From: Chthoniobacter flavus
GTDB lineage: Bacteria; Verrucomicrobiota; Verrucomicrobiia; Chthoniobacterales; Chthoniobacteraceae
NCBI GenBank assembly: GCA_945861435.1
Contig: CAMAUX010000023.1
Location: 18,413 to 82,412 of the forward strand
Length of the DNA stretch: 64,000 nt
Direction: 5' to 3'
The position numbers and the translations under genes were made by a program. This document shows, piece after piece, positions 1 through 64,000 of this stretch; positions within the stretch are counted from its first letter, which is position 1, and each line of letters opens with the position of its first letter. The notes below the pieces were generated by a model, which worked only from the letters and a program-made list of their open reading frames with translations, had not been told where the DNA came from and did not search any database.

Positions 1-988
1 GCCCCCCATACACCACCGGCACCAGATGCCCCAGCAACACCGCGGCCGCCGAGATGCAGCACGCATACAACAGCGCCGAAAGTTTGAACACTCGCTCCGC
101 CGCCTCCGCCTGCGCCTCCGCCCCGTCCCCCACGCGGCTCAGATAAGGCCCCACGAGGTTGCCCATCGGCAGCACCGTCAAACCAAGACACTTCCCCACA
201 AGATCGAACGCCAGCCCCAACACCGCCACCGACGCCGCCTCATGGCGCACCGCAGCCACCAGCAACAACACCGTCCCCCCTCCCAACATCGCACCCGCCT
301 TGTCCAGGATCGTCATCCACCCATACACCCGCGCCCTTCCCAACAAACCCTCGGGCAATGGCCCATCCTCCCCCGCCACCCGGGCAAGGAAACAACGGTG
401 CACACAAAACGCCTCCACCCAAACAAGCACCGCCCAGCAACCCACCACCGCCTCCAGTCCGAACCCCGTCCATGCAAGCCCGGCAGCCACCAACGCACGC
501 CCCACCGCAAAACCCTGCTGCAGCATCAGCCCCCGCCGCACATCGAAAAGGGCCATCAACCCGTAGTGCCCCAGCAGCCTTCCCAGCGTACCCGCCGCCA
601 CCAACCCGATTCCCGCATACATCCAGCCCCGCCCCTGCAACGCCTCCATCCCCGTCTGCCCGCCATACAAAGGCCCCAGCACCCAAAGCGCCCCTGCGCA
701 CAAAACCCCGGCCACCACACGGCCCCTCAGCAGCCTCCGGTAAAACCGCTCCCGCGCCCCGCACCCCTGCGCCTCGCGCAGATAACGCGTCAGCCCGCTG
801 TTGGCACCTGCCTCGAAGAGGAACGTCGCAAGCCCCACCATCGCACCCAGCGCGCAATACTCCGCATACAGGCCCACCGACATCGCACGCACCAGCACCA
901 TCGAGGAGCACACCGACGCCGCAAAGCCCACAAGACTCAGCCACCCATTGGCCCTCAGCGCCGACACCACGGGATGCCCCGCACTCAA
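1..988 (-). CDS. Wzx-type polysaccharide flippase, 3' end beyond window
   Basis: Reading the minus strand from a TTG at 988 gives an uninterrupted, very hydrophobic protein of at least 329 residues that runs off the window edge. It has repeated Gly/Val/Leu/Ala membrane segments separated by short Arg-rich loops, as expected for a lipid-linked oligosaccharide flippase of the MATE/Wzx type. The identification rests on hydrophobicity, size and position directly downstream of three glycosyltransferases. The TTG overlaps the TGA of the upstream glycosyltransferase and follows a G-rich tract; a GTG at 970 is the alternative start. A function specific to one sugar polymer cannot be read from the sequence. 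Confidence 0.6.
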   Translation of the reverse strand, partial: MSAGHPVVSALRANGWLSLVGFAASVCSSMVLVRAMSVGLYAEYCALGAMVGLATFLFEAGANSGLTRYLREAQGCGARERFYRRLLRGRVVAGVLCAGALWVLGPLYGGQTGMEALQGRGWMYAGIGLVAAGTLGRLLGHYGLMALFDVRRGLMLQQGFAVGRALVAAGLAWTGFGLEAVVGCWAVLVWVEAFCVHRCFLARVAGEDGPLPEGLLGRARVYGWMTILDKAGAMLGGGTVLLLVAAVRHEAASVAVLGLAFDLVGKCLGLTVLPMGNLVGPYLSRVGDGAEAQAEAAERVFKLSALLYACCISAAAVLLGHLVPVVYGG

Positions 989-2076
989 CTCCGCCCCCCC
1001 CCTTTGCAACTCCCCAAAACATCCAGCACCCGCCCCGCAAGCCCCTCCAGCGAATGTTCCCGCTCCACCTGCCCCCGCAGATACCCGCCCACCAGCGAAC
1101 GCTCCGCCGCACTCCACCCCAACACCGCCTCCACCCGCGCAGCCAGCGCCGCCTCATCCCCAGGCGCAAAAAGCAACGCCGACTGGTACCTCCCCAGCGT
1201 CCCTGCAAAATCCGCATTAGCCAACACGCACGGCCGTCCGCAGCTCATCGCCTCCCACGCCACCTTGTCCCCAAACCCCTTCGGCGTGAGGTTCACATGC
1301 ACCGCGCACCGCTGAAAATACCCCGGCAGCAGATCGGGCGGCACCGCCGGCGCCACCGTCACGCGCCCCCCGCACTGCAGACGAGCCGCCGTCGCCAACA
1401 CCTCATCCAGATACGCCTCGTCCTCCCGGCACGTCGTCGCCCCCACAATGAGCAAACGCCACGCCCGCCTCACCCGCGCAAGCGCACGCACCAGCGTCAG
1501 ATGCCCCTTCACCGGCGAGATCCGCCCCACGCACAACACCAACCCCTCCTCCTCCGCAGGCTTGCGCGCAGGCGCAAACAACGCCGTGTCGATCCCCTGC
1601 CCGATCACCTCCACCTTCGAACTCCGGTACGGATAAGAACCCGGAAGACTCGTCACCATCCGATCCGAAACCCACTGCGCCATCCGCAGCGTCGGCGTGC
1701 GCGAGGGATGCGCATACCAACTCACCAGCGGCACCCCGCGCACCCGCAACACCGGTGCCGCGAGCACTGAGAACACCGTGATCATGTGGGAAAAACATCC
1801 CGCCACAGGCCCCTCACGCAGGATCCCTCCCAGATGCTTGTAAAACTCCACCACGCGCCGCGGCTTTGAATACCCGCGCTCAAGTCCCACGGAATGCACA
1901 CGCACATTGGAAGGCAGCGCCAGCCGCCCCTTCTGCATCGTCAGCACCTCCACCCGCCCCACGCGCCGCGCCAACTCCCGCACCCAGTACGTCGTGAACC
2001 CCAGCACCGGATGATCGATGTCCGTCGCAAGATTGAACACCAGCAACCTCGCACCGCTCCATTCCTGTGGCGTCAT
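985..2076 (-). CDS. glycosyltransferase, family 4-like (GT-B fold)
   Basis: This 363-residue protein is predicted to add a sugar to the growing repeat unit of an exopolysaccharide on the cytoplasmic side. The C-terminal half carries the GT4-like donor-binding region: LCVGRISPVKGH, then a late AWEAMSCGRPCV segment in the place of the usual EAMACG-PV motif. The N-terminal half has the variable acceptor domain. The ATG at 2076 overlaps the TGA of the upstream gene (ATGA) and is preceded by an AGGAGGT Shine-Dalgarno, so the long upstream extension of the open frame is not used. The three consecutive glycosyltransferases overlap by four bases each and are clearly one operon. The donor sugar is unknown. 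Confidence 0.85.
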   Translation of the reverse strand: MTPQEWSGARLLVFNLATDIDHPVLGFTTYWVRELARRVGRVEVLTMQKGRLALPSNVRVHSVGLERGYSKPRRVVEFYKHLGGILREGPVAGCFSHMITVFSVLAAPVLRVRGVPLVSWYAHPSRTPTLRMAQWVSDRMVTSLPGSYPYRSSKVEVIGQGIDTALFAPARKPAEEEGLVLCVGRISPVKGHLTLVRALARVRRAWRLLIVGATTCREDEAYLDEVLATAARLQCGGRVTVAPAVPPDLLPGYFQRCAVHVNLTPKGFGDKVAWEAMSCGRPCVLANADFAGTLGRYQSALLFAPGDEAALAARVEAVLGWSAAERSLVGGYLRGQVEREHSLEGLAGRVLDVLGSCKGGGRS

Positions 2077-3281
2077 CCCCCCACCTCCTCCCGCTCCCCA
2101 TCCCCCACCACACACCCCCGCCCACCCGCTCCATCCACGCCACCCTCCGCGATCCGCCTCCACACCCGCAACTGCGCTTCCGCATTTCCCCCTGGATCCA
2201 GAACCCCCTGGACACGCCCGCGCGCCGCACGCCCCATACGCTCGCGCAATACGCCGCAACCCACCAAACGCGACAGCGCATCCGCAAGACCGTGCGCATC
2301 TCCCACAGGCACCACAAACCCGCTCACCCCGTCCTCCACAGCCTCCTCTGCACCACTCACCTGCGTGCACACAATCGGCAGTCCGGCCGCTGCGCCCTCC
2401 ATCAGCACGCGCGCGTACCCTTCGAAGTCCGAACTCAAAACCAACACATCCGCCCCTCCGAAACAGGCCGCAATCTCCGAGCGTTCCACCGCCCCGCGGA
2501 AACGCACCTGCTCTCCCAAACCCAGATTCTCCACCGCGCGCCGCAACGCACCCTCCTCAGGCCCGCTCCCAGCCAGCACCAGCTCAAACGCCGGCAAACC
2601 GCGCCCCCTCATCCGCACCAATGCATCAAGGAGCAGCGGCAGATTCTTCTGCCCAACCAAACGCCCGACAAAAAGCAACCGCACCACCCCGCCCGCAACC
2701 CGCTCCAACCCCAGCTCAAGAAAACGCCCAAGATCGCAGGGCACCACCGGCTTCAAAAACACACGCCAAGGCTCGATCCCGCCCTCCGCAAGCCGCCTCA
2801 ACGTCAGCACACCGTCCACCTGCACGAAATCGCTGCGCCGCAGAACCGCCCTCCCCACCCAGCCCAGAATCCGGTGCGTCCAGTGACTCCCCACCCAGTG
2901 CGGATCAAACCCGTTGGGCCCGTAAACGCAGAGGTTCACCGGCACTCGAAACCACCACCCCAGCACCAGCGCCGCAAGCCCGCAGTAAAAGGGATCCTGC
3001 GCCTGCACCACATCCACCCGCTGCCTGCGCAGCCACCGCGCACCGATCCACACCATGCGCACCCACCCGTCCACAGGCGTGTACGCATCCGTGGGCACGC
3101 ACTCCCAGCACGGCGCCAGCCGGATCGCCGACAGGCGGTGCCGCTTGTAAGAGGTCGTCACCATCCGGTACGACCCCAGCCTCCGCGCATACTGACTGAG
3201 CCGCGCGTAATCATCTGACCCCGCACCCTCCCAGAGCGCACGCGTGGATCCCAGCGAGAGCACAGCAAGTCCGCTCCTCAT
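2073..3281 (-). CDS. glycosyltransferase, family 4-like
   Basis: A 402-residue GT-B fold glycosyltransferase. The C-terminal domain has LFVGRLVGQKNLPLLL, LAGSGPEEGALR and the donor-site segment SSDFEGYARVLMEGAAAGLP, followed by CTQVSGAEEAVEDG. These are hallmarks of the GT4 group that uses nucleotide-activated sugars. It probably extends the lipid-linked repeat unit made by this locus. The start at 3281 overlaps the stop of the next upstream glycosyltransferase (ATGA) and has a GGGAGGG Shine-Dalgarno. An N-terminal segment LAVLSLGSTRALWEGAGSDD resembles the opening strand of the acceptor domain rather than a signal peptide. Confidence 0.87.
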   Translation of the reverse strand: MRSGLAVLSLGSTRALWEGAGSDDYARLSQYARRLGSYRMVTTSYKRHRLSAIRLAPCWECVPTDAYTPVDGWVRMVWIGARWLRRQRVDVVQAQDPFYCGLAALVLGWWFRVPVNLCVYGPNGFDPHWVGSHWTHRILGWVGRAVLRRSDFVQVDGVLTLRRLAEGGIEPWRVFLKPVVPCDLGRFLELGLERVAGGVVRLLFVGRLVGQKNLPLLLDALVRMRGRGLPAFELVLAGSGPEEGALRRAVENLGLGEQVRFRGAVERSEIAACFGGADVLVLSSDFEGYARVLMEGAAAGLPIVCTQVSGAEEAVEDGVSGFVVPVGDAHGLADALSRLVGCGVLRERMGRAARGRVQGVLDPGGNAEAQLRVWRRIAEGGVDGAGGRGCVVGDGEREEVGG

Positions 3282-4459
3282 TGAGCCCTCCCCACCTCAG
3301 TCACCTCACCCGCGCCCTCCCCACCCTGCACTGCCTCCGCAAGAACCCGCTCCGTGGCACCCACCATGCCTTCGTGCGAGAACCTGCGCCCCAGCTCAAG
3401 GCGCGCCGCCTCCACCAATTGCACCGCCAGCCCGGGCGCATCCCACAACTTGCGCACCGCCTCCAGGAGCGCCCCTCCATCGCCCACTGGCACGAGCAAT
3501 CCCGTCCTCTCATGCACCACCACCTCCCCCGTCCCCCCCGCATCCGTGGCCACCACCGGCACGCCCACCTCCATCGCCTCCAACACCACATGCGGCAACC
3601 CCTCGTAACTGGAGTTCAGTACGAACGCGTCCGCCGCCCGCAGATACGCTGGCACCGCACGCCGAGACACCTCGCCCACGAAACACACACGCCCCGCCAC
3701 CCCGAGCCGCCCGGCCAGCTCCACCAGCGCCCCCCGCTCAGGCCCGTCGCCCACCACCACCAAACGCGTTCCCGGCAGTTCAGACAGCATCGCAATGAGC
3801 CCATCCACCCCCTTCCATGGCACCAGCCTGCACACCGTCACCAACGTCCTCCCCTCCCACGGATCCCCCGCAATACGCGCCACCCGAGGCATGCCGTGCG
3901 CAACCGGCGCCGCATTGAGCACCACCTCCACCCGCTCCTCCTCCATCCCCCAGGAGCACACCATCGCGCGCAGATACTCGCTGGGCACCACCACACGCAC
4001 CGCACGTCGCAGCGGCCAGTTGCGGACAAAATTCAGCACCTTGAAAAACCAGTGCCCATCCCGCTTTTGATACTCCTCCATCGTCCCGGAAAAGACCCCC
4101 AGCCCCACCGCCCGCTCCCACGCATAATCGCCCACCACCTTGCACACCATCGGCTTCCCGGCCCACCACGCCCCCAGCGCCGACTCCACCCCCAACCCAT
4201 TCACATACACCACATCCACATCCCTCGCATCGTGCCCGATCCACACCGTCGTCAGCAGCACCCGGAAGGGCCAGAACAACCCGCGCCTTACACGCCGCAC
4301 CTCAAACGCGTGCGGATTGCTCCAATGTCCCCCACTCCCAAGACACAGCACCCGCACGCTATGCCCCCTTTCCGCCAGCGACTCCGCCATCGCAGGCACG
4401 TAACTCGCTGGACCCCCGTGATCCGGTGGAAAAATTCCGCTTACCAGTAAAACCCTCAT
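3278..4459 (-). CDS. glycosyltransferase, family 4-like
   Basis: A 393-residue GT4-type glycosyltransferase, first of the three in transcription order. It opens with RVLLVSGIFPPDHGGPA, the typical N-terminal strand and glycine loop of this family. It then carries VCRLVPWKGVDGLI, VVVGDGPERGALVELA and NSSYEGLPHVVLEAMEVGVP, with the catalytic-region Glu pair. The ATG at 4459 is preferred over the upstream in-frame ATG at 4483, because an AGAGGGGG Shine-Dalgarno sits six bases before it. It begins 27 bases after the stop of the Wzc-like gene, consistent with co-transcription. Confidence 0.87.
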   Translation of the reverse strand: MRVLLVSGIFPPDHGGPASYVPAMAESLAERGHSVRVLCLGSGGHWSNPHAFEVRRVRRGLFWPFRVLLTTVWIGHDARDVDVVYVNGLGVESALGAWWAGKPMVCKVVGDYAWERAVGLGVFSGTMEEYQKRDGHWFFKVLNFVRNWPLRRAVRVVVPSEYLRAMVCSWGMEEERVEVVLNAAPVAHGMPRVARIAGDPWEGRTLVTVCRLVPWKGVDGLIAMLSELPGTRLVVVGDGPERGALVELAGRLGVAGRVCFVGEVSRRAVPAYLRAADAFVLNSSYEGLPHVVLEAMEVGVPVVATDAGGTGEVVVHERTGLLVPVGDGGALLEAVRKLWDAPGLAVQLVEAARLELGRRFSHEGMVGATERVLAEAVQGGEGAGEVTEVGRAQ

Positions 4460-4486
4460 TGTATGCCCCCCTCTGTTAACCAACCT

Positions 4487-6574
4487 TCAAAGACCCAAAC
4501 CCTCACGCGCCACGGCAGCCGTCTCCTCGCCCAGCCCGCCCGCACCCTCACGCGCCCCATAATAGCGCACGTCGTAACCACGCTGCACATCGGCAGCACG
4601 GTTGAGCACCACCCCAGCCAACACGCAACCGCACTGCCTCAAGCGCTCCAGCGCCCCCGTCACATCAGCCCGCCGCGTCTTGCCCGCCCTCACCACAAAA
4701 CACACCGCATCGCCGAGGGAAGCCACCAGTAACGTCTCGCTCGCCACACGCACAGGCGCTGCGTCCACCACCACACGGTCATACCGCCCGGCCAGTTCAC
4801 TCAACAGCGCCCTCAACGGCTTCTCCCTCAGCACATCCACCCCGCATCCGCGTCCCGCCGGCAACACCTCCAACCCCTCCACCTGCGTGGACCGCACCAC
4901 ACGCCCCCATGCCACATCCCCCTGCAGACACGCCCCCAATCCTCCACCCCCGGCGTCCACACCCAGCCGCGCCGCCAACGCCGGCGCCCGCAGATCCGCA
5001 TCCACCAACAACGTCCTCAATCCCTGCCCCGCCAGTGCCATCGCATAGCGCACCGCACAAAACGTCTTCCCCTCGCCAGGTAGCGCACTCGTAAACACCA
5101 GCACCCGCGCACGCCCCGCCTCCCCCAGCGACAATCCCATACGCAGAGCTCGGAAAGCCTCCTCCACCATCACCTCCGCCCCAGCCCCTTCCCCAGAAGC
5201 CTCCGGCACCGCGCTCAAAAGCGGCAGCCTGCTACAACGCTCCAACTGCGAACCCCGATGCAGCGCATCCCCAAGATAATTGGGAACCATCACCCAAAGC
5301 ACCGCCACCACCCCTCCGGCTATCACACTCACCAGCAGCGCCATCAACCCGCGCCCCTGCTCCGGCCTCACGGGCAGCGACGCCGGCACCACGAGCCGCA
5401 CAGCAAACCGCGACACCCCCTGCCCCACATCCGCCTGCTTGAGCCGCCCAAGCACCGCCTCATAAAGGACACGCTCCGCATTCAAATTGCGCAGAAGCTC
5501 CTGGTAGGGAATCCCAATCGCCCCAAGCTCCAAAGCAATCGTCTCCTGCGATCGCACCGCCTGCTCCAAGCTGCGCTCCGTCGCCACCGCCCCCTGCCAC
5601 GCCGTGTCCACCGTAGCCATCGCCTTCTCCACCGCCTTCCCCAACGCCTGCCTCCACTCCGCCACCTCGCCAGCCAACTGCTGATACTTCGGATGCCCCG
5701 GCCTGTATCTTCCCGAAAGCCCCGCGAGCAGGCTTTCCTTCTCACTCAATCGATTGCGAAGCGCAGCCACCTCCTCCGAGCGCGCGATACTTCCAAGCGA
5801 CAGCAACTCCTCGGGCCTCCGCGCACGCATCCGCTCCACCTGCCCACGGTCCCCCTCCAACCGAAGCCGCTCCGCCTTCGCTGACGCCACCTTCGTGTTC
5901 AGTTCCCGCAACCTCTCCACCGCCATGTTCTGTCGCTCCTCCAGCGACACCGTCTCGTGCACCTCCCTGTAGCTCTGCAACGCCTCCTCCGCCTGCGTCA
6001 GCGACCTCTTCAAGCGCCCCGCCTCCTCATGCAGAAACTCGTACGCCTTGCGCGAAACCTCCACCCGCCCTTCCGCACTCGATTCCAAAAACTGCTCCAC
6101 CCACAGCCCCGCAAGCTTGCGCGCCATCGCCGGCCGCTCGTCACCCACCCGCACATCAATCATCGACGTCCCGCGCCGCACCCTCGCATTCATCCTCCCC
6201 TGCAGCCCGTCCGCCAGCCCCTGCACAGAAACGGGACCCCGTGCATCCACCGAAAAACCCGGGTCTCCCACCCCACCCGCTCGCTCCACCACCCGCAATG
6301 CCAGCGCAGGATTCACCAGACTTTGCTCAAGGGTCTTGAGCACCTCCTCCGACACCGCCGCCACCTCCGCCCCGCTCACCACACGCTGCCCCTCGCCCTC
6401 CACCAAAAGCGTGGCCTGCGACACATACAACTTCCTGGCACCTGCCCCCCACCACACTCCCAGCCCCAACGCCACCGCCATGATCAGCCCCACCGTCCAT
6501 GGCCTCGCACGCAACTCCCTCAAAACATCCCACCACTCCACCCCCTGCCCCACCGCATCAGAATCTTCGTTCAT
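4487..6574 (-). CDS. Wzc-type polysaccharide co-polymerase with BY-kinase domain
   Basis: A 695-residue inner-membrane protein that likely controls chain length and export of exopolysaccharide. The N-terminal Wzz domain has a first membrane segment around residues 25-45 and a periplasmic coiled-coil region. A second membrane segment lies near residues 405-430. The cytoplasmic bacterial tyrosine kinase follows, with Walker A SALPGEGKT (about residue 500), Walker A' LLVDADLR and Walker B VVVDAAPV. The C-terminus has a small tyrosine cluster (YDVRYYGA), fewer tyrosines than in E. coli Wzc. The ATG at 6574 follows the stop of the Wza-like gene by four bases; an ATG at 6601 would overlap that gene and is less likely. 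Confidence 0.88.
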   Translation of the reverse strand: MNEDSDAVGQGVEWWDVLRELRARPWTVGLIMAVALGLGVWWGAGARKLYVSQATLLVEGEGQRVVSGAEVAAVSEEVLKTLEQSLVNPALALRVVERAGGVGDPGFSVDARGPVSVQGLADGLQGRMNARVRRGTSMIDVRVGDERPAMARKLAGLWVEQFLESSAEGRVEVSRKAYEFLHEEAGRLKRSLTQAEEALQSYREVHETVSLEERQNMAVERLRELNTKVASAKAERLRLEGDRGQVERMRARRPEELLSLGSIARSEEVAALRNRLSEKESLLAGLSGRYRPGHPKYQQLAGEVAEWRQALGKAVEKAMATVDTAWQGAVATERSLEQAVRSQETIALELGAIGIPYQELLRNLNAERVLYEAVLGRLKQADVGQGVSRFAVRLVVPASLPVRPEQGRGLMALLVSVIAGGVVAVLWVMVPNYLGDALHRGSQLERCSRLPLLSAVPEASGEGAGAEVMVEEAFRALRMGLSLGEAGRARVLVFTSALPGEGKTFCAVRYAMALAGQGLRTLLVDADLRAPALAARLGVDAGGGGLGACLQGDVAWGRVVRSTQVEGLEVLPAGRGCGVDVLREKPLRALLSELAGRYDRVVVDAAPVRVASETLLVASLGDAVCFVVRAGKTRRADVTGALERLRQCGCVLAGVVLNRAADVQRGYDVRYYGAREGAGGLGEETAAVAREGLGL

Positions 6575-6578
6575 AAGC

Positions 6579-7190
6579 TCAAAAATACCGCTCCCCCACA
6601 CTGATCACGTCCCCCGCCTCCACTTGAAAACGCGGACACGCCGCATCCTCCGCCATCCGCCGCCCGTCCAGATTGTATACCGTCTCCACCCCACCCACTC
6701 GACGCTTCACACGGATCCTGCCGGGCGCCGCCAGCCGCGTGTACCCCCCCGCAATCCCCACCACCTGCATCAAATCGAGCGCCTGCCGCTCCGGAAACCG
6801 ATACGTCCCGGGATGCTGCACCTGCCCCAGCACCGTGAACAAACGCCGCCCCGGCTCCACCACGCTCACCGTCACATGCGGATCCACCAGAAAACGCGCC
6901 GCCAGCAACGCAGCGATCTGCCGCGCTGCCTGCGCCACCGTTTGCCCCGCCACCGAAACCTCCCCGACCAGCGGCACCAACACCCGCCCATCCGCACCCA
7001 CTCGCACCGAAGTGTCGAGCTCGGGCTCCTGATACACCTTGATCTCCACAAGGTCCCCGGAAGCCAGCACCGCTCCACCGCCCCTGCTCTTCGCAGCCAC
7101 CGAACCAGACACGGGTGCCGGCGCGGCCACCGCCGCCATCCCAACCCCCATCCACACCGCAACCGCCCACGCACAAATTGCTTTCCACAT
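6579..7190 (-). CDS. Wza-like polysaccharide export protein (Poly_export/SLBB)
   Basis: A 203-residue periplasmic/outer-membrane export component. It has a signal peptide (hydrophobic run about residues 5-22, cleavage after AAVAA). The Poly_export domain follows (SGDLVEIKVYQEPELDTSV, then FLVDPHVTVSVVEPG) and then one SLBB-type segment (TVLGQVQHPGTYRF). No lipobox cysteine is present at the cleavage site, unlike E. coli Wza, and the protein is short, so it may not form the full Wza barrel alone. The start at 7190 has a perfect AGGAGG Shine-Dalgarno five bases upstream. The next gene encodes the Wzc-like partner four bases downstream. Confidence 0.87.
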   Translation of the reverse strand: MWKAICAWAVAVWMGVGMAAVAAPAPVSGSVAAKSRGGGAVLASGDLVEIKVYQEPELDTSVRVGADGRVLVPLVGEVSVAGQTVAQAARQIAALLAARFLVDPHVTVSVVEPGRRLFTVLGQVQHPGTYRFPERQALDLMQVVGIAGGYTRLAAPGRIRVKRRVGGVETVYNLDGRRMAEDAACPRFQVEAGDVISVGERYF

Positions 7191-7257
7191 AAGAACCTCC
7201 TCGAGCACCCCCGTTATACCCGCCCGGCGCAATCCCCTCAATTGGGGTGCCGCCCTC

Positions 7258-8658
7258 TCACAACCTCAGCTTCAAGCGCATCTCCACCAACTGCTCCCGG
7301 TAACCCAACTGCGAGTCACTGGACGCATTATGCCGCCCCTCCCATCCCGCCTCAGCCTCCGCACGCTCAGTGAAAATGTACCCCACTCCGGCCCGCACGC
7401 TCCAGAAACGCTCGCTGCGCCCACCACCTCCGTCCCCCCTCTCATAATTCCCATTCTCCAGCAACCCACCCAGACGCAGGCGCCAGCGCTCCCGCACCAT
7501 CTTCTGCACAGTCCACTCCACTCCCACACGCGTCAGATTCTCCGCGGAATCAAAGCGCGATGTCTCCACCCTGCGATGCGCCCGCAAACCCACATCCAGC
7601 CCCTCCCACGGACGCCACTGCACACCCAGCTCAAACACCGGATTCAAGCGCTCCTCCTGCGCCCCTCCAAAATCCCGCCACTCCAGCGCTCCCCTCAACT
7701 CCACATCCGTCTTCGCGCTCACAGAATACACACCGCGCGCCGCCAACTGCTCGTACACTTGGCTCCCGGTCCCCTCCAGATTCACCACCCCAAGCGCCCC
7801 TCCCACACCCACCCGCACTCTCTCGCTCCACCCGTGCATCGCAAAAACCGACACACGTCCCTCCCGCAGCGACACCCCCAACTCCCGCCGCTCGTCCAAC
7901 CCAAAAAGCTCCAGCTCCAAACTGGTTTTCCCCGTCAGCAAAAACTCCGCCCCACAAGTCCCGCCAAGACTCTCCCTCCGCACCCGCTGCCCGGAGGAAG
8001 CAATCCGCGTCGCCACGTCCGTGCTCCGCTCCCCGCGCGACTCGAAACGCACCTCACCAAACCCACGCACTCTCCCGCCCTCCCACTGCGCACGCGCACG
8101 CGCGTCGTGATCCACAGAGTCCTGAGTGTCGAATCGCGCAAAGTTCACAAACGCCATACCGTAGTCGAATAACCATCCCGTCCCCGTCCCCTGCCGCAAA
8201 TATCCATTCTCCAGCATGCCCGCACCCCTCTCCCAATCGCCCCCTGCCGCACTGAATCCCGGGACAGCAGTAAACACAAAGTCTGCACTGCGCTCCACCG
8301 GTTGCAGGAACACGTTGTCATCGTAGAGCACGCTCAACTCCAAATGCGGCGTCAGTGTCCACCACCGGCTGCCCACCCCAGTCCCCGGCTCCCCCTCCGG
8401 ATTCCACCCCCCCACACCACCCCCAAATTCCTCCTCACCAAGCCCTGCCTCCACCCGCAGCTCCTCCCCGAGCGGACGCAACCACCCATCCAACCCATCT
8501 CCGCGAATCACCCCGCGACCACGCACAGACGTGCTCCCTCCCCCCGGGCCAGATTCCAAATCTCCCGCTTCCTCCTCAACCGCACGCGCCCATCGGCAAC
8601 CAAGCAGCAACAGCCACGCAGCTCTCACCAATACCGCCTCGCGAAGGATCCGCCACAT
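7258..8658 (-). CDS. outer-membrane beta-barrel protein of the exopolysaccharide locus
   Basis: A 466-residue protein with an N-terminal signal sequence (WRILREAVLVRAAWLLLLG, cleavage near WARA). It has no recognisable enzymatic motif. From about residue 110 it is made of alternating polar/aromatic strands typical of a barrel (LTPHLELSVLYDDNVFL, VRAGVGYIFTERAEAEAGW) and ends in LKLRL. Such barrels, called EpsL-like or putative porin in exopolysaccharide clusters, may form or assist the secretion pore; that role is inferred from position, 67 bases upstream of the Wza-like gene. An alternative start at 8739 would give a non-signal extension and is disfavoured. Confidence 0.7.
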   Translation of the reverse strand: MWRILREAVLVRAAWLLLLGCRWARAVEEEAGDLESGPGGGSTSVRGRGVIRGDGLDGWLRPLGEELRVEAGLGEEEFGGGVGGWNPEGEPGTGVGSRWWTLTPHLELSVLYDDNVFLQPVERSADFVFTAVPGFSAAGGDWERGAGMLENGYLRQGTGTGWLFDYGMAFVNFARFDTQDSVDHDARARAQWEGGRVRGFGEVRFESRGERSTDVATRIASSGQRVRRESLGGTCGAEFLLTGKTSLELELFGLDERRELGVSLREGRVSVFAMHGWSERVRVGVGGALGVVNLEGTGSQVYEQLAARGVYSVSAKTDVELRGALEWRDFGGAQEERLNPVFELGVQWRPWEGLDVGLRAHRRVETSRFDSAENLTRVGVEWTVQKMVRERWRLRLGGLLENGNYERGDGGGGRSERFWSVRAGVGYIFTERAEAEAGWEGRHNASSDSQLGYREQLVEMRLKLRL

Positions 8659-8809
8659 ACCCCGTGGCCGCGCATCCTCGGACCACGCCCTCGCACTGCG
8701 CAAGCAGCCAGCAGACCCCGAGCACCCACTCGGCACCACCTCCCAGACTCACCCACGCAATCGCACAGCCCCCGAACAACGCCCCACAAACCACCGCAAC
8801 CTCACCCAC
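8659..8809 (-). pseudogene. possible truncated membrane-protein start between plsC and the barrel gene
   Basis: Starting one base after the plsC stop, a frame reads a hydrophobic, Gly-rich segment (VAVVCGALFGGCAIAWVSLG, then EWVLGVCWLLAQCEG). It ends inside the barrel gene. It resembles the first two membrane helices of an O-antigen ligase/polymerase, which is otherwise missing from the visible cluster. This could be a decayed or deleted wzy/ligase gene or chance hydrophobicity in GC-rich DNA. No conserved motif supports it. Confidence 0.2.
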
Positions 8810-9433
8810 CTAGACGCCTTCCATCTCAATCGCACCAATACGCTCCATCACCCGATCACTCAGGTGCTGGTAGAGCTCCCGACCCTCGCGCCCCTCAAAA
8901 TCCCCCTCCCCAAAATACATCGGCTCACCCACCACCAGCGTGACAGGAGTGAAGAGCCGCGGAATGCCCCCCTTCGGAAAAGCTCGGTGCGCACCAAAGA
9001 TCCGCATCGGCACCACCGGAGCCCGCGTCTTGGCGATCACCATCCCGAGCCCGGGCTGGGCCGCCCGCAAACACCCGTCGACCGAACGCGTGCCCTCGGG
9101 AAAAATCACCGTCGCCTCACCCGCTTTCACCAACCGGATCACCGTCTTCAGCGCACTCATGTCCGCGCGCACCTGATCGACCGGGATCACATTGAGATGC
9201 GGCAGCAACCTCCCCAGCACCGGAATATTCAGCAACGTGCGCCGCGCAAGGTAGAAGATCTGCCGCTCACACGAAATCCCGGCCAGCGGTGGATCCAAAA
9301 AACTCTCGTGATTGGAAGCGAAGATCACCCCGCCGCTCTCGAGGATCCTCTCCGGGTGCACCACCCGGAAACCAAACAGCGTCCGCGCAACAAAGCGCGC
9401 AAGTCGGTAGTTCGTCTCGTAAATGGCGCCCAC
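8810..9433 (-). CDS. plsC: 1-acyl-sn-glycerol-3-phosphate acyltransferase
   Basis: A 207-residue PlsC-family membrane-associated acyltransferase that converts lysophosphatidic acid to phosphatidic acid. The HX4D catalytic motif is present (SNHESFLDPP), followed by the substrate-binding FPEGTRS block and VVPMRIFGA. The start is GTG at 9433 with a GGGAGGT Shine-Dalgarno five bases upstream. It lies 18 bases after cmk, so phospholipid, nucleotide and aromatic biosynthesis genes share one transcript here. The length is typical of the soluble-lobe type with one N-terminal membrane-associating region. Confidence 0.9.
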   Translation of the reverse strand: MGAIYETNYRLARFVARTLFGFRVVHPERILESGGVIFASNHESFLDPPLAGISCERQIFYLARRTLLNIPVLGRLLPHLNVIPVDQVRADMSALKTVIRLVKAGEATVIFPEGTRSVDGCLRAAQPGLGMVIAKTRAPVVPMRIFGAHRAFPKGGIPRLFTPVTLVVGEPMYFGEGDFEGREGRELYQHLSDRVMERIGAIEMEGV

Positions 9434-9451
9434 TGCAGACCTCCCAATTTC

Positions 9452-10117
9452 CTACTTCAAATCCAAACCCTGCGCCCGCAGACGCGCCACGAGTTCCCCC
9501 ACCACCTCCTCCACACTCATCAGCGAACTATCCACAACCTGCGCCCCCTCCGCCACCAACAGCGGCGACTCCGCCCGCGAACTATCCTGCCGATCCCTCG
9601 CTCCAATCGCATCCCTCAACCCCTGCCGCGCACGCCGCTGCGCACGAATCTCAGGCGACGCATCAATGTAGAACTTGTGAACCGTCTCGGGAAAAACCAC
9701 CGACCCAATGTCCCGCCCCTCCATCACCACATCCCACTCTCTCGCATAGCAGCGCTGCAGATCCACAAGGAACCTGCGCACCTCCGGTACCGCCGCCACA
9801 TTGGACACATTCCCGTTCACCTCTTCGGAGGCAAGGTGCTCCGAGGGATCCACCCCACCCATCCGAATCGTAGACTCCCCCCCCTCCACTCCGCACTCCA
9901 TCCGCCCTTCGCCCTGGCAGTTCGCCAGCACCCTGCGCACCGCCTCCGCGTCCGCACTCGCAACGCCCTCCCTCAACACCTGCCACGTGAACGCCCGGTA
10001 CATCGCCCCGGTGTTCACGTAAACAAACCCAATCCGACGCGCCAATGCACGCGCAACGCTGCTCTTCCCCGATGCAGCCGGACCGTCAATCGCAATGACA
10101 ACGTGCGCAGGCGACAT
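9452..10117 (-). CDS. cmk: cytidylate kinase
   Basis: A 221-residue (d)CMP kinase that phosphorylates CMP/dCMP with ATP. The P-loop is at the N-terminus (IDGPAASGKSS), followed by the NMP-binding segment YVNTGAMYRAFTW and the EGRDIGSVVFP motif. The LID-like region FYIDASPEIRAQRR and the late LVAEGAQVVDSS are also present. The length matches the bacterial family. The gene starts four bases after aroA, the conserved aroA-cmk linkage found in many bacteria, and precedes plsC. Confidence 0.95.
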   Translation of the reverse strand: MSPAHVVIAIDGPAASGKSSVARALARRIGFVYVNTGAMYRAFTWQVLREGVASADAEAVRRVLANCQGEGRMECGVEGGESTIRMGGVDPSEHLASEEVNGNVSNVAAVPEVRRFLVDLQRCYAREWDVVMEGRDIGSVVFPETVHKFYIDASPEIRAQRRARQGLRDAIGARDRQDSSRAESPLLVAEGAQVVDSSLMSVEEVVGELVARLRAQGLDLK

Positions 10118-10121
10118 CGCT

Positions 10122-11450
10122 CTAGTGCAGATGCGTGATCACCGGCGTCTGCGGCGTCCGCGGACGCTTCAGCGCCAACTCCAACTCCTTGTCAAACCCC
10201 GGATACGATGTCGCAACGCACTCCGTCCCCGTAATCACCGTCTCCCCCTCCGCAAACAATCCCGCAATCGCAAACGCCATCGCAATGCGGTGATCCCCAA
10301 AACTCTCCAACACCGCCCCATGCAAAGGCGCGCCCCCGTTGATCTCCATGCCGTCCTCCGTCTCCACCACCTCCACGCCCATCGCACGCAGATTACCCGC
10401 AATCGCCGCAATGCGATCCGTCTCCTTCACCCGCAACTCCTTCGCATCCTTGATCACCGTGCGCCCCTGCGCCAGCGCCCCGGCCACCGCAAGCACCGGC
10501 AGCTCGTCAATCACATTGGGAATCTCACGCCCCCCGATCACCGTCCCCCGGAGGTTCGCTCCCGTGATCTCAATCGCGCCCATCGGCTCCGCACCATCGT
10601 TGCTGATCACCTCGCGCACATGCGCACCCATGCGCACCAGCACAGCCAGAATCCCCGTGCGCGTCGTGTTCAACCCCACGTCCTTCACCAGCAACTTTGC
10701 CTCTGGATGCGCCCCAGCCGCCACCAACCAAAACGCCGCACTCGAAATATCCCCGGGCACCACAAAGTCCCGCGACTCCGGCGTCTGCACCCCGTGGATG
10801 CTCACGCTCAAGTCCTTCTTCTTCGGATGCACCAGGAAATACTCCAGCATCCGCTCCGTATGATCCCGGCTCTGGAAGGGCTCCGTCACCGTCGTCTTCC
10901 CATGCGCAAACAACCCAGCCAGAAGCACCGCGCTCTTCACCTGCGCACTCGCCACCGGCGACAAATACTGCAGCGGCTCCAACTTCCCACCCTCAATCCT
11001 CAAGGGCGGCCGCCCATCCGCACCCTCCGCCACAATGCGCGCACCCATCTTCGCGAGCGGCTCCATCACCCGCCTCATCGGCCGCTTCGAAAGCGATGCA
11101 TCCCCAGTCAACCGCGTGGTGAAGGGCTGCGCCGCCAAAATCCCCGACAGCAACCGCATCGTCGTCCCGGAATTCCCGCAGTCGATGTCCCCGGAAGGCG
11201 CCTTGAAATGCCCGCGCTCCCCATGCACCACCAAAGTCGTCTCATCCACCCTCTCAATCTCAATGCCCAGCGCCCTCATCGCTCCCACCGTAGCAAGACA
11301 GTCCTCGCTCGGCAGAAATCCTCGGATCATGCACGGACCATTGCTCAACGCAGCCAGCATCACCGCCCGATGCGAAATGCTCTTGTCCCCGGGCACCGTG
11401 ATCTCTGCTTGAATTGCCGCGGCTTTGCGAATCTTCCAGTCGGACATCAT
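10122..11450 (-). CDS. aroA: 3-phosphoshikimate 1-carboxyvinyltransferase (EPSP synthase)
   Basis: A 442-residue enzyme of the shikimate pathway. It condenses phosphoenolpyruvate with shikimate-3-phosphate to EPSP. Recognisable blocks are the N-terminal VPGDKSISHRA (active-site Lys), the DCGNSGTTMRLLSG signature, SAQVKSAVLLAG, RDHTERML and the C-terminal VKETDRI and FGDHRIAM motifs. The active-site segments look intact. Two adjacent ATGs (11450 and 11447) overlap the tyrA stop. It lies between tyrA and cmk in the same operon. Glyphosate sensitivity class was not assigned. Confidence 0.96.
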   Translation of the reverse strand: MMSDWKIRKAAAIQAEITVPGDKSISHRAVMLAALSNGPCMIRGFLPSEDCLATVGAMRALGIEIERVDETTLVVHGERGHFKAPSGDIDCGNSGTTMRLLSGILAAQPFTTRLTGDASLSKRPMRRVMEPLAKMGARIVAEGADGRPPLRIEGGKLEPLQYLSPVASAQVKSAVLLAGLFAHGKTTVTEPFQSRDHTERMLEYFLVHPKKKDLSVSIHGVQTPESRDFVVPGDISSAAFWLVAAGAHPEAKLLVKDVGLNTTRTGILAVLVRMGAHVREVISNDGAEPMGAIEITGANLRGTVIGGREIPNVIDELPVLAVAGALAQGRTVIKDAKELRVKETDRIAAIAGNLRAMGVEVVETEDGMEINGGAPLHGAVLESFGDHRIAMAFAIAGLFAEGETVITGTECVATSYPGFDKELELALKRPRTPQTPVITHLH

Positions 11451-12298
11451 TAAGGGAGCCGCAGCCGATCACGCTCGGCTTTGGCAAGGGTTAGAAATTG
11501 TTCCATCGAAGGGGTGGGCGAATCAGGGCCAAGGAGTTTGATGATTTCACGGAGCTTTTCAACCATTGCCTCAGCCGATTCACGCACCGCCTCCCGATTC
11601 GCCCCCAAAATCCCCGCCCACATCCCCGGCGCACCCCCTGCCACACGCGTCGTATCCCGGAAACCCGGCCCGCACAACTCCAACGCCCCAGGGTCATTCT
11701 CAGACACCGTGCGCACCAGCACCGCCGCAAGCAGATGCGGAAAGTGACTGATCCACGCAACCGCCCTGTCGTGCTCCTGCGCCCCCATCCGGTGCACCCG
11801 GCATCCCAACAGCTCCCAGAACGCCCCAGCCTCCGCCACCGTCGCCTCCTCACACCCCACACCAGGCGTGACAATGCACGCCGCCCCTTCAAAAAGCCCC
11901 GCCTTCGCAGCCCTCATCCCCGTCTGCTCAGACCCCGCCATCGGATGACTCCCCACAAAGCGCGCACGCCCCGCAAAACACGGGTCGAGCGCCGCATGCA
12001 CCGCCCCCTTCACACTTCCCACATCGGTAACCAGCGTGTGACGCCCCACCAGCGGCACCATCTCCCTGCCCAACTCACCCATCGAATCCACCGGCGTGCA
12101 CAGCACCACCACATCAGCCCCCCTCACCACCGCCCCTAGCTCCACCGACGCCATGTCGCAAAACCCTCCCTCCAACGCCTCCTTCACCGACTCCTGCCGC
12201 CTCGCCCAAATCGCCACCTGCGCATCCGAACGCTTACGCAAACCAAGCGCAATGGATCCACCGAGCAATCCCGGACCGATCACGGCCACCTTCTTCAT
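11450..12298 (-). CDS. tyrA: prephenate dehydrogenase
   Basis: A 282-residue NAD-dependent enzyme converting prephenate to 4-hydroxyphenylpyruvate for tyrosine synthesis. It opens with the Rossmann motif VAVIGPGLLGGSIALGL. It carries TDVGSVKG, then the catalytic-His block FVGSHPMAGSEQTG, and later HDRAVAWISHFPHLLA. No ACT or chorismate mutase domain is fused; the mutase resides in pheA at 26.5 kb. The ATG at 12298 is preferred over a TTG two codons upstream. First gene of the tyrA-aroA-cmk-plsC run. Confidence 0.93.
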   Translation of the reverse strand: MKKVAVIGPGLLGGSIALGLRKRSDAQVAIWARRQESVKEALEGGFCDMASVELGAVVRGADVVVLCTPVDSMGELGREMVPLVGRHTLVTDVGSVKGAVHAALDPCFAGRARFVGSHPMAGSEQTGMRAAKAGLFEGAACIVTPGVGCEEATVAEAGAFWELLGCRVHRMGAQEHDRAVAWISHFPHLLAAVLVRTVSENDPGALELCGPGFRDTTRVAGGAPGMWAGILGANREAVRESAEAMVEKLREIIKLLGPDSPTPSMEQFLTLAKAERDRLRLP

Positions 12299-12386
12299 GG
12301 GCAAAGCCCCCGCGCCCCCCCCTCGGCCGCCCTCTCCTCAAGCCGACGAGCGCACATCCCGCGAAAGGCGAAAAGCGCCTTCACGC

Positions 12387-12746
12387 TCACGGCACCAGAA
12401 AAATCCTCTTCGTCCAAGGATCCAGCGCCTCGGACCCAGGGGGAAAACCACGCACATCAATGTACCCAGCTGCCGGAGCGTAAGGACTCGTCACAATCCC
12501 GGGCTTGCCGGGCACCGGAACCCCGTACTTGTAATCCCCCACCCGCGAGGGCGCCACCGGCGGCGGCGGCGGCGCCTCCACCTCAGGCGGCACCTCCGCA
12601 GGCGGTTGCTCGACCACCTCCGTCGCCTGCGAACCAGAAACCTGGGCGGATACCGGTTGGGACCTCAAGGGAAGCCGGAACGTCTCGCAACCCGCTAAAG
12701 AAACAACGGCAAGCACGAGTGGCAACTGGGCTGGGAAACGCTTCAT
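12387..12746 (-). CDS. small proline-rich lipoprotein
   Basis: A 119-residue protein with a lipoprotein signal peptide (MKRFPAQLPLVLAVVSLAGC); the lipobox LAGC predicts lipidation of Cys20. The mature part contains a Pro/Glu-rich linker (QPPAEVPPEVEAPPPPPVAP) and ends in a compact segment with YKYGVPVPGKPG and GYIDVRGFPPG. The latter resembles the short C-terminal region of verrucomicrobial lipoproteins of unknown role. The upstream in-frame ATG (12776) is disfavoured because the signal peptide begins at 12746. No function assigned. Confidence 0.75.
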   Translation of the reverse strand: MKRFPAQLPLVLAVVSLAGCETFRLPLRSQPVSAQVSGSQATEVVEQPPAEVPPEVEAPPPPPVAPSRVGDYKYGVPVPGKPGIVTSPYAPAAGYIDVRGFPPGSEALDPWTKRIFLVP

Positions 12747-12792
12747 AGGCACGGCCGACTCCTTACCCCAGCCCACCCTCCCGTGACAACGT

Positions 12793-13710
12793 TTATCCCG
12801 TCATCCTCCGGAGCGCATCCAACCCATCCGCCACCGCAGACGCCATCTTCTCCGGCGTCTCCAACGCCGCCAGCAAAGCACCGCTCTCCAAAACCTGCAC
12901 CCGATTGCGCAGCTTCAGGGCGGCCTCACCGAAATCAAAAGCAAGCCGCCCCCCGAGCCAACTCAACACCGCATGCTCCGCCCCGGGTTGCTGCGCGCAT
13001 GTCGCAAACACCTGCAGATCCACATCGCTCACCTTCTCAGGCTGCGAAAACGCCTCCTCGCGCAACCACTGCACGATCGTCTTCCTCGTCGAAAGATGGT
13101 TCCGGTACAAAAACCGCCCCAGAAGCGCCTGCCGATAAATGACCTTCGTCATCGCCGAAATCGGCTGCAGCCCAAACTCGCCACCCCCGTTGGGCCGGTA
13201 AAACACCATCCCCCCCACCAACTCCGGATGCGCCACCGCCAATGCCGCGCAAAAACCCGCCCCCAATCCGCTCGCCACAAACACCGCAGGCCCCGTGGCA
13301 TCCCCACGCGTCACCGCGCGCACAAAGTCCGCCAACTGCCCCACGTAATCCGCCGCAGTAAAACGACGCGCCGGCCGCGCAGACTCCCCAAACCCCACAA
13401 GATCCAGCGCAATCACCCGGTGATCCCTCACGAACGCAGGACAGACTTTAGACCACTCGTAGGACGAACCTCCGCAGCAGATGTCATGCACGAAGATCAG
13501 CGGCTGACCGCTCCCCGCCTCGTGGTACACCGTCTCCCCCAACGCCGTATTCACCACCTTCGTGGAAAACACCGCCGGCGAAATACTGTCGGGCACCCGC
13601 AGCTTCGTCGCCGATCGCACAAAAAACTTCAACGCCACCACCGCCAGCCCCGCAAACCCAGCCCCCACCCCAAGCGTCCAAGCCTGCTTGCCCAGAAGTT
13701 TCTTTCGCAT
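12793..13710 (-). CDS. alpha/beta-hydrolase-fold protein with atypical active site
   Basis: A 305-residue protein with an N-terminal membrane anchor or signal sequence (about residues 10-30) and an alpha/beta-hydrolase fold: LIFVHDICCGGSSYEW (oxyanion region), VIALDLVGFGES, then a nucleophile elbow FVASGLGAG with Ser147. The C-terminal part lacks the usual GxD and GH motifs: where the family has P-G-x-GH, this protein reads VLESGALLAALETPEK, with Leu in place of His. It may be a pseudo-hydrolase or use a non-standard triad. ATG 13710 has a GGGAGA Shine-Dalgarno; a TTG five codons upstream is an alternative. Confidence 0.75.
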   Translation of the reverse strand: MRKKLLGKQAWTLGVGAGFAGLAVVALKFFVRSATKLRVPDSISPAVFSTKVVNTALGETVYHEAGSGQPLIFVHDICCGGSSYEWSKVCPAFVRDHRVIALDLVGFGESARPARRFTAADYVGQLADFVRAVTRGDATGPAVFVASGLGAGFCAALAVAHPELVGGMVFYRPNGGGEFGLQPISAMTKVIYRQALLGRFLYRNHLSTRKTIVQWLREEAFSQPEKVSDVDLQVFATCAQQPGAEHAVLSWLGGRLAFDFGEAALKLRNRVQVLESGALLAALETPEKMASAVADGLDALRRMTG

Positions 13711-13769
13711 GAGCCGATCTCCCAATTCCCCGCCGGTTCAACGCCTCAAATCCACCAGTGACGCCCCCG

Positions 13770-14804
13770 CTAAAAACGCAGCTGCACCACCCCACTCCCG
13801 CGCACAATGCGCCCAATCCGACGGGCCTTCGTACGCCGGATCACAGCCGCGGCATCCTTCTCGGAAACCACCAGCACCATCCCCACACCCATATTGAAAA
13901 CCTGATACATCTCCGCCCGATCCACAAAGCCCCCCTCCTGAATGTGCCGGAACATCGCCGGCACCTTCCAAGAGCCCGTGTCGATCTCCGCATCGCAATC
14001 CTTCGGAAGCACCCTTGGCAGGTTGTCCACCAAACCACCCCCGGTGATATGCGCAAGCCCCTTCAACACCCCATGCGGCATCCCACCGACCAGCGGCTGG
14101 TAGTTGCGGTGCACTCTCAAAAGCTCCTCCCCCACCGTCTTCGCAAGCCCAGAAAGCCGCGAAGCCGGAGTCAACCGCATCTGTTCAAAAAGCACATGCC
14201 GCGCAAGGGAATACCCGTTCGTGTGCAGCCCGTTGGATGCCAACCCCAGCACCACATCCCCCACGCGAATCTTGGACCCATCGATCATCTTCGGCCGGTC
14301 CACCACCCCCACAATCGTCCCACAAAGATCGTACTCCCCCGGATGATACATCCCAGGCATCTGCGCCGTCTCCCCACCCACCAGCGCGCATCCCGCCTGT
14401 TTGCACGCCTTAGCAAACCCCTTGAGCAACTGCTGGAACACCGGCGGCTCCAACTTCTCCGCCCCTATGTAGTCCAAAAAGAAAAGCGGCCGCGCACCCA
14501 GCACCGCGATGTCATTCACACAATGATTCACCAAATCCTGCCCCATCGTGTCATGACGGTTCAGCGCAAACGCCAGCTTCAGCTTCGTTCCCACCCCATC
14601 CACACTCGACACCAACACCGGGTCCTTCATCCCCTTGAAGTTCGGACGAAACAAACCGCCAAATCCGCCGATCTTCCCGAGCACTTCCGGCCCGTGCGTA
14701 CCCTGAACCATCCGATGGATGCCACTCTTCACGCGGTTGCCAAGGTCCACGTCGACCCCCGCACGCGCGTACGCTTTCGGGGCTTTTTTAAGCTGAGATG
14801 CCAT
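13770..14804 (-). CDS. purM: phosphoribosylformylglycinamidine cyclo-ligase
   Basis: A 344-residue AIR synthetase that uses ATP to close the imidazole ring of purines. Diagnostic segments are the N-terminal YARAGVDVDLGN, SSVDGVGTKLKLA, HCVNDIAVLGARPLFFLDY and ALVGGETAQMPGMY, followed by GLHTNGYSLAR and ITGGGLVDNLPRVLP. The length is standard. It lies about 100 bases downstream of purF on the same strand, and the gap contains short T-runs but no convincing terminator. The start is ATG 14804 without a recognisable Shine-Dalgarno. Confidence 0.96.
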   Translation of the reverse strand: MASQLKKAPKAYARAGVDVDLGNRVKSGIHRMVQGTHGPEVLGKIGGFGGLFRPNFKGMKDPVLVSSVDGVGTKLKLAFALNRHDTMGQDLVNHCVNDIAVLGARPLFFLDYIGAEKLEPPVFQQLLKGFAKACKQAGCALVGGETAQMPGMYHPGEYDLCGTIVGVVDRPKMIDGSKIRVGDVVLGLASNGLHTNGYSLARHVLFEQMRLTPASRLSGLAKTVGEELLRVHRNYQPLVGGMPHGVLKGLAHITGGGLVDNLPRVLPKDCDAEIDTGSWKVPAMFRHIQEGGFVDRAEMYQVFNMGVGMVLVVSEKDAAAVIRRTKARRIGRIVRGSGVVQLRF

Positions 14805-14904
14805 ATGCTATTGAGCAGTTGATTGTGAAAAAGTAACCCGCCCCCATGGGCTCATGATGCCTTAACTATGCGCTTAATATGCACTAAAAGCACCGCGCGG
14901 GGCT

Positions 14905-16353
14905 CTACTGAAATAAATCCGGCTGCCCGGCCGCAGGCGCCAGAAGACTCACCCTCTGCCGACGACGTTCCATAATGAACTTGTCCAGCTTCGGATCCAC
15001 CGGCACCGGATATTCCCCGTTGAAACACGCAAGACAGAACGCATTCTCCGGCTGCCCCGTCGCACGCACCATGCTCGCCGTATCCAGATAACCAATCGAA
15101 TCCGCCCCAAGATAATCCCGGATCTGATCCAGCGTGCACTGATTTGCCAAAAGCTTCTCGGGATCCGGAAAGTCGATTCCGTAATGACACGCAAACCGGT
15201 GCGGCGGACACGAAATGCGCATGTGCACCTCCTTCGCCCCCGCCTCACGCAAATTCACCACGCGCGCGCGCGCCGTCGTCCCACGCACAATCGAGTCGTC
15301 CACCACCACCACCCGTTTCCCTGCCACCGCCTCCTTGATGAGGTTCAACTTCACCCTCACGTTGAAGTCCCGGATCAGCTGCGTCGGCTGCAGAAACGTG
15401 CGCCCAATGTAATGATTGCGCACAAAGGCGTGGTGATACGGAATCCCCAACTCCTCCGCAAATCCAAACGCCGCGTAATTCCCAGAGTCCGGCACCGGCA
15501 CCACAATATCCGCCTCCACCGGATGCAACCGCGCCAGCTCACGCCCCATCTCCGTGCGCACCCGCGCCACGTTCACACTCCCAAAAATCGAGTCCGGCCG
15601 CGCAAAATACACATACTCAAACACGCAGAACGCACGCTTCTCCTCCCGGAACGGAAACTCCGAGCGAATCCCCGTCTCGTCGATAATCACCACCTCGCCC
15701 GGCTCAATCTCCCTCACAAACTCCGCATGAATCAGGTCAAACGCGCAGGTCTCGCTCGAAAGCACATACGCTCCATCCAGCCTGCCCAGCGCCAGCGGCC
15801 GGAAACCAAAGGGATCCCGCACCCCGATGATCTCACGCTCGCTCATCATCACCAGCGAGAATGCCCCCTGGATCCGGCACAGCGCTGAAAGCACACCCTC
15901 CGCCTTCTCCGGCTGCGAGAGCAGATGCAGGATGATCTCACTGTCCACCGTCGTCTGAAAAATCGACCCCCGTTGCTCCAACTCATCCCTCAACACCCCG
16001 GCGTTCACCAAATTTCCGTTGTGCCCAATCGCAAGCTGCCCACGCGCACAATCCACCATCAACGGCTGCGCGTTCTTCAGGTTGCTTGAACCCGTCGTCG
16101 AATACCGCACGTGTCCGATCGCCCGCGTCCCCTTGATCCGCTCCAAATCCGCATGCGAAAACACCTGCGATACCAGCCCCATATCCACATGCCTGTTAAA
16201 CTGACTGTTCGGCCCATCGGCAGTCACGATCCCCGCACTCTCCTGCCCGCGATGCTGCAGGGCAAACAGTCCGTAGTACGTCAGGACGGCGGCGTTGGGA
16301 TGTCCAAAAACGGCGAAAACGCCGCACTCGTGGGTCGGTTTATGGTGCTTCAC
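14905..16353 (-). CDS. purF: amidophosphoribosyltransferase
   Basis: A 482-residue enzyme for the first committed purine step (PRPP plus glutamine to phosphoribosylamine). The glutaminase nucleophile is Cys10 after a short removable propeptide (MKHHKPTHE). LQHRGQESAGI follows. The PRPP loop is VVVVDDSIVRGTTAR. The cysteines of ISCPPHRFACHYG, NQC and FCLACF fit the iron-sulfur type of PurF, as in Bacillus. The start codon is GTG at 16353, about nine bases after a predicted transcription start. Divergent from dnaX. Confidence 0.96.
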   Translation of the reverse strand: MKHHKPTHECGVFAVFGHPNAAVLTYYGLFALQHRGQESAGIVTADGPNSQFNRHVDMGLVSQVFSHADLERIKGTRAIGHVRYSTTGSSNLKNAQPLMVDCARGQLAIGHNGNLVNAGVLRDELEQRGSIFQTTVDSEIILHLLSQPEKAEGVLSALCRIQGAFSLVMMSEREIIGVRDPFGFRPLALGRLDGAYVLSSETCAFDLIHAEFVREIEPGEVVIIDETGIRSEFPFREEKRAFCVFEYVYFARPDSIFGSVNVARVRTEMGRELARLHPVEADIVVPVPDSGNYAAFGFAEELGIPYHHAFVRNHYIGRTFLQPTQLIRDFNVRVKLNLIKEAVAGKRVVVVDDSIVRGTTARARVVNLREAGAKEVHMRISCPPHRFACHYGIDFPDPEKLLANQCTLDQIRDYLGADSIGYLDTASMVRATGQPENAFCLACFNGEYPVPVDPKLDKFIMERRRQRVSLLAPAAGQPDLFQ

Positions 16354-16368
16354 TCGGGGCGGGCCCGG

Positions 16369-16396
16369 AGACTAGCCCACGCCTGCCTTCGGTCAA
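16369..16396 (-). promoter_or_regulatory. predicted sigma-70-type promoter of purF
   Basis: On the minus strand a -35 TTGACC (16391-16396) and a -10 TAGTCT (16369-16374) are separated by 16 bases. This places transcription start near 16362, only about nine bases before the GTG start of purF, so the mRNA would be nearly leaderless. No purine riboswitch or PurR-like palindrome was seen in the 218-base purF-dnaX gap. Confidence 0.4.
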
Positions 16397-16533
16397 GCGG
16401 AGTCCTAATGAAACCCGCTTTTTACAAAACCCACCCAGCCCCACCTCTCACCGTCCGCCTCCAAAACCTGCTCCGCGGCCCAACCCAGCCACTCATCCAC
16501 CTCCAACCCAACCCCACCAAACCCTGAGAGATT

Positions 16534-16562
16534 TTGTTGGCCCAGTGCCCACGCTTCATTAG
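16534..16562 (+). promoter_or_regulatory. weak candidate promoter of dnaX
   Basis: TTGTTG (16534-16539) and CATTAG (16557-16562) are spaced by 17 bases and would start transcription a few bases before the GTG of dnaX, mirroring the short leader proposed for purF. The -10 match is poor, so this is only a candidate. Confidence 0.25.
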
Positions 16563-16571
16563 GTTGCCCCC

Positions 16572-18425
16572 GTGAGCTACACGGTTTTTGCCCGCAAATA
16601 TCGGCCGCAAACGTTTGCCGACGTCGTCGGCCAGGAGCACATCACCACCACGCTCCAAAACGCCATCCAACAACAACGCCTCGCCCACGCTTACATCTTC
16701 GTGGGCCCTCGCGGCACAGGGAAAACCTCCACCGCGCGCATCCTCGCCAAAGCCCTCAACTGCGTCCAAGGCCCCACCATCACCCCCTGCAACCAGTGCG
16801 ATGTCTGCCGCGAAATCGCTGCGGGCACCAGCCTCGATGTCCTCGAGTTCGACGCCGCCTCCAACACCCAAGTCGACAAAATCCGCGAGATCATCATCGA
16901 AAACGTCCGCTACGCCCCCACCCGCGGAAAGTACAAACTCTACATCGTCGACGAAGTTCACATGCTCTCGAACTCGTCCTTCAACGCCCTCCTCAAAACC
17001 CTCGAGGAACCACCGGCTCACGTGAAGTTCGTCTTCGCCACCACCGACGTCCAAAAAGTCCCCACCACCATCCTCAGCCGCTGCCAGCGCTTCGATCTCA
17101 AACGCATCCCCGCCCAGCTCATCTCCTCCCATCTCCTCTCCATCGCCACCAAGGAATCCATCCAACTCTCCAACGCCGCCGCCGACTCCCTCGCCCGCGG
17201 CGCCGAGGGCGGCATGCGCGATGCAGAGTCCATGCTCGACCAACTCGTCGCCTTCTGCGGCAACCATATCGAGGAAAACGACGTCCTCCAAATCTTCGGC
17301 TTCACCGCTCGCGAAACCGTCTCCTCCCTCTGCGAACACCTCATCGCAGGCCAGATCCCAGAAGCCCTCCACCTCCTCCAACAACAGGCTGAGGCCGGCA
17401 AGGACCTCTCACGCCTCTTCGGCGACCTCATCACCCACCTCCGCAATCTCCTCGTCGCCAAGGCCGACCCCAAAGGCCTCTCCGCCGACCTCGGCCCAGA
17501 GACCGTCGCCGCACTCCTCCAACAAGGCGAACGCCTCGAAATGACCCGCCTCCTCGAACTCATCGAACAGTTCGCAGAGGCCGAATCCCGCATCAAATGG
17601 GCCCCGGACAAAAAGATGCACTTCGAGATCGCCCTCATCCGGGCATCCCAAACCCTCCAGCAAGCCACCCTCACCGAGGTCCTTCAAGCCCTCAGCGCCA
17701 TGGCTCAGGGCCAGCCCGTCCAATCACGCACCGCAACAAAGCCCTCGCTCAAACCCGAGCCCAAACCCGCCGCGCCCTCCCCCAAGCCCACCGCCGCTCC
17801 GGCTCCGAAACCTTCAGCCCCCCAACCCGCCTCCACACAGGCGCCCCCATGGGATCCCGCCCCCAACACCGCCGCCACCGCGAGCCCAGCCCCGGCTGCT
17901 CCTGCCATCCCTCCCAGCACCCCGGCCCCGGAGCCCACCAAAAAGACAAAGCCATCGGCAGTCACCACCCCAAAAGCCGAACCCGCTCCCGCTCCAGTCT
18001 CAGCCAAAGAAATCACACCGGAGCCACAACCGGCAACCGCCCCCCTCGCAGACTCCACCGACGCCGCGGCACTCTGGAAAGCACTCCTCGCTGAGGTTCA
18101 AAAGCAGCGTCCTCTCATCGCCGCGTGGGTGCGCGTCGGCACCCTCCTGGAACTCCACGCCGACACCGCCCTCATCGGCTTCCCTCCGGACGAAAGCCTC
18201 TCCCTCGAATACTGCGAACAACCCAACAATCGCACCCTCCTCGAGAACCTCATCCAGACCCTCCTCGGCCGCCCCGTCCGCATCAAAATGGCCCTCAAGG
18301 AAGGCCTCGCCAGCGCCCCGGCTCCCGAACCCGAACGCCCGCGCGATCCCATGGAGGAATTCAAAAACGACCCCCTCATCCGCAAGGCACTCGAAATCTT
18401 CAAGACCGAGATCCACCCCGCGTAA
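16572..18425 (+). CDS. dnaX: DNA polymerase III subunit gamma/tau
   Basis: A 617-residue clamp-loader ATPase. It begins FARKYRPQTFADVVGQEHI and has Walker A GPRGTGKT (residues 45-52). A zinc module follows (Cys64, Cys73, Cys76, Cys79), then the Walker B region IVDEVHMLSNSSFNALL and sensor-1 ILSRCQRF. Residues about 380-490 form a Pro/Ala/Lys-rich linker, followed by a small C-terminal domain of the tau type that would bind the polymerase. The start is GTG. No obvious frameshift site that would produce a gamma form was recognised. ybaB follows 24 bases downstream; recR, often third in this cluster, is absent. Confidence 0.95.
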   Translation: MSYTVFARKYRPQTFADVVGQEHITTTLQNAIQQQRLAHAYIFVGPRGTGKTSTARILAKALNCVQGPTITPCNQCDVCREIAAGTSLDVLEFDAASNTQVDKIREIIIENVRYAPTRGKYKLYIVDEVHMLSNSSFNALLKTLEEPPAHVKFVFATTDVQKVPTTILSRCQRFDLKRIPAQLISSHLLSIATKESIQLSNAAADSLARGAEGGMRDAESMLDQLVAFCGNHIEENDVLQIFGFTARETVSSLCEHLIAGQIPEALHLLQQQAEAGKDLSRLFGDLITHLRNLLVAKADPKGLSADLGPETVAALLQQGERLEMTRLLELIEQFAEAESRIKWAPDKKMHFEIALIRASQTLQQATLTEVLQALSAMAQGQPVQSRTATKPSLKPEPKPAAPSPKPTAAPAPKPSAPQPASTQAPPWDPAPNTAATASPAPAAPAIPPSTPAPEPTKKTKPSAVTTPKAEPAPAPVSAKEITPEPQPATAPLADSTDAAALWKALLAEVQKQRPLIAAWVRVGTLLELHADTALIGFPPDESLSLEYCEQPNNRTLLENLIQTLLGRPVRIKMALKEGLASAPAPEPERPRDPMEEFKNDPLIRKALEIFKTEIHPA

Positions 18426-18449
18426 TCCACGCCCACCACACTCCCTTTT

Positions 18450-18764
18450 ATGAACCTGAAAAAAATGATGCAGCAGGCCAGCAAGCTACAGGAACAGATG
18501 GCCCAAACTCAGGCCGACCTCGCTTCCAAGACCGTCACCGCCACCGCTGGCGGCGGCAAAGTCTCCGTCGTCGCCAACGGCGCGGGCGACGTCGTCTCCA
18601 TCAAGATCAGCAAAGACGTCGTCGATCCCGAAGACGTCGAGATGCTCGAAGAACTCGTCCTCACCGGCGTGCGCAAGGCGATCGAAGAGGGCAAAAACCT
18701 CGCCCAATCCGAAATGAGCCGCCTCACCTCCGGCATGGGCCTCCCTCCGGGGCTCGGTTTCTAG
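18450..18764 (+). CDS. ybaB: YbaB/EbfC family nucleoid-associated protein
   Basis: A 104-residue DNA-binding protein of the YbaB/EbfC family. It has an N-terminal helix with Met/Gln (MMQQASKLQEQMAQTQADLA), a central strand region (VSVVANGAGDVVSIKIS), the PEDVEMLEELVLTGVRKA helix and a Gly/Pro-rich tail ending PPGLGF. It forms dimeric tweezers that bind DNA. Immediately downstream of dnaX, the conserved arrangement. It is followed by a large terminator. Confidence 0.93.
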   Translation: MNLKKMMQQASKLQEQMAQTQADLASKTVTATAGGGKVSVVANGAGDVVSIKISKDVVDPEDVEMLEELVLTGVRKAIEEGKNLAQSEMSRLTSGMGLPPGLGF

Positions 18765-19125
18765 CCTCCAAACATCAGCCTCGGCCTCCGGGGCTCCAAA
18801 AACGGCCGCCGAGGCTCAATTCACAATGGGTCAAACCGACCTTTTGGTTCACTCAGGGCCTCTCTATCGGTCTTCCGGGTCATGGTTTTGTTTTGGGTTC
18901 GGGTCGCTTACTCGTTCCCGACCCTACCATGACCCGCTTTTTTTGCAGAACTCGTAGGATACTACCGGACCGGCACATCACTGGCCTACGATTCTCTCTT
19001 TAAAGGCCGAGCATCCCGCGGTTCCGAACCCGAGCTCCAGCCGCCTGAATCCAGCCGACCCTTTGGATGTCATGCGGAGCCGATGGATGGAAGACGAACC
19101 GCAAACCGTCACCACAAAAGAACCT
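18765..19125. other. intergenic region after ybaB
   Basis: This 361-base stretch holds the terminator at 18877-18943 and, before it, a short G/C-rich segment. No gene was seen. An in-frame ATG at 19063 could extend the following FmdB gene by 21 codons, but the extension is not conserved-looking. Confidence 0.6.
18877..18943 (+). terminator. large rho-independent terminator of dnaX-ybaB
   Basis: A perfect 10-base outer stem (GGGTCATGGT at 18877-18886 with ACCATGACCC at 18926-18935) encloses an inner stem (GGGTCG with CGACCC). It is directly followed by GCTTTTTTT. The double-stem shape and T-run are a textbook intrinsic terminator about 110 bases after the ybaB stop. Confidence 0.8.
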
Positions 19126-19293
19126 ATGCCGCTCTACGAATACGTCTGCCGCAAATGCCAGCACCAGTTCGCTGAGATCCTCACCCTCAAGGAACGCGGA
19201 ACAGCCAAGGTGGAATGCCCAAAGTGCAAGAGCACCGAACTCGACAAAGTCATCGAACCCTTCTTCGCCAGAACACCCAGCAAAACACACTGA
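19126..19293 (+). CDS. FmdB/CxxC-type zinc ribbon protein
   Basis: A 55-residue protein beginning PLYEYVCRKCQHQF with a second CPKC pair (VECPKCKSTELDKVI). This is the FmdB-family zinc ribbon: four cysteines in two CxxC knuckles. The exact role is unknown; members are proposed regulatory or assembly factors. ATG 19126 matches the family start MPLYEY. It is convergent with the acyltransferase gene. Confidence 0.88.
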   Translation: MPLYEYVCRKCQHQFAEILTLKERGTAKVECPKCKSTELDKVIEPFFARTPSKTH

Positions 19294-19394
19294 GACGGCA
19301 TCCAATCAATGGATCCCCCAACCGCCACCATGGTCCGGTCCCGCGCTGGAGGGGCGTGAATCGGGAGAAACGCAGGGATCAAACAAACACCGCG

Positions 19395-20828
19395 TCACCG
19401 GACCTGAACCCCAGCTCCGTCCGGTCTTACCACCGACTCCACTGGCGTCGCCGCAGCCACACTCGGCGGCCGATATCCGGCAATCTTCAGGAGCACGCTG
19501 GCCACCACGCAAACCAACGAGAGCTGCACAGCCTGAAGACTGAACCAGTTCGCACTCCCCGGCCACGGATAGAAAAGAAAGCGGGTCACCACCACGAACA
19601 TCATCAGATACGCACCACCCTGAACCAAACGCACCCAGCGCGGCCCCCCACCAACCCCCGCCGTAACCGCGACAGCCTCCACTGCCCGCCCGCCACGAGA
19701 GCTCAGTTTCACCCCGGAACCACCGAGGAGCCACGAGGGAAAGGCCGGCACAAGACGCAACACGAGCGGTTTGAGCCAGTCATTCGCAGGCCGTTCCACC
19801 AAACGACTCATCAACCAGGCCAGCCCAAACACGATCGGAAAACTCTTCAGAAAAACCAACAGCGGCACATCCGATTCCAGCGCAAATACCAAAGAAATCG
19901 GCCACCCAAACAAATAAATCCCGTACGAAAGATCCCCCATCTTCTCCACCATTCGGGACACAGGGCCGGGCCTCTGCCCAAGGTAGGCCAGCAGGAACGG
20001 GCCGCTGAATGCGAACACCACATGCTGGAGGCTGAACGCCAGCGCCCCGATGGTTACCCCCAACGCCACCTTCACCGCCGCCCCTGAGAGCCCCCACCTC
20101 TTCTGCCACGCGTAGTACACCACTCCGCCAAAGAAATACGGCAGCGTCTTGTCCAGCATCGCCATCGGGATCTGTACCGCCCCCATCGGATCATCCCTCC
20201 AGTTCACCGTCACCCACCCCATCTTAGTCCCCACCACGGAAACCAGCGCCAGAGCCAACCCGGCCACCGCAACCCACGAATCCCGGCGCAGCAGCATGAA
20301 GAGCGACAGCAAGAACAAGTAATAGACCATCTCGTAAGAAATCGTCCAAAGCGCCCCGTTCATGTAACCGGCCAACTCCCGGTGCCGGGATGCCGCCAAA
20401 GGCAATTCCCCGTAATCGTTCATATACCCCACCGAATTCACAATCGACGTCCAAGCCTTCGAGGAACACAGGTTCTCCCAGAAACCCACCGGCGAAAGAA
20501 ACGGCGCGATTACCAGAAACATCACCAAAATCGCAAAGCAGAACCCCGGAACGATCCGCAGCAACCGGTTCACCAGAAACCGCAGCGGATCCGCATTCTG
20601 ATCCAGACTGCGAGTCAGAAGAAACCCGCTCATGATGAAAAAAATCCTCACCGCATAATCCCCGAGGCTGTTCCCCACGCCCAAAAGCGTCGCCAAAGGA
20701 TCCGATGCCCTTTCGCCCAGCGCGATCGGATAACAATGCGACAACACCACCCCCCACGCCGCCACAAAGCGAACCCCGTCAAACCCGGAAAACCCGGTGC
20801 CACCCGAACGTTTGGAGTGGGCTTTCAC
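19395..20828 (-). CDS. acyltransferase 3 family membrane O-acyltransferase
   Basis: A 477-residue multi-pass protein of the OafA/Acyl_transf_3 family, which transfers acetyl or other acyl groups to surface sugars. It shows GFDGVRFVAAWGVVLSHCYP (with the conserved His), FFIMSGFLLTRS, RLLRIVPGF, and about ten membrane segments, ending with GDLSYGIYLFGWP and RLVERPAND. The start is set at GTG 20828. The upstream open frame continues to 21488 only because the repeat-filled region lacks stops. This may decorate the exopolysaccharide made by the 1-8.7 kb locus, but the link is inferred. Confidence 0.85.
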   Translation of the reverse strand: MKAHSKRSGGTGFSGFDGVRFVAAWGVVLSHCYPIALGERASDPLATLLGVGNSLGDYAVRIFFIMSGFLLTRSLDQNADPLRFLVNRLLRIVPGFCFAILVMFLVIAPFLSPVGFWENLCSSKAWTSIVNSVGYMNDYGELPLAASRHRELAGYMNGALWTISYEMVYYLFLLSLFMLLRRDSWVAVAGLALALVSVVGTKMGWVTVNWRDDPMGAVQIPMAMLDKTLPYFFGGVVYYAWQKRWGLSGAAVKVALGVTIGALAFSLQHVVFAFSGPFLLAYLGQRPGPVSRMVEKMGDLSYGIYLFGWPISLVFALESDVPLLVFLKSFPIVFGLAWLMSRLVERPANDWLKPLVLRLVPAFPSWLLGGSGVKLSSRGGRAVEAVAVTAGVGGGPRWVRLVQGGAYLMMFVVVTRFLFYPWPGSANWFSLQAVQLSLVCVVASVLLKIAGYRPPSVAAATPVESVVRPDGAGVQVR

Positions 20829-21016
20829 AGGCAGCTTGCAATTCCTTGAGCGTACACGCCGGACATCATGGACACCCGCCCGACGGACTGACAAGGCCAG
20901 TTCCAGTGGCCCAATTGCGCAATGGACGCCAACCAGATCCTCTTTCCCACTCGCGAAGGGAATCCATGAGCATTCTCTTCTTCTTTTTTCTCCTTCTTTT
21001 TTCAATAGGGACAGGC

Positions 21017-21430
21017 GTGCGCCGGAGAATGCGGTGCTCAAGCGGGTGAAAGTCCCGTCTGCCGAGTGGGCTGTATGCGGCAGTGATGAGTCGGGAACTG
21101 CGTCGCCGTGAGGCGGGGTGGAGAGCAACCGATTCAAGACAGCCAGGCCGTAATGAAAATGAACCACAGATGAGCGTCGAAAACTTCCTCTCAGAGCCAG
21201 CCGAGCCGATGCCTGTCGGTGAGCCGAACGCAGTGAGACAGACTGCCGCAGGCAGCCCGTAGGGTGCGAAGCATCAACGCCAGCGAGGTCAGCCCAAGAG
21301 CAACAGTCCGGCTGACGCAACCTCTGAGGGCGTATTCGTGGACGGCATGGTTGGAAATGACACCGAGATAAACCGGGAGATCTGCTCGGGCGGGGCGAAA
21401 GCCTCAACCGCCGCTTCAAGCCTGTACGCA
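21017..21430 (+). mobile_element. degenerate group II intron, 5' (domain I) remnant
   Basis: The segment starts with GTGCG (21017-21021), the group II intron 5' splice consensus. It carries AAGCGGGTGAAAGTCCCGT, a typical domain I stem, then GCCGTAATGAAAATGAA and ACCGGGAGATCTG stretches common in bacterial introns. The seven bases before the border (GACAGGC, 21010-21016, candidate IBS1) are perfectly complementary to GCCTGTC at 21211-21217 (candidate EBS1). No reverse transcriptase frame and no domain V/VI were found, so it is a 3'-truncated, non-mobile relic. The orientation follows GTGCG. The identification is from motif recognition without a covariance search. Confidence 0.55.
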
Positions 21431-21439
21431 GGTAAGGGA

Positions 21440-21472
21440 TAGCGGATAGGGACAGGCAATTTCTCCACTCTG
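21440..21472 (+). repeat. dispersed 33-base repeat, copy 1
   Basis: Contains TAGCGGATAGGGACAGGC followed by AATTTCTCCACTCTG. Identical copies occur at 21588-21620 and 21776-21808. The GGGACAGGC core also forms the 5' exon of the intron remnant (21008-21016). Shorter versions of the core with AATTTCTC recur near 63.1 kb. Confidence 0.85.
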
Positions 21473-21587
21473 TTGAGCCAGCCGCCAACCACCTCCAACG
21501 CAGCGCGATCCCTCGCCCTCTGCTCGTCCTACCCCACCCCCACCGTCCGCGTCAGCAGATTCTGGGAAAACGCGAAATGCGCATTGA

Positions 21588-21956
21588 TAGCGGATAGGGA
21601 CAGGCAATTTCTCCACTCTGCCTCTCCTCCCAACGCCCTGCCTTGGAGCCCCCCCTTGTAGCCGATAGGGACCCCCTGCCACCGCGCCCACGCTCAAACA
21701 CCTCTCCACATACCGCAACACCCTCCGCAGCTCACGCCTCTGCGCGGCATCGGAACTCCGAGAAATGGTAAGGGATAGCGGATAGGGACAGGCAATTTCT
21801 CCACTCTGCCTCTCCTCCCAGCGCCCTGCCTTGGAGCCCCCCTTGTAGCCGATAGGGACCCCCGCCACCGCGCCCACGCTCAAACAGACCTCTCCACATA
21901 CCGCAACACCCTCCGCAGCTCACGCCTCTGCGCGGCATCGGAACTCCGAGAAATGG
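21588..21956 (+). repeat. 188-base tandem duplication carrying the dispersed repeat
   Basis: Two near-identical units with a 188-base period. Each starts with the 33-base repeat (copies at 21588 and 21776) and ends in GGAACTCCGAGAAATGG (ending 21768 and 21956). The second unit includes the 3' end of the gene at 21880-22257, so the first unit contains a detached copy of that gene tail. Copies differ by a few single-base changes and a two-base indel. Confidence 0.85.
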
Positions 21957-22257
21957 AGAACTCCAACAACGTCACCAGACTGTTCGCCAACCCCAGTGCG
22001 TTGAGTGCATCCGCATCCACCCCCTCAATCGGCGCCAATGGGGCAAGTCCGACCATTTCCCGGACATGCCCGTAATTTTTTCGTAGCCACTCGATGAGTT
22101 GCGCATGGCTGAGTCGCCCGTCCTCCAAAGGACAACCGCTCGCCAGACAGACCTTCACAAACGCCCGGCTCACCCGGGCGTGGTGACATAGCTGCTCCAC
22201 CGGAAGCGGAATGAAGTCCTCCGGCCCAAACTGAATCATCGCAGGGGAACGTTGCAT
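21880..22257 (-). CDS. small protein of unknown function, helix-rich
   Basis: A 125-residue protein not recognised. The middle (DFIPLPVEQLCHHARVSRAF, then SHAQLIEWLRKNYG) looks like a MerR- or CbpM-like helix-turn-helix fold, which would fit a regulator or chaperone adaptor. The C-terminal helix is rich in Arg/Leu (RRELRRVLRYVERSV). Its last 75 bases lie inside a tandem duplication that has copied its 3' end. The start is uncertain (ATG 22257 or 22239; an upstream frame begins at 22302). No Shine-Dalgarno. Confidence 0.5.
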   Translation of the reverse strand: MQRSPAMIQFGPEDFIPLPVEQLCHHARVSRAFVKVCLASGCPLEDGRLSHAQLIEWLRKNYGHVREMVGLAPLAPIEGVDADALNALGLANSLVTLLEFSISRSSDAAQRRELRRVLRYVERSV

Positions 22258-22368
22258 GGAACTCAATGAAGCATAGAGCGCGCCACTCCCGCGCAGATCC
22301 ATTGCGCCGCGTCACGACACCAGCCTCCCATTTGACGCCCAATCCCACCCCATGCAAAAGTACAACCC

Positions 22369-23190
22369 GTGCGCCACCTCCCCTCACTCCTCATCCCGCT
22401 CTGCATCCTCGTTTGCAACGCATTCCCCATCCCGAGCGCAAGCACCGCTCACGCCGCCACTGGGACTACCGAGGAGTCCCAGTCCAAAGCTCCCAACCAG
22501 CGCGACGCCCTAACCCTATTCAACAAAGCCGACCGCGAGTTGAACTTCGCATGGACCGCACTCAAGAAAGCCATCGAATCCTCCGCACCACTGGAATACC
22601 GCACCCTGCTCCAGTCTCAGCGCTCTTGGGCCGAATACCGCGACCGTCTCGCCCGCTCCCCGCTTTTCATGGGACCAAAAAACAACGCTCCGTGGCGGAT
22701 GCAGGTAGGACTCGAGACCGGCGCCATCTTCAGAAAGGATTCCGCTGCCTACCTCGCCACCGCGGCGGACATGAACTCAGAGCGGGCCGAATTCCTCAAC
22801 CGCCTCGTCAAACACCGCGAGTCCGACACCATCGACGGCGTCTGGTCCGACGGCATCGGGGGCCGCCTCCTCCTTATGCAGGAACCCGGCGGAATGCGTT
22901 TCGCATTTTCCGTCATTCGCGGTGAAGACAACCGACCGGGCACCATCGCCGGAAAAGCTCTCTGGAACAAACCCATCGGCTGGTTCAGTGACAGCGGAAG
23001 ACTCCCTTCCAAGGCTGCAGAAACAAGTCTCAGCTTCGTTCTCGACGCCTTTAAGATCCAAGTCGTCGGAGCCAACACCCTGTTCTACCACGAGACACCT
23101 GCAGCCTTCGACGGCGCCTATTACAAAACCGAGTCTCTCGACGACGCCACCAGGGCAGAGCTGCTGAAAACAAGCCTGCCCGTCAAATAG
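22369..23190 (+). CDS. secreted protein with LprI-like (DUF1311) domain
   Basis: A 273-residue protein with a signal peptide (LPSLLIPLCILVCNAF, cleavage near AHAA). It is followed by a segment typical of the lysozyme-inhibitor LprI family: LFNKADRELNFAWTALKKAI, then LLQSQRSWAEYRDRLA. The C-terminal 130 residues (TIDGVWSDGIGGRLLLMQ onwards) form a separate, probably beta-rich domain of unknown role. The start is GTG 22369; an ATG at 22352 is out of frame. A periplasmic location is likely. The lysozyme-inhibitor function is a family label, not shown here. Confidence 0.68.
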   Translation: MRHLPSLLIPLCILVCNAFPIPSASTAHAATGTTEESQSKAPNQRDALTLFNKADRELNFAWTALKKAIESSAPLEYRTLLQSQRSWAEYRDRLARSPLFMGPKNNAPWRMQVGLETGAIFRKDSAAYLATAADMNSERAEFLNRLVKHRESDTIDGVWSDGIGGRLLLMQEPGGMRFAFSVIRGEDNRPGTIAGKALWNKPIGWFSDSGRLPSKAAETSLSFVLDAFKIQVVGANTLFYHETPAAFDGAYYKTESLDDATRAELLKTSLPVK

Positions 23191-23307
23191 CTCAAATCCT
23201 CGGACCCCGGCTCACCTCGGCCAAACTCCACCGACAGCCCCACAACCCAACACCGCTGGGCAAACTAATCGGCAAAAAACCGGACAAACCGAAGGCCGGA
23301 ACCGCCG

Positions 23308-24489
23308 TCAGATCAGGTCGTCTTCGTTGGAGTTCGTGACGCTTCCGCTGGTCTGATACTCCGTCACGCGCGTCTCGAAGAAGTTCTTCTCCTTCTTCAA
23401 AAAAATCACCTCATCCAACCAGAGGAAGGGGTTGTCCTTCACCTTGGAGAGCGTCGGTAACCCAACCCCGGCAAGGCGCCTGTCTGCGTTGTAGTCCACA
23501 TAGTCCAAGAACTCACGCTGGCTCATCCCCACCGTATCCTCGGGCAGACAGTCCCTCACAAACTCCTTCTCCAACTCCACACCCTGCTTCATGAAGTCCA
23601 CCAGTTCCTGCCGGAACTCGGGAGTCCACACATCCGGATTCTCCTGCACCAACTGCTGGATCAGGAACCGCCCAAGGGCGATGTGGTTGGATTCATCACG
23701 CAGCGTGTACTGAAACATCTGCCCAATCCCCGTCATCTTGTTCTGCCGATGCAACGACAGAATCATCGCGAACAACGCGTAAAACTGCGTGCCCTCCATC
23801 ACCTGCGTGATCCCAAAAAGCGCCTTCGTGAACTTCTGCTTGTTCTCCGTCTTCGTCAGGTCGATGCCCATCTTCAACTCCGGCATGCTGCGCATGATGA
23901 AGTCGTTCTTGCGCCGAATACTCGGAATGTCCTGAAACCTCGCAGTCACCTCGTCCAAATCAATGTTCAGACTGCCGATGATGTGCAGCAGCGAGTCCAT
24001 GTGAATCGACTCCTCCGCGATATGCCGCAGCGACGCATGCTTGAGTTCCGCCGCACTCAAGTTGTCCTCAATCACGTGCAACACCGAATCCCCCACAATC
24101 CCCTCGGCTGCGGAGAAGTAACCCACTCCCATCTCAATGATCCACCGCTCCTTCGGCGACAAAGCGTTCGAATTCCACTGGGTGCAGTCCTTCGTCATGT
24201 CAATCACGTCCGGCTCCCAATGGTTCGCCTTCATCTGCTTATAAATCCTGTACGCCTCGTGGTACTTCAGCGGCAGCACATTGAGTTCCGCACTCCGGTG
24301 CCCGTTGATCACACGCTTGCCCGCAATCCGCTCGCGCGCCTTGTCCTTGTTCAACCGAAACGTCTTCCCCCCCAGCGTGTACACCACGTGGTTCCCCTCC
24401 TCTCGCACCAACGTCTCGGCCGTGGGGTCGATTCCTTCAATGAGATCAGGGGGTAGGGTGGGTAGGGTGGGTAGGGTGGCTGTGCTCAT
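23308..24489 (-). CDS. nrdB: ribonucleoside-diphosphate reductase beta subunit, tyrosine-less (class Ic-like)
   Basis: A 393-residue R2 subunit closely resembling the chlamydial type across its length (for example ILSLHRQNKMTGIGQ and KEKNFFETRV). The six metal ligands are identifiable: Glu129, Glu160, His163, Glu232, Glu266, His269. Their spacing (31, 3, 69, 34, 3) matches R2. The position that carries the radical tyrosine in class Ia (Phe in Chlamydia) is Leu167 (EESIHMDSLLH). This suggests a metal-based oxidant, as in class Ic (Mn/Fe) or Id. The first ligand is Glu, as in class Ic. nrdA is not in the window. A promoter with NrdR boxes lies about 300 bases upstream. Confidence 0.95.
   Translation of the reverse strand: MSTATLPTLPTLPPDLIEGIDPTAETLVREEGNHVVYTLGGKTFRLNKDKARERIAGKRVINGHRSAELNVLPLKYHEAYRIYKQMKANHWEPDVIDMTKDCTQWNSNALSPKERWIIEMGVGYFSAAEGIVGDSVLHVIEDNLSAAELKHASLRHIAEESIHMDSLLHIIGSLNIDLDEVTARFQDIPSIRRKNDFIMRSMPELKMGIDLTKTENKQKFTKALFGITQVMEGTQFYALFAMILSLHRQNKMTGIGQMFQYTLRDESNHIALGRFLIQQLVQENPDVWTPEFRQELVDFMKQGVELEKEFVRDCLPEDTVGMSQREFLDYVDYNADRRLAGVGLPTLSKVKDNPFLWLDEVIFLKKEKNFFETRVTEYQTSGSVTNSNEDDLI
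24449..24478 (+). repeat. G-rich tract with G-quadruplex pattern in the nrdB start
   Basis: The plus strand reads GGGGGTAGGGTGGGTAGGG and continues with GTGGGTAGGG, more than four runs of three or more G with short loops. It lies in codons 3-14 of nrdB (encoding LPTLPTLPP), on the template strand. Whether it folds or affects transcription is unknown. Confidence 0.6.
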
Positions 24490-24935
24490 GGCAGATGAAT
24501 TTTGGACGATTTACAGAATTTACTCGGAGATTTTTTGAACGGGGATTGCGCAGCTGGTGAAGGATCAAAGTCAAAACCCACTCACGTACTGAGAACTGGA
24601 GAGCACCAACCGAGAAGCCCGGCGCCGATCCGCAATCCCTCCGCACGCATCCCAACCAGCACGCAATCAACACAGACCATTCACCAACCACCAAATCACA
24701 TGCTCGTTTCAGAACAACGTCCGCAGTAACTGCACACGGCAACACGGGCAACACGGCCAAGCACCCCATATCTTGTGGGCACAGCCAATTCCTCCACTAC
24801 CCATAGTGCCTGACGAGCAAGGTGTCAACTGACCACCTACCAGAAATTCTCCCACCCGCCCCTCCTCCGCTCCCCCAGCAAAAACCAACTCTCCGCTTCC
24901 CATTCCTCCCCCCCCATCAGTAGTCTCCCTGATCC
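24490..24935. other. nrdB-scpA divergent intergenic region
   Basis: A 446-base divergent spacer. It contains the nrdB promoter with NrdR-type boxes (24763-24828) and otherwise unstructured sequence, including about 270 bases that would be a long nrdB leader. A minus-strand frame of 107 codons inside it (24446-24769) has no family signature and runs into nrdB; it is not called as a gene. Confidence 0.6.
24763..24828 (-). promoter_or_regulatory. nrdB promoter with two NrdR-type boxes
   Basis: On the minus strand, -35 TTGACA (24823-24828) and -10 TATGGG (24800-24805) are 17 bases apart, with start near 24793. Two 16-base boxes resembling the NrdR consensus ACACWATATWTWGWGT are present. One is at 24794-24809 (CCACTACCCATAGTGC, covering the -10), the other at 24763-24778 (ACCCCATATCTTGTGG). 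Their starts are exactly 31 bases apart, the classic three-turn spacing of tandem NrdR sites. Repression by NrdR-ATP is the expected mode. The leader to nrdB would be about 300 bases. Confidence 0.6.
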
Positions 24936-25645
24936 ATGTCTGGCGAATATAAGGTCAAGTTGGAGGTCTTCGAAGGCCCCCTCGATTTGCTGCTCTATCT
25001 GATCAAAAAGGACGAGGTCGACATCTACGACATCTCCATCGAAAGGATCACCGAACAGTACCTCGACTTCATGGAGGCCTTCAAAGTGCTGGACCTCGAT
25101 GTGGCGGGCGAATTCGTCGTCATGGCCGCCAACCTCATCTACATCAAGAGCCGCAGCCTTCTCCCCACCGATGTCCAACCCCCTGAGGAAGAGGCTGAGG
25201 AGGATGACCCGCGCTGGGAACTCGTCCGACAACTCGTAGAATACAAAAAATTCAAGGACGCCGCCGCGAAACTCGGCCGCCTCGAATTCGAGCAGTCCAA
25301 TCTTTTCACAAGACTTTCCGAAGCCGCCCCGCCTCCCGAGCGTCCCCTCGGCGAGGTCAGTGTCTTCGACCTCATCAACGCCTTCAACGGCATCCTCAAA
25401 CGCATCAACCAGAAGGAAGACCTCCGCGAGATCTTCGAGGAAAACTACTCCGTCTCGGACAAGATCGACCTCATTCTGAAATTCATGAGCTCGGGCGTCG
25501 CGCTGCGGTTCACCGAGCTCTTCGCTTCCGCAGCCTCCCGCACGGAGATCGTCGTCACCTTCCTCGCGCTCCTCGAACTCATCCGCCTCAAACAGGTGCG
25601 TGCCGTCCAGGAGGAAGTCTTCGGAGAAATCGAATTGCGACCCGC

Positions 25646-25649
<4 letters not shown>
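24936..25649 (+). CDS. scpA: segregation and condensation protein A
   Basis: A 237-residue kleisin of the SMC-ScpAB condensin. The N-terminal part has the diagnostic VFEGPLDLLLYLIKKDEVDI and ITEQYLDFMEAF, then VMAANLIYIKSRSLLP. The C-terminal winged-helix region (TFLALLELIRLKQVRAVQ) binds the SMC head. An acidic linker (PPEEEAEEDDPRW) separates the halves. The gene overlaps scpB by four bases (ATGA). Confidence 0.95.
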
Positions 25650-26501
<852 letters not shown>

Positions 26502-26515
<14 letters not shown>

Positions 26516-27578
26516 AGTCCGCAAAAAGATCGACGCGATCGACGACCAACTTCTGCGACTCTTCAAGGAGCGCGCCGATCTGGTGCACGAAGTAGGAGTG
26601 ATCAAAAAAGCCGAGGGCACGGCCATCTACGCTCCGGAACGTGAGGAACAAGTTCTCCGGGGACTCGTAGAAAAAAACCAAACCCTTGGCGGACGCCTTC
26701 CAGAAAAGGCTGTGCGCGCGATCTATCGGGAAATCATGTCTGCCTCCCTGGCGCTGGAGAAGGATCTCACCATCGCCTTCCTAGGGCCAGAAGCCACCTA
26801 CACGCACCAAGCTGCGCGCAGCAAGTTCGGCGCGAGCGTCAATTACGCGGCGCAGACCAATATCGCCGACGTGTTCGACCGCGTCGCCCGCGGTCAGGCG
26901 GACTACGGCGTGGTTCCGATCGAGAATTCCACCGAAGGGGCGGTGAACCACACGCTGGACGTGTTCATGGAGAGCGATCTTCGCATCTGCGCGCAGATCC
27001 TTCTCAAGATCGAAAACAACCTCATGGCGCGCTGCGCGCGGGAGGAGATTCAGAAGGTTTACAGTCATCCGCAAGTGTTCGGCCAATGCCGCAACTGGCT
27101 GCGCAACCACCTCAAGGGCGTCGATCTCATCGAGGTTTCCAGCACCACGCGCGCCGCTGAAATGGCCGCCAACGACCCCCACGCAGGAGCGCTCGCAGGC
27201 CGCATGGCCGCAGAGGTGTACAAACTCGAAATCCTCGACTCCTCCATTCAGGACAGCCCCAACAACACGACTCGCTTTCTTGTCATCGGACACTCCGCGT
27301 CTCCGCCCACGGGCAATGACCGCACCTCTCTCATGTTCTGCGTCCAGGACAAACCCGGTGCACTCTTCGCCGCCCTCGAACCTTTCAACCGGCTCAAGAT
27401 CAGCATGAGCAAAATCGAAAGCCGCCCCTCCAAGCGCAAGGTGTGGGAGTACTTCTTCTTCGCCGATGTCGACGGACACGCCAGTGACCCGCATTTGCAG
27501 GAAGCCATCAGCGACCTCGAGAAGGACTGCAGCTTCGTCAAGATCCTCGGGACCTATCCCAAGCCACCCTCTGCCTGA
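26502..27578 (+). CDS. pheA: bifunctional chorismate mutase/prephenate dehydratase
   Basis: A 358-residue P-protein for phenylalanine synthesis. The N-terminal AroQ-type chorismate mutase covers residues 1-85 (RKKIDAIDDQLLRLFKERA). The prephenate dehydratase follows (FLGPEATYTHQAA, YGVVPIENSTEGAVNHTLD, and the catalytic NNTTRFLVIG). The C-terminal ACT domain (KPGALFAALEPFN, SKIESRPSKRKVWEYFFF) provides phenylalanine feedback inhibition. It overlaps the scpB 3' end by 14 bases, so it is probably translated from the same mRNA. Confidence 0.95.
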
Positions 27579-27913
27579 GCCGCCTGAGCCGCCTGAGCCC
27601 AAGACCAAGGACCGGGTGACGAACTAGCGCCAATCCACTGCGTTTGTCAGACGCGGGCTCCCAAGCCCACAGCGGCGCTGCTGCTTAAACGAGCGCAGAC
27701 TGAATCCCCATCCAGCACTGACCAGAGCATCGATTGAGGATCGCGCAATAGGGTGACACGCCACGCCCAAAAGCTGAGCCCGTTCCGGGTATCACCGTAA
27801 TGTGCGACGCCCAATAAGAACCCTGAGTCCCCCCCCGAACAATTCGCCACGATCGAAAACCACCACTCACCCGATCCCACCACCCTCTCCGCACCCTTTT
27901 AAGGAGCCCGCCT
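27579..27913. other. convergent intergenic region after pheA
   Basis: 335 bases without a gene. It begins with a short 9-base tandem array (CTGAGCCGC three times across the pheA stop, 27575-27601). A 5-base hairpin GGGCT-CCCA-AGCCC (27655-27668) lacks a T-run, so a terminator is not clear. The rest shows no conserved structure. Confidence 0.5.
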
Positions 27914-28807
27914 TCAAGACCGACGGGAGAGAAAGGTCAGCTCCGCAATTCCCGACTTGTCCAACTCCCCCTTGCCCGCCGCCACCAAGCGATCGAACTG
28001 CGCCTTGGTGGCCTGTGCCAGCGGTAAAACAAGCCCGGCCTCCTCCGCCAGCGCGAGCGCGATCCCGCTGTCCTTGGCCGCATGCGCCCCGGAAAAGAAG
28101 CACGCATGATCCCGGTTCTGCATGTCCTCCCCATCCGTCTGCAGCACGCGTGAATTCGCACCCGTCTGGGAAAAAACCTCGCGCACCATTGCCAGATCCA
28201 GGCCCAGCGCCTCGGCCAACCCCAGGCCCTCAGCCAGCGCCGCGGTATTCATATTCATCACCATATTCACCAAGGCCTTCAACTGCGCCGCACGCCCGGT
28301 TCCACCCACATGCCGCATCGAAGCGCTCAGAGCCTCCAGCACAGGCCGCGCACGCTCGAAGCTCGAAACCGCCCCGCCGCACATCAAGTAAAGCGTCCCC
28401 TCGCGCGCCTGAGGAATGCTGGAAGCCATGCATGCCTCCAAGACCTCAGCCCCGACTGCACGTGCCCGGCGCTCCACCTCCACATGCATGCCGGGACTTA
28501 CCGTTGCACAGTTCACAAAAAGCCGACCCCCGGCATGCCCGCCCGCCAGCAGCGAGTCACCGCTGGAGCTGAAAATCGCATCCATCGCCCTGTCATCCGT
28601 CACCACCGTAAGGATGATGCTCGCCAGCGCACTCACCTCCGCAAGCCGCTCAGGCACCGCCACTCCCAGTTCCACACCAAGCGCCTCCGCCGCAGGCCGG
28701 TGCGCGTCGTAGACCGCGCTCAAGACGAAACCTTTGTCCTTCAGCCGACGCGCAATGTTGGCGCCCATCCGGCCCGTTCCAACGACTGCAATCTTCTCTT
28801 CGATCAT
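27914..28807 (-). CDS. beta-hydroxyacid dehydrogenase (HIBADH family)
   Basis: A 297-residue NAD(P)-dependent dehydrogenase of the 3-hydroxyisobutyrate/6-phosphogluconate type. The Rossmann motif is at the start (IAVVGTGRMGANIARRL). The substrate-binding block reads VNCATVSPGMHVE, and the catalytic lysine lies in GTGRAAQLKALVNMVM. The C-terminal helix bundle ends with DSGIALALAEEAGLVLPL. The substrate is not determinable: glyoxylate/succinic semialdehyde reductases and hydroxyisobutyrate dehydrogenases share these motifs. It overlaps the upstream metallo-hydrolase gene by four bases. Confidence 0.87.
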   Translation of the reverse strand: MIEEKIAVVGTGRMGANIARRLKDKGFVLSAVYDAHRPAAEALGVELGVAVPERLAEVSALASIILTVVTDDRAMDAIFSSSGDSLLAGGHAGGRLFVNCATVSPGMHVEVERRARAVGAEVLEACMASSIPQAREGTLYLMCGGAVSSFERARPVLEALSASMRHVGGTGRAAQLKALVNMVMNMNTAALAEGLGLAEALGLDLAMVREVFSQTGANSRVLQTDGEDMQNRDHACFFSGAHAAKDSGIALALAEEAGLVLPLAQATKAQFDRLVAAGKGELDKSGIAELTFLSRRS

Positions 28808-29652
28808 GGGGTGTGGGGAGAGGTGAATTCAGAAGCAAAAAACGGGTTGTGTTTGCGCTCCTCCCCCACCGTCGTCAGGGGACCGTGCCCGGGACACAGC
28901 ACCGTATTCTCCGGCAGCCTCAAAATCTTCTGGCGGTTGTTGCGTAGCGCGTCCTCGTAGGACACGCCACCGCCCCCCATCGATCCGGCAAAGATCGAAT
29001 CTCCCACGATTGCCACAGGACGCGCGAGTCCGTTGACCACATAACTCATCCCCCCCAGCGAATGGCCCGAGGTCAGCAGCGTATCCACTGAAAGCCGCCC
29101 GATCTGGAACGTCGCACCATCCTGCAACGGTTGCGCACCCTCCACAGGCTCCAAAGCGCTCACCAAGGCAGGCGCCCCAGTCTTCTCACGCAACCGGTCC
29201 AGATCGAAGATGTGGTCGCCGTGACTATGGGTAATCGCGATCAGGCTCAGGCGCAGCCCGCGCGCTGCCAGAAACTCAAGCATCACCGAGCAATCGGAGC
29301 CCGTGTCAAAAGCCGCCGCCGCCTTCGAAACAGGATCCCACACCACATACGCGTTCACGCACATGTCATCAAAGGGCGTGTTGAACTGCGCCAAACCTTC
29401 CACAGCCACCGCCGCGGGATAAAAGCTCCTGCGCCCCGATTCCACGAGCGCACCGGGATCCAACCCCAGCACCGGAGCGATCTTGCGCGCAGCCACCTCG
29501 TTGAACTGCCCCTCCCTCAAACACTGAATCTCCAGCGCCGCGATTCCGGTTCGCTCAGCCAGTTCCACGTCCCCCAGACGCAGCCCCCTCATGGCCTTGG
29601 AAATGATGTCGTTGAAGTGATCCTCGAGCGGAATGGGCGATGTTTGAGGCAT
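28804..29652 (-). CDS. HTH (XRE-like)-metallo-beta-lactamase-fold hydrolase fusion
   Basis: A 282-residue protein. Residues 12-72 look like a Cro/C1-type helix-turn-helix (LRLGDVELAERTGIAALEIQ, EVAARKIAPVLGLDPGALVE). Residues 85-282 are a glyoxalase II-like metallo-hydrolase with THSHGDH (His142, His144, Asp146, His147), SGHS (His197), GDSIFAG (Asp218) and CPGHG (His256). All metal ligands are present. The ATG at 29652 is used; the open frame extends five codons further to a TTG. The dehydrogenase gene follows with an ATGA overlap, suggesting a shared metabolic task such as aldehyde or thioester detoxification. Confidence 0.85.
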   Translation of the reverse strand: MPQTSPIPLEDHFNDIISKAMRGLRLGDVELAERTGIAALEIQCLREGQFNEVAARKIAPVLGLDPGALVESGRRSFYPAAVAVEGLAQFNTPFDDMCVNAYVVWDPVSKAAAAFDTGSDCSVMLEFLAARGLRLSLIAITHSHGDHIFDLDRLREKTGAPALVSALEPVEGAQPLQDGATFQIGRLSVDTLLTSGHSLGGMSYVVNGLARPVAIVGDSIFAGSMGGGGVSYEDALRNNRQKILRLPENTVLCPGHGPLTTVGEERKHNPFFASEFTSPHTP

Positions 29653-29747
29653 GGCGAGCGTTGGCAACCGTTAACAGCATCGTGCGAGCGCTGTCCAGCG
29701 GACGCATGCCACCCCAGCCCACAAACACACCCAATCACCAAAGCGCC

Positions 29748-29857
29748 ACACTCGCTTTGCACTCGCCTTGCACTCGCCTTGCACTCGCCTTGCACTAGCT
29801 CCGCACTAGCTCTGCACTAGCTCCGCACTAGCTCTGCACTAGCTCCGCACTAGCTCT
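29748..29857 (-). repeat. 11-base tandem repeat, 10 units, at the 3' end of the MFS gene
   Basis: Ten tandem 11-base units. The first is ACACTCGCTTT, three are GCACTCGCCTT, then GCACTAGCTCC and GCACTAGCTCT alternate for six units. The TAG stop of the transporter gene falls inside the last unit (29850-29852). No function was recognised; the length is likely variable between strains. Confidence 0.95.
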
Positions 29858-31070
29858 GCGGCACCGGACTCGCGCTCGGCTCAGCCTTCCGCTGAGGAGA
29901 CACCATCGCAACAAGGAAAAATGTCACCACCAGCAACCCCGCCCCCACCCAGAAAGGCACCCGCCCGTAATGCGCATCCACGCTTTCAAACTCCAACAAC
30001 CAAAACGCCATGGAGAACCCCGCAAACCGCCCCAGACTTCCCGAGGATTGCATCAACCCCAGCACGCGTCCCTGGGCCCGTGCCGATGTGTGCCGCGAAA
30101 CCAATCCGTTGAGCATCGGCGTGATGAACCCATTGCCCAGAGCCAACCCCACGCACACCCACATCACCCGTGGCACCGAGCCCGCCATCGGCAGCAGAAA
30201 CAAACTCAGTGAAAGCACCGCCGCCCCAATCAGCGCCAGTTGCTTTTCAATCGGACGCCTCATCAACCGCCGCACCAATCCGCCTTGGATGAAAATCCCA
30301 AGCACCCCGATATAAGCCAGCAGGTATCCGATATCGTCCTTCGCCAGCCCAAAGTGCTTCTTGCAGAATACCGCAAACAGCGCCGTCATGATCGAGAACC
30401 CCGTGATCGATGTCAGATAGGCCAGAAGGATCAGCCCGATCATCGTCCCGTGTTCCGCACGAAACACCTCCCCCAAAGTCGCCCGCTCGTCCGCCCGGTT
30501 CTCCTTTGAATGAGTCTCCGGCAGGAATCGCATCACCAACACCGCATTGAGCAGCGCAAGGCCCGCCGCCACATAGAACGGCGTCGAAAAACCGTACCTC
30601 TCGCTCAGCACCCCGCCCATCGCCGGCCCAAACACGAACCCGAGCCCGAACGCAGCCCCGATCAACGCCATCGACTTGGAACGCTGATCCGGCGGGGTCA
30701 CATCCGCAATGCACGCCTGCGCCGTGGCAATATTACCACCACTGATCCCATCGATAATCCGCCCAAGGAACAGCATCGCAAGAGTCTGTGCCGCCCCGAG
30801 GATCGCGAAACCCGCCGCCGTCCCGAGGATGCTCACCACGAGCACCGGCTTGCGCCCCACCCGGTCCGAGATCTTCCCGAACACTGGCGCGAAAACGAGC
30901 TGCAACAGCGAGTAAATCCCCATCAACAATCCCATGGCCAGGGGACTCGCCCCAAAACGGCCCTCCTCCACGGAAAGCGGCAGGATCGGCAGCACGATGC
31001 CGAAGCCCACCATGTCGATGAAGATTGTGAGGAAGATGAGCCCGAGGGGGGACTTGGGTTTTTGCGACAT
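29850..31070 (-). CDS. MFS transporter, TetA-like drug:proton antiporter family
   Basis: A 406-residue inner-membrane transporter with about 12 predicted membrane helices. Motif D-like FIDMVGFGIVLPILP lies in helix 1 and motif A GKISDRVGRKPV between helices 2 and 3. The antiporter-type motif C appears around GLGFVFGPAMGG. These place it in the DHA1 group near TetA/Bcr exporters. The substrate is unknown and no resistance phenotype can be assumed. The gene ends within an 11-base tandem repeat. Confidence 0.9.
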   Translation of the reverse strand: MSQKPKSPLGLIFLTIFIDMVGFGIVLPILPLSVEEGRFGASPLAMGLLMGIYSLLQLVFAPVFGKISDRVGRKPVLVVSILGTAAGFAILGAAQTLAMLFLGRIIDGISGGNIATAQACIADVTPPDQRSKSMALIGAAFGLGFVFGPAMGGVLSERYGFSTPFYVAAGLALLNAVLVMRFLPETHSKENRADERATLGEVFRAEHGTMIGLILLAYLTSITGFSIMTALFAVFCKKHFGLAKDDIGYLLAYIGVLGIFIQGGLVRRLMRRPIEKQLALIGAAVLSLSLFLLPMAGSVPRVMWVCVGLALGNGFITPMLNGLVSRHTSARAQGRVLGLMQSSGSLGRFAGFSMAFWLLEFESVDAHYGRVPFWVGAGLLVVTFFLVAMVSPQRKAEPSASPVPQS

Positions 31071-31311
31071 GTCGGCCTTGAAAGAAAGGTGGCCGGCGCC
31101 TCAGGAGCAAGACTCTTTCCCTCCCACCCGATCCGCCACCGCCCCACGGAAAAGCCGCTCGCCAAGGCGCGATCTCAGATTCCCTGCTCCATGGTGCCTC
31201 GCGAATGAGCACCACAACGGCCAGACCTCAAAGCCCGTGCATTTGAATGCACAGCGAATGAGCGCCCCACAGGCCAACACTGGCCCGTATTCGCCTCTCT
31301 CTCCGAGAGGT

Positions 31312-31551
31312 CTAATGGCAGCCGCAGCCCGTCCCACAACTCCCGCCACTCCCACCCACCGCACCACCACCGGACGCCGACGCCGCTCCCATAGACTTCG
31401 CCGCGTAACCGTACCCGCCCAAAATCACCCTCCGGATCGACTCCCCCGTCTCGGGATGCCGCTCCAGCGGCTTCTCCTTCATGCTCTGCTGGATTTCAAA
31501 GCGCCGCACAGGCTTCGACGCATCGGTGGTCTCGTAAACGTAGGTGGCCAT
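31312..31551 (-). CDS. FmdB-like small protein with Gly/Cys-rich tail
   Basis: A 79-residue protein starting ATYVYETTDASKPVRRFEIQ, then ERHPETGESIRRVILGGYG. This matches the FmdB-like zinc-ribbon fold (Y-V-Y-E start), but the two CxxC knuckles are missing from the N-terminal half. Instead the tail ends GSCGTGCGCH, a small cysteine/histidine cluster. It could be a metal-binding variant. It is divergent from the PQQ-type propeller gene. Confidence 0.7.
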   Translation of the reverse strand: MATYVYETTDASKPVRRFEIQQSMKEKPLERHPETGESIRRVILGGYGYAAKSMGAASASGGGAVGGSGGSCGTGCGCH

Positions 31552-31687
31552 ACCCGCTATTCTGATGCGAATCGGCTTCCAATTCAATCCCCCCCCACAA
31601 CGCCGCCGCTCCACGCGTACGCACCCGCCCTCCATTCCCACGAAATCGAGTTGCAGCACCCCGCCGCATTCCCGACCCTCACACCCC

Positions 31688-32947
31688 ATGAAGCGCTCTT
31701 CTCCACGGCCCCCCGCTCCATCGCTGCGCAACATCGCCTCGGTTGCCATCCTCGCCGCCACGCTCTCCGCCTCACACGCCGCAGACTGGCAACACTTCCG
31801 CCCCACCGACTGGCCCCATTTCCGCGGCACCACCATGGATGGCACCACCACGGAAACGCTCCCCGTCGAAAAAGGGAGCCTTCGCGAGCTTTGGAAAACC
31901 AACGTGGGCACCGGTTCCTCCGGGGCGGTCATCGCGGGTCCACACGCCTTCACCCTCGGCAATCGCAACGGACGCGACACCGTCCTCTGCATCGATGCGC
32001 GTTCGGGCCGCGTTCTCTGGCAGCACGAATACACCGCCCCTCTCGACAAGCGGATGTTCGAAGGCGGCCCCGCCGCCACACCCACCGTCGACGGCTCCCG
32101 CCTCTACACGCTCGGCCACCAGGGCGAGCTGCACTGCCTGGATGCCACCTCCGGGAAACTCCTCTGGCAGCACCATCTCCAGCGCGACTTCGGCGGCATC
32201 CGCCCCCAGTGGGGCTACTCCGGATCCCCCACCGTCGAGGGACAGACGCTCCTTCTCGATGTCGGCGGCAAGGCCTCCTCCACCGTCGCCTTGGATAAAA
32301 CCACCGGCAAACTCCTCTGGCAGTCCGGCTCCGATGAAGCCGGCTACGCATCGCCCCTCGTCGCCACTCTCGAAGGCAAACGCACCCTCCTCGTCTTCAA
32401 AGCCCGCGCCCTCGTCGGACTCGACCCCGCCTCCGGCTCCGAACGCTTCCGCATCCCGTGGAAAACCAGTTACGACGTCAACTCCGCCACCCCCCTCGTA
32501 TTCGGCAACCACGTCTTCCTCTCCAGCGGCTACGGCAACGGCTGCGCGCTCTTCGAGGCAAAGGAGGGCAGACTCGTCGAACGCTGGCACAACAAGAACC
32601 TCCGCGCCCATGTGACCAGCCCCGTCCACTGGAATGGCCGCATCTTCGGCATCGACGGCCAGGCCGAACCACGCGCCCCACTCGTCTGCCTCGATGCCGC
32701 CACTGGCGCCCTTCTTTGGAGCCAGAAAAACATCAGCGGCTCCGTCATCGTCGCTGCTGGAAAACTCATCGTCCTCAGCGAGCGCGGCGAACTCCTCGTT
32801 GCGCCGGCCGATGGCGACTCCTTCCGCCCCTCCCTGCGCCAGCAAATCCTCGGCGGCCGCTCATGGGTCCAGCCCTCGCTGGCCAACGGCTGCCTCCTGC
32901 TCCGCAACAACCAAGGCGACCTCGTCGCTCTCGACACCGCTCCCTGA
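31688..32947 (+). CDS. secreted PQQ-type beta-propeller protein
   Basis: A 419-residue exported protein. The signal peptide is RNIASVAILAATLSASHAA. The mature N-terminus has DWPHFRGTTMDGT, the W-x-x-x-R-G start typical of PVC-group BamB-like propellers. Repeated beta-propeller blades follow (CIDARSGRVLWQHE, CLDATSGKLLWQHH, ALDKTTGKLLWQSG, CLDAATGALLWSQK), as in PQQ-like repeat proteins. No catalytic residues of a PQQ dehydrogenase were recognised, so it is more likely a structural or binding protein. The ATG at 31688 is preferred because it starts the signal peptide; the open frame extends upstream to 31544. Confidence 0.83.
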   Translation: MKRSSPRPPAPSLRNIASVAILAATLSASHAADWQHFRPTDWPHFRGTTMDGTTTETLPVEKGSLRELWKTNVGTGSSGAVIAGPHAFTLGNRNGRDTVLCIDARSGRVLWQHEYTAPLDKRMFEGGPAATPTVDGSRLYTLGHQGELHCLDATSGKLLWQHHLQRDFGGIRPQWGYSGSPTVEGQTLLLDVGGKASSTVALDKTTGKLLWQSGSDEAGYASPLVATLEGKRTLLVFKARALVGLDPASGSERFRIPWKTSYDVNSATPLVFGNHVFLSSGYGNGCALFEAKEGRLVERWHNKNLRAHVTSPVHWNGRIFGIDGQAEPRAPLVCLDAATGALLWSQKNISGSVIVAAGKLIVLSERGELLVAPADGDSFRPSLRQQILGGRSWVQPSLANGCLLLRNNQGDLVALDTAP

Positions 32948-32975
32948 GCACCAAAAACCCCACCATCACCACCCC

Positions 32976-33662
32976 ATGAAATTTCTCGTCAGCAACGACG
33001 ACGGCATCGACGCACCCGGCATCCGAACCCTCTGGGAGGTCGCCAAAACCCTCGGCAACCCCGTGCTCGTCGCACCCGCCGGCCCCCAGTCCGGCGTCAG
33101 TCACACCGTCTCGTGGGAGAAACCCGTGCGCATCGAGGAACGTGGCGCCCGCGAATACGCCGTCCACGGCACCCCCGCAGACTGCACCCGCATGGGATTG
33201 CTCCACCTCGCCCCGGACACCCAGTGGGTGCTCAGCGGCATCAACCACGGCGGCAATCTCGGCGCCGACGTCCACTACTCGGGCACCGTCGCCGCCGTGC
33301 GCGAAGCCGTGCTCCACGGCATCCCGGGCATCGCACTCTCCCATTTCCACGCGCGCGGCCGCGAACTGGACTGGAAACGCGCCAGCCAATGGGTGCGCCC
33401 CGTCCTCGCAGACCTCCTCTCGCGCTCCGTCGAGCCCGGCCTCTTCTACAACGTCAACCTCCCCCACCTAGAAACCCACGCGCCCGACCCGCAGGTCGTC
33501 TTCTGCGGTCTGGATCCCAGCCCCCTCCCCCTCAGCTACCGCCACGAAAACGGCGCCCACCTCTACGACGGCGACTACCAAAACCGCCGCCGCATCGCCG
33601 ATGCCGACGTCGACACCTGCTTCCGCGGCTCCATCAGCGTCAGCGTGGTCAGGCTCTTCTAA
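32976..33662 (+). CDS. surE: 5'/3'-nucleotidase SurE
   Basis: A 228-residue SurE-family nucleoside monophosphate phosphatase/survival protein. The metal site is at the very start (FLVSNDDGIDAPG, Asp8 and Asp9). The conserved GINHGGNLGADVHYSGTVAA and HGIPGIALS follow. It is slightly shorter than E. coli SurE. It lies 28 bases after the propeller gene, so probably co-transcribed. Confidence 0.93.
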   Translation: MKFLVSNDDGIDAPGIRTLWEVAKTLGNPVLVAPAGPQSGVSHTVSWEKPVRIEERGAREYAVHGTPADCTRMGLLHLAPDTQWVLSGINHGGNLGADVHYSGTVAAVREAVLHGIPGIALSHFHARGRELDWKRASQWVRPVLADLLSRSVEPGLFYNVNLPHLETHAPDPQVVFCGLDPSPLPLSYRHENGAHLYDGDYQNRRRIADADVDTCFRGSISVSVVRLF

Positions 33663-34198
33663 GTTCGTGCGCGGGCGCAACCCAGCATGAGTGGGCCCCA
33701 GCCACCATGCTCAACGCGCGCCCCGAAGCGTGCAGACCTCGCTGTAAGGTTTCTGAAAAACCAAGACAGAGACGGACTACGCACCTCACTTTGCGCGGAT
33801 GCGCAAGAAGGCCGGCGGCGCCCCTTCAAATACCACGGCGAAGCCCCTTATCTCAGTGCCATTCACGCCCGACCGGTAAAACGCAGGAGAAAAGGCGCTC
33901 CATTCGCAAACACAGGTCCCCTGCTATCTAATGTCCCCTCGCGCACGCGCGGGCCGCATCGCTGAACCCAGTGCCACTCGATACCGACCTGCGTCCCCTC
34001 GTGCACGCGCGGGCCGCATCCTGACTATCATCCCATCTCACTACCAACGCTCCACCCATTACATTCACAAAAACAAACGCGCCACCCCCCTCCAGCAATC
34101 ATCCCCATCCTACGCGCCCCTTATTAAATCCCCCCACATCCCACACACTCCCCCACCCGCGCATTGACTAACCAACCCAACCCGCTCCTCATCACCCC
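33663..34198. other. 536-base intergenic region downstream of surE
   Basis: No gene was recognised. It contains the paired 28-base repeats at 33933-34020 and an AT-richer, G-poor stretch (34021-34170) that probably holds the promoter of the following monooxygenase gene, although no clear -35/-10 pair was found. A segment near 33855-33875 weakly resembles the spacer between the two repeats. Confidence 0.5.
33933..34020. repeat. two 28-base hairpin repeats separated by 32 bases (CRISPR-like geometry)
   Basis: GTCCCCTCGCGCACGCGC followed by GGGCCGCATC occurs at 33933-33960 and, with one base change (GTGCAC), at 33993-34020, separated by 32 unique bases. Each repeat can form a stem (CCCTCGCG with CGCGCGGG, one mismatch). 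Repeat and spacer lengths match type I-E CRISPR arrays. But there are only two units, no cas genes in the window and no clear leader. It may be an array relic or just a small direct repeat. Confidence 0.35.
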
Positions 34199-34519
34199 AT
34201 GATCCACGTCCTCGCTCTCATCGAACTCCACCCCGGCACCCGCGAAAAGTTCCTTCACGAATTCCACGCCCTCATCCCCCTCGTCCACGCAGAACACGGC
34301 TGCATCGAGTACGGCTCCGCCATCGACTGCCCCACCGCCATCCCGGTCCAAAGCCTCCTCGGCAACGACTCCGTCATGGTCGTCGAAAAATGGTCCGACA
34401 CCGCCGCTCTCGAAGCCCACCTCACCGCCCCTCACATGACCGACTACCGCACCAAAGTGCGCGACTTCGTCAAAACCGTCAGTCTCCGCATCCTCCGGCC
34501 CAGCACCGACGCGGCCTGA
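34199..34519 (+). CDS. antibiotic biosynthesis monooxygenase (ABM/YgiN-like) domain protein
   Basis: A 106-residue protein of the dimeric alpha-beta barrel (ABM) superfamily: VLALIELHPGTREKFLHEFH, HAEHGCIEYGSAIDC, VMVVEKWSDTAALEAHLTAPHM. This is the pattern of YgiN-type quinol monooxygenases and related proteins that act without metal or flavin. The actual substrate is unknown. It lies 34 bases before the DUF421 gene. Confidence 0.85.
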   Translation: MIHVLALIELHPGTREKFLHEFHALIPLVHAEHGCIEYGSAIDCPTAIPVQSLLGNDSVMVVEKWSDTAALEAHLTAPHMTDYRTKVRDFVKTVSLRILRPSTDAA

Positions 34520-34553
34520 TTACCGACACGCTCCTCTTACCCGCAACCTCACC

Positions 34554-35051
34554 GTGGAAACCCCACCCGTCTCGATGTGGAACCTCACCGTCTCCTGGCC
34601 CGAACTCATCGTCCGCAGCCTCATCGTCTACGTCTTCCTCCTCATCCTCCTGCGCATGACGGGCAAACGCCAGATCGGTCAACTCGCCCCCTTCGACCTC
34701 GTCCTCCTTCTCGTCCTCTCCAACGCCGTTCAGAACTCCATGAACGGCGGCGATAACTCCGTCACCGGCGGCCTCGTCTCCGCCGCCACACTGGTCGCTC
34801 TCAACTGCCTCGTGAGCTTCCTCACCTTCCGCAGCAAGACCATGGAAGCCCTCATCGAGGGGCGTCCCGAAATCCTCATCCACAACGGCGTCCTCTTCGA
34901 CTCCGTCATGCGCACCGCAAAGATCACCCACCACGAACTCGCCGCCGCTCTGCGCCAAGGTGGCTGCCTTTCCGTCGACGACGTCCACACCGCCGTGCTC
35001 GAAAACAACGGCTCCATCAGCGTCGTTTCCAAAAGCAAAGTCGCCGCTTGA
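34554..35051 (+). CDS. YetF/DUF421 family membrane protein
   Basis: A 165-residue protein with three N-terminal membrane helices (ELIVRSLIVYVFLLILLRM, FDLVLLLVLSNAVQNSM, ATLVALNCLVSFLTF) and a cytoplasmic DUF421 domain (GRPEILIHNGVL, KITHHELAAALRQGG, DVHTAVLENNGSISV). GKRQIGQLAPFDLVLLLVLS is the family signature. Function unknown. The start is GTG 34554; an ATG at 34575 is the alternative. Confidence 0.87.
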   Translation: METPPVSMWNLTVSWPELIVRSLIVYVFLLILLRMTGKRQIGQLAPFDLVLLLVLSNAVQNSMNGGDNSVTGGLVSAATLVALNCLVSFLTFRSKTMEALIEGRPEILIHNGVLFDSVMRTAKITHHELAAALRQGGCLSVDDVHTAVLENNGSISVVSKSKVAA

Positions 35052-35191
35052 TAGCGCGGGTGCCAACACCCACCGCTTCCACCTCCACGGACAAACCGAG
35101 GAAAATGCCGGTAACCGTCTGATCCAGCACCAGCCTTTCCCCCAAGCCTGCTCCACCCCAAAAACTCGCGAGCAACAGGCTCCGACTCCGC

Positions 35192-36628
35192 TTAAAGAAT
35201 CCGCCCCGCCTTCACTCCGGCGGACTCCGGCACCCGCTGCATCCAAGCCTGCGCCTGCTCGACGAACCCATCCACCTGCGCCCCGGCCGAGCCCGTCAAC
35301 TCCGCGGCCCGCGCCACCGCATCCGCCAGCACCTCGCGGCTCACGCGCAACCGCCCATCAGCCGCCAACCGATCCACCAGATCGTTGCGCTCTGATTTCC
35401 CCGAACGCAAATCGCGCGCCACAGCCACCGCGTGTTCCTTGATGGCCTCGTGCGCCTCCTCACGCCCCGCACCCGCCTTCACCGCCTCCATCAGAAACGT
35501 GGTCGTCAGCAGGAACGGCAGGTAATGCCGCGACTCCTTCTCCACCATCGGAGTGTTCACCTCCATCTGCCCGAGCACCGTGAGAAACGCCTCCAACAAC
35601 CCGTCCATCGCCAGGAACGCATCCGGCAGCAGCACCCGGCGCACCACCGAACACGACACATCGCCCTCGTTCCACTGCTCCCCGGAAAGCGACGCCGCCA
35701 TCGCCAGATACCCGCGCAAAATCACGTGCAACCCATTAATACGTTCACAAGTGCGCGCGTTCATCTTGTGCGGCATCGCCGAGGATCCCACCTGACCGGG
35801 GAGAAAACCCTCGCTCGCCAACTCGTGCCCCGCCATCAGCCGCAGCGTCTTCGCAAAGGACGACGGCCCAGACGCAGCCGACAACAGCGCCGACACCACC
35901 TCCAGATCCATCGAGCGCGGATACACCTGCCCCACCGCCCCCAGCACCTTCGGGATGCCCAGATGAACCAGCACCCGCGCCTCCAACTGCGCCACCTTCT
36001 GCGTGTCGCCTGAGAACAACGTGAGCTGATCGAGCTGCGTGCCCACCGCGCCCTTCAGCCCGCGCGCCGCAAACGCTCCCAACGCCCCGTCCACCTGCGC
36101 CACACCGCGCAGACACTCCTCGCCAAACATCGCCCACCGCTTGCCCACCGTCGTCGGCTGCGCCGCCACATTGTGCGTGCGCGCCGCGATCAACACATCC
36201 CGGTCCAGCGACGCCCGCCGCGCCAGCGCACCCAGCGCCGCCACCGCCTTGGCTCGGATCAACTGCAGCGAGCGAAACACCTGCAACTGCTCCACGGATT
36301 CCGTCAGATCCCGGCTCGTGAGCCCCTTGTGCACATGCTGATGACCCGCCAGCGCGCAGAACTCATCGATGCGCGCCTTCACATCATGCCGCGTCTCCTC
36401 CTCGCGCGCGCGGATGGAGTCAAAGTCCACCTCTTCGCGCACCCGCTCGTAAGCCGCGAGGGCTTCGGCGGGGATGTCCAACCCGAGGTCCCGCTGCGCC
36501 TTCATCACCGCGATCCAGTACTCGCGCTCCAGCACCACGCGTCCGCGCGTGGACCACACCGCCTTCATGGCCCCGGAGGCATAGCGGTCGGCGAGAACAT
36601 TAGGCACGAGATCAGTTGGGGTCGACAT
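35192..36628 (-). CDS. purB: adenylosuccinate lyase
   Basis: A 478-residue lyase of the fumarase/aspartase superfamily acting twice in purine synthesis (SAICAR and adenylosuccinate cleavage). Motifs are YERVREEV, KGLTSRDLTESVEQLQ, ARTHNVAAQPTTVGKRW and the superfamily signature GSSAMPHKMN (about residues 280-290) that supplies the catalytic Ser. It is longer than many bacterial PurB but close to the E. coli-like length. It is convergent with the DUF421 gene. Confidence 0.95.
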   Translation of the reverse strand: MSTPTDLVPNVLADRYASGAMKAVWSTRGRVVLEREYWIAVMKAQRDLGLDIPAEALAAYERVREEVDFDSIRAREEETRHDVKARIDEFCALAGHQHVHKGLTSRDLTESVEQLQVFRSLQLIRAKAVAALGALARRASLDRDVLIAARTHNVAAQPTTVGKRWAMFGEECLRGVAQVDGALGAFAARGLKGAVGTQLDQLTLFSGDTQKVAQLEARVLVHLGIPKVLGAVGQVYPRSMDLEVVSALLSAASGPSSFAKTLRLMAGHELASEGFLPGQVGSSAMPHKMNARTCERINGLHVILRGYLAMAASLSGEQWNEGDVSCSVVRRVLLPDAFLAMDGLLEAFLTVLGQMEVNTPMVEKESRHYLPFLLTTTFLMEAVKAGAGREEAHEAIKEHAVAVARDLRSGKSERNDLVDRLAADGRLRVSREVLADAVARAAELTGSAGAQVDGFVEQAQAWMQRVPESAGVKAGRIL

Positions 36629-36934
36629 AAACGGCCATAGCTATCACGCCCCCGGTTCCTCCGCAACCAGCCCGACCAGCCCACTTACGGGCCCACTCAA
36701 CGGCACCAACGGCTGCACGGCCACGCAGAGAGTCGAGGCCGATCCGCACGACATATCTAACGAACAAATCTAACTCAAAACAAACACATCACTCTTAAAA
36801 TCAGCCACTAACAACCACTCCTACACTCACTGTCCATAAACAAAACCTCAAGACACATCTCTCCGAACATAGACATCGCATTTTACCTCAAATCGTGTAT
36901 TAGGGACCGTGGCCGATTTTACACCCTGTGTTCT
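36629..36934. other. AT-richer intergenic region upstream of the giant surface gene
   Basis: 306 bases between purB and the 2554-residue gene. From about 36740 it is A/C-rich with very few G on the plus strand, unlike neighbouring DNA. It should hold divergent promoters, but no confident -35/-10 pair was identified; TATTAG near 36896 is a possible -10 for the giant gene. Confidence 0.5.
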
Positions 36935-39900
36935 ATGAAACTGCAACGCTTCGTCATCCCTTTCCTCATCGCCCTCGCAGCCGTGCTGCTCCTCAAAAAC
37001 CAAAGAATCCACCGCCCCACGGACCACAGCGCCACCCTCAGTCACACCGACCTGCCCCAGTCCCCGATCCCCCCCACGCAAACACTATCCTCGAGCGACT
37101 CCACCCACCCCTCAACTCCTCACACCCCGCAACCGCACCAACTCCAACATCCTCCTTCTAAACCCAGCGCCAGCGCCCCCATGGACGCCGGCCTCGCCGA
37201 CGCCCTGCGCCACGCCCGCTACCAATGGGAGGCCCTCGACCCCAAAGCCCCCCACGCCCGCGGTGCCCTCTCCTTCGCCGCCAACCCCCGACAGCAACTG
37301 CGCACATGGCTCGGCGAACACGGCCTCGAATTCGCCAGCGGCCTGCGCTCCCAACCCGGAGTGCCACCATGGTCCGTTCAACTCTCCCTCCAAAGCGCCG
37401 GACGCGAGGACGCATCAACCCATTCCACGGCCATCACCACCAGCCAGCGCACCCTCCGCGCCGACTCCTCCCGCGTGGAAATCACAGACCCCGCACTCGG
37501 CCTCGTCGAGTGGTACGAAAACCAACCCGCCGGCATCGAACAGGGCTTCACCCTCTCCTCTCCGCCCGCAGGAAACGGCCCCCTCCAAATCCGCCTCTCC
37601 GCCTCCAACGGCGCACGCTTCACCCCTTCGGACGACGCCGCCACCGTCCACATCCAACATCCGGACGGCCGCCCACTCCTCGCCTGCTCCGCCCTCCACG
37701 CATGGGATGCCGACGGCCGCATCCTCGATTCCCACATGAGCGCGGACGGCTCCACCCTCACACTCTCAGTCGCCGACGCCGGCGCACGCTACCCCGTCAC
37801 CATCGACCCTCTCTTCACCAACATCGAGGCGCGCCTCGCCGAGGAGATCGTCACCGGCGATGAATTCGCCACCGCACTCGCTCTCAACGCCCACACCGCA
37901 CTCGTGGGCGCACCCGGCGCCGACGGCATCGCAGGCCCCAATTCCGGCGCCGCCTACATCTTCACGCGCTCCGGCACCCGCTGGGAATTCCAAGCCAAAC
38001 TCGTCGCCGACGATGCCGCGCTCGACCACCAGTTTGGCAACGCCGCGGCCCTCGGCGCCGACACCGCCGTCCTCGGCGCACCGGGCGCCACTGCCGCCTA
38101 TGTCTTCGTGCGCTCCAACAACCAATGGACCCAACAGGCAAAGCTGCTCGCCAGCGATGCGTCCTCCCTCAGCCTCTTCGGCTCCTCGGTGAGTGTCTCC
38201 TCCGAGACCGCCGTCGTCGGCGCCAGCGGTGCGAACGCCGCCTACGTCTTCACGCGCTCCAACTCCCTCTGGACCCAGCAGGCGAAACTCACCGGCAGCC
38301 AGAGCCTCACAGGCGATGAATTCGGCTCCAGCGTTGGCCTCGACACCGACACCGCGGTCGTCGGCGCGCCCTCCGCCACCGTCGGCACTTTCGCCACCCA
38401 AGGCTGCATGTACGTCTTCGTGCGCAGCGGCTCCTCATGGACCCAGCAACAACGCCTCACCGCTTCCAACGGCGCACGTTATGACCGCCTCGGCAGCGCA
38501 GTGGCCATCAGCGACAACACCGCCATCGCGGGCCTTGATAGCTCAGACCCTCTCGAGACAGGGCGCGCCTATGTCTTCCTGCGCACAAGCTCCACATGGG
38601 CTCAACAGGCTCAACTCACCGGCACCTCCCTCGCAACCGGAAGCCGCTTCGGCGCCGCCGTCGCCATCGAGGGCAATCAGGCAGTCGTCGGCGCGCCCGC
38701 CAATGACGCAGGCAGCCAGTTCGCCTGTGGCAGCACCTACGTCTTCCTGCGCACAGGCTCCACATGGGCTCAGCAGGCAAAACTCGCAGCAACCGGCGGC
38801 TCCACCGACGACCTCTTCGGCGCCAGCGTCGCACTAAGTTCCGGCACCCTCCTCGCCGGCAGCCCACAGGACGCCACAGCCGCAGGCGCTCAGTCCGGCA
38901 GCGCCGAAGTATTCCTTCTCAGTGGCAGCACATGGAGCTCCCAAGCCCAGTTGCTCGCAGGCAATTCCGCCGGATTCGACCTCGCCGGTTCTTCCGTCGC
39001 ACTCAGCGCCGACACCGCCCTCATCGGCGTCCCCTACGATGACTCCTCCTCAGGCGCCGACGCCGGTGCCGCCTACGTCTTCACCCGCTCCGGTGCGCGC
39101 TGGACAAGGCAGGCAAAGCTTTACCCAACCGACCCCGCCGCCTCCGCGCTCTTTGGCTCCGCCGTCGCACTCGATGGCGACAAGGCCCTCGTCGGCGCCC
39201 CCATGGCCACCGTCAGCGGCGCCACCACCGCAGGCGCCGCCTACCTCTTCGCCCGCGCCAACTCCGCATGGACGCAGGAGGCCAAACTCACCGCCACAAG
39301 CCCGGTCGCCGCCGATCAGTTCGGAAAAGCCGTCGCCCTCAAGGGCCAGACCGCCCTCGTCGGAATCCCCTTCCGCGACCCCTCCTCTCTCACCAACGCA
39401 GGCGCCGTCTGCGTCTTCACCTGCACCGCCTCCACATGGAGCGTCCAGACCACCCTCACCGCACCAACCCCGGCCGCATCGGATTTCTTCGGATCCTCCG
39501 TCGCCCTCAGCGGCGAGACGGCTCTCGTCGGCGCGCCCGCAAACTCCCCCGCGCTCGGCAGTGCCTACGCCTTCCTGCGCACAGGGACTTCCTGGAACAT
39601 CCAAGCCACTCTCCAAGGCAGCGACACAACCGCAGGCGACGGCTTCGGATCCGCTGTGGCCTTGGACAACGCCACAGCCCTCATCGGCTCCCCCTCCCAC
39701 ACCACCATCGCGGGCGCGGGCGCCGGCACCGCCTACCTCTTCACGCGCACAGACACCGCATGGACCCAGCAGGCCCGCCTCACCGCAGCCGATGGCGCCG
39801 CCAACGATCACTTCGGGTCCGCCGTCGCAGTCCGCGAATCCATGGCCCTCATCGGTGCACCGTCCAAGGATCTCGCCAACAACCAAGACGCCGGCACCGC

Positions 39901-42900
39901 CTACCTCTTCACCTCCACCAACTCCCTCTGGAGCCAGCAGGCACAGTTCGGCTCCGGCCTCGACAGCTCAGCCGGCGATCTCTTCGGCGCCGCCCTCGCC
40001 CTCGATGCCGACACCGCTCTCGTCGGAGCCGCCCTCGACGACACCTCCGATGTCGATGCCGGAAGCGCCTACTCCTTCCGCCTCGGCGAACTGCCCGCCA
40101 TCCTCACCCCGCCTGCTTCGCGCACCGTTGTTCCGGGCACCACTCTCACCTTCACCGCCACCGCCTCGGGCTACGCGCCCCTGCGCTACCAGTGGCGCCG
40201 CAACGGCGTGGAAATCGCCGGCGCCACCGCCTCCTCCCTCACCCTCACCGTCCCCTCGCAGGCCCCGTTCACCGCGTCGGAGGGCAGCTACGACGTCCTC
40301 GTCTCCAACGCCGGCGGCGTCGCCCTCAGCTCCCCCGCCCTCCTCAAAGTCAACGCCCTCTCCGTCCTCACCCAAGTCGATCCCACCACCCTCGACCCTC
40401 GCTCCAACGCCCAGGGGTTCCTCCTCGTGCGCATCTTCCCAGACACTCTCACCGGCACGTCATGGCGCTTCGTCGGCGAACAACTCTGGCGCACCCCAGG
40501 CATCCCCGTCGGCGGCCTCGCCACCGGCGACCGCGAAATCGAGTTCCGCCCCATCCCGGGCTACCTCCACCCCTTGCGTGAACCGGTCAGCATCGTCAGC
40601 GGCTCCCCAACCTCCGTCGTCGACCGCGAATATTTCACCATCGAGGAACCAGCCACCGCGTCGCTCAACATTACCCTCCTCCCCGCCTCCGTCTCTGCCA
40701 CCGCGCGCTGGCGTTTCCTCGGCGAAAACGACGCCGCCTTCCAGCCCTCCGCCACCACCCGCTCCGGCCTCTCCGCCGGAATTTACATCGTCGAATTCTC
40801 CGACGTCCCCGGATACTCCACCCCGCGCCCACTCTCTGTCAGCGTCTCCGAATCGGAATCCAAAACCGCCTCCGCCACCTACTCCCTCCCGGACGCCACC
40901 GTGGGCGCTCGCCCCCAACTCACAGGCTTCGACTCCGTCGTCGCCCCGGGCGACTCCAACCCCACACGGTTCGTGGGCCAGATCCGCAACGACGCAGGCG
41001 CGGGCACCGGCTTCGTCGTCAAACCAAGGGTCGTGTGCACCGCCGCCCATGTCGTCTTCGACGAGGTCGCAGGCGCCCCGTTCACAGGCCTCAAATGGCT
41101 CTTCCAACTCGAACGCGGCTCCCACGACCCCGTCGCCCAAACTCCGCGCGGCTCCTACATCCTTTCCGGCTACAGCACCGCCCGCGCCCAGCCAGGCTCC
41201 ATCCCAGGCCAGAGCACACCGGAATCCCAGAACCTCGACGCCGCTGCCCTCTGGTTCTACGAAAAATCCTCCAACGGCCGCAGCCAGAATCCCCTTGCCG
41301 CCCGGGGCGGCTCCAGCGGTTACCTAGCCAGCGACGCCGCTGCCAACGAGTGGCTCCTCTCCTCCCGCCTCAAAACCATCGTCGGCTACCCCCTCGACGG
41401 CATCCCCCCAGCCAACCAAGGCCGCATTCACAGCGTCCCTCCGCTCAACGCCTCCTTCACCCAAGCCTCCGCGCGCGTCTACCTCACCTCCGACATGACA
41501 TCCTCCGCCGGCAACTCCGGCGGACCCGTCTGCGTCCAATACGACGACGGCCGTTACTACCCCGCCGCCATCTACATCGGCGGCTCCACCCAAACCCGCG
41601 TACGCGCCATCGACAGCGATGTCATCTCCCTCTTCACCACCGCCGAAAACAGCGCCAACTCCGGCCTCAACTTCCTAGACTCCGGCCAAAGCCTCTCTGG
41701 ATCCGATCTCGCTGGCCCCGCCTCCGGCACACTCCAAGTCGTGCTCGAACCCGCCTCCGCCCGCACCGATGGCGCCGCATGGCGCATCGGCTCCAATTCC
41801 TACCTCCTGAGCGGCCAGACCCGATCCTTCCTCCAAAACGGCAAATACAGCCTTCAGTTCAAAGCCCTCCCGGGCTACCGCGCCCCGGACACCCGCATCG
41901 TCACCGTCAACGGCAACACCACGGTCACCGCCACCTACGTCCTCGTCCCACGCCCCGCCCTCTCCGGCCCCGCCTCCATCCGCGTCCCACGCGGCACGCC
42001 CCTCCAAAAACAGGTCGTCGCTAACAGTTCCCCCACCAGCTACGCCGCAGAAATCGTCGGCGGCGGTTCCCTCGCCGGCATGGGCCTCAGCTTCAACACC
42101 TCCACCGGCGAACTCACCGGCTCCCCCTCCCAAGAGGGCTCGACACAGCTGCGCCTCACTGCCTCCAACGAAACCGGGACCAGCGACGCTCTCGTCCTCG
42201 CTCTCACCGTCATCCCACCACCGCCAGTCCTCTCCGGCACATCCACCCTCAACGCCACCGTCGGCGTTCCTCTCCAAAGCCAGATCACCGCCTCCAACTC
42301 CCCCTCCTCCTACTCCGCATCCCTCTCCGGCGCACCCTCCCTCGCCTCAATCGGCCTCGCTCTGGACTCCGGCACCGGCCTGCTCACGGGCATCCCCACC
42401 ACCGCAGGCACCTACTCCCTCACCATCATCGCCTCCAACGAAGCGGGCTCCTCTTCTCCTTTCTTTCTCTCCCTCGTCGTCGCTCCGTCCGCGCCCTCAC
42501 TCACAGGCCCCACCGAATTGCGCACCGTAAAAGGCGCCCCCATCACATCGCCACAACTCCAAGCCACCAACTCCCCATCCAGCTACGCCGCAAACGTCGT
42601 CGGTGGGGCATCCCTCTCAAGCCTCGGCCTCACCTTCAATTCCACCACAGGCGCACTCACCGGCACCCCGACACAGACAGGCTCCTTCCCACTCTCCTTC
42701 ACCGCCTCCAACAGCGCAGGCACAAGCGCCCCGCTCCTTCTCACACTCACCGTCATCCCGCCAGCCCCCGTCCTCTCAGGCGCCTCCACCCTCAACGCCA
42801 CCGCAGGCGTCCTCCTCCAACAACAGATCACCGCCTCCAACTCCCCCTCCTCCTACTCCGCATCCCTCTCCGGCGCACCCTCCCTCGCCTCAATCGGCCT

Positions 42901-44599
42901 CGCTCTGGACTCCGGCACCGGCCTGCTCACAGGCATCCCCACCACCGCAGGCACCTACACACTCACCATCATCGCCTCCAACGAAGCGGGCTCCTCTTCT
43001 CCTTTCTCCCTCTCCCTCGTCGTCGCTGCCCCTCCAGTCGCACCCGTCCTCACAGGCCCCACACAACTGCGCACCCTCACCGGCACGCCCATCACCCCCC
43101 TCCAGTTCCAAGCCACCAACTCCCCCTCCCGCTTCGCCGCAAACGTCGTCGGCGGCGCATCCCTCTCAAGCCTCGGCCTCTCCTTTGATTCCACCACAGG
43201 CGCCCTCTCCGGCACCCCCACCCAGACCGGCTCCTTCTCCCTCTCCGTCACCGCCTCCAACGACGCCGGTTCCAGCTCCCCTCTCCTCCTCGCTCTCAAC
43301 GTCACCCAACCCGGCCGCCTCTTCGCCTCCCTCAGCACCCCCAACGGCGCCCGCGGCTCCATCGAACCCGCCATCCCCACCGAAGGCCGCGTCTTCACCC
43401 AGGGCTCCCTCCTCAAACTCACTGCCATCCCCGCTCCCGGCTCCCTCTTCGCTGGTTGGACAGGCACCACTTCCTCACCCACCTCCTCCACCCCCGTCTC
43501 CTCCTCCAATCCCGCCCTCTCCCTCACCGCATCCTCCCTCATGGAGGTCCAAGCACACTTCATCCCCAATCCCTTCCTCCAACTCGGCGGCAATTACGTC
43601 GGCCTCGGCAGCCCCTCATCCCCCTCCGGCTCCGATTGCGGCATTTCCCTCACCCTCATCGAAACCGGCGCCTTCACAGGCAGACTCAACCTCGGTTCCA
43701 AATCCCTCGTCCTCTCCGGCAAATTCGATTCCAGCGGCAACACCCTGCTCTCTCTCCCTCAAGGCAAGGGCCTCCCCAACCTTCTCCTCTCCCTCACCTT
43801 CACCCCCACCGACTCCGGCTCCATCTCCGGATCCCTCCAAGCGCAGGGCAGCGAACCCTCCCTCAGCACCATCTCCCTGCGCCGCGTCCCATGGTCCACC
43901 ACCAACCCCTCGCGCCTTGCCGGCAATTACACCGTCCTCCTCCCGCCAGCCGACAACACCCGCACCAACCCCGCTTTCCCACGCGGCACAGGCTACGCCA
44001 CCCTGAAAATCGACACCGCAGGCAAGGCCACCTTCACCGGTAAACTCGGCGACGGCACCACCCTCTCCGCCTCCTGCTCCCTCGACGCCGCAGAACAACT
44101 CCCCCTCTTCACCTCACCCGCTGCCCTCCTCGGCGGCTCCCTCTGCGGCTCCTGGAGCTTCGACGCCGACTCCGCACCCACCGCATCCCTCTCGTGGGTC
44201 ACCCCGGCTCGCTCCAAGGCCGCCATCTATCCCGCTGCCTTCAACGGCACCCTCGATGCCGTCGGCAACCGCTTCACCCCGCCTCCCACCGATACACGCG
44301 TCCTCGATTCCTCCTCCCTCCAAATCGCATTCGACGCACCAGAGGGCGTCTCCCTCCCCCCCTCACTCACCGCCACCCTCGACACCAAAAACAAACTCAC
44401 CCTCTCGCTCCCCAACCCCAGCCTCCTCCAACTCACCCTCAACTCCAAAACAGGCGCCCTCTCCGGTTCCTTCCGCCTCGCCTCAAAGAGCGTCTCCTTC
44501 ACCGGCGTCCTCCTCCAGCAGGACCGCTTCGCCGCAGCCCTCTTCCTGCTCCCCATCCAGAAAGCCTCCGCCTCCCTCTCCCTCGCTCCGGTCCAGTGA
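36935..44599 (+). CDS. giant secreted FG-GAP repeat/trypsin-like protease/putative Ig protein
   Basis: A 2554-residue exported protein with an N-terminal hydrophobic segment (residues 6-22) and a Ser/Pro/Thr-rich stretch. Residues about 308-1052 hold 14 FG-GAP-like repeats (pattern FGSSVAL-TALVGAP-YVF-R-W-QQAKL), enough for two seven-bladed propellers. An Ig-like domain follows. Residues about 1340-1590 are a chymotrypsin-fold serine protease with His in CTAAHVVFDE (about 1371), Asp in NLDAAALWF (about 1435) and Ser in SAGNSGGPVC (about 1527). Next come five He_PIG/putative Ig units (about 1675-2125), an InlB-type domain (FAGWTG) and a beta-rich C-terminus. It starts the surface locus, 43 bases before the FecR gene. 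Confidence 0.82.
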   Translation: MKLQRFVIPFLIALAAVLLLKNQRIHRPTDHSATLSHTDLPQSPIPPTQTLSSSDSTHPSTPHTPQPHQLQHPPSKPSASAPMDAGLADALRHARYQWEALDPKAPHARGALSFAANPRQQLRTWLGEHGLEFASGLRSQPGVPPWSVQLSLQSAGREDASTHSTAITTSQRTLRADSSRVEITDPALGLVEWYENQPAGIEQGFTLSSPPAGNGPLQIRLSASNGARFTPSDDAATVHIQHPDGRPLLACSALHAWDADGRILDSHMSADGSTLTLSVADAGARYPVTIDPLFTNIEARLAEEIVTGDEFATALALNAHTALVGAPGADGIAGPNSGAAYIFTRSGTRWEFQAKLVADDAALDHQFGNAAALGADTAVLGAPGATAAYVFVRSNNQWTQQAKLLASDASSLSLFGSSVSVSSETAVVGASGANAAYVFTRSNSLWTQQAKLTGSQSLTGDEFGSSVGLDTDTAVVGAPSATVGTFATQGCMYVFVRSGSSWTQQQRLTASNGARYDRLGSAVAISDNTAIAGLDSSDPLETGRAYVFLRTSSTWAQQAQLTGTSLATGSRFGAAVAIEGNQAVVGAPANDAGSQFACGSTYVFLRTGSTWAQQAKLAATGGSTDDLFGASVALSSGTLLAGSPQDATAAGAQSGSAEVFLLSGSTWSSQAQLLAGNSAGFDLAGSSVALSADTALIGVPYDDSSSGADAGAAYVFTRSGARWTRQAKLYPTDPAASALFGSAVALDGDKALVGAPMATVSGATTAGAAYLFARANSAWTQEAKLTATSPVAADQFGKAVALKGQTALVGIPFRDPSSLTNAGAVCVFTCTASTWSVQTTLTAPTPAASDFFGSSVALSGETALVGAPANSPALGSAYAFLRTGTSWNIQATLQGSDTTAGDGFGSAVALDNATALIGSPSHTTIAGAGAGTAYLFTRTDTAWTQQARLTAADGAANDHFGSAVAVRESMALIGAPSKDLANNQDAGTAYLFTSTNSLWSQQAQFGSGLDSSAGDLFGAALALDADTALVGAALDDTSDVDAGSAYSFRLGELPAILTPPASRTVVPGTTLTFTATASGYAPLRYQWRRNGVEIAGATASSLTLTVPSQAPFTASEGSYDVLVSNAGGVALSSPALLKVNALSVLTQVDPTTLDPRSNAQGFLLVRIFPDTLTGTSWRFVGEQLWRTPGIPVGGLATGDREIEFRPIPGYLHPLREPVSIVSGSPTSVVDREYFTIEEPATASLNITLLPASVSATARWRFLGENDAAFQPSATTRSGLSAGIYIVEFSDVPGYSTPRPLSVSVSESESKTASATYSLPDATVGARPQLTGFDSVVAPGDSNPTRFVGQIRNDAGAGTGFVVKPRVVCTAAHVVFDEVAGAPFTGLKWLFQLERGSHDPVAQTPRGSYILSGYSTARAQPGSIPGQSTPESQNLDAAALWFYEKSSNGRSQNPLAARGGSSGYLASDAAANEWLLSSRLKTIVGYPLDGIPPANQGRIHSVPPLNASFTQASARVYLTSDMTSSAGNSGGPVCVQYDDGRYYPAAIYIGGSTQTRVRAIDSDVISLFTTAENSANSGLNFLDSGQSLSGSDLAGPASGTLQVVLEPASARTDGAAWRIGSNSYLLSGQTRSFLQNGKYSLQFKALPGYRAPDTRIVTVNGNTTVTATYVLVPRPALSGPASIRVPRGTPLQKQVVANSSPTSYAAEIVGGGSLAGMGLSFNTSTGELTGSPSQEGSTQLRLTASNETGTSDALVLALTVIPPPPVLSGTSTLNATVGVPLQSQITASNSPSSYSASLSGAPSLASIGLALDSGTGLLTGIPTTAGTYSLTIIASNEAGSSSPFFLSLVVAPSAPSLTGPTELRTVKGAPITSPQLQATNSPSSYAANVVGGASLSSLGLTFNSTTGALTGTPTQTGSFPLSFTASNSAGTSAPLLLTLTVIPPAPVLSGASTLNATAGVLLQQQITASNSPSSYSASLSGAPSLASIGLALDSGTGLLTGIPTTAGTYTLTIIASNEAGSSSPFSLSLVVAAPPVAPVLTGPTQLRTLTGTPITPLQFQATNSPSRFAANVVGGASLSSLGLSFDSTTGALSGTPTQTGSFSLSVTASNDAGSSSPLLLALNVTQPGRLFASLSTPNGARGSIEPAIPTEGRVFTQGSLLKLTAIPAPGSLFAGWTGTTSSPTSSTPVSSSNPALSLTASSLMEVQAHFIPNPFLQLGGNYVGLGSPSSPSGSDCGISLTLIETGAFTGRLNLGSKSLVLSGKFDSSGNTLLSLPQGKGLPNLLLSLTFTPTDSGSISGSLQAQGSEPSLSTISLRRVPWSTTNPSRLAGNYTVLLPPADNTRTNPAFPRGTGYATLKIDTAGKATFTGKLGDGTTLSASCSLDAAEQLPLFTSPAALLGGSLCGSWSFDADSAPTASLSWVTPARSKAAIYPAAFNGTLDAVGNRFTPPPTDTRVLDSSSLQIAFDAPEGVSLPPSLTATLDTKNKLTLSLPNPSLLQLTLNSKTGALSGSFRLASKSVSFTGVLLQQDRFAAALFLLPIQKASASLSLAPVQ

Positions 44600-44642
44600 C
44601 CTCGCACCACCCACCGCACATTCCTCCTCACTCCACCCCTGC

Positions 44643-47600
44643 GTGAACCTCTCCACTCTCCGCATCCTCCCCCTCCTCTGCCTCCTCGCCACATCTGCCG
44701 CCCACCTCCACGGGGCTGAAAACCAAGCCATCCTCGTCGAAAAAGAAGGCCGCGTCGTCCTCACCAAATCAGGCAAACCCACCGCCCCCGCCGAAAAGGG
44801 CGCCGTCCTCGAAGCCCGCGATCGCATCGGCACCGGCGAATCCAGCCGCGCAGTCCTGCGCATGTCTGAGCGCTGGTTTGCGCGCATCGACGAAGAAACC
44901 GAACTCACCATCACCCCCGCCGCATTCGGTGCCAAGGATGCCAAGGCCCTCGATGTCGCTCTCGGCGGCGCCTTCATCTACAGCCGCGAAGCCGAGGGCG
45001 AAGTCCAGATCCAGACCCCCTCCGCCACCGGAGGCCTCCGCGGCACCCAACTCCTCGTGCGCGTCGCCAAAGACGGCACCTCCCACTTCCACGTCCTCGA
45101 AGGCCGCGTCGATCTCGCCAACCCCCACGGCCGCGTCTCCCTCGCTGCAGGCGAAGCCGGCGAAGCCTCCAAAGACAAAGCCCCTCGCAAAACCGCCGTC
45201 ATCCAAGCACGCAACATCCTCCAGTGGGCCCTCTATTACCCCGCCGTCCTCCAACCCGAAGACCTCCCACTTTCCCAAACCGAACAACGCCACCTCGACC
45301 CTTCCCTCAACGCCTACCGCCAAGGCGACCTCCTCGCCGCCCTCGCCCTCCATCCCAAAAACATCCCACCCACCAGCACCAACACCCGCCTTTACCACGC
45401 AGCCGTTCTCCTCGCCGCAGGCAGAGTCGATGCCGCACGCGCCGCCATCGCCCAGACCCCAACCGAACATCCCGCACGCAAGGCTCTCGAACTCATGCTC
45501 GCCGCCGTCCTCCTGCACGAGCGCCCCGCCCCCCTCCCCGATTCCCCCTCCGCCAGCGCCCTCATCGCAGAAAGCTACTACCAACAATCCCGCTCCCAAC
45601 TCGCCCCAGCGCTCGACGCCGCACGCCGCGCCGCCGCACTCCTACCCACTTCCGGCTTCGCATGGACACGCGTTGCCGAACTCGAATTCTCCCACGGCCG
45701 CATCCCCGCAGCCCGCGCAGCCCTCGCACGCGCACTCCACCACACCCCGCGCAACGCCCAGGCCCACGCCCTCTCCGGTTTCCTGCTCTGCGCCGAAAAC
45801 CGCATCGCTCCAGCCCAGAGCGCATTCGAAGCCGCCATCGCCATCGACCCCGCCCTCGGCAACGCATGGCTCGGCCTCGGCCTCACCAAGATCAAACAGG
45901 GACACACCTCCGAAGGCCGCGCCGACCTCCAAACCGCCGCCACCCTCGAACCCACACGCTCCTTCCTCTACAGCTACCACGGCAAAGCCCTCAGCGCCGC
46001 AGGCCTCTCCTCCCTCGCTCGCAAGGACCTCGACCTCGCTCGCCAACTCGATCCCGCAGACCCCACCCCGTGGCTCTACTCCGCCATCCAAAACCAACAG
46101 GAAAACGCCTACAACACCGCCATCGCCGACTTCCGCGAATCCCTGCGCCTCAATGAAAACAGGCGCGTTTACCGCTCCCAATTCCTCCTCGACCAAGACC
46201 GCGCCGTACGCGGCGCCAACCTCGCCAAGGTCTACCAAAACGCAGGCATGGACGACCTCGCCGTCCGCGAAGCCGTCCGCGCCGTCGAAGCCGATTACTC
46301 CAACCCCTCCGCTCACCTCTTCCTCGCCAACGCCTACGACGCCCTGCGCGACCCCAGCCGCGTCTCTCTCCGCCACGAAACCCCGTGGTTCAACGAACTC
46401 CTCCTCTCCTTCCTCCTCTCCCCAGTGGGCGGCGGCCCCCTCTCCCAATTCGTCTCCCAACAGGAATACTCCAAACTCCTCGAAACCGACGGCCTCGGCG
46501 GCAGTTACCTCGGCGAATGGCGCAGCGACGGCATCCTCACCCAGCGCGCCTCCACCTTCCTCACCTCCGGCAGATTCAGCGCCGGCATCGATGCCCTCTA
46601 CCACTACGACAACGGCCTGCGCCCCAACAACGCCACCTCCCGCGAAGAAATCTACTGGCAGTTCAAATACCAACTCTCCCCAGACGACGTCCTCTACTCC
46701 CTCGGCAAATTCCAAGACCAGGAAAGCGGCGACCGCTTCCTCACCACCGACAACCGGCCCCTCAGCCCCCGTCTCGACTTCGAGGAAAAACAACAACCCG
46801 GCCTCCTCCTCGCAGGCCTCAACCACCGCTGGGCTCCCGGCTCCCACACCCTCTTCCTCGGCGGCCGCCTCGCCGCTCAACAACGCATCACAGACCCCCT
46901 CACCAACCAACTCATCCTCGCCCACTCCGACGCACCACCCCTCGGATCCATCCCCCCCGAAAGCATCGCCTCCGATCCCTTCAACCTCTCCATCCAACGC
47001 AAATTCGAAATCTATTCCGCAGAACTCCAGCACCTCTGGGACACCGAACACCACACCCTCCTCCTCGGCTCCCGCATCCAAGACGGCACCTTCTCCACCT
47101 CCGCCTCCCTCTCCGCTCTCAACCCCGCCACCCAACCCCTCTATTCCAACCCCGCCGCCGACCAACTCTTCGACACCCCCTTCTCCCGCCAGAGCTTCTA
47201 CACCTACGACTTCCTCAAACTCACCCCCACCCTCACCCTCCTCGGCGGCGCCTCATGGGATCACATCGAAAAACCCGTCAACTTCCGCTCTGCCCCCATC
47301 AGCAGCCGCTCCGAATCCATCGAACGCTTTAATCCCAAAATCGGCGCCGTCTTCTCCCCCTCCCAAGCCCTCTCCCTGCGCGCCGCTTACACCGAATCCC
47401 TCGGCGGCGTCAGCTTCGATGAAAGCGTCCGCCTCGAACCCGCACAGTTCGCAGGCTTCAACCAATCCTTCCGCACCATCATCTCCGAGTCCCTCGTGGG
47501 CTCCGTCGAAGCCCCCGTCTTCAAAACCCTCGGCCTCGCCGCCGAGGGCGCTCTCCCCTCCAACACCTGGTGGTCCGCCTCCCTCCACCTCCTGCGCCAG

Positions 47601-48164
47601 GAAGTCGACCGCTCCACCGGCGCCTTCGAACTCCTCACCGACTCCGCCTTCCCCACCGGACAAGCCATCTTCCCCTCCTCCACCCCACAACAACTGCGCT
47701 ACGACGAACGCATCCTCACCCTCGGCCTCAACCAACTCATCGACCGCGAATTCGCCCTCGGCGCCCGCTACCGCCACACCACCGCAGACCTCAGCACCTC
47801 CTACCCTCTCATCCCCTCCTCCATCGCACCCGCCGCCCACGCCACAGACTCCGGCACCCTCCAACATCTCCTCCTCTGCGCCAACTGGAACTCCCCCTCC
47901 GGTTGGTTCGCACGCGCAGAAGCCAACTGGTACTCCCAAAACCAAGAACGCTCCCTCGCCTCTCTCCCGCCCACCCACACCGGCGACGACGACTTCTGGC
48001 AGTTCCATCTCCAGACCGGCTACCGCTTCCACCGCAACCTCTGCGAGATCACCACCGGCATCCTCAATATCACAGGCGCCGACTACCGCCTCAGCCCCCT
48101 CACCTCCAACGAGCTCCTCCCCCGCGATCCCACCCTCTTCGTCCGCGTCCGCCTCAGCTTCTAG
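44643..48164 (+). CDS. FecR domain-TPR-outer membrane beta-barrel protein
   Basis: A 1173-residue exported protein. Signal peptide TLRILPLLCLLATSAAHLHG. Residues about 30-165 form a FecR domain (VLEARDRIGTGESSRAVLRM, SATGGLRGTQLLVRVAKDG, HVLEGRVDLANPHG). Residues about 190-520 are TPR repeats (NAWLGLGLTKIKQGHTSEGR, AFEAAIAIDPALG). From about 590 the sequence is a TonB-dependent-receptor-like barrel ending in FVRVRLSF, with a final Phe as in outer-membrane proteins. The GTG at 44643 starts the signal peptide; the longer open frame upstream is shadow. It sits one base before the cyclase gene, which argues for a joint sensory function. Confidence 0.82.
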   Translation: MNLSTLRILPLLCLLATSAAHLHGAENQAILVEKEGRVVLTKSGKPTAPAEKGAVLEARDRIGTGESSRAVLRMSERWFARIDEETELTITPAAFGAKDAKALDVALGGAFIYSREAEGEVQIQTPSATGGLRGTQLLVRVAKDGTSHFHVLEGRVDLANPHGRVSLAAGEAGEASKDKAPRKTAVIQARNILQWALYYPAVLQPEDLPLSQTEQRHLDPSLNAYRQGDLLAALALHPKNIPPTSTNTRLYHAAVLLAAGRVDAARAAIAQTPTEHPARKALELMLAAVLLHERPAPLPDSPSASALIAESYYQQSRSQLAPALDAARRAAALLPTSGFAWTRVAELEFSHGRIPAARAALARALHHTPRNAQAHALSGFLLCAENRIAPAQSAFEAAIAIDPALGNAWLGLGLTKIKQGHTSEGRADLQTAATLEPTRSFLYSYHGKALSAAGLSSLARKDLDLARQLDPADPTPWLYSAIQNQQENAYNTAIADFRESLRLNENRRVYRSQFLLDQDRAVRGANLAKVYQNAGMDDLAVREAVRAVEADYSNPSAHLFLANAYDALRDPSRVSLRHETPWFNELLLSFLLSPVGGGPLSQFVSQQEYSKLLETDGLGGSYLGEWRSDGILTQRASTFLTSGRFSAGIDALYHYDNGLRPNNATSREEIYWQFKYQLSPDDVLYSLGKFQDQESGDRFLTTDNRPLSPRLDFEEKQQPGLLLAGLNHRWAPGSHTLFLGGRLAAQQRITDPLTNQLILAHSDAPPLGSIPPESIASDPFNLSIQRKFEIYSAELQHLWDTEHHTLLLGSRIQDGTFSTSASLSALNPATQPLYSNPAADQLFDTPFSRQSFYTYDFLKLTPTLTLLGGASWDHIEKPVNFRSAPISSRSESIERFNPKIGAVFSPSQALSLRAAYTESLGGVSFDESVRLEPAQFAGFNQSFRTIISESLVGSVEAPVFKTLGLAAEGALPSNTWWSASLHLLRQEVDRSTGAFELLTDSAFPTGQAIFPSSTPQQLRYDERILTLGLNQLIDREFALGARYRHTTADLSTSYPLIPSSIAPAAHATDSGTLQHLLLCANWNSPSGWFARAEANWYSQNQERSLASLPPTHTGDDDFWQFHLQTGYRFHRNLCEITTGILNITGADYRLSPLTSNELLPRDPTLFVRVRLSF

Positions 48165-48165
48165 C

Positions 48166-50346
48166 ATGAAACGCCTCCTCCCATGGTGCGCCGCCCGCCA
48201 GGCCGCCATCATGCACATCCTCCTCTCCCTCCTCCTCGCAGGCACCGGCTGGTTCGCCCTCCAATGGCGCGAAATCCTCTGGCCCAAAGCCGGTAACACC
48301 CCCCTCGACTGGCGCGACCTCGGAATGGATCCCTTCCAATCCCTCAGCTACGATCTCCCCTTCCTTCTCCGCTCCTCCCTCCCTTCCTTCCTCCGCCCGC
48401 TCGCCGGCTCCCGCCCTTCCACCGATGGCGTCGTCCTCCTCTACATGGACGAACAATCCGCCAAGGAACTCGGCCAGACACCCGGCCGCGCCTACACACG
48501 CTCCCTCCACGCCAAACTCCTCGCACGCCTCGCCGCCGATGGCGCCACCGCCGTCGTCTTCGACGCCATCTTCGATTCCGACTCCCCAGACGACCCCGCC
48601 TTCGCCCAAGCCCTCGCCGCCCACGGCGGCGTCTTCCTCGGCGCCAGCATCGATTCCGACCACCAATCCTCCCTCACCCCAGACCAACGCGAACGCCTCC
48701 TCCAAACAGGCATCGCCACCGAACAACTCTCCAAACGCAACAAACTCCTCTACAAATCCGCCAAGGGCTGGGGCCTCCTCACCTTCCGCCCCATCGACGC
48801 CGATTACGGCGTGCGCCGCCTCTTCCCAGGCAAACCACGCGACGGCCTCGACCCATGGTCCGCCATCTCATGGCAGGTCGCACGCTTCGCCGGCGCCCCA
48901 CTCCCCGCCGACGACCACCCCTCCCGCTTCCAACGCCGCTGGATCAATTTCTACGGCCCACCCAACTCCCTCCAACACGCCTCCTATTCCCGCGCCCTCC
49001 AACAGGAAGGCGGCATCGCCCCGGAATTCTTCCGCAACAAAATCGTCCTCATCGGCGCTCGCTCCCAACTCGCCAGCGGCCCCGGCAAACTCCTCGACGA
49101 ATTCAGCACCCCATGGGCCCGCTTCAGCGGACGCTCCTTCACCCCAGGACTCGAAATCCACGCCATCTCCCTCCTCAACCTCCTCCACCACGACTGGCTC
49201 GATCGCCTTCCCCTCCACACCGAATCCGCCTTCGTCCTCCTCCTCGGCCTCGCCCTCGGCGCCCTCCGCTACCTCAAACCCCTGCGCGCACTCGGCGCCT
49301 CCCTCCTCATCGCACTCGCAGTCACCGCCGCCGCCCTCCACCTCCAGTGGCAACACCACCTCTGGTCCAATTGGAGCGTCCCCGTCCTCCTCCAAATCCC
49401 CCTCGCCGCCATCGCCGCCGTCGTCTCCCGCTACTACCTCGAGGAACGCAATAAACGCAAACTGCGCTCCGCATTCGGCTTCTACCTCTCCGAAAAACTC
49501 GCCGAGGAAATCTCCGAACGCAGCTTCAGCCTCGCCCCAGGCGGCCAGAAGGTCCAGGCCACCATGATGTTCACCGACATCGAGGGCTTCACCACCCTCT
49601 CCGAAGCCCTCGGCGATTCCGCACGCCTCGGCTCCGAACTCGTGCGCTACTTCACCAAATCCACCGACATCATCCTCGAAGAACACGGCACCGTCATCAA
49701 ATTCATCGGCGACGCCGTCTTCGCCGCATGGGGCGCCCCAGTCCCCCAAAACGACCAAGCCGAACGCGCCGTGCGCGCCGCTCTCGCCCTCGCAGAAGCC
49801 ACCCGCATGCAAGTCGAGGTCCCCTCCGAGGACGGCTCCTCACGCCACGTCTCCATCTGCACCCGCATCGGCATCCACACCGGCGAAGCCCTCGCTGGCA
49901 ACCTCGGGAGCGCTCGCCGATTCGATTACACCCTCATCGGCGACAGCGTGAACTTCGCCGCGCGCCTCGAGGGCCTCAATAAATACACCGGCACCACCAT
50001 CCTCCTCTCCGAAGCCACCGCCCACGCCCTCAAAGACCAATTCGTCCTCCGCCCACTCGGCGTCTTCCAAGTCAAAGGCAAACTCAAAGGCGTCTCCATC
50101 CACGAACCTCTCAGCGACTCCTCCCTCCCACCCCCAGACTGGCTCCCCCTCTGGCACACCGCCCTCGATCACTGGAACACTCAACGCCTCCAAGACGCCC
50201 GCGCCGCCTTCGAATCCGTGCGCTCCCTGCGCAACGGCTCCGACGGCCCCTCCGAGTTCTACCTCGCCCGCCTCGAAAAACTCGCCCTCCACCCCCACAA
50301 CCCCGCCTCCCCGTGGACCGGCATCGTCGCCCTCGACGAAAAATAG
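48166..50346 (+). CDS. CHASE2-domain class III adenylate cyclase
   Basis: A 726-residue membrane protein. An N-terminal membrane helix is followed by an extracytoplasmic CHASE2 sensor domain (about 40-340; GVVLLYMDEQSAKELGQTPG, VVFDAIFDSDSPDD, GLEIHAISLLNLLH), three further helices, and a cytosolic class III cyclase (about 460-640). The metal-binding Asp are in MFTDIEGFTTLS and KFIGDAVFAAWG. The purine-specifying Lys (VIKFIGD) and Asp (RFDYTLIGD) and the transition-state Asn/Arg (SVNFAARLE) are present, so it should be active and make cAMP. The C-terminal 80 residues may be a TPR-like module. The start ATG 48166 follows the TAG of the FecR gene. Confidence 0.88.
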   Translation: MKRLLPWCAARQAAIMHILLSLLLAGTGWFALQWREILWPKAGNTPLDWRDLGMDPFQSLSYDLPFLLRSSLPSFLRPLAGSRPSTDGVVLLYMDEQSAKELGQTPGRAYTRSLHAKLLARLAADGATAVVFDAIFDSDSPDDPAFAQALAAHGGVFLGASIDSDHQSSLTPDQRERLLQTGIATEQLSKRNKLLYKSAKGWGLLTFRPIDADYGVRRLFPGKPRDGLDPWSAISWQVARFAGAPLPADDHPSRFQRRWINFYGPPNSLQHASYSRALQQEGGIAPEFFRNKIVLIGARSQLASGPGKLLDEFSTPWARFSGRSFTPGLEIHAISLLNLLHHDWLDRLPLHTESAFVLLLGLALGALRYLKPLRALGASLLIALAVTAAALHLQWQHHLWSNWSVPVLLQIPLAAIAAVVSRYYLEERNKRKLRSAFGFYLSEKLAEEISERSFSLAPGGQKVQATMMFTDIEGFTTLSEALGDSARLGSELVRYFTKSTDIILEEHGTVIKFIGDAVFAAWGAPVPQNDQAERAVRAALALAEATRMQVEVPSEDGSSRHVSICTRIGIHTGEALAGNLGSARRFDYTLIGDSVNFAARLEGLNKYTGTTILLSEATAHALKDQFVLRPLGVFQVKGKLKGVSIHEPLSDSSLPPPDWLPLWHTALDHWNTQRLQDARAAFESVRSLRNGSDGPSEFYLARLEKLALHPHNPASPWTGIVALDEK

Positions 50347-50450
50347 CAATCCAAAAGGACATCCGCCTCACAACCTCCCCGCCTCCCCACTACAAGCCAC
50401 CGCCACCCTGCAACCCGCCGACAGCATCAGGTAAAACCCTAATCACGACC

Positions 50451-50479
50451 TTGTTTTGATGAATCTACACAGTTATACA
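50451..50479 (+). promoter_or_regulatory. predicted promoter of the RCC1/cohesin operon
   Basis: TTGTTT (50451-50456) and TATACA (50474-50479) are separated by exactly 17 bases in a locally AT-rich spot. Transcription would start near 50486, about 93 bases before the signal-peptide ATG of the first RCC1 paralogue. It is the best sigma-70-like promoter in the second half of the window. Confidence 0.55.
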
Positions 50480-50578
50480 ACGACCCCAGTCTCGCAGGTC
50501 ATGGTCACCCACCTCACACCCACCCATGCCGCTCTCCGAGCCGCCCCAGCCCGGCTCCCCACCCCGCACTCCTCCAGT

Positions 50579-52144
50579 ATGCACTCCTTCGCCGCCGCAC
50601 TGCTCCTCGCCCTCATCGCGCTTCTCACCATCCCCGCCGCCCACGCTGCCAACACCGCCCCCACCCCCACCATCGTCTCCGCCGTCATGCGTCCAGGCAC
50701 TAACCTCATGGACGTCATCTACCAGATTAACGACCCCGACGATGCCACCGTGCGCGTACGCGCCCTCGCCTTCGTCGACGGCACCCGCTCCTTCGCCAAA
50801 GTTCTCAAACCCGTCACCTTCGTAGGCAACACCGCCGCCAACCTCGGCGACGCCATCCCCACCAACACCCCCACACTCCTCACCTGGAACGTCGCCGCCG
50901 ACTGGAACATCGACCTCGGCCAGGTCAAATTCGAAATCCTCGCCCTCGATAGCCGCGGCCTCCTCCCCATCGACTGGATCGCCATCCCAGCAGCCTCCGG
51001 CCAGCCCGCCCTCACCATCTCCAAGGACACCCCCACCGACGCCACCGTCCTCAACGCCCTCTTCTGGCTCTACGCCGACAACGACCCCGGCCTCTCCCTC
51101 ACCAACGGCATCCTCACCGGCAACGCCCAGAGCGGCGTCTTCAACGGAGTGCCGCTCGCCGATGCGGCCACCGTCCCAACCTACGCCGCTCCGTTTGTCC
51201 TCAAGCGCATGAACCTCGATGTCCCCACATCCACGGAAATCGCCTACGCAAACAACACCGCCCGCGCCGGCCTCCTGAACCCCACAAACTGGCACGCACT
51301 CAACCGCCCATCGACCGGCCTCTCCATCCTCTCCGCATGGGGCAAAAACGATTCCGGCCAAGCCACCGTCCCCAAGGGCCTCTCTGATGTCACCGCCATC
51401 GCTGCAGGTTACCAGCACTCCCTCGCGCTCAAATCCGACGGCACCGTCGTTGCGTGGGGAAGCAACAACTCCGGCCAGGCCACGATCCCCGCCGGCCTCT
51501 CCGGTGTCACCGCAATCTCCGCGGGCTACATCTTTTCCCTCGCACTCAAGGCCGACGGCACCGTCGTCGCATGGGGCAACAACACCAATGGCGAATGCAA
51601 CGTCCCCGCCGGCCTCTCCGGCGTCACCGCCATCAGCGCGGGCTACCAGCACGCCCTCGCTCTCAAATCCGACGGCTCCGTCGTCGCATGGGGAATCAAC
51701 AACTATGGCCAGTGCACCATCCCCGCCACTCTCTCCGGCGTCACCGCCATCGCCGCGGGCTGGAACCAATCCATCGCCCTCAAAACCGACAAAACCCTCA
51801 CCGGATGGGGCGCCTTCACGACCCCGCCCACCGGACTCACCGGTGTCACCGCCGTCGCCAAAGGCTGGGATCATGCCCTCGCACTCAAATCCGACGGCAC
51901 CGTCGTCGCATGGGGAACCAACAGCTACGGCCAGGCCACCGTCCCTTCCGGCCTTTCCGGCGTCACCGCCATCGCCGCCGGCCACGACCATTCCCTCGCC
52001 CTCAAAGCCGACGGCTCCATCGTCGCATGGGGAAGAAACACTGACGGTCAGACCACCACCCCCGCAGGCGTCTCCGGCGTCACCAAAATCGCCTCCTCCC
52101 TCAACGCCTACCACTCCCTCGCCCTCAAAGCCAAGGCTCCCTGA
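50579..52144 (+). CDS. secreted seven-blade RCC1-like protein, paralogue 1
   Basis: A 521-residue exported protein: signal peptide MHSFAAALLLALIALLTIPA, a 200-residue N-terminal domain shared by the five tandem paralogues (APTPTIVSAVMRPGTNLMDV, DWNIDLGQVKFEILALDSRG, NALFWLYADNDPG), then seven RCC1-like repeats of about 39 residues (SDGTVVAWGSN--GQ-TIPAGLSGVTAISAG--HSLALK). Blade 5 is shortened (35 residues), lacking the N-GQ-P segment. Seven repeats fit one closed propeller. The ligand is unknown. It begins the operon and ends four bases before paralogue 2. The open frame upstream to 50456 is not used. Confidence 0.85.
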   Translation: MHSFAAALLLALIALLTIPAAHAANTAPTPTIVSAVMRPGTNLMDVIYQINDPDDATVRVRALAFVDGTRSFAKVLKPVTFVGNTAANLGDAIPTNTPTLLTWNVAADWNIDLGQVKFEILALDSRGLLPIDWIAIPAASGQPALTISKDTPTDATVLNALFWLYADNDPGLSLTNGILTGNAQSGVFNGVPLADAATVPTYAAPFVLKRMNLDVPTSTEIAYANNTARAGLLNPTNWHALNRPSTGLSILSAWGKNDSGQATVPKGLSDVTAIAAGYQHSLALKSDGTVVAWGSNNSGQATIPAGLSGVTAISAGYIFSLALKADGTVVAWGNNTNGECNVPAGLSGVTAISAGYQHALALKSDGSVVAWGINNYGQCTIPATLSGVTAIAAGWNQSIALKTDKTLTGWGAFTTPPTGLTGVTAVAKGWDHALALKSDGTVVAWGTNSYGQATVPSGLSGVTAIAAGHDHSLALKADGSIVAWGRNTDGQTTTPAGVSGVTKIASSLNAYHSLALKAKAP

Positions 52145-52148
52145 CCCT

Positions 52149-53705
52149 ATGCGCCGCCCGCTTCTCCTCTGCCACCTCGCACCGCTGCTCCTCGCAGTCG
52201 CCTCGGCCTTGGGCGCCAACACCGCCCCCACCCCGCAGATCATCTCCGCCGCCATGCGCCCGGGCACCACCCTCATGGACGTCGTCTACCAGGTCAACGA
52301 CCCCGACGACGCCACCGTCCGCGTCCGCGCACTCGCCTTCGTCAATGGCACCCGCTCCTTCGCCTCCGTCCTGCGCCCCGTCTCCTTCGTCAACGACACC
52401 GCCTCCAACCTCGGCGACTCCATCCCCTCCAACACCACCCGCGTCCTCACATGGAACGTCGCCGCCGATTGGAGCATCGACCTCGGCCAGGTCAAATTCG
52501 AGATCCTCGCCCTCGATAGCCGCGGCCTCCTCGGCTTCGACTGGATCGCCATCCCAGCAGCCGCCGGCCAGCCCGCCCTCACCATCTCCAAGGACGCTCC
52601 CACCGACGCCACCGTCCTCAACGCCCTCTTCTGGCTCTACGCCGACAACGACCCCGGCCTCTCCCTCACCAACGGCATCCTCACCGGCAACGCGCAGAGC
52701 GGCGTGTTCGAGAGCATCCCACTCGCGGATGCCGCCACCGTCCAACCCTACGGCGCCGCCTACGCCCTCATGCGGATGAACCTCCATCCCGCCCCCGTCA
52801 CCGATCTCGCTTATGCCTCCTCAGCAGCCCGCGCCGGCTTGCTGAACGCATCCGGCTGGCATCCGGTCAACAAACCCTTCGGTGGCCTCACCGTCCTCAT
52901 GGCATGGGGCAGCAACTCGAACAGCCAGATTAACATTCCCAGCACGCCCGTTGGCATCATCGCGGCCGCAGGTGGCTGGGGCCAGACCATTGCCCTCAAA
53001 GGCGATGGCACCGTCATCGGCTGGGGCAACAACAACCTTGGCCAAATCACGCCACCGACCGGACTCACCAGTGTCACCAGTATCTCCAAGGGATGGGACC
53101 ACAGCCTCGCTCTGAAGGCGGATGGAACTGTCGTCGCATGGGGCTCCAACGGTTCCGGACAGACCACCATCCCCACCGGCCTTTCCAGCGTCATTGCCAT
53201 CGCTGCAGGTGGATTCCACAACCTCACCCTCAAGTCCGATCGCACCGTGGTCGCATGGGGCAAGAACGACTCCGGCCAGTGCAACATCCCAACCGGCCTC
53301 TCGAACGTCACAGCCATTGCTGCCAAGGCAAACCATTCCCTTGCCCTCAAATCCGACGGCACCGTGGCCGCATGGGGCAGTCTAGCCACCGTCCCCACAG
53401 GTCTCACCGGCGTCACCGCCATCGCGGCGGGCGACTCCCACAACCTCGCCCTCAAATCCGACGGCACAGTAGTCGCATGGGGCAGCAACACCAATGGCGA
53501 ATGCAATGTCCCCTCCGGCCTTTCCAAAGTCACCGCGATCTCCGCCGGTTCATCCCACAACCTCGCCCTCAAGTCGGACGGCACCGTCGTCGCATGGGAC
53601 AAGAACGACTTCGGCCAGTCCACCGTCCCAGCAGGCGTCTCCGGCGTGATCCACATCGCAGCCGGGATCAACCACAACATCATCATCAAGTCGAAGACCC
53701 CGTGA
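52149..53705 (+). CDS. secreted seven-blade RCC1-like protein, paralogue 2
   Basis: A 518-residue paralogue with signal peptide RRPLLLCHLAPLLLAVASA, the common N-terminal domain (APTPQIISAAMRPGTTLMDV, DWSIDLGQVKFEILALDSRG) and seven RCC1-like blades (TVVAWGSNGSGQTTIPTGLS, TVVAWGKNDSGQCNIPTGLS). Blade 5 is again the shortened one (TVAAWGSLATVPTGLTGVTA). The last blade carries an unusual TVVAWDKND (Asp for Gly). The first 150 codons are nearly as conserved as in paralogue 1 at the DNA level, suggesting recent duplication or gene conversion. It overlaps paralogue 3 by four bases (GTGA). Confidence 0.85.
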   Translation: MRRPLLLCHLAPLLLAVASALGANTAPTPQIISAAMRPGTTLMDVVYQVNDPDDATVRVRALAFVNGTRSFASVLRPVSFVNDTASNLGDSIPSNTTRVLTWNVAADWSIDLGQVKFEILALDSRGLLGFDWIAIPAAAGQPALTISKDAPTDATVLNALFWLYADNDPGLSLTNGILTGNAQSGVFESIPLADAATVQPYGAAYALMRMNLHPAPVTDLAYASSAARAGLLNASGWHPVNKPFGGLTVLMAWGSNSNSQINIPSTPVGIIAAAGGWGQTIALKGDGTVIGWGNNNLGQITPPTGLTSVTSISKGWDHSLALKADGTVVAWGSNGSGQTTIPTGLSSVIAIAAGGFHNLTLKSDRTVVAWGKNDSGQCNIPTGLSNVTAIAAKANHSLALKSDGTVAAWGSLATVPTGLTGVTAIAAGDSHNLALKSDGTVVAWGSNTNGECNVPSGLSKVTAISAGSSHNLALKSDGTVVAWDKNDFGQSTVPAGVSGVIHIAAGINHNIIIKSKTP

Positions 53706-55273
53706 AACCGATTCTCGCCATTCTCGTCTTCGTCCTCGGCTTGAGCACCACGCTCCACGCCGCCAACACCGCCCCCACCCCCACCATCATCTCCGCCGCC
53801 ATGCGTCCGGGCACCACGCTCATGGACGTCATCTACCGCGTCACCGATCCCGACGACGCTACCGTCCGTGTCCGCGCACTCGCCTTCATCAACGGCACCC
53901 GCTCCTTCGCCAACATCCTGCGTCCCGTCACCTTCGTGGAGGGCACCGCTGCCAACCTCGGCGACTCCATCCCCTCCAACACCAACCAAGTCCTCACCTG
54001 GAACATTGGCACCGACTGGGGCGTCGGGCTCGGTCAAGTAAAGTTCGAGATCCTCGCCTTGGACAGTGCCGGACTCCTCCCCATCGACTGGATCACCATC
54101 CCCGCCGCTAGCGGCCAGCCCGCCCTCACCATCTCGAAGGACGCCCCATCCACCGCCTCCGTCCTCAACGCCCTCTTCTGGCTCTACGCCAACAACGATC
54201 CAGGCATCTCCCTCAACGACGGCGTTCTCGCCGCCAACGCGCAGAGCGGCGCCTTCAACGGCATCGCTCTTGCAAGCGGCGGCACCGTCAACACCTACGC
54301 AACGCCATTCGTATTCAAACGCATGAACGTCGACCTACCCACTCTCGCAGAACGATCTTACTCAATCAGCGCAGCCCGCACTGGAATCATTTCCACCACT
54401 GCGTGGCATGCAGTAAACCGACCTTGGGGCGGAATATCCATTCTGGTCGCGTGGGGCGCAACCTCGTCAGGTCTTTCCACTCTACCGTTAGACCCATTGA
54501 CCGCCGTGGGCGCAGGCCATTATTTTGCCCTCGGTATCCGATCTGACGGCACCGTCGTCTCTTGGGGCACTGGCTCGGCCACCGCCCAAGCCGGGCTTTC
54601 AGGTGTCACCGCCGTCGCCGGAGGCAACGGTCACTCTCTCGCGCTCAAAGCCGACGGGACGGTAGTCGCGTGGGGCTCCAACACGAACGGACAAACCACG
54701 ATTCCTGCGGGCCTCTCAGGGGTCACAGCGATTTCGGCAGGCGGATATTACAACCTCGCCCTCAAATCCGACGGTACCGTCGCCGCCTGGGGTGACAATT
54801 CATCTGGCCAAAGGACAATTCCCGCAGGCCTCTCAGGCATCACCGCGATCTCCGCAGGATTCAACCATTGCCTCGCACTCAAGTCCGACGGCACCGTCAC
54901 AGGCTGGGGCAGCAATGGCGAAAACCAGGCCACCGTTCCCACAGGCCTCTCAAACGTGACTGCAATCGCTGCCGGCTTCAGCCACTCCTTGGCTCTCAAA
55001 TCGAACGGCACGGTAATCGGGTGGGGTTCCAACACCAGTGGCCAGACGACCATCCCCTCGGGCCTTACGGGTGTCACTGCCATCGCTGCAGGCAACAAAT
55101 TCAGCGCCGCCCTCAAGTCCAATGGCACCGTGGTGATGTGGGGCACGGGGGCTCTTAGTCCATCCACAGGCTTGGGTAGCGGCGTTACAACCCCACCCGC
55201 CTGGCTCACGAACTCGTCCTCCATCACCGCCGGGCTCGACTTCATGCTCGCCTATACCTCCAAGGCCCTCTGA
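53702..55273 (+). CDS. secreted seven-blade RCC1-like protein, paralogue 3
   Basis: A 523-residue paralogue starting at GTG 53702 with signal peptide KPILAILVFVLGLSTTLHA. The N-terminal domain is conserved (DWGVGLGQVKFEILALDSAG). The seven blades are the most divergent of the set: blade 2 is shortened (TVVSWGTGSATAQAGLSGVT) and blade 7 is expanded (GALSPSTGLGSGVTTPPAWL). The DNA of the blades shows less C-ending codon bias than the N-domain, as if the two halves have different histories. Confidence 0.83.
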   Translation: MKPILAILVFVLGLSTTLHAANTAPTPTIISAAMRPGTTLMDVIYRVTDPDDATVRVRALAFINGTRSFANILRPVTFVEGTAANLGDSIPSNTNQVLTWNIGTDWGVGLGQVKFEILALDSAGLLPIDWITIPAASGQPALTISKDAPSTASVLNALFWLYANNDPGISLNDGVLAANAQSGAFNGIALASGGTVNTYATPFVFKRMNVDLPTLAERSYSISAARTGIISTTAWHAVNRPWGGISILVAWGATSSGLSTLPLDPLTAVGAGHYFALGIRSDGTVVSWGTGSATAQAGLSGVTAVAGGNGHSLALKADGTVVAWGSNTNGQTTIPAGLSGVTAISAGGYYNLALKSDGTVAAWGDNSSGQRTIPAGLSGITAISAGFNHCLALKSDGTVTGWGSNGENQATVPTGLSNVTAIAAGFSHSLALKSNGTVIGWGSNTSGQTTIPSGLTGVTAIAAGNKFSAALKSNGTVVMWGTGALSPSTGLGSGVTTPPAWLTNSSSITAGLDFMLAYTSKAL

Positions 55274-55276
55274 CCC

Positions 55277-56854
55277 ATGCACGCCCCACGCACGTCCCTC
55301 CAACTCGTTCTCCTGCTTCTGGCCGCAGTCGCCCCCATGTCAGCGCGGGCCGCAAACATCGCCCCAACGCCCACCATCATCTCTGCCGCCATGCGTCCAG
55401 GCACCACCCTCATGGACGTCATCTACCAGGTCAGTGACCCCGACGACGCCACCGTCCGAGTCCGTGCCCTCGCCTTCGTCAACGGCACCCGCTCCTTCGC
55501 CAACATCCTGCGTCCCGTCACCTTTGTGGAAGGCACCGCCGGCAATATCGGCAACTCCATCCCCGCCAACACCAACCAGGTGCTCACGTGGAACGTCGCC
55601 GCCGACTGGAACGTCGACCTCGGCCAGGTCAAATTCGAAATCCTCGCCCTCGATAGCCGCGGCCTCCTCGGCTTCGACTGGATCACCATCCCTGCCGCCG
55701 CAGGCCAGTCCGAACTCACCATCTCCAAGGACACCCCGTCCAATTCCGCCGTCCTCAACGCCCTCTTCTGGCTCTACGCCGACGGAGACCCAGGACTGTC
55801 CCTCTCCAATGGCGTGCTCACAGGCAACGCCCAAAGTGGCGTTTTCAATGAACTCATTCTCGCTGAAGGAACCACCCTCAAAGCCTACGCGCCGCCGTTC
55901 GTGGTAAAACGCATGAACCTGAGTGTGCCCAGCCTCGGAGAACTGTCCTACGCCAATGGCACCGCTCGCGCCGGCCTCAGCTCTGCCACCAGCTGGCACG
56001 TCGCGAATAGTGCATGGAGTGGCGTCCCCGTGGCCGTCGCATGGGGAAATAACGCGTCCGGCCAGACCACCGTCCCCACAGGCCTCTCAGACGTCATCGC
56101 CATGGCCGCCGGCAAAGACCACTCTCTCGCACTGAAATCGGACGGTACCGTCGTCGCATGGGGAACAGGCACTGCAGTTACCGGTATGCCAGCAGGCCTC
56201 TCGCGCGTTACCGCCATCGCTGCCGGATACAACCACTCCCTCGCCCTCAAGTCCGATGGCACCGTCGTCGCATGGGGAGACAGCACCTTCAGCAAAACGA
56301 CCGTGCCCACCGGCCTCTCCGGCGTCACCGCCATCGCCGCGGGCTACAGCCACTCCCTCGCCCTCAAATCCGATGGCACCGTCATTGGATGGGGATCCAA
56401 CACCCCATACGGCCAGACCACCATTCCCACAGGGCTATCCGGCGTCACCGCCATCGCATCGGGTTACTACCACGCGCTCGCGCTCAAATCCGACGGCACC
56501 GTCGTCACGTGGGGTTACACCGGGTACGGCTTGCGAACGATCCCAACAGGTCTCTCGGGAGTCATCGCCATCGCTGGAGGCAACTGGCACTCCCTTGCCC
56601 TCAAGTCCAACGGAACCGTCGTCGCTTGGGGAGACAACACCTCCGGCCAAACCACCGTCCCCGCAGGTATCTCTGGCGTCACCGCCATCTCCGCTGGCGC
56701 GCAATTCTCTCTTGCCCTCAAATCCAACGGCTCTGTCGCCGCTTGGGGAGACAACTTTTTTGGTCAAAGCACGATTTCTCCGGGCCTAACCGGCGTAACC
56801 ATCATCGCTGCAGGCGATGCCCACGCCCTTGCCCTCAAAGCCAAAGCCCCCTGA
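55277..56854 (+). CDS. secreted seven-blade RCC1-like protein, paralogue 4
   Basis: A 525-residue paralogue with signal peptide LQLVLLLLAAVAPMSARA, the common N-domain (APTPTIISAAMRPGTTLMDV, SELTISKDTPSNSAVLNALF) and seven blades. Blade 2 is shortened (TVVAWGTGTAVTGMPAGLSR), as in paralogue 3, while blades 3, 4 and 6 are near-consensus (TVIGWGSNTPYGQTTIPTGL). It starts three bases after paralogue 3 and ends four bases before paralogue 5. Confidence 0.85.
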   Translation: MHAPRTSLQLVLLLLAAVAPMSARAANIAPTPTIISAAMRPGTTLMDVIYQVSDPDDATVRVRALAFVNGTRSFANILRPVTFVEGTAGNIGNSIPANTNQVLTWNVAADWNVDLGQVKFEILALDSRGLLGFDWITIPAAAGQSELTISKDTPSNSAVLNALFWLYADGDPGLSLSNGVLTGNAQSGVFNELILAEGTTLKAYAPPFVVKRMNLSVPSLGELSYANGTARAGLSSATSWHVANSAWSGVPVAVAWGNNASGQTTVPTGLSDVIAMAAGKDHSLALKSDGTVVAWGTGTAVTGMPAGLSRVTAIAAGYNHSLALKSDGTVVAWGDSTFSKTTVPTGLSGVTAIAAGYSHSLALKSDGTVIGWGSNTPYGQTTIPTGLSGVTAIASGYYHALALKSDGTVVTWGYTGYGLRTIPTGLSGVIAIAGGNWHSLALKSNGTVVAWGDNTSGQTTVPAGISGVTAISAGAQFSLALKSNGSVAAWGDNFFGQSTISPGLTGVTIIAAGDAHALALKAKAP

Positions 56855-56858
56855 CTCC

Positions 56859-58421
56859 ATGCGCCTCCCGCTTCTCCTCTGCCTTCCCGCGCTGCTGCTC
56901 CTCGCAGCAACCCCGGCGTTTGCCGCCAACACAGCCCCCACGCCCGTCATCCTCCGTGCTGAGATGCGCCCGGGCACCACCATCATGGACATCGACTACC
57001 GCGTCGATGATCCCGACGACGCCACCGTCCGTGTCCGCGCACTCGCCTTCGTCAACGGCACCCGTTCCTTCGCCAACATCCTGCGTCCCGTCACCTTCGT
57101 GGAGGGCACCGCTCGCAACCTTGGCGACTCCATCCTTTCCGGCACCAAGCAGACCCTCGCTTGGAACGTCGGCGCCGATTGGAACACCGACCTCGGCCAG
57201 GTGAAGTTCGAGATCCTCGCCCTCGACAGCCGCGGCCTCCTCCCCATCGACTGGATCACCATCCCCGCCGCCAACGGCCAGCCCGCACTCACCATCTCCA
57301 AGGACACGCCCTCCGACGCCGCCGTCCTCAACGCCCTCTTCTGGCTTTACGCCGACAACGACCCGGGACTCCTAATCGCCAACGGCGTTCTGTACGCCAC
57401 GGCTCAGAGCGGCGTGTTTGCAGGCGTTCAACTCGCGAACGGCTCAACCATCCAATCCTACGGGAGACCTTTCTGCTTCAAACGCATGAACGTTGATTTT
57501 GCTACTTATCAGGAAGTTTCCTACGCGGCGAATACCGCACGCGCAGGTCTGCTCTCCACCACCACCTGGCACGCCGCCAACCGTCCCTGGCAGGGCATTT
57601 CAGTCATTTTAGAGTGGGGCGGAGGAGGCAATGGCAGCGGTCAATCGACCATTCCCATTGAAGTCCTCTCAACAGCCGTGACCGCGATCGCCGCCAGCGA
57701 TACCCACTGCCTCGCTCTCAGGTCCAACGGCACCGTCTTCGCGTGGGGGTCCAACAACTGGGCAGGCCAGATGAACATGCCCTCCGATCTCACCAATGTC
57801 ACCGCCATCGCTGCTGGCGGCGCACAGTCCATAGCACTCAAATCTGAGGGCACAGTCGTCGCTTGGGGCTTCAACCCCACCGTCCCCCACGGACTCACCG
57901 GCGTCGTCGCCATTGCTGCGGGGTTAAACCACAATCTCGCCCTCAAGTCCGACGGCACTGTTGTCGCATGGGGAAGCGACTGGTTTGACCAAACGAACGT
58001 CCCCACCAACCTTTCGTCCGTCACAGCGATCGCTGCCGGCATGTACCACTCCTTGGCACTTAAATCCAACGGCACCGTAGTAGCGTGGGGAGACAACGGC
58101 AACGGCCAACTCAACATTCCCAAAGGCCTCACGGGCGTCACTGCCATCGCGGCTGGGGTAGCACACAGCATTGCAGTCAAATCCGACGGCACCGTGGTCG
58201 CATGGGGTGAAACTGCCACAGCCCCACCAACGGGCCTCGCCAGCGTCGTCGCCGTTGCTGCGGGCCGATACAACAACTTCGCCCTCAAGTCCGATGGTAC
58301 GATCGTCGAATGGCCCATGCAAATTTTGTGGGAATTCGACAACCCAAATTCTCTTTCTGGAGTTACCTCCATCATCACTAACGATTTCCACGTTCTCGCC
58401 CTCAAAGCCAAAGCCCTCTGA
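56859..58421 (+). CDS. secreted seven-blade RCC1-like protein, paralogue 5
   Basis: A 520-residue paralogue with signal peptide RLPLLLCLPALLLLAATPAFA, very similar in DNA to that of paralogue 2. The N-domain (MRPGTTIMDIDYRVDDPDDA, DWNTDLGQVKFEILALDSRG) is followed by seven blades, two of them shortened (blades 3 and 6, TVVAWGFNPTVPHGLTGVVA and TVVAWGETATAPPTGLASVV). The last blade is degenerate (TIVEWPMQILWEFDNPNSLS). It ends four bases before the dockerin gene, so all five paralogues plus two more genes appear to be one transcript. Confidence 0.84.
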   Translation: MRLPLLLCLPALLLLAATPAFAANTAPTPVILRAEMRPGTTIMDIDYRVDDPDDATVRVRALAFVNGTRSFANILRPVTFVEGTARNLGDSILSGTKQTLAWNVGADWNTDLGQVKFEILALDSRGLLPIDWITIPAANGQPALTISKDTPSDAAVLNALFWLYADNDPGLLIANGVLYATAQSGVFAGVQLANGSTIQSYGRPFCFKRMNVDFATYQEVSYAANTARAGLLSTTTWHAANRPWQGISVILEWGGGGNGSGQSTIPIEVLSTAVTAIAASDTHCLALRSNGTVFAWGSNNWAGQMNMPSDLTNVTAIAAGGAQSIALKSEGTVVAWGFNPTVPHGLTGVVAIAAGLNHNLALKSDGTVVAWGSDWFDQTNVPTNLSSVTAIAAGMYHSLALKSNGTVVAWGDNGNGQLNIPKGLTGVTAIAAGVAHSIAVKSDGTVVAWGETATAPPTGLASVVAVAAGRYNNFALKSDGTIVEWPMQILWEFDNPNSLSGVTSIITNDFHVLALKAKAL

Positions 58422-58425
58422 TCCC

Positions 58426-61400
58426 ATGAACCACCCGCGCTTCCTCCTCTCCCTCCTGCTCCTGCTGGGTGCTTCTCTCCAAGGCGCCACGGTCAAGCTT
58501 GAACAGAACTCCGTCAACGACGCCACCTCCACGCCCGTCGTCATCACCGCGGTCGCCTCCACCGCCTACCTCGACACCGCCGCCACCTATTCCACCCTCA
58601 CCGCTCCCGCCACCATCACCATCTCCTCGGTCGCCTACCGCTTCACCCACTGGACCGTCTCCAACACCCCCTCCACCTCCTACCGCGATCCCTGGGGCCG
58701 CTCCCTCAACCCCATCTCCATCACCCTCCTCGAGGACACCACCGCCACCGCCCATTATCTGCCAGAAAAAACCGGCACCGCCATCCGCGACACCGACGCC
58801 GATGGCATCCCCGATTGGTACGAACTCGAATACTTCGGCACCCTCGCAAACAACGCCACCTCCGACCCGGACGGCGACGGCGTGAACCTCCTGGCCGAAT
58901 ACACCGCCGGCACGCATCCCCTCTTCCCGAACACCACCCTTGCCGGCGGCGTGGTCGTCGTCGACTCCGCGCTCGTCACCTGCAACCTCGCCGGGTACCC
59001 GAGCTACTCCCTTTCCAGCATCAAGAATGCCGCGGCCGACACCACCATCACCGCCTCCACCACCATCGCCCTCCCGGGCACCGTCGTCACCACCACCGAC
59101 CTCTCCGCCAACACCGCCTTCGGCTACTGGACTCTCGATGGCGTGCGCCAGGCCGATGCATGGGGCGTCGCCTATCCCCAGATCACCTTCACCACAGGCG
59201 CCGCAGGCACCCCCAACCGCGTCGCCATCGCCTACCTCTTCACCGGCGACACCGACGGCGACGGCATCCCGGACGCCTACGAGCAATACTACTTCGGCAC
59301 CCTCGGCAATGGCGCCACCGCCGATGCCGATGGCGATGGCGTGGGTCTCCTCGCAGAAAAAACCGCCGGCACCAATCCTCTCTACGGCAATTTCTCCCTG
59401 CTCGGCGGCGTCTCCTGGGTCGATTCCCTCCTCCAAACCGTCAACCTCGCAGGCTTCCACCGTTACACCCTGAGCAGCCTCCCCGCGGGCACCGTCAACG
59501 AGACCAACATCGTGCCCACCGGCACCGTGGTCACCACCGCTTCCCTCACCCAGAGCACCTTCGGCTACTGGACCCTCGACGGCACCCGCCAGACAGACCC
59601 ATGGGGCGCCGCTCTGCGCCAACTCGCCTTCCCCGTCAACGACGTCGACCGCAACGCCGTCGCCATGTTCTTCAGCGGCGACTCCGATGGTGACGGCATC
59701 GCCGACGCCCTCGAGATGTACTACTACGGCTCCCTCGACCAGAAGGCCGACTCCGACACCGATGGCGACGGCTTCACCTTCCTGCAGGAAGTCACGGTCG
59801 GCACCAATCCTCTCTACGCCAATTCCACCCTGCTCGGTGGTGTGAGCTGGGTGGACACCGCCCTCCTCGTCGCCAACCTCCAACCCTACGAGCGCCTCTC
59901 CCAACTCCCCCTCAACGGAGCCCTCACCACCTTCTTCTCCACCAACACGGCCGCCGTCTCCGGCATCACCGCCGGCGCCTCCTCCTCCGCCGCATTCACC
60001 GACTGGGATGGCGACGGCGACCTCGACATGCTCGTCGTCGGCGAAGACACCTTCCGCTTCTTCCAAAACACCGGCACCGCCCGCTCCATGGCCCTCCAGG
60101 AAGTCACCACCGGCTTCGAACCCCTCGCCGCTCTCATCGCCGCCATCAACCACCCCGTCCTCGCCGGCGGTGACTGGAATGGCGACGGCAAAGGCGACCT
60201 CGTCGTCGGCGGCGACACCGGCACCCTCCTCCTCTTCCCCTCCACCGGCGCACTCTCCGCAGGCGGCACCCGCGTCGAATTCCCCACCGGCTCCACCAAG
60301 GCCCGCCCCGCCCTCGGCGACATGAATGGCGACGGTAAACCCGACCTCCTCGTCCTCCTGGCCGACGGCTCCGTCACCCTCTGGATCAATTCCGGCACCC
60401 CGCCATACTTCTCCGGCACAGGCACCTCGAACTTCCTTGGCACCACCGTCTCCGACGCCGTCAGCATCACCACCGGCGACATCAATCAGGACGGCATCCG
60501 CGATGTCCTCCTCTCCGACACCGCGGGGCGCATCTCCGAATTCATCCGCGCATCGGCCACCGGCTCCTTCACCCTCAAGAGCAAGGTGTGGGGCGGCACC
60601 TACGACGGCTTCGCCTCCGGCCTCACCCTCACCGGCGTCGACATCGAAGGCGACGGCGACCTCGATGTCGTCGGCGGCCTCACCAATGGCGGCCTCGTCG
60701 CCCTGCGCGATCCCCGCGTCGGCCGCCCCGCCGGCGTCACCGCCACCCCGGGCGCGGACTCCATCCGTCTGGATTGGGGCGCCAACGTCGAGTCCCGCAT
60801 CCGTGGCTACTACATCTACCGTTCCGAATCGCCAGACGGCCCCTTTGAAAAACTGATGCCGAACTTCACCCCCCTGCCCAACACCATCGACAAAACCGTC
60901 AGCGCAGGCATCCCCTACTACTACTACGTCAGCGGCGTGAGCTACTTCTACACCCCGGGCAACTCCGTGCCGCGCATCCTCCAGAGCCTCCCCTCCGACA
61001 CCGCAGGCGACGCTGCGGGCAAAGTGCGCGTCTCCCTGCGCCCCGCCTACGGACGCCCGGGCGCACTGCTCCAGATCCAACTCTCCATGGAACTCTCCAC
61101 CGGCGTCTCCGGCGAAGGCCTCCTGCTGCGCATCGGCTACGATCCCACCCAGCTGCGTCCGTGGTCCCAGACGCATGCAGGCCAGCCCTCCGTCCTGCCC
61201 ACCGGCCTCAGCAAACGCCTCGTCTACACCGACAACGCCGCCACCGCCACAGGCGAACTCACCATCACCGGCACCGCCGGCTCCATGGCGCCCGGTTCTG
61301 GCAAGGTCTTCACCCTCCAGTTCGAAGTCGCGCCCACCGTCGCCAACAACTCCGTGCTCGCCACCTCCCTGCTCGGTGCCGCCTTCAAAAATCTCACCTC

Positions 61401-61662
61401 GCGCGATCTCGCCACCGAGATCCTCCCGCAACCCGCTCCTGAAGCCGGCGCCTCCTTCCTCCAAGGCGACCTCAACGGCGACGGCCTCGTCAACCAGACC
61501 GATGCCGACCTGCTCAAGGCACTCCTCAGACCCAAGTCCCGCCCACCCACCACAGCAGAACTCACCGCTGGCGACCTCAACGGCGACGGACGTCTGAGCC
61601 TGAACGACTGGGGACTGCTGACCCGCCTCATCGAAGGCAAATCCTTGGAGGTCACCCAATGA
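58426..61662 (+). CDS. secreted TSP3/FG-GAP/fibronectin-like/cohesin/dockerin protein
   Basis: A 1078-residue exported protein with signal peptide RFLLSLLLLLGASLQG. Three calcium-binding TSP3-like repeats (DTDADGIPDWYE, DTDGDGIPDAYE, DSDGDGIADALE) each head a module of about 150 residues. FG-GAP/VCBS-type repeats follow (DWDGDGDLDML, DWNGDGKGDLVVGG, DMNGDGKPDLLVLL), then a fibronectin-like stretch (RIRGYYIYRSESPDGPFEKL). Residues about 865-1005 match a cohesin-type fold (VRVSLRPAYGRPGALLQIQL). The end is a type I dockerin with both calcium loops, GDLNGDGLVNQTDADLLKAL and GDLNGDGRLSLNDWGLLTRL. Its overlap (ATGA) with the next cohesin gene suggests they interact. Confidence 0.85.
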   Translation: MNHPRFLLSLLLLLGASLQGATVKLEQNSVNDATSTPVVITAVASTAYLDTAATYSTLTAPATITISSVAYRFTHWTVSNTPSTSYRDPWGRSLNPISITLLEDTTATAHYLPEKTGTAIRDTDADGIPDWYELEYFGTLANNATSDPDGDGVNLLAEYTAGTHPLFPNTTLAGGVVVVDSALVTCNLAGYPSYSLSSIKNAAADTTITASTTIALPGTVVTTTDLSANTAFGYWTLDGVRQADAWGVAYPQITFTTGAAGTPNRVAIAYLFTGDTDGDGIPDAYEQYYFGTLGNGATADADGDGVGLLAEKTAGTNPLYGNFSLLGGVSWVDSLLQTVNLAGFHRYTLSSLPAGTVNETNIVPTGTVVTTASLTQSTFGYWTLDGTRQTDPWGAALRQLAFPVNDVDRNAVAMFFSGDSDGDGIADALEMYYYGSLDQKADSDTDGDGFTFLQEVTVGTNPLYANSTLLGGVSWVDTALLVANLQPYERLSQLPLNGALTTFFSTNTAAVSGITAGASSSAAFTDWDGDGDLDMLVVGEDTFRFFQNTGTARSMALQEVTTGFEPLAALIAAINHPVLAGGDWNGDGKGDLVVGGDTGTLLLFPSTGALSAGGTRVEFPTGSTKARPALGDMNGDGKPDLLVLLADGSVTLWINSGTPPYFSGTGTSNFLGTTVSDAVSITTGDINQDGIRDVLLSDTAGRISEFIRASATGSFTLKSKVWGGTYDGFASGLTLTGVDIEGDGDLDVVGGLTNGGLVALRDPRVGRPAGVTATPGADSIRLDWGANVESRIRGYYIYRSESPDGPFEKLMPNFTPLPNTIDKTVSAGIPYYYYVSGVSYFYTPGNSVPRILQSLPSDTAGDAAGKVRVSLRPAYGRPGALLQIQLSMELSTGVSGEGLLLRIGYDPTQLRPWSQTHAGQPSVLPTGLSKRLVYTDNAATATGELTITGTAGSMAPGSGKVFTLQFEVAPTVANNSVLATSLLGAAFKNLTSRDLATEILPQPAPEAGASFLQGDLNGDGLVNQTDADLLKALLRPKSRPPTTAELTAGDLNGDGRLSLNDWGLLTRLIEGKSLEVTQ

Positions 61663-62741
61663 TCCGCTCCCTTCCCTTCCTTCCCCCTTTTTCTCTTTCC
61701 CTTCCCACCCCATCCGCAACGGTCCCCATGTCCGCACTCACCTCAAAGGCCCCCGTGGAAACCCTCGCACCCCTGGCTCCCATGCAACGCCCAATCCGCT
61801 CCGCTGCACTCCTCTTCGCCGCCGCACTCGCCCTGCTCACGGCCACCACCCCGCGCGCGCTCGCTGAGAACCGCACCTTCGCCCTTCCCAGCTACCAAGC
61901 CAATCCGGGCGCCACCTTCGACGTCCCCCTCTCGCTCGACAACGCCAAGGGCCTCGCCGCCCTCAGCATCCAAGTCAACTTCGACCAAACCCAACTCGAA
62001 CTCCTTTCCGTCACCCCAGGCCCCCTCGGCTCCCAGTTCCAATTCTCCGAGGGACGCGACGACGGCCTCGTCAGCATCCTCTTTGCCCGTTCCGAAAACC
62101 TCACCACCACCACCACTGGGACGACAAACGCTGCGGCTCCCCTCGCCTACCTCAAGTTCCGCGCCAAACCCAATCTCCCAGTCGACACCTTCACCGAACT
62201 GGCCATCGCCAACATCGCGCTCTCCGACAGCGAAGCCGTCGTCGACCTCCTTCAGATCGACTCCGTGGCCGTCCTCAACGGACGCATCACCTTCTCCTCC
62301 TCGCGCTCCATCGACAACCTCGCCAACGGACTCCCGGACCCATGGGAAGCCCTTTACGGCCTCGACCCGTTCGCAAGCCCCCTTCTGGACTCCGACAACG
62401 ACGGCCTCAGCAACCTCCTCGAATACGCCTACGGCTCCAGCCCCATCGTCGCGGATGCAGGTGCGCGCACCCCGCGTGTCGAGGCTCCCACAGAAATCAA
62501 CGGCCGCCGTTACCTCACCCTCTCCTTCGTACGCCGCACCGACGACACCCTCCTCCAGTACCAACTCCAGGAATCCACCAACCTCCTCCAGTGGAACACC
62601 CTCTCCCTTTCCTCCCAAATCCTCGGCTCCCCCCAATCCCTGGGTGACAACACCGAACGCGTCACCGCGCGCGGTTCCATCCCCATGAGTGCCGACGCAT
62701 CCTCGCCCCGCGGCTACCTCCGTCTGCGCGTCCAGCGCTAA
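61659..62741 (+). CDS. secreted cohesin-domain protein
   Basis: A 360-residue protein with a cohesin-like domain at about 70-215 (TFALPSYQANPGATFDVPLS, LAALSIQVNFDQTQLELLSV). A TSP3-like repeat follows (DSDNDGLSNLLEYAYGSSP), then a C-terminal beta-rich domain common at the ends of verrucomicrobial exported proteins (RRYLTLSFVRRTDDTLLQYQ). The ATG at 61659 overlaps the dockerin gene stop and has GGAGGT upstream, but the signal peptide (RSAALLFAAALALLTATTPR) only begins after an internal ATG at 61782. If that start is used the protein has 319 residues. The 3' end (LRLRVQR) is duplicated about 140 bases downstream. Confidence 0.82.
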   Translation: MIRSLPFLPPFSLSLPTPSATVPMSALTSKAPVETLAPLAPMQRPIRSAALLFAAALALLTATTPRALAENRTFALPSYQANPGATFDVPLSLDNAKGLAALSIQVNFDQTQLELLSVTPGPLGSQFQFSEGRDDGLVSILFARSENLTTTTTGTTNAAAPLAYLKFRAKPNLPVDTFTELAIANIALSDSEAVVDLLQIDSVAVLNGRITFSSSRSIDNLANGLPDPWEALYGLDPFASPLLDSDNDGLSNLLEYAYGSSPIVADAGARTPRVEAPTEINGRRYLTLSFVRRTDDTLLQYQLQESTNLLQWNTLSLSSQILGSPQSLGDNTERVTARGSIPMSADASSPRGYLRLRVQR

Positions 62742-62887
62742 GCCCCCCCTTGCTCTTGCTCTTGCTTGCAAGGGACAGGCATTCTCTCGTTCCCCCCTCT
62801 TCTCTCTCCCAGCTCCGTGCCATGGTGCCTCAGTGTGAGAATCTCCTCGCCTAATCGCCCCGCCTCTGTCTGCGCGTCCAGCGCTGA
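62742..62887 (+). repeat. element with duplicated 3' gene end and dispersed-repeat core
   Basis: After the cohesin gene comes a CTTGCT-rich run, then GGGACAGGCATTCTCTC (62772-62788, a variant of the dispersed core). The unit closes with TCTGTCTGCGCGTCCAGCGC (62866-62885). This copies the last bases of the cohesin gene (CGTCTGCGCGTCCAGCGC ending near 62740). The arrangement mirrors the duplication of a gene 3' end at 21.6-21.96 kb. Confidence 0.7.
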
Positions 62888-63098
62888 TCACCCACCACGA
62901 GTACCAAGCGCTTTCCCCCTCTCCTCGGCGTTTCCCAAGACCCGTCCCCCCTCCTCCGACGCAGGTCCGCCGACCTCCCGCAGGTAAGGTTTGCGCAGGC
63001 GCAAAAATGGCTTCTCGATCCACCGAAAGCTCACGGCCGCCGGGATGCTCATCAGGCAAAACGCAGCCATGGCCCAAAGGCTGGCGACGTAGCAAACT
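62888..63098 (-). pseudogene. truncated acyltransferase 3 C-terminal remnant
   Basis: The minus strand encodes AVCYVASLWAMAAFCLMSIP, AAVSFRWIEKPFLRLRKPYL and a variable tail to a TGA at 62888. A last membrane helix followed by R-x-I-E-x-P-F-x-R is the usual end of OafA-type acyltransferases. Upstream of it the frame enters dispersed repeats at 63099, so the first about 90 percent of the gene is missing. It is therefore a remnant. Confidence 0.6.
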
Positions 63099-63102
63099 GC
63101 AA

Positions 63103-63165
63103 GGGACAGGCAATTTCTCTTCCTCCTTCCTCTTCGCCTCTTCTGCAAGGGACAGGCAATTTCTC
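63103..63165 (+). repeat. two tandem copies of the dispersed-repeat core
   Basis: GGGACAGGCAATTTCTC occurs at 63103-63119 and 63149-63165, each preceded by TGCAA and followed by a TTCCTCCTTCC pyrimidine run. This is the same core as at 21.4-21.8 kb. The pair sits where the acyltransferase remnant is cut off. Confidence 0.85.
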
Positions 63166-63316
63166 TTCCTCCTTCCTGCTCCCGCTCCACCACCGTACGC
63201 GCGGGGGATAACGGATAGAGTAGCGGATAGGCGTGGCTATTCACGGTCCGGGATTTGCGGCACGCAGCAATCCGGCGCACTGCCCCCGTCGTGTGATTAC
63301 TCAACCTAAAAACGTG

Positions 63317-63420
63317 AATGAACGGCCCACGGAGTCCACGGACGGCACGGAGAGAATGGGGAAATGAGGAGGCTGAGTCTGTTGCGTGGTCCGTGCATTC
63401 AGCGCGTTCCGTGGGCCATT
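63317..63420. repeat. imperfect palindromic element (MITE-like)
   Basis: GGCCCACGGA (63324-63333) and TCCGTGGGCC (63408-63417) form a perfect 10-base inverted repeat. It is flanked by AATG/CATT, with a three-base insertion on the left, and by further partially complementary CACGGAC segments inside. A single long hairpin of about 100 bases is possible. No transposase is nearby. Confidence 0.5.
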
Positions 63421-63887
63421 GGGAACTCTCCGGGTTCAGTCGGCTGCTGAGTCCTATCAGTGCCTGGGCACCTGAGGGTAACAGCCATGTCGTTGCAGAC
63501 TTTGAAGATCGCTCAAAGAGACTCACCCAACGGGTCACCCAACGGGGGAGCCTGAAACGGGATGGTTTTAAGCTGCAAATTCCGTTTCCACAGAAACTCG
63601 CATCAGATCCGCCGAGTTTTCACCGCCGCATTCAGGCCCAAACGACCAGAAACGAAATTGCCACCCCACTCCCCCGCCGACGCTTGTCCGCGTTGCGACC
63701 GTTTCCGGTGCGCCCGGGCTCGAAAGCAAACGCCTTGCGGTCACCAACTGATGCGCATGCCCGCGGTCCAGCCCCAGCCAGCGTACCTTCCGCCGTCGTT
63801 GGCGCGGTCGTGCATCGAATAAACCGGACGGCCCCGAGGAATTCCCGGACGGGCGGTCTGCGGCCTGAGCCACTCGCTCGGGTGGAG

Positions 63888-64000
63888 CTACACCAATCTG
63901 AAACGCGCGAGGTCCTGCGAATCCACCATCCCCATCGGACGCCCCTGCGCATCCAGCACCACGAGGTCGTCGATTCGATGATCCTTGAGCAGGTGCAGCG
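63888..64000 (-). CDS. KdsD-like arabinose-5-phosphate isomerase, C-terminal CBS end
   Basis: The last 36 codons before a TAG at 63888 read LLKDHRIDDLVVLDAQGRPM, then GMVDSQDLARFRLV. This is the second CBS motif found at the C-terminus of KpsF/GutQ/KdsD sugar isomerases, which make arabinose-5-phosphate for KDO synthesis. The rest of the gene lies beyond the window, so an unrelated CBS protein ending the same way cannot be excluded. Confidence 0.6.
   Translation of the reverse strand, partial: LHLLKDHRIDDLVVLDAQGRPMGMVDSQDLARFRLV

What the first reader, a model, noticed from the sequence alone, without database searches (positions are those of the whole stretch)
36935..62741. A 26-kb surface locus: propeller proteins, an embedded protease, a FecR barrel, a cAMP cyclase and cohesin/dockerin proteins
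Ten consecutive plus-strand genes, almost all with signal peptides and with gaps of at most 43 bases except before a promoter at 50451, encode FG-GAP, RCC1, cohesin and dockerin proteins together with a FecR-TPR-barrel and a CHASE2 adenylate cyclase. The combination suggests a self-assembling extracellular structure whose status is reported inward by a second messenger. I do not know a described system with this gene set; novelty itself is inference.
Basis: partly seen in the sequence, partly recalled or inferred. Interest (0 to 1): 0.82.

Follow-up and report, generated by a model that had tools for sequence, protein, structure and literature searches.

The report
Surface propeller array with cAMP receptor
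A ten-gene run in a bacterium, very likely a verrucomicrobium, joins two gene sets that mostly live apart: a predicted receptor, cAMP-making enzyme and protease, and a row of propeller proteins followed by the genome's one dockerin gene and one cohesin gene; together they would likely let the cell hold proteins on its surface and report on them inside.

Summary
The ten plus-strand genes are real, with the domains named. They form two modules. Module A (g1-g3, 36935-50346) is a protease/FG-GAP protein, a FecR-TPR protein with a predicted 22-strand TonB-receptor-like barrel, and a CHASE2 cyclase. Its g2-g3 pair matches the FecR protein-cyaK pair of Sinorhizobium meliloti, where the outer-membrane receptor NsrA feeds CHASE2 cyclases (that this FecR protein is NsrA is inferred). 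In 47 other g2 loci a cyclase lies on the same strand in 35 and the protease in 8. Module B (g4-g10, 50579-62741) is five BLIP-II-like propellers, a TSP3/FG-GAP/dockerin protein and a cohesin protein. A cohesin gene directly follows the dockerin gene in 6 of 6 loci read; here these are the genome's only Pfam cohesin and dockerin matches. The modules are mostly separate (N-domain gene beside g2 in 1 of 47 loci), but are joined here, very probably in a sister species, and in a compact four-gene cluster of another order (L248). New variant of known kinds; interest 0.58.

The parts
36935..44599 (+). g1, 2554 aa predicted secreted protein: 14 FG-GAP_2 stretches, Ig, embedded trypsin-like domain (window 41003-41533; candidate His at TAAH 1369, Asp at NLD 1433, Ser at GNSGGP 1526), five He_PIG stretches
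   Evidence: the three motifs are also in the same-genus protein L050:466-6945
44643..48164 (+). g2, 1173 aa (GTG start): FecR (about 44820-45110), TPR helices (about 45276-46478), predicted 22-strand barrel (about 46491-48158), C-terminal Phe
   Evidence: mean pLDDT 77.6; Foldseek: FoxA, OprC, FhuE, FecA; rmsd about 9-14
48166..50346 (+). g3, 726 aa: CHASE2 (about 48319-49260) plus class III cyclase (about 49555-50088), three hydropathy-predicted membrane helices; cyclase motifs present (residue roles recalled)
50579..52144 (+). g4, N-domain plus BLIP-II-like propeller (start ATG 50579 chosen; ATG 50501 and TTG 50456 possible)
52149..53705 (+). g5, N-domain plus BLIP-II-like propeller
53702..55273 (+). 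g6, N-domain plus BLIP-II-like propeller (GTG start)
55277..56854 (+). g7, N-domain (residues about 28-240) plus BLIP-II-like propeller (about 250-525)
56859..58421 (+). g8, N-domain plus BLIP-II-like propeller; its N-domain pairs with P0020 of another contig (support 100/97)
58426..61662 (+). g9, 1078 aa: TSP3 repeats, FG-GAP_3, cohesin-like stretch seen by alignment with relatives (about 61021-61425), dockerin (61465-61632) with two complete 12-residue loops
61659..62741 (+). g10, 360 aa: cohesin (61881-62246), sub-threshold TSP3 stretch and C-terminal domain

Best explanation
The locus joins a predicted receptor-cyclase-protease module (g1-g3) to a predicted secreted propeller-scaffold module (g4-g10), and it most likely works as a surface capture-and-report device in which propellers held on a cohesin-dockerin scaffold bind outside proteins and the predicted outer-membrane barrel g2 signals that to the cyclase g3, which would raise cAMP. 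Shown: the domains, the two modules and their conservation, the layout shared with the S. meliloti FecR protein-cyaK pair, and the BLIP-II relationship of the propellers with their variability at three positions per repeat. Predicted: the folds of g2 and g7 and the secretion. Inferred, untested: that g9's dockerin binds g10's cohesin (and perhaps the cohesin-like stretch of another g9, giving chains capped by g10), that the propellers bind proteins, that g1's protease makes or removes the ligand, and that g2 senses module B or its cargo.
Against: The modules occur separately in most genomes: N-domain gene near g2 in 1 of 47 loci (weaker g9-like matches of 28-42 bits in L055, L257 and L270 were not counted); co-occurrence of g2 and N-domain across 324 genomes is not above chance (2 seen, 1.3 expected, p 0.38), and none of the 14 other genomes with the g1 protease has an N-domain. 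In G002 the locus lies on two contigs, and the join rests on an equal longest-contig length of 22178 for its g2, its g9 and a further propeller protein. 9 of 47 g2 loci have no cyclase in the stretch read and 3 have it on the other strand. The barrel part of g2 did not align with the S. meliloti protein, tblastn of g2 against plasmids found nothing at 1e-10, and the barrel fits TonB receptors only loosely as a whole-chain superposition (TM 0.3 by query, rmsd about 10). Another FecR protein of S. meliloti, SMc02177, was not needed for signal perception (PMC5498481, passages). No binding, secretion or expression data.
Confidence: 0.45

Rival explanations
1. Two functionally unrelated modules merely sit next to each other: an NsrA/CyaK-like sensor with its own ligand, and a propeller-scaffold cassette with its own job. 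The neighbourhood is inherited, not functional.
For: Both modules are found alone in most genomes; genome-level co-occurrence is at chance; a 232-base gap separates g3 from g4. L107 carries the RCC1-g9-g10 triplet alone among other genes.
Against: The join is seen in two orders: the window genus and G361, whose only listed N-domain gene is the one next to its receptor gene. By a rough count (no call) the chance of such adjacency is of the order of 1 in 2000 per genome.
Confidence: 0.36
2. Module B makes secreted inhibitors: the propellers act like BLIP-II and block enzymes of competitors or of the surroundings, and the cohesin-dockerin pair only anchors them.
For: BLIP-II is the closest solved structure (53% identity, rmsd 1.4); variability lies at the repeat positions that in BLIP-II hold Y73/F74 and W152 by index (their interface role is recalled).
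Against: Relatives of the cassette carry an NHL propeller in the same place (Pfam over cut-off in L059, L060 and L112), so the propeller type is not fixed.
Confidence: 0.1
3. A small cellulosome-like enzyme complex for polysaccharide breakdown.
For: Cohesin and dockerin domains.
Against: No glycoside hydrolase or carbohydrate-binding Pfam match listed in any of the ten proteins; one dockerin and one cohesin match in the genome.
Confidence: 0.04

Closest known systems
NsrA / CyaK (CyaD1, CyaD2) cAMP signalling of Sinorhizobium meliloti
   Same: FecR-TPR protein of about 1200 aa directly before a CHASE2 cyclase gene; barrel in the last 600 residues; FecR and TPR parts homologous
   Different: Barrel sequences do not align; a trypsin-like protein accompanies g2-g3 here; no plant host known. 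That U8C43_08340 is NsrA rests on length, position next to cyaK and the published barrel range
LysM-FecR plus CHASE2 histidine kinase operon of Burkholderia ('BiofilmReg', PMC5192318)
   Same: FecR protein paired with a CHASE2 sensor (passages)
   Different: Kinase output instead of cyclase; LysM instead of TPR and barrel
BLIP-II of Streptomyces exfoliatus and the RCC1/BLIPII propeller group
   Different: Unnamed N-domain in front, five paralogues in tandem, partner genes g9 and g10
Cellulosome scaffoldins and non-cellulosomal cohesin/dockerin proteins
   Same: Type I dockerin with two complete loops, cohesin partner; the PVC bacterium Limihaloglobus has a Coh2-Doc1-Coh1 protein and 13 dockerin fusions (PMC11557425, passages)
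   Different: No enzyme domains seen; one dockerin and one cohesin match in the genome; partners are propeller and TSP3 proteins
FecA-FecR cell-surface signalling (textbook, recalled)
   Same: FecR domain and a FecA-like barrel fold (1po3 at rank 45)
   Different: Both in one chain, no Pfam plug domain listed, cyclase instead of sigma factor

Membership tests
NsrA/CyaK-type receptor-cyclase pair | FecR plus TPR in the receptor | tested here: met
NsrA/CyaK-type receptor-cyclase pair | C-terminal outer-membrane beta-barrel | tested here: met
   22 strands in the model, TonB receptors by Foldseek, Pfam barrel over cut-off; membrane location itself not tested
NsrA/CyaK-type receptor-cyclase pair | adjacent CHASE2 adenylate cyclase gene | tested here: met
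NsrA/CyaK-type receptor-cyclase pair | sequence homology of the barrel to the S. meliloti protein | tested here: inconclusive
   the alignment stops after the TPR part
NsrA/CyaK-type receptor-cyclase pair | ligand-dependent cAMP synthesis | not testable with these tools
   needs a bench assay
RCC1/BLIP-II propellers | RCC1-type blades in a closed propeller | tested here: met
BLIP-II proper (beta-lactamase inhibitor) | inhibits class A beta-lactamases | not testable with these tools
   no assay; interface residues not compared one by one
Cellulosome | dockerin-bearing polysaccharide-degrading enzymes | tested here: not met
   one dockerin match in the genome, in g9, which has no enzyme domain listed
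Cohesin-dockerin pair | cohesin and calcium-loop dockerin in separate proteins | tested here: met
Known fold for the N-domain | match to a Pfam family or solved fold | tested here: inconclusive
   no Pfam family over cut-off; the fold search was filled by the propeller

The most novel reading that the evidence does not exclude
A bacterial surface 'capture-and-report' machine: a tandem set of BLIP-II-type binders with diversified faces, mounted by a private cohesin-dockerin plug on a self-chaining scaffold, whose occupancy is read by a FecR-TPR-barrel receptor and turned into cAMP, with a built-in protease to release or process the catch; the sensing half and the N-domain/scaffold half are joined in at least two distant orders of the class.
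Probability: 0.22. Interest if true: 0.82.

Novelty: new variant of a known kind. Interest (0 to 1): 0.58.

Why it matters
It places an experimentally known but little-explored signalling pair (NsrA/CyaK) across a bacterial class, with a recurrent companion protease, and defines a conserved propeller-scaffold cassette in which cohesin and dockerin appear as a single matched pair without enzymes. If the two are coupled, it would be a defined route from a protein caught outside the cell to a second messenger inside, with five natural variants of one binder to test. The single plug-and-socket pair could also serve as a new orthogonal assembly tag.

Tried and rejected
Cellulosome reading: disfavoured for lack of enzymes and further dockerins. 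One indivisible ten-gene system: rejected, since both modules occur alone. Chance neighbours: rejected inside each module, not excluded between modules. RNA elements: no Rfam hit over gathering score, no tRNA in the window. Promoter at 50451: not listed by the consensus scans. Shared contig lengths between the RCC1 and g9 lists: 19 shared, using 116 of 120 and 119 of 120 printed rows (the own contig left out), against a mean of 0.6 and a maximum of 3 for shifted lengths; one search gives 20 with the own contig. Repeat entropy: one search chose repeats by 24 positions that leave out the three variable ones, a bias; one search repeated it with an anchor at positions 13-22 only (29 window and 270 homologous repeats) with the same result. 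g2 loci left out of the 47: fragments G029:C8, G096:C15:38446 and G373:C79. In one search distances are between stop-to-stop frames, and L264 shows a large frame overlap (-417). BLIP-II interface residues could not be confirmed from a held paper and are recalled. g9 variants with a C13 peptidase: Pfam PF01650 over cut-off in L196 and L060, just below it in L195 and L059, and precomputed for P0222, P0231 and P0233; L110 and L198 have Ig-like domains and no dockerin. Papers: PMC7529298, PMC13001267, PMC5192318, PMC5498481, PMC6121496, PMC9218822 and PMC11557425 were seen as search listing and passages; PMC5952392 is not held. That the combination is not in print rests alone, in an open-licence library.

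Full report
What is there. Ten + strand genes fill 36935-62741 with gaps of at most 43 bases except 232 before g4.

Module A, g1-g3. g2 starts with a signal-like stretch, then FecR, TPR helices and 22 strands in a model of mean pLDDT 77.6; Foldseek places the barrel with TonB-dependent receptors, FecA among them, at TM 0.3 by query and rmsd about 10. g3 has CHASE2, three hydropathy-predicted helices and class III cyclase motifs (residue roles recalled). The same gene pair stands on S. meliloti pSymB: a 1197-aa FecR-TPR protein overlapping cyaK by one base, homologous to g2 over FecR and TPR though not over the barrel. In S. meliloti the outer-membrane receptor NsrA (barrel 600-1200) and CyaK or CyaD1/D2 turn an outside signal into cAMP (PMC7529298, abstract and passages). 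I infer, without a stated locus tag, that this FecR protein is NsrA. A different FecR protein there, SMc02177, was not needed for perception (PMC5498481, passages).

How fixed is module A. g2 is in 31 of 325 class genomes. In 47 other g2 loci the cyclase is on the same strand in 35, within 300 bases in 27, on the other strand in 3 and absent from the stretch in 9. The g1 protease region is in 15 of 325, and 11 of those 15 also have g2, against 1.4 expected; in G032 and G240 the two lie on different contigs. The protease protein sits with g2 in 8 of 47 loci: G002 and seven loci of family f15, in the orders g2-g3-x-g1 (five) or g2-g1-g3 (two); in an eighth f15 locus, G368:C49, it lies on the same contig beyond the stretch read. 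So g1 belongs with module A.

Module B, g4-g10. The five propellers are paralogues; with three copies of a 14129-base contig and P0092 their N-domains form a clade (100/99), and g8 pairs with P0020 (100/97), so part of the array predates the split of these species. The propeller of g7 is a BLIP-II fold. In 30 window repeats and 274 repeats of 46 homologues, positions 9 and 10 (AGxxHS) and 26 (WGxN) carry 3.0-3.9 bits, all others at most 2.1; with an independent anchor the values are 2.9-3.9 and at most 2.1. By index these include the places of BLIP-II Y73/F74 and W152, interface residues as I recall; I could not confirm this in a held paper. The N-domain has no Pfam family. 7951 of 7990 scored candidates match g7 at E up to 0.001, a count that includes propeller-only kin.

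g9 and g10. g9 ends in a dockerin with two complete loops; of 16 aligned g9 proteins 15 score as dockerin and 9 also as cohesin, as does L107's over cut-off; the window's own cohesin-like stretch is seen by alignment only. g10 is a cohesin protein. In 40 family genomes cohesin occurs in two, G000 and G002, once each, at this locus; dockerin in five, once each, G000's and G002's being g9. In 6 of 6 loci where I read a dockerin-bearing g9 and its downstream gene (window, L051, L107, L109, L112, L197) that gene is a cohesin protein over the Pfam cut-off; the g9 dockerin itself is over cut-off in five and just below it in L197 (21.1 against 22.9). Relatives with a C13 peptidase region (L195, L196) show no g10 in the stretch.

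How fixed is module B. g9 occurs in 9 of 325 class genomes at E 1e-60; all nine are among the 15 with an N-domain gene, and in each an N-domain or propeller gene lies directly upstream (in G219:C588 only the propeller part is on the contig). L059, L060 and L112 carry NHL repeats instead of RCC1.

Are A and B one system? Against: co-occurrence of g2 with g9 or with the N-domain is at chance, and 46 of 47 other g2 loci show no N-domain at 50 bits, though in L050 the contig ends inside g3. For: the sister species G002 carries g1-g2-g3 up to that contig end and propeller-g9-g10 from another contig end. Its g2 (P0242, 99.9%) and g9 (P0123, 100%) and a further propeller protein (P0092, 60% to the copy on L051) share the longest-contig length 22178, so the join is very probable there, with more than one propeller. 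In G361, of another order, one compact cluster reads kinase-CHASE2-cyclase, FecR-TPR-barrel, N-domain protein (607 aa; Pfam shows only a sub-threshold propeller repeat) and g9-like Ig protein (g9 N-terminal profile 262 bits), overlapping or at most 21 bases apart; this is that genome's only listed N-domain gene. Two orders holding the same halves together, whether joined twice or kept from an ancestor, favour coupling over accident, but two cases are few.

Mechanism. I commit to a surface device in which secreted propellers bind proteins, g9 and g10 hold them by cohesin-dockerin contact, and g2 passes the state to g3 across the periplasm, with g1 trimming the ligand. Steps shown: genes, domains, modules. 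Predicted: folds, secretion. Inferred: every interaction and the cAMP output. The main rival, two neighbours without common function, is almost as likely.

Novelty. NsrA/CyaK pairs, BLIP-II propellers and non-cellulosomal cohesin/dockerin are known kinds; the protease companion, the propeller-g9-g10 cassette and the junction of the two were not found in six searches of an open-licence library (listings, with passages of a few papers). I rate it a new variant of known kinds.

Noticed in passing
L059:2091-7757 (-), L060:443-6103 (-), L195:7427-12913, L196:4233-9806 (-): g9 relatives whose cohesin-dockerin end is replaced by a C13 peptidase-like region and a different C-terminus; Pfam C13 over cut-off in L060 and L196, just below in L059 and L195.
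   Followed up: partly
L248:16027-19170 (-): Protein kinase, CHASE2 and cyclase fused in one chain beside a FecR-TPR-barrel gene.
   Followed up: partly
L059:7781-10060 (-), L060:6119-8491 (-): NHL repeats, N-domain and PA14 domain in one protein directly before the g9 relative.
   Followed up: partly
L239:6786-8033: A 415-aa protein of unknown kind sits between the cyclase and the protease protein in the Luteolibacter-like arrangement.
   Followed up: no
G002:C209:268-924: The propeller gene next to g9 in the sister species shows one in-frame TAG in this assembly.
   Followed up: no
35192-36628 (-): Adenylosuccinate lyase-like gene flanks the locus on the other strand; further left are DnaX, RNR small chain, SurE, MFS and acyltransferase genes.
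   Followed up: no
whole window: Negative GC skew of the + strand throughout, about -0.16 to -0.49 per 2 kb.
   Followed up: no
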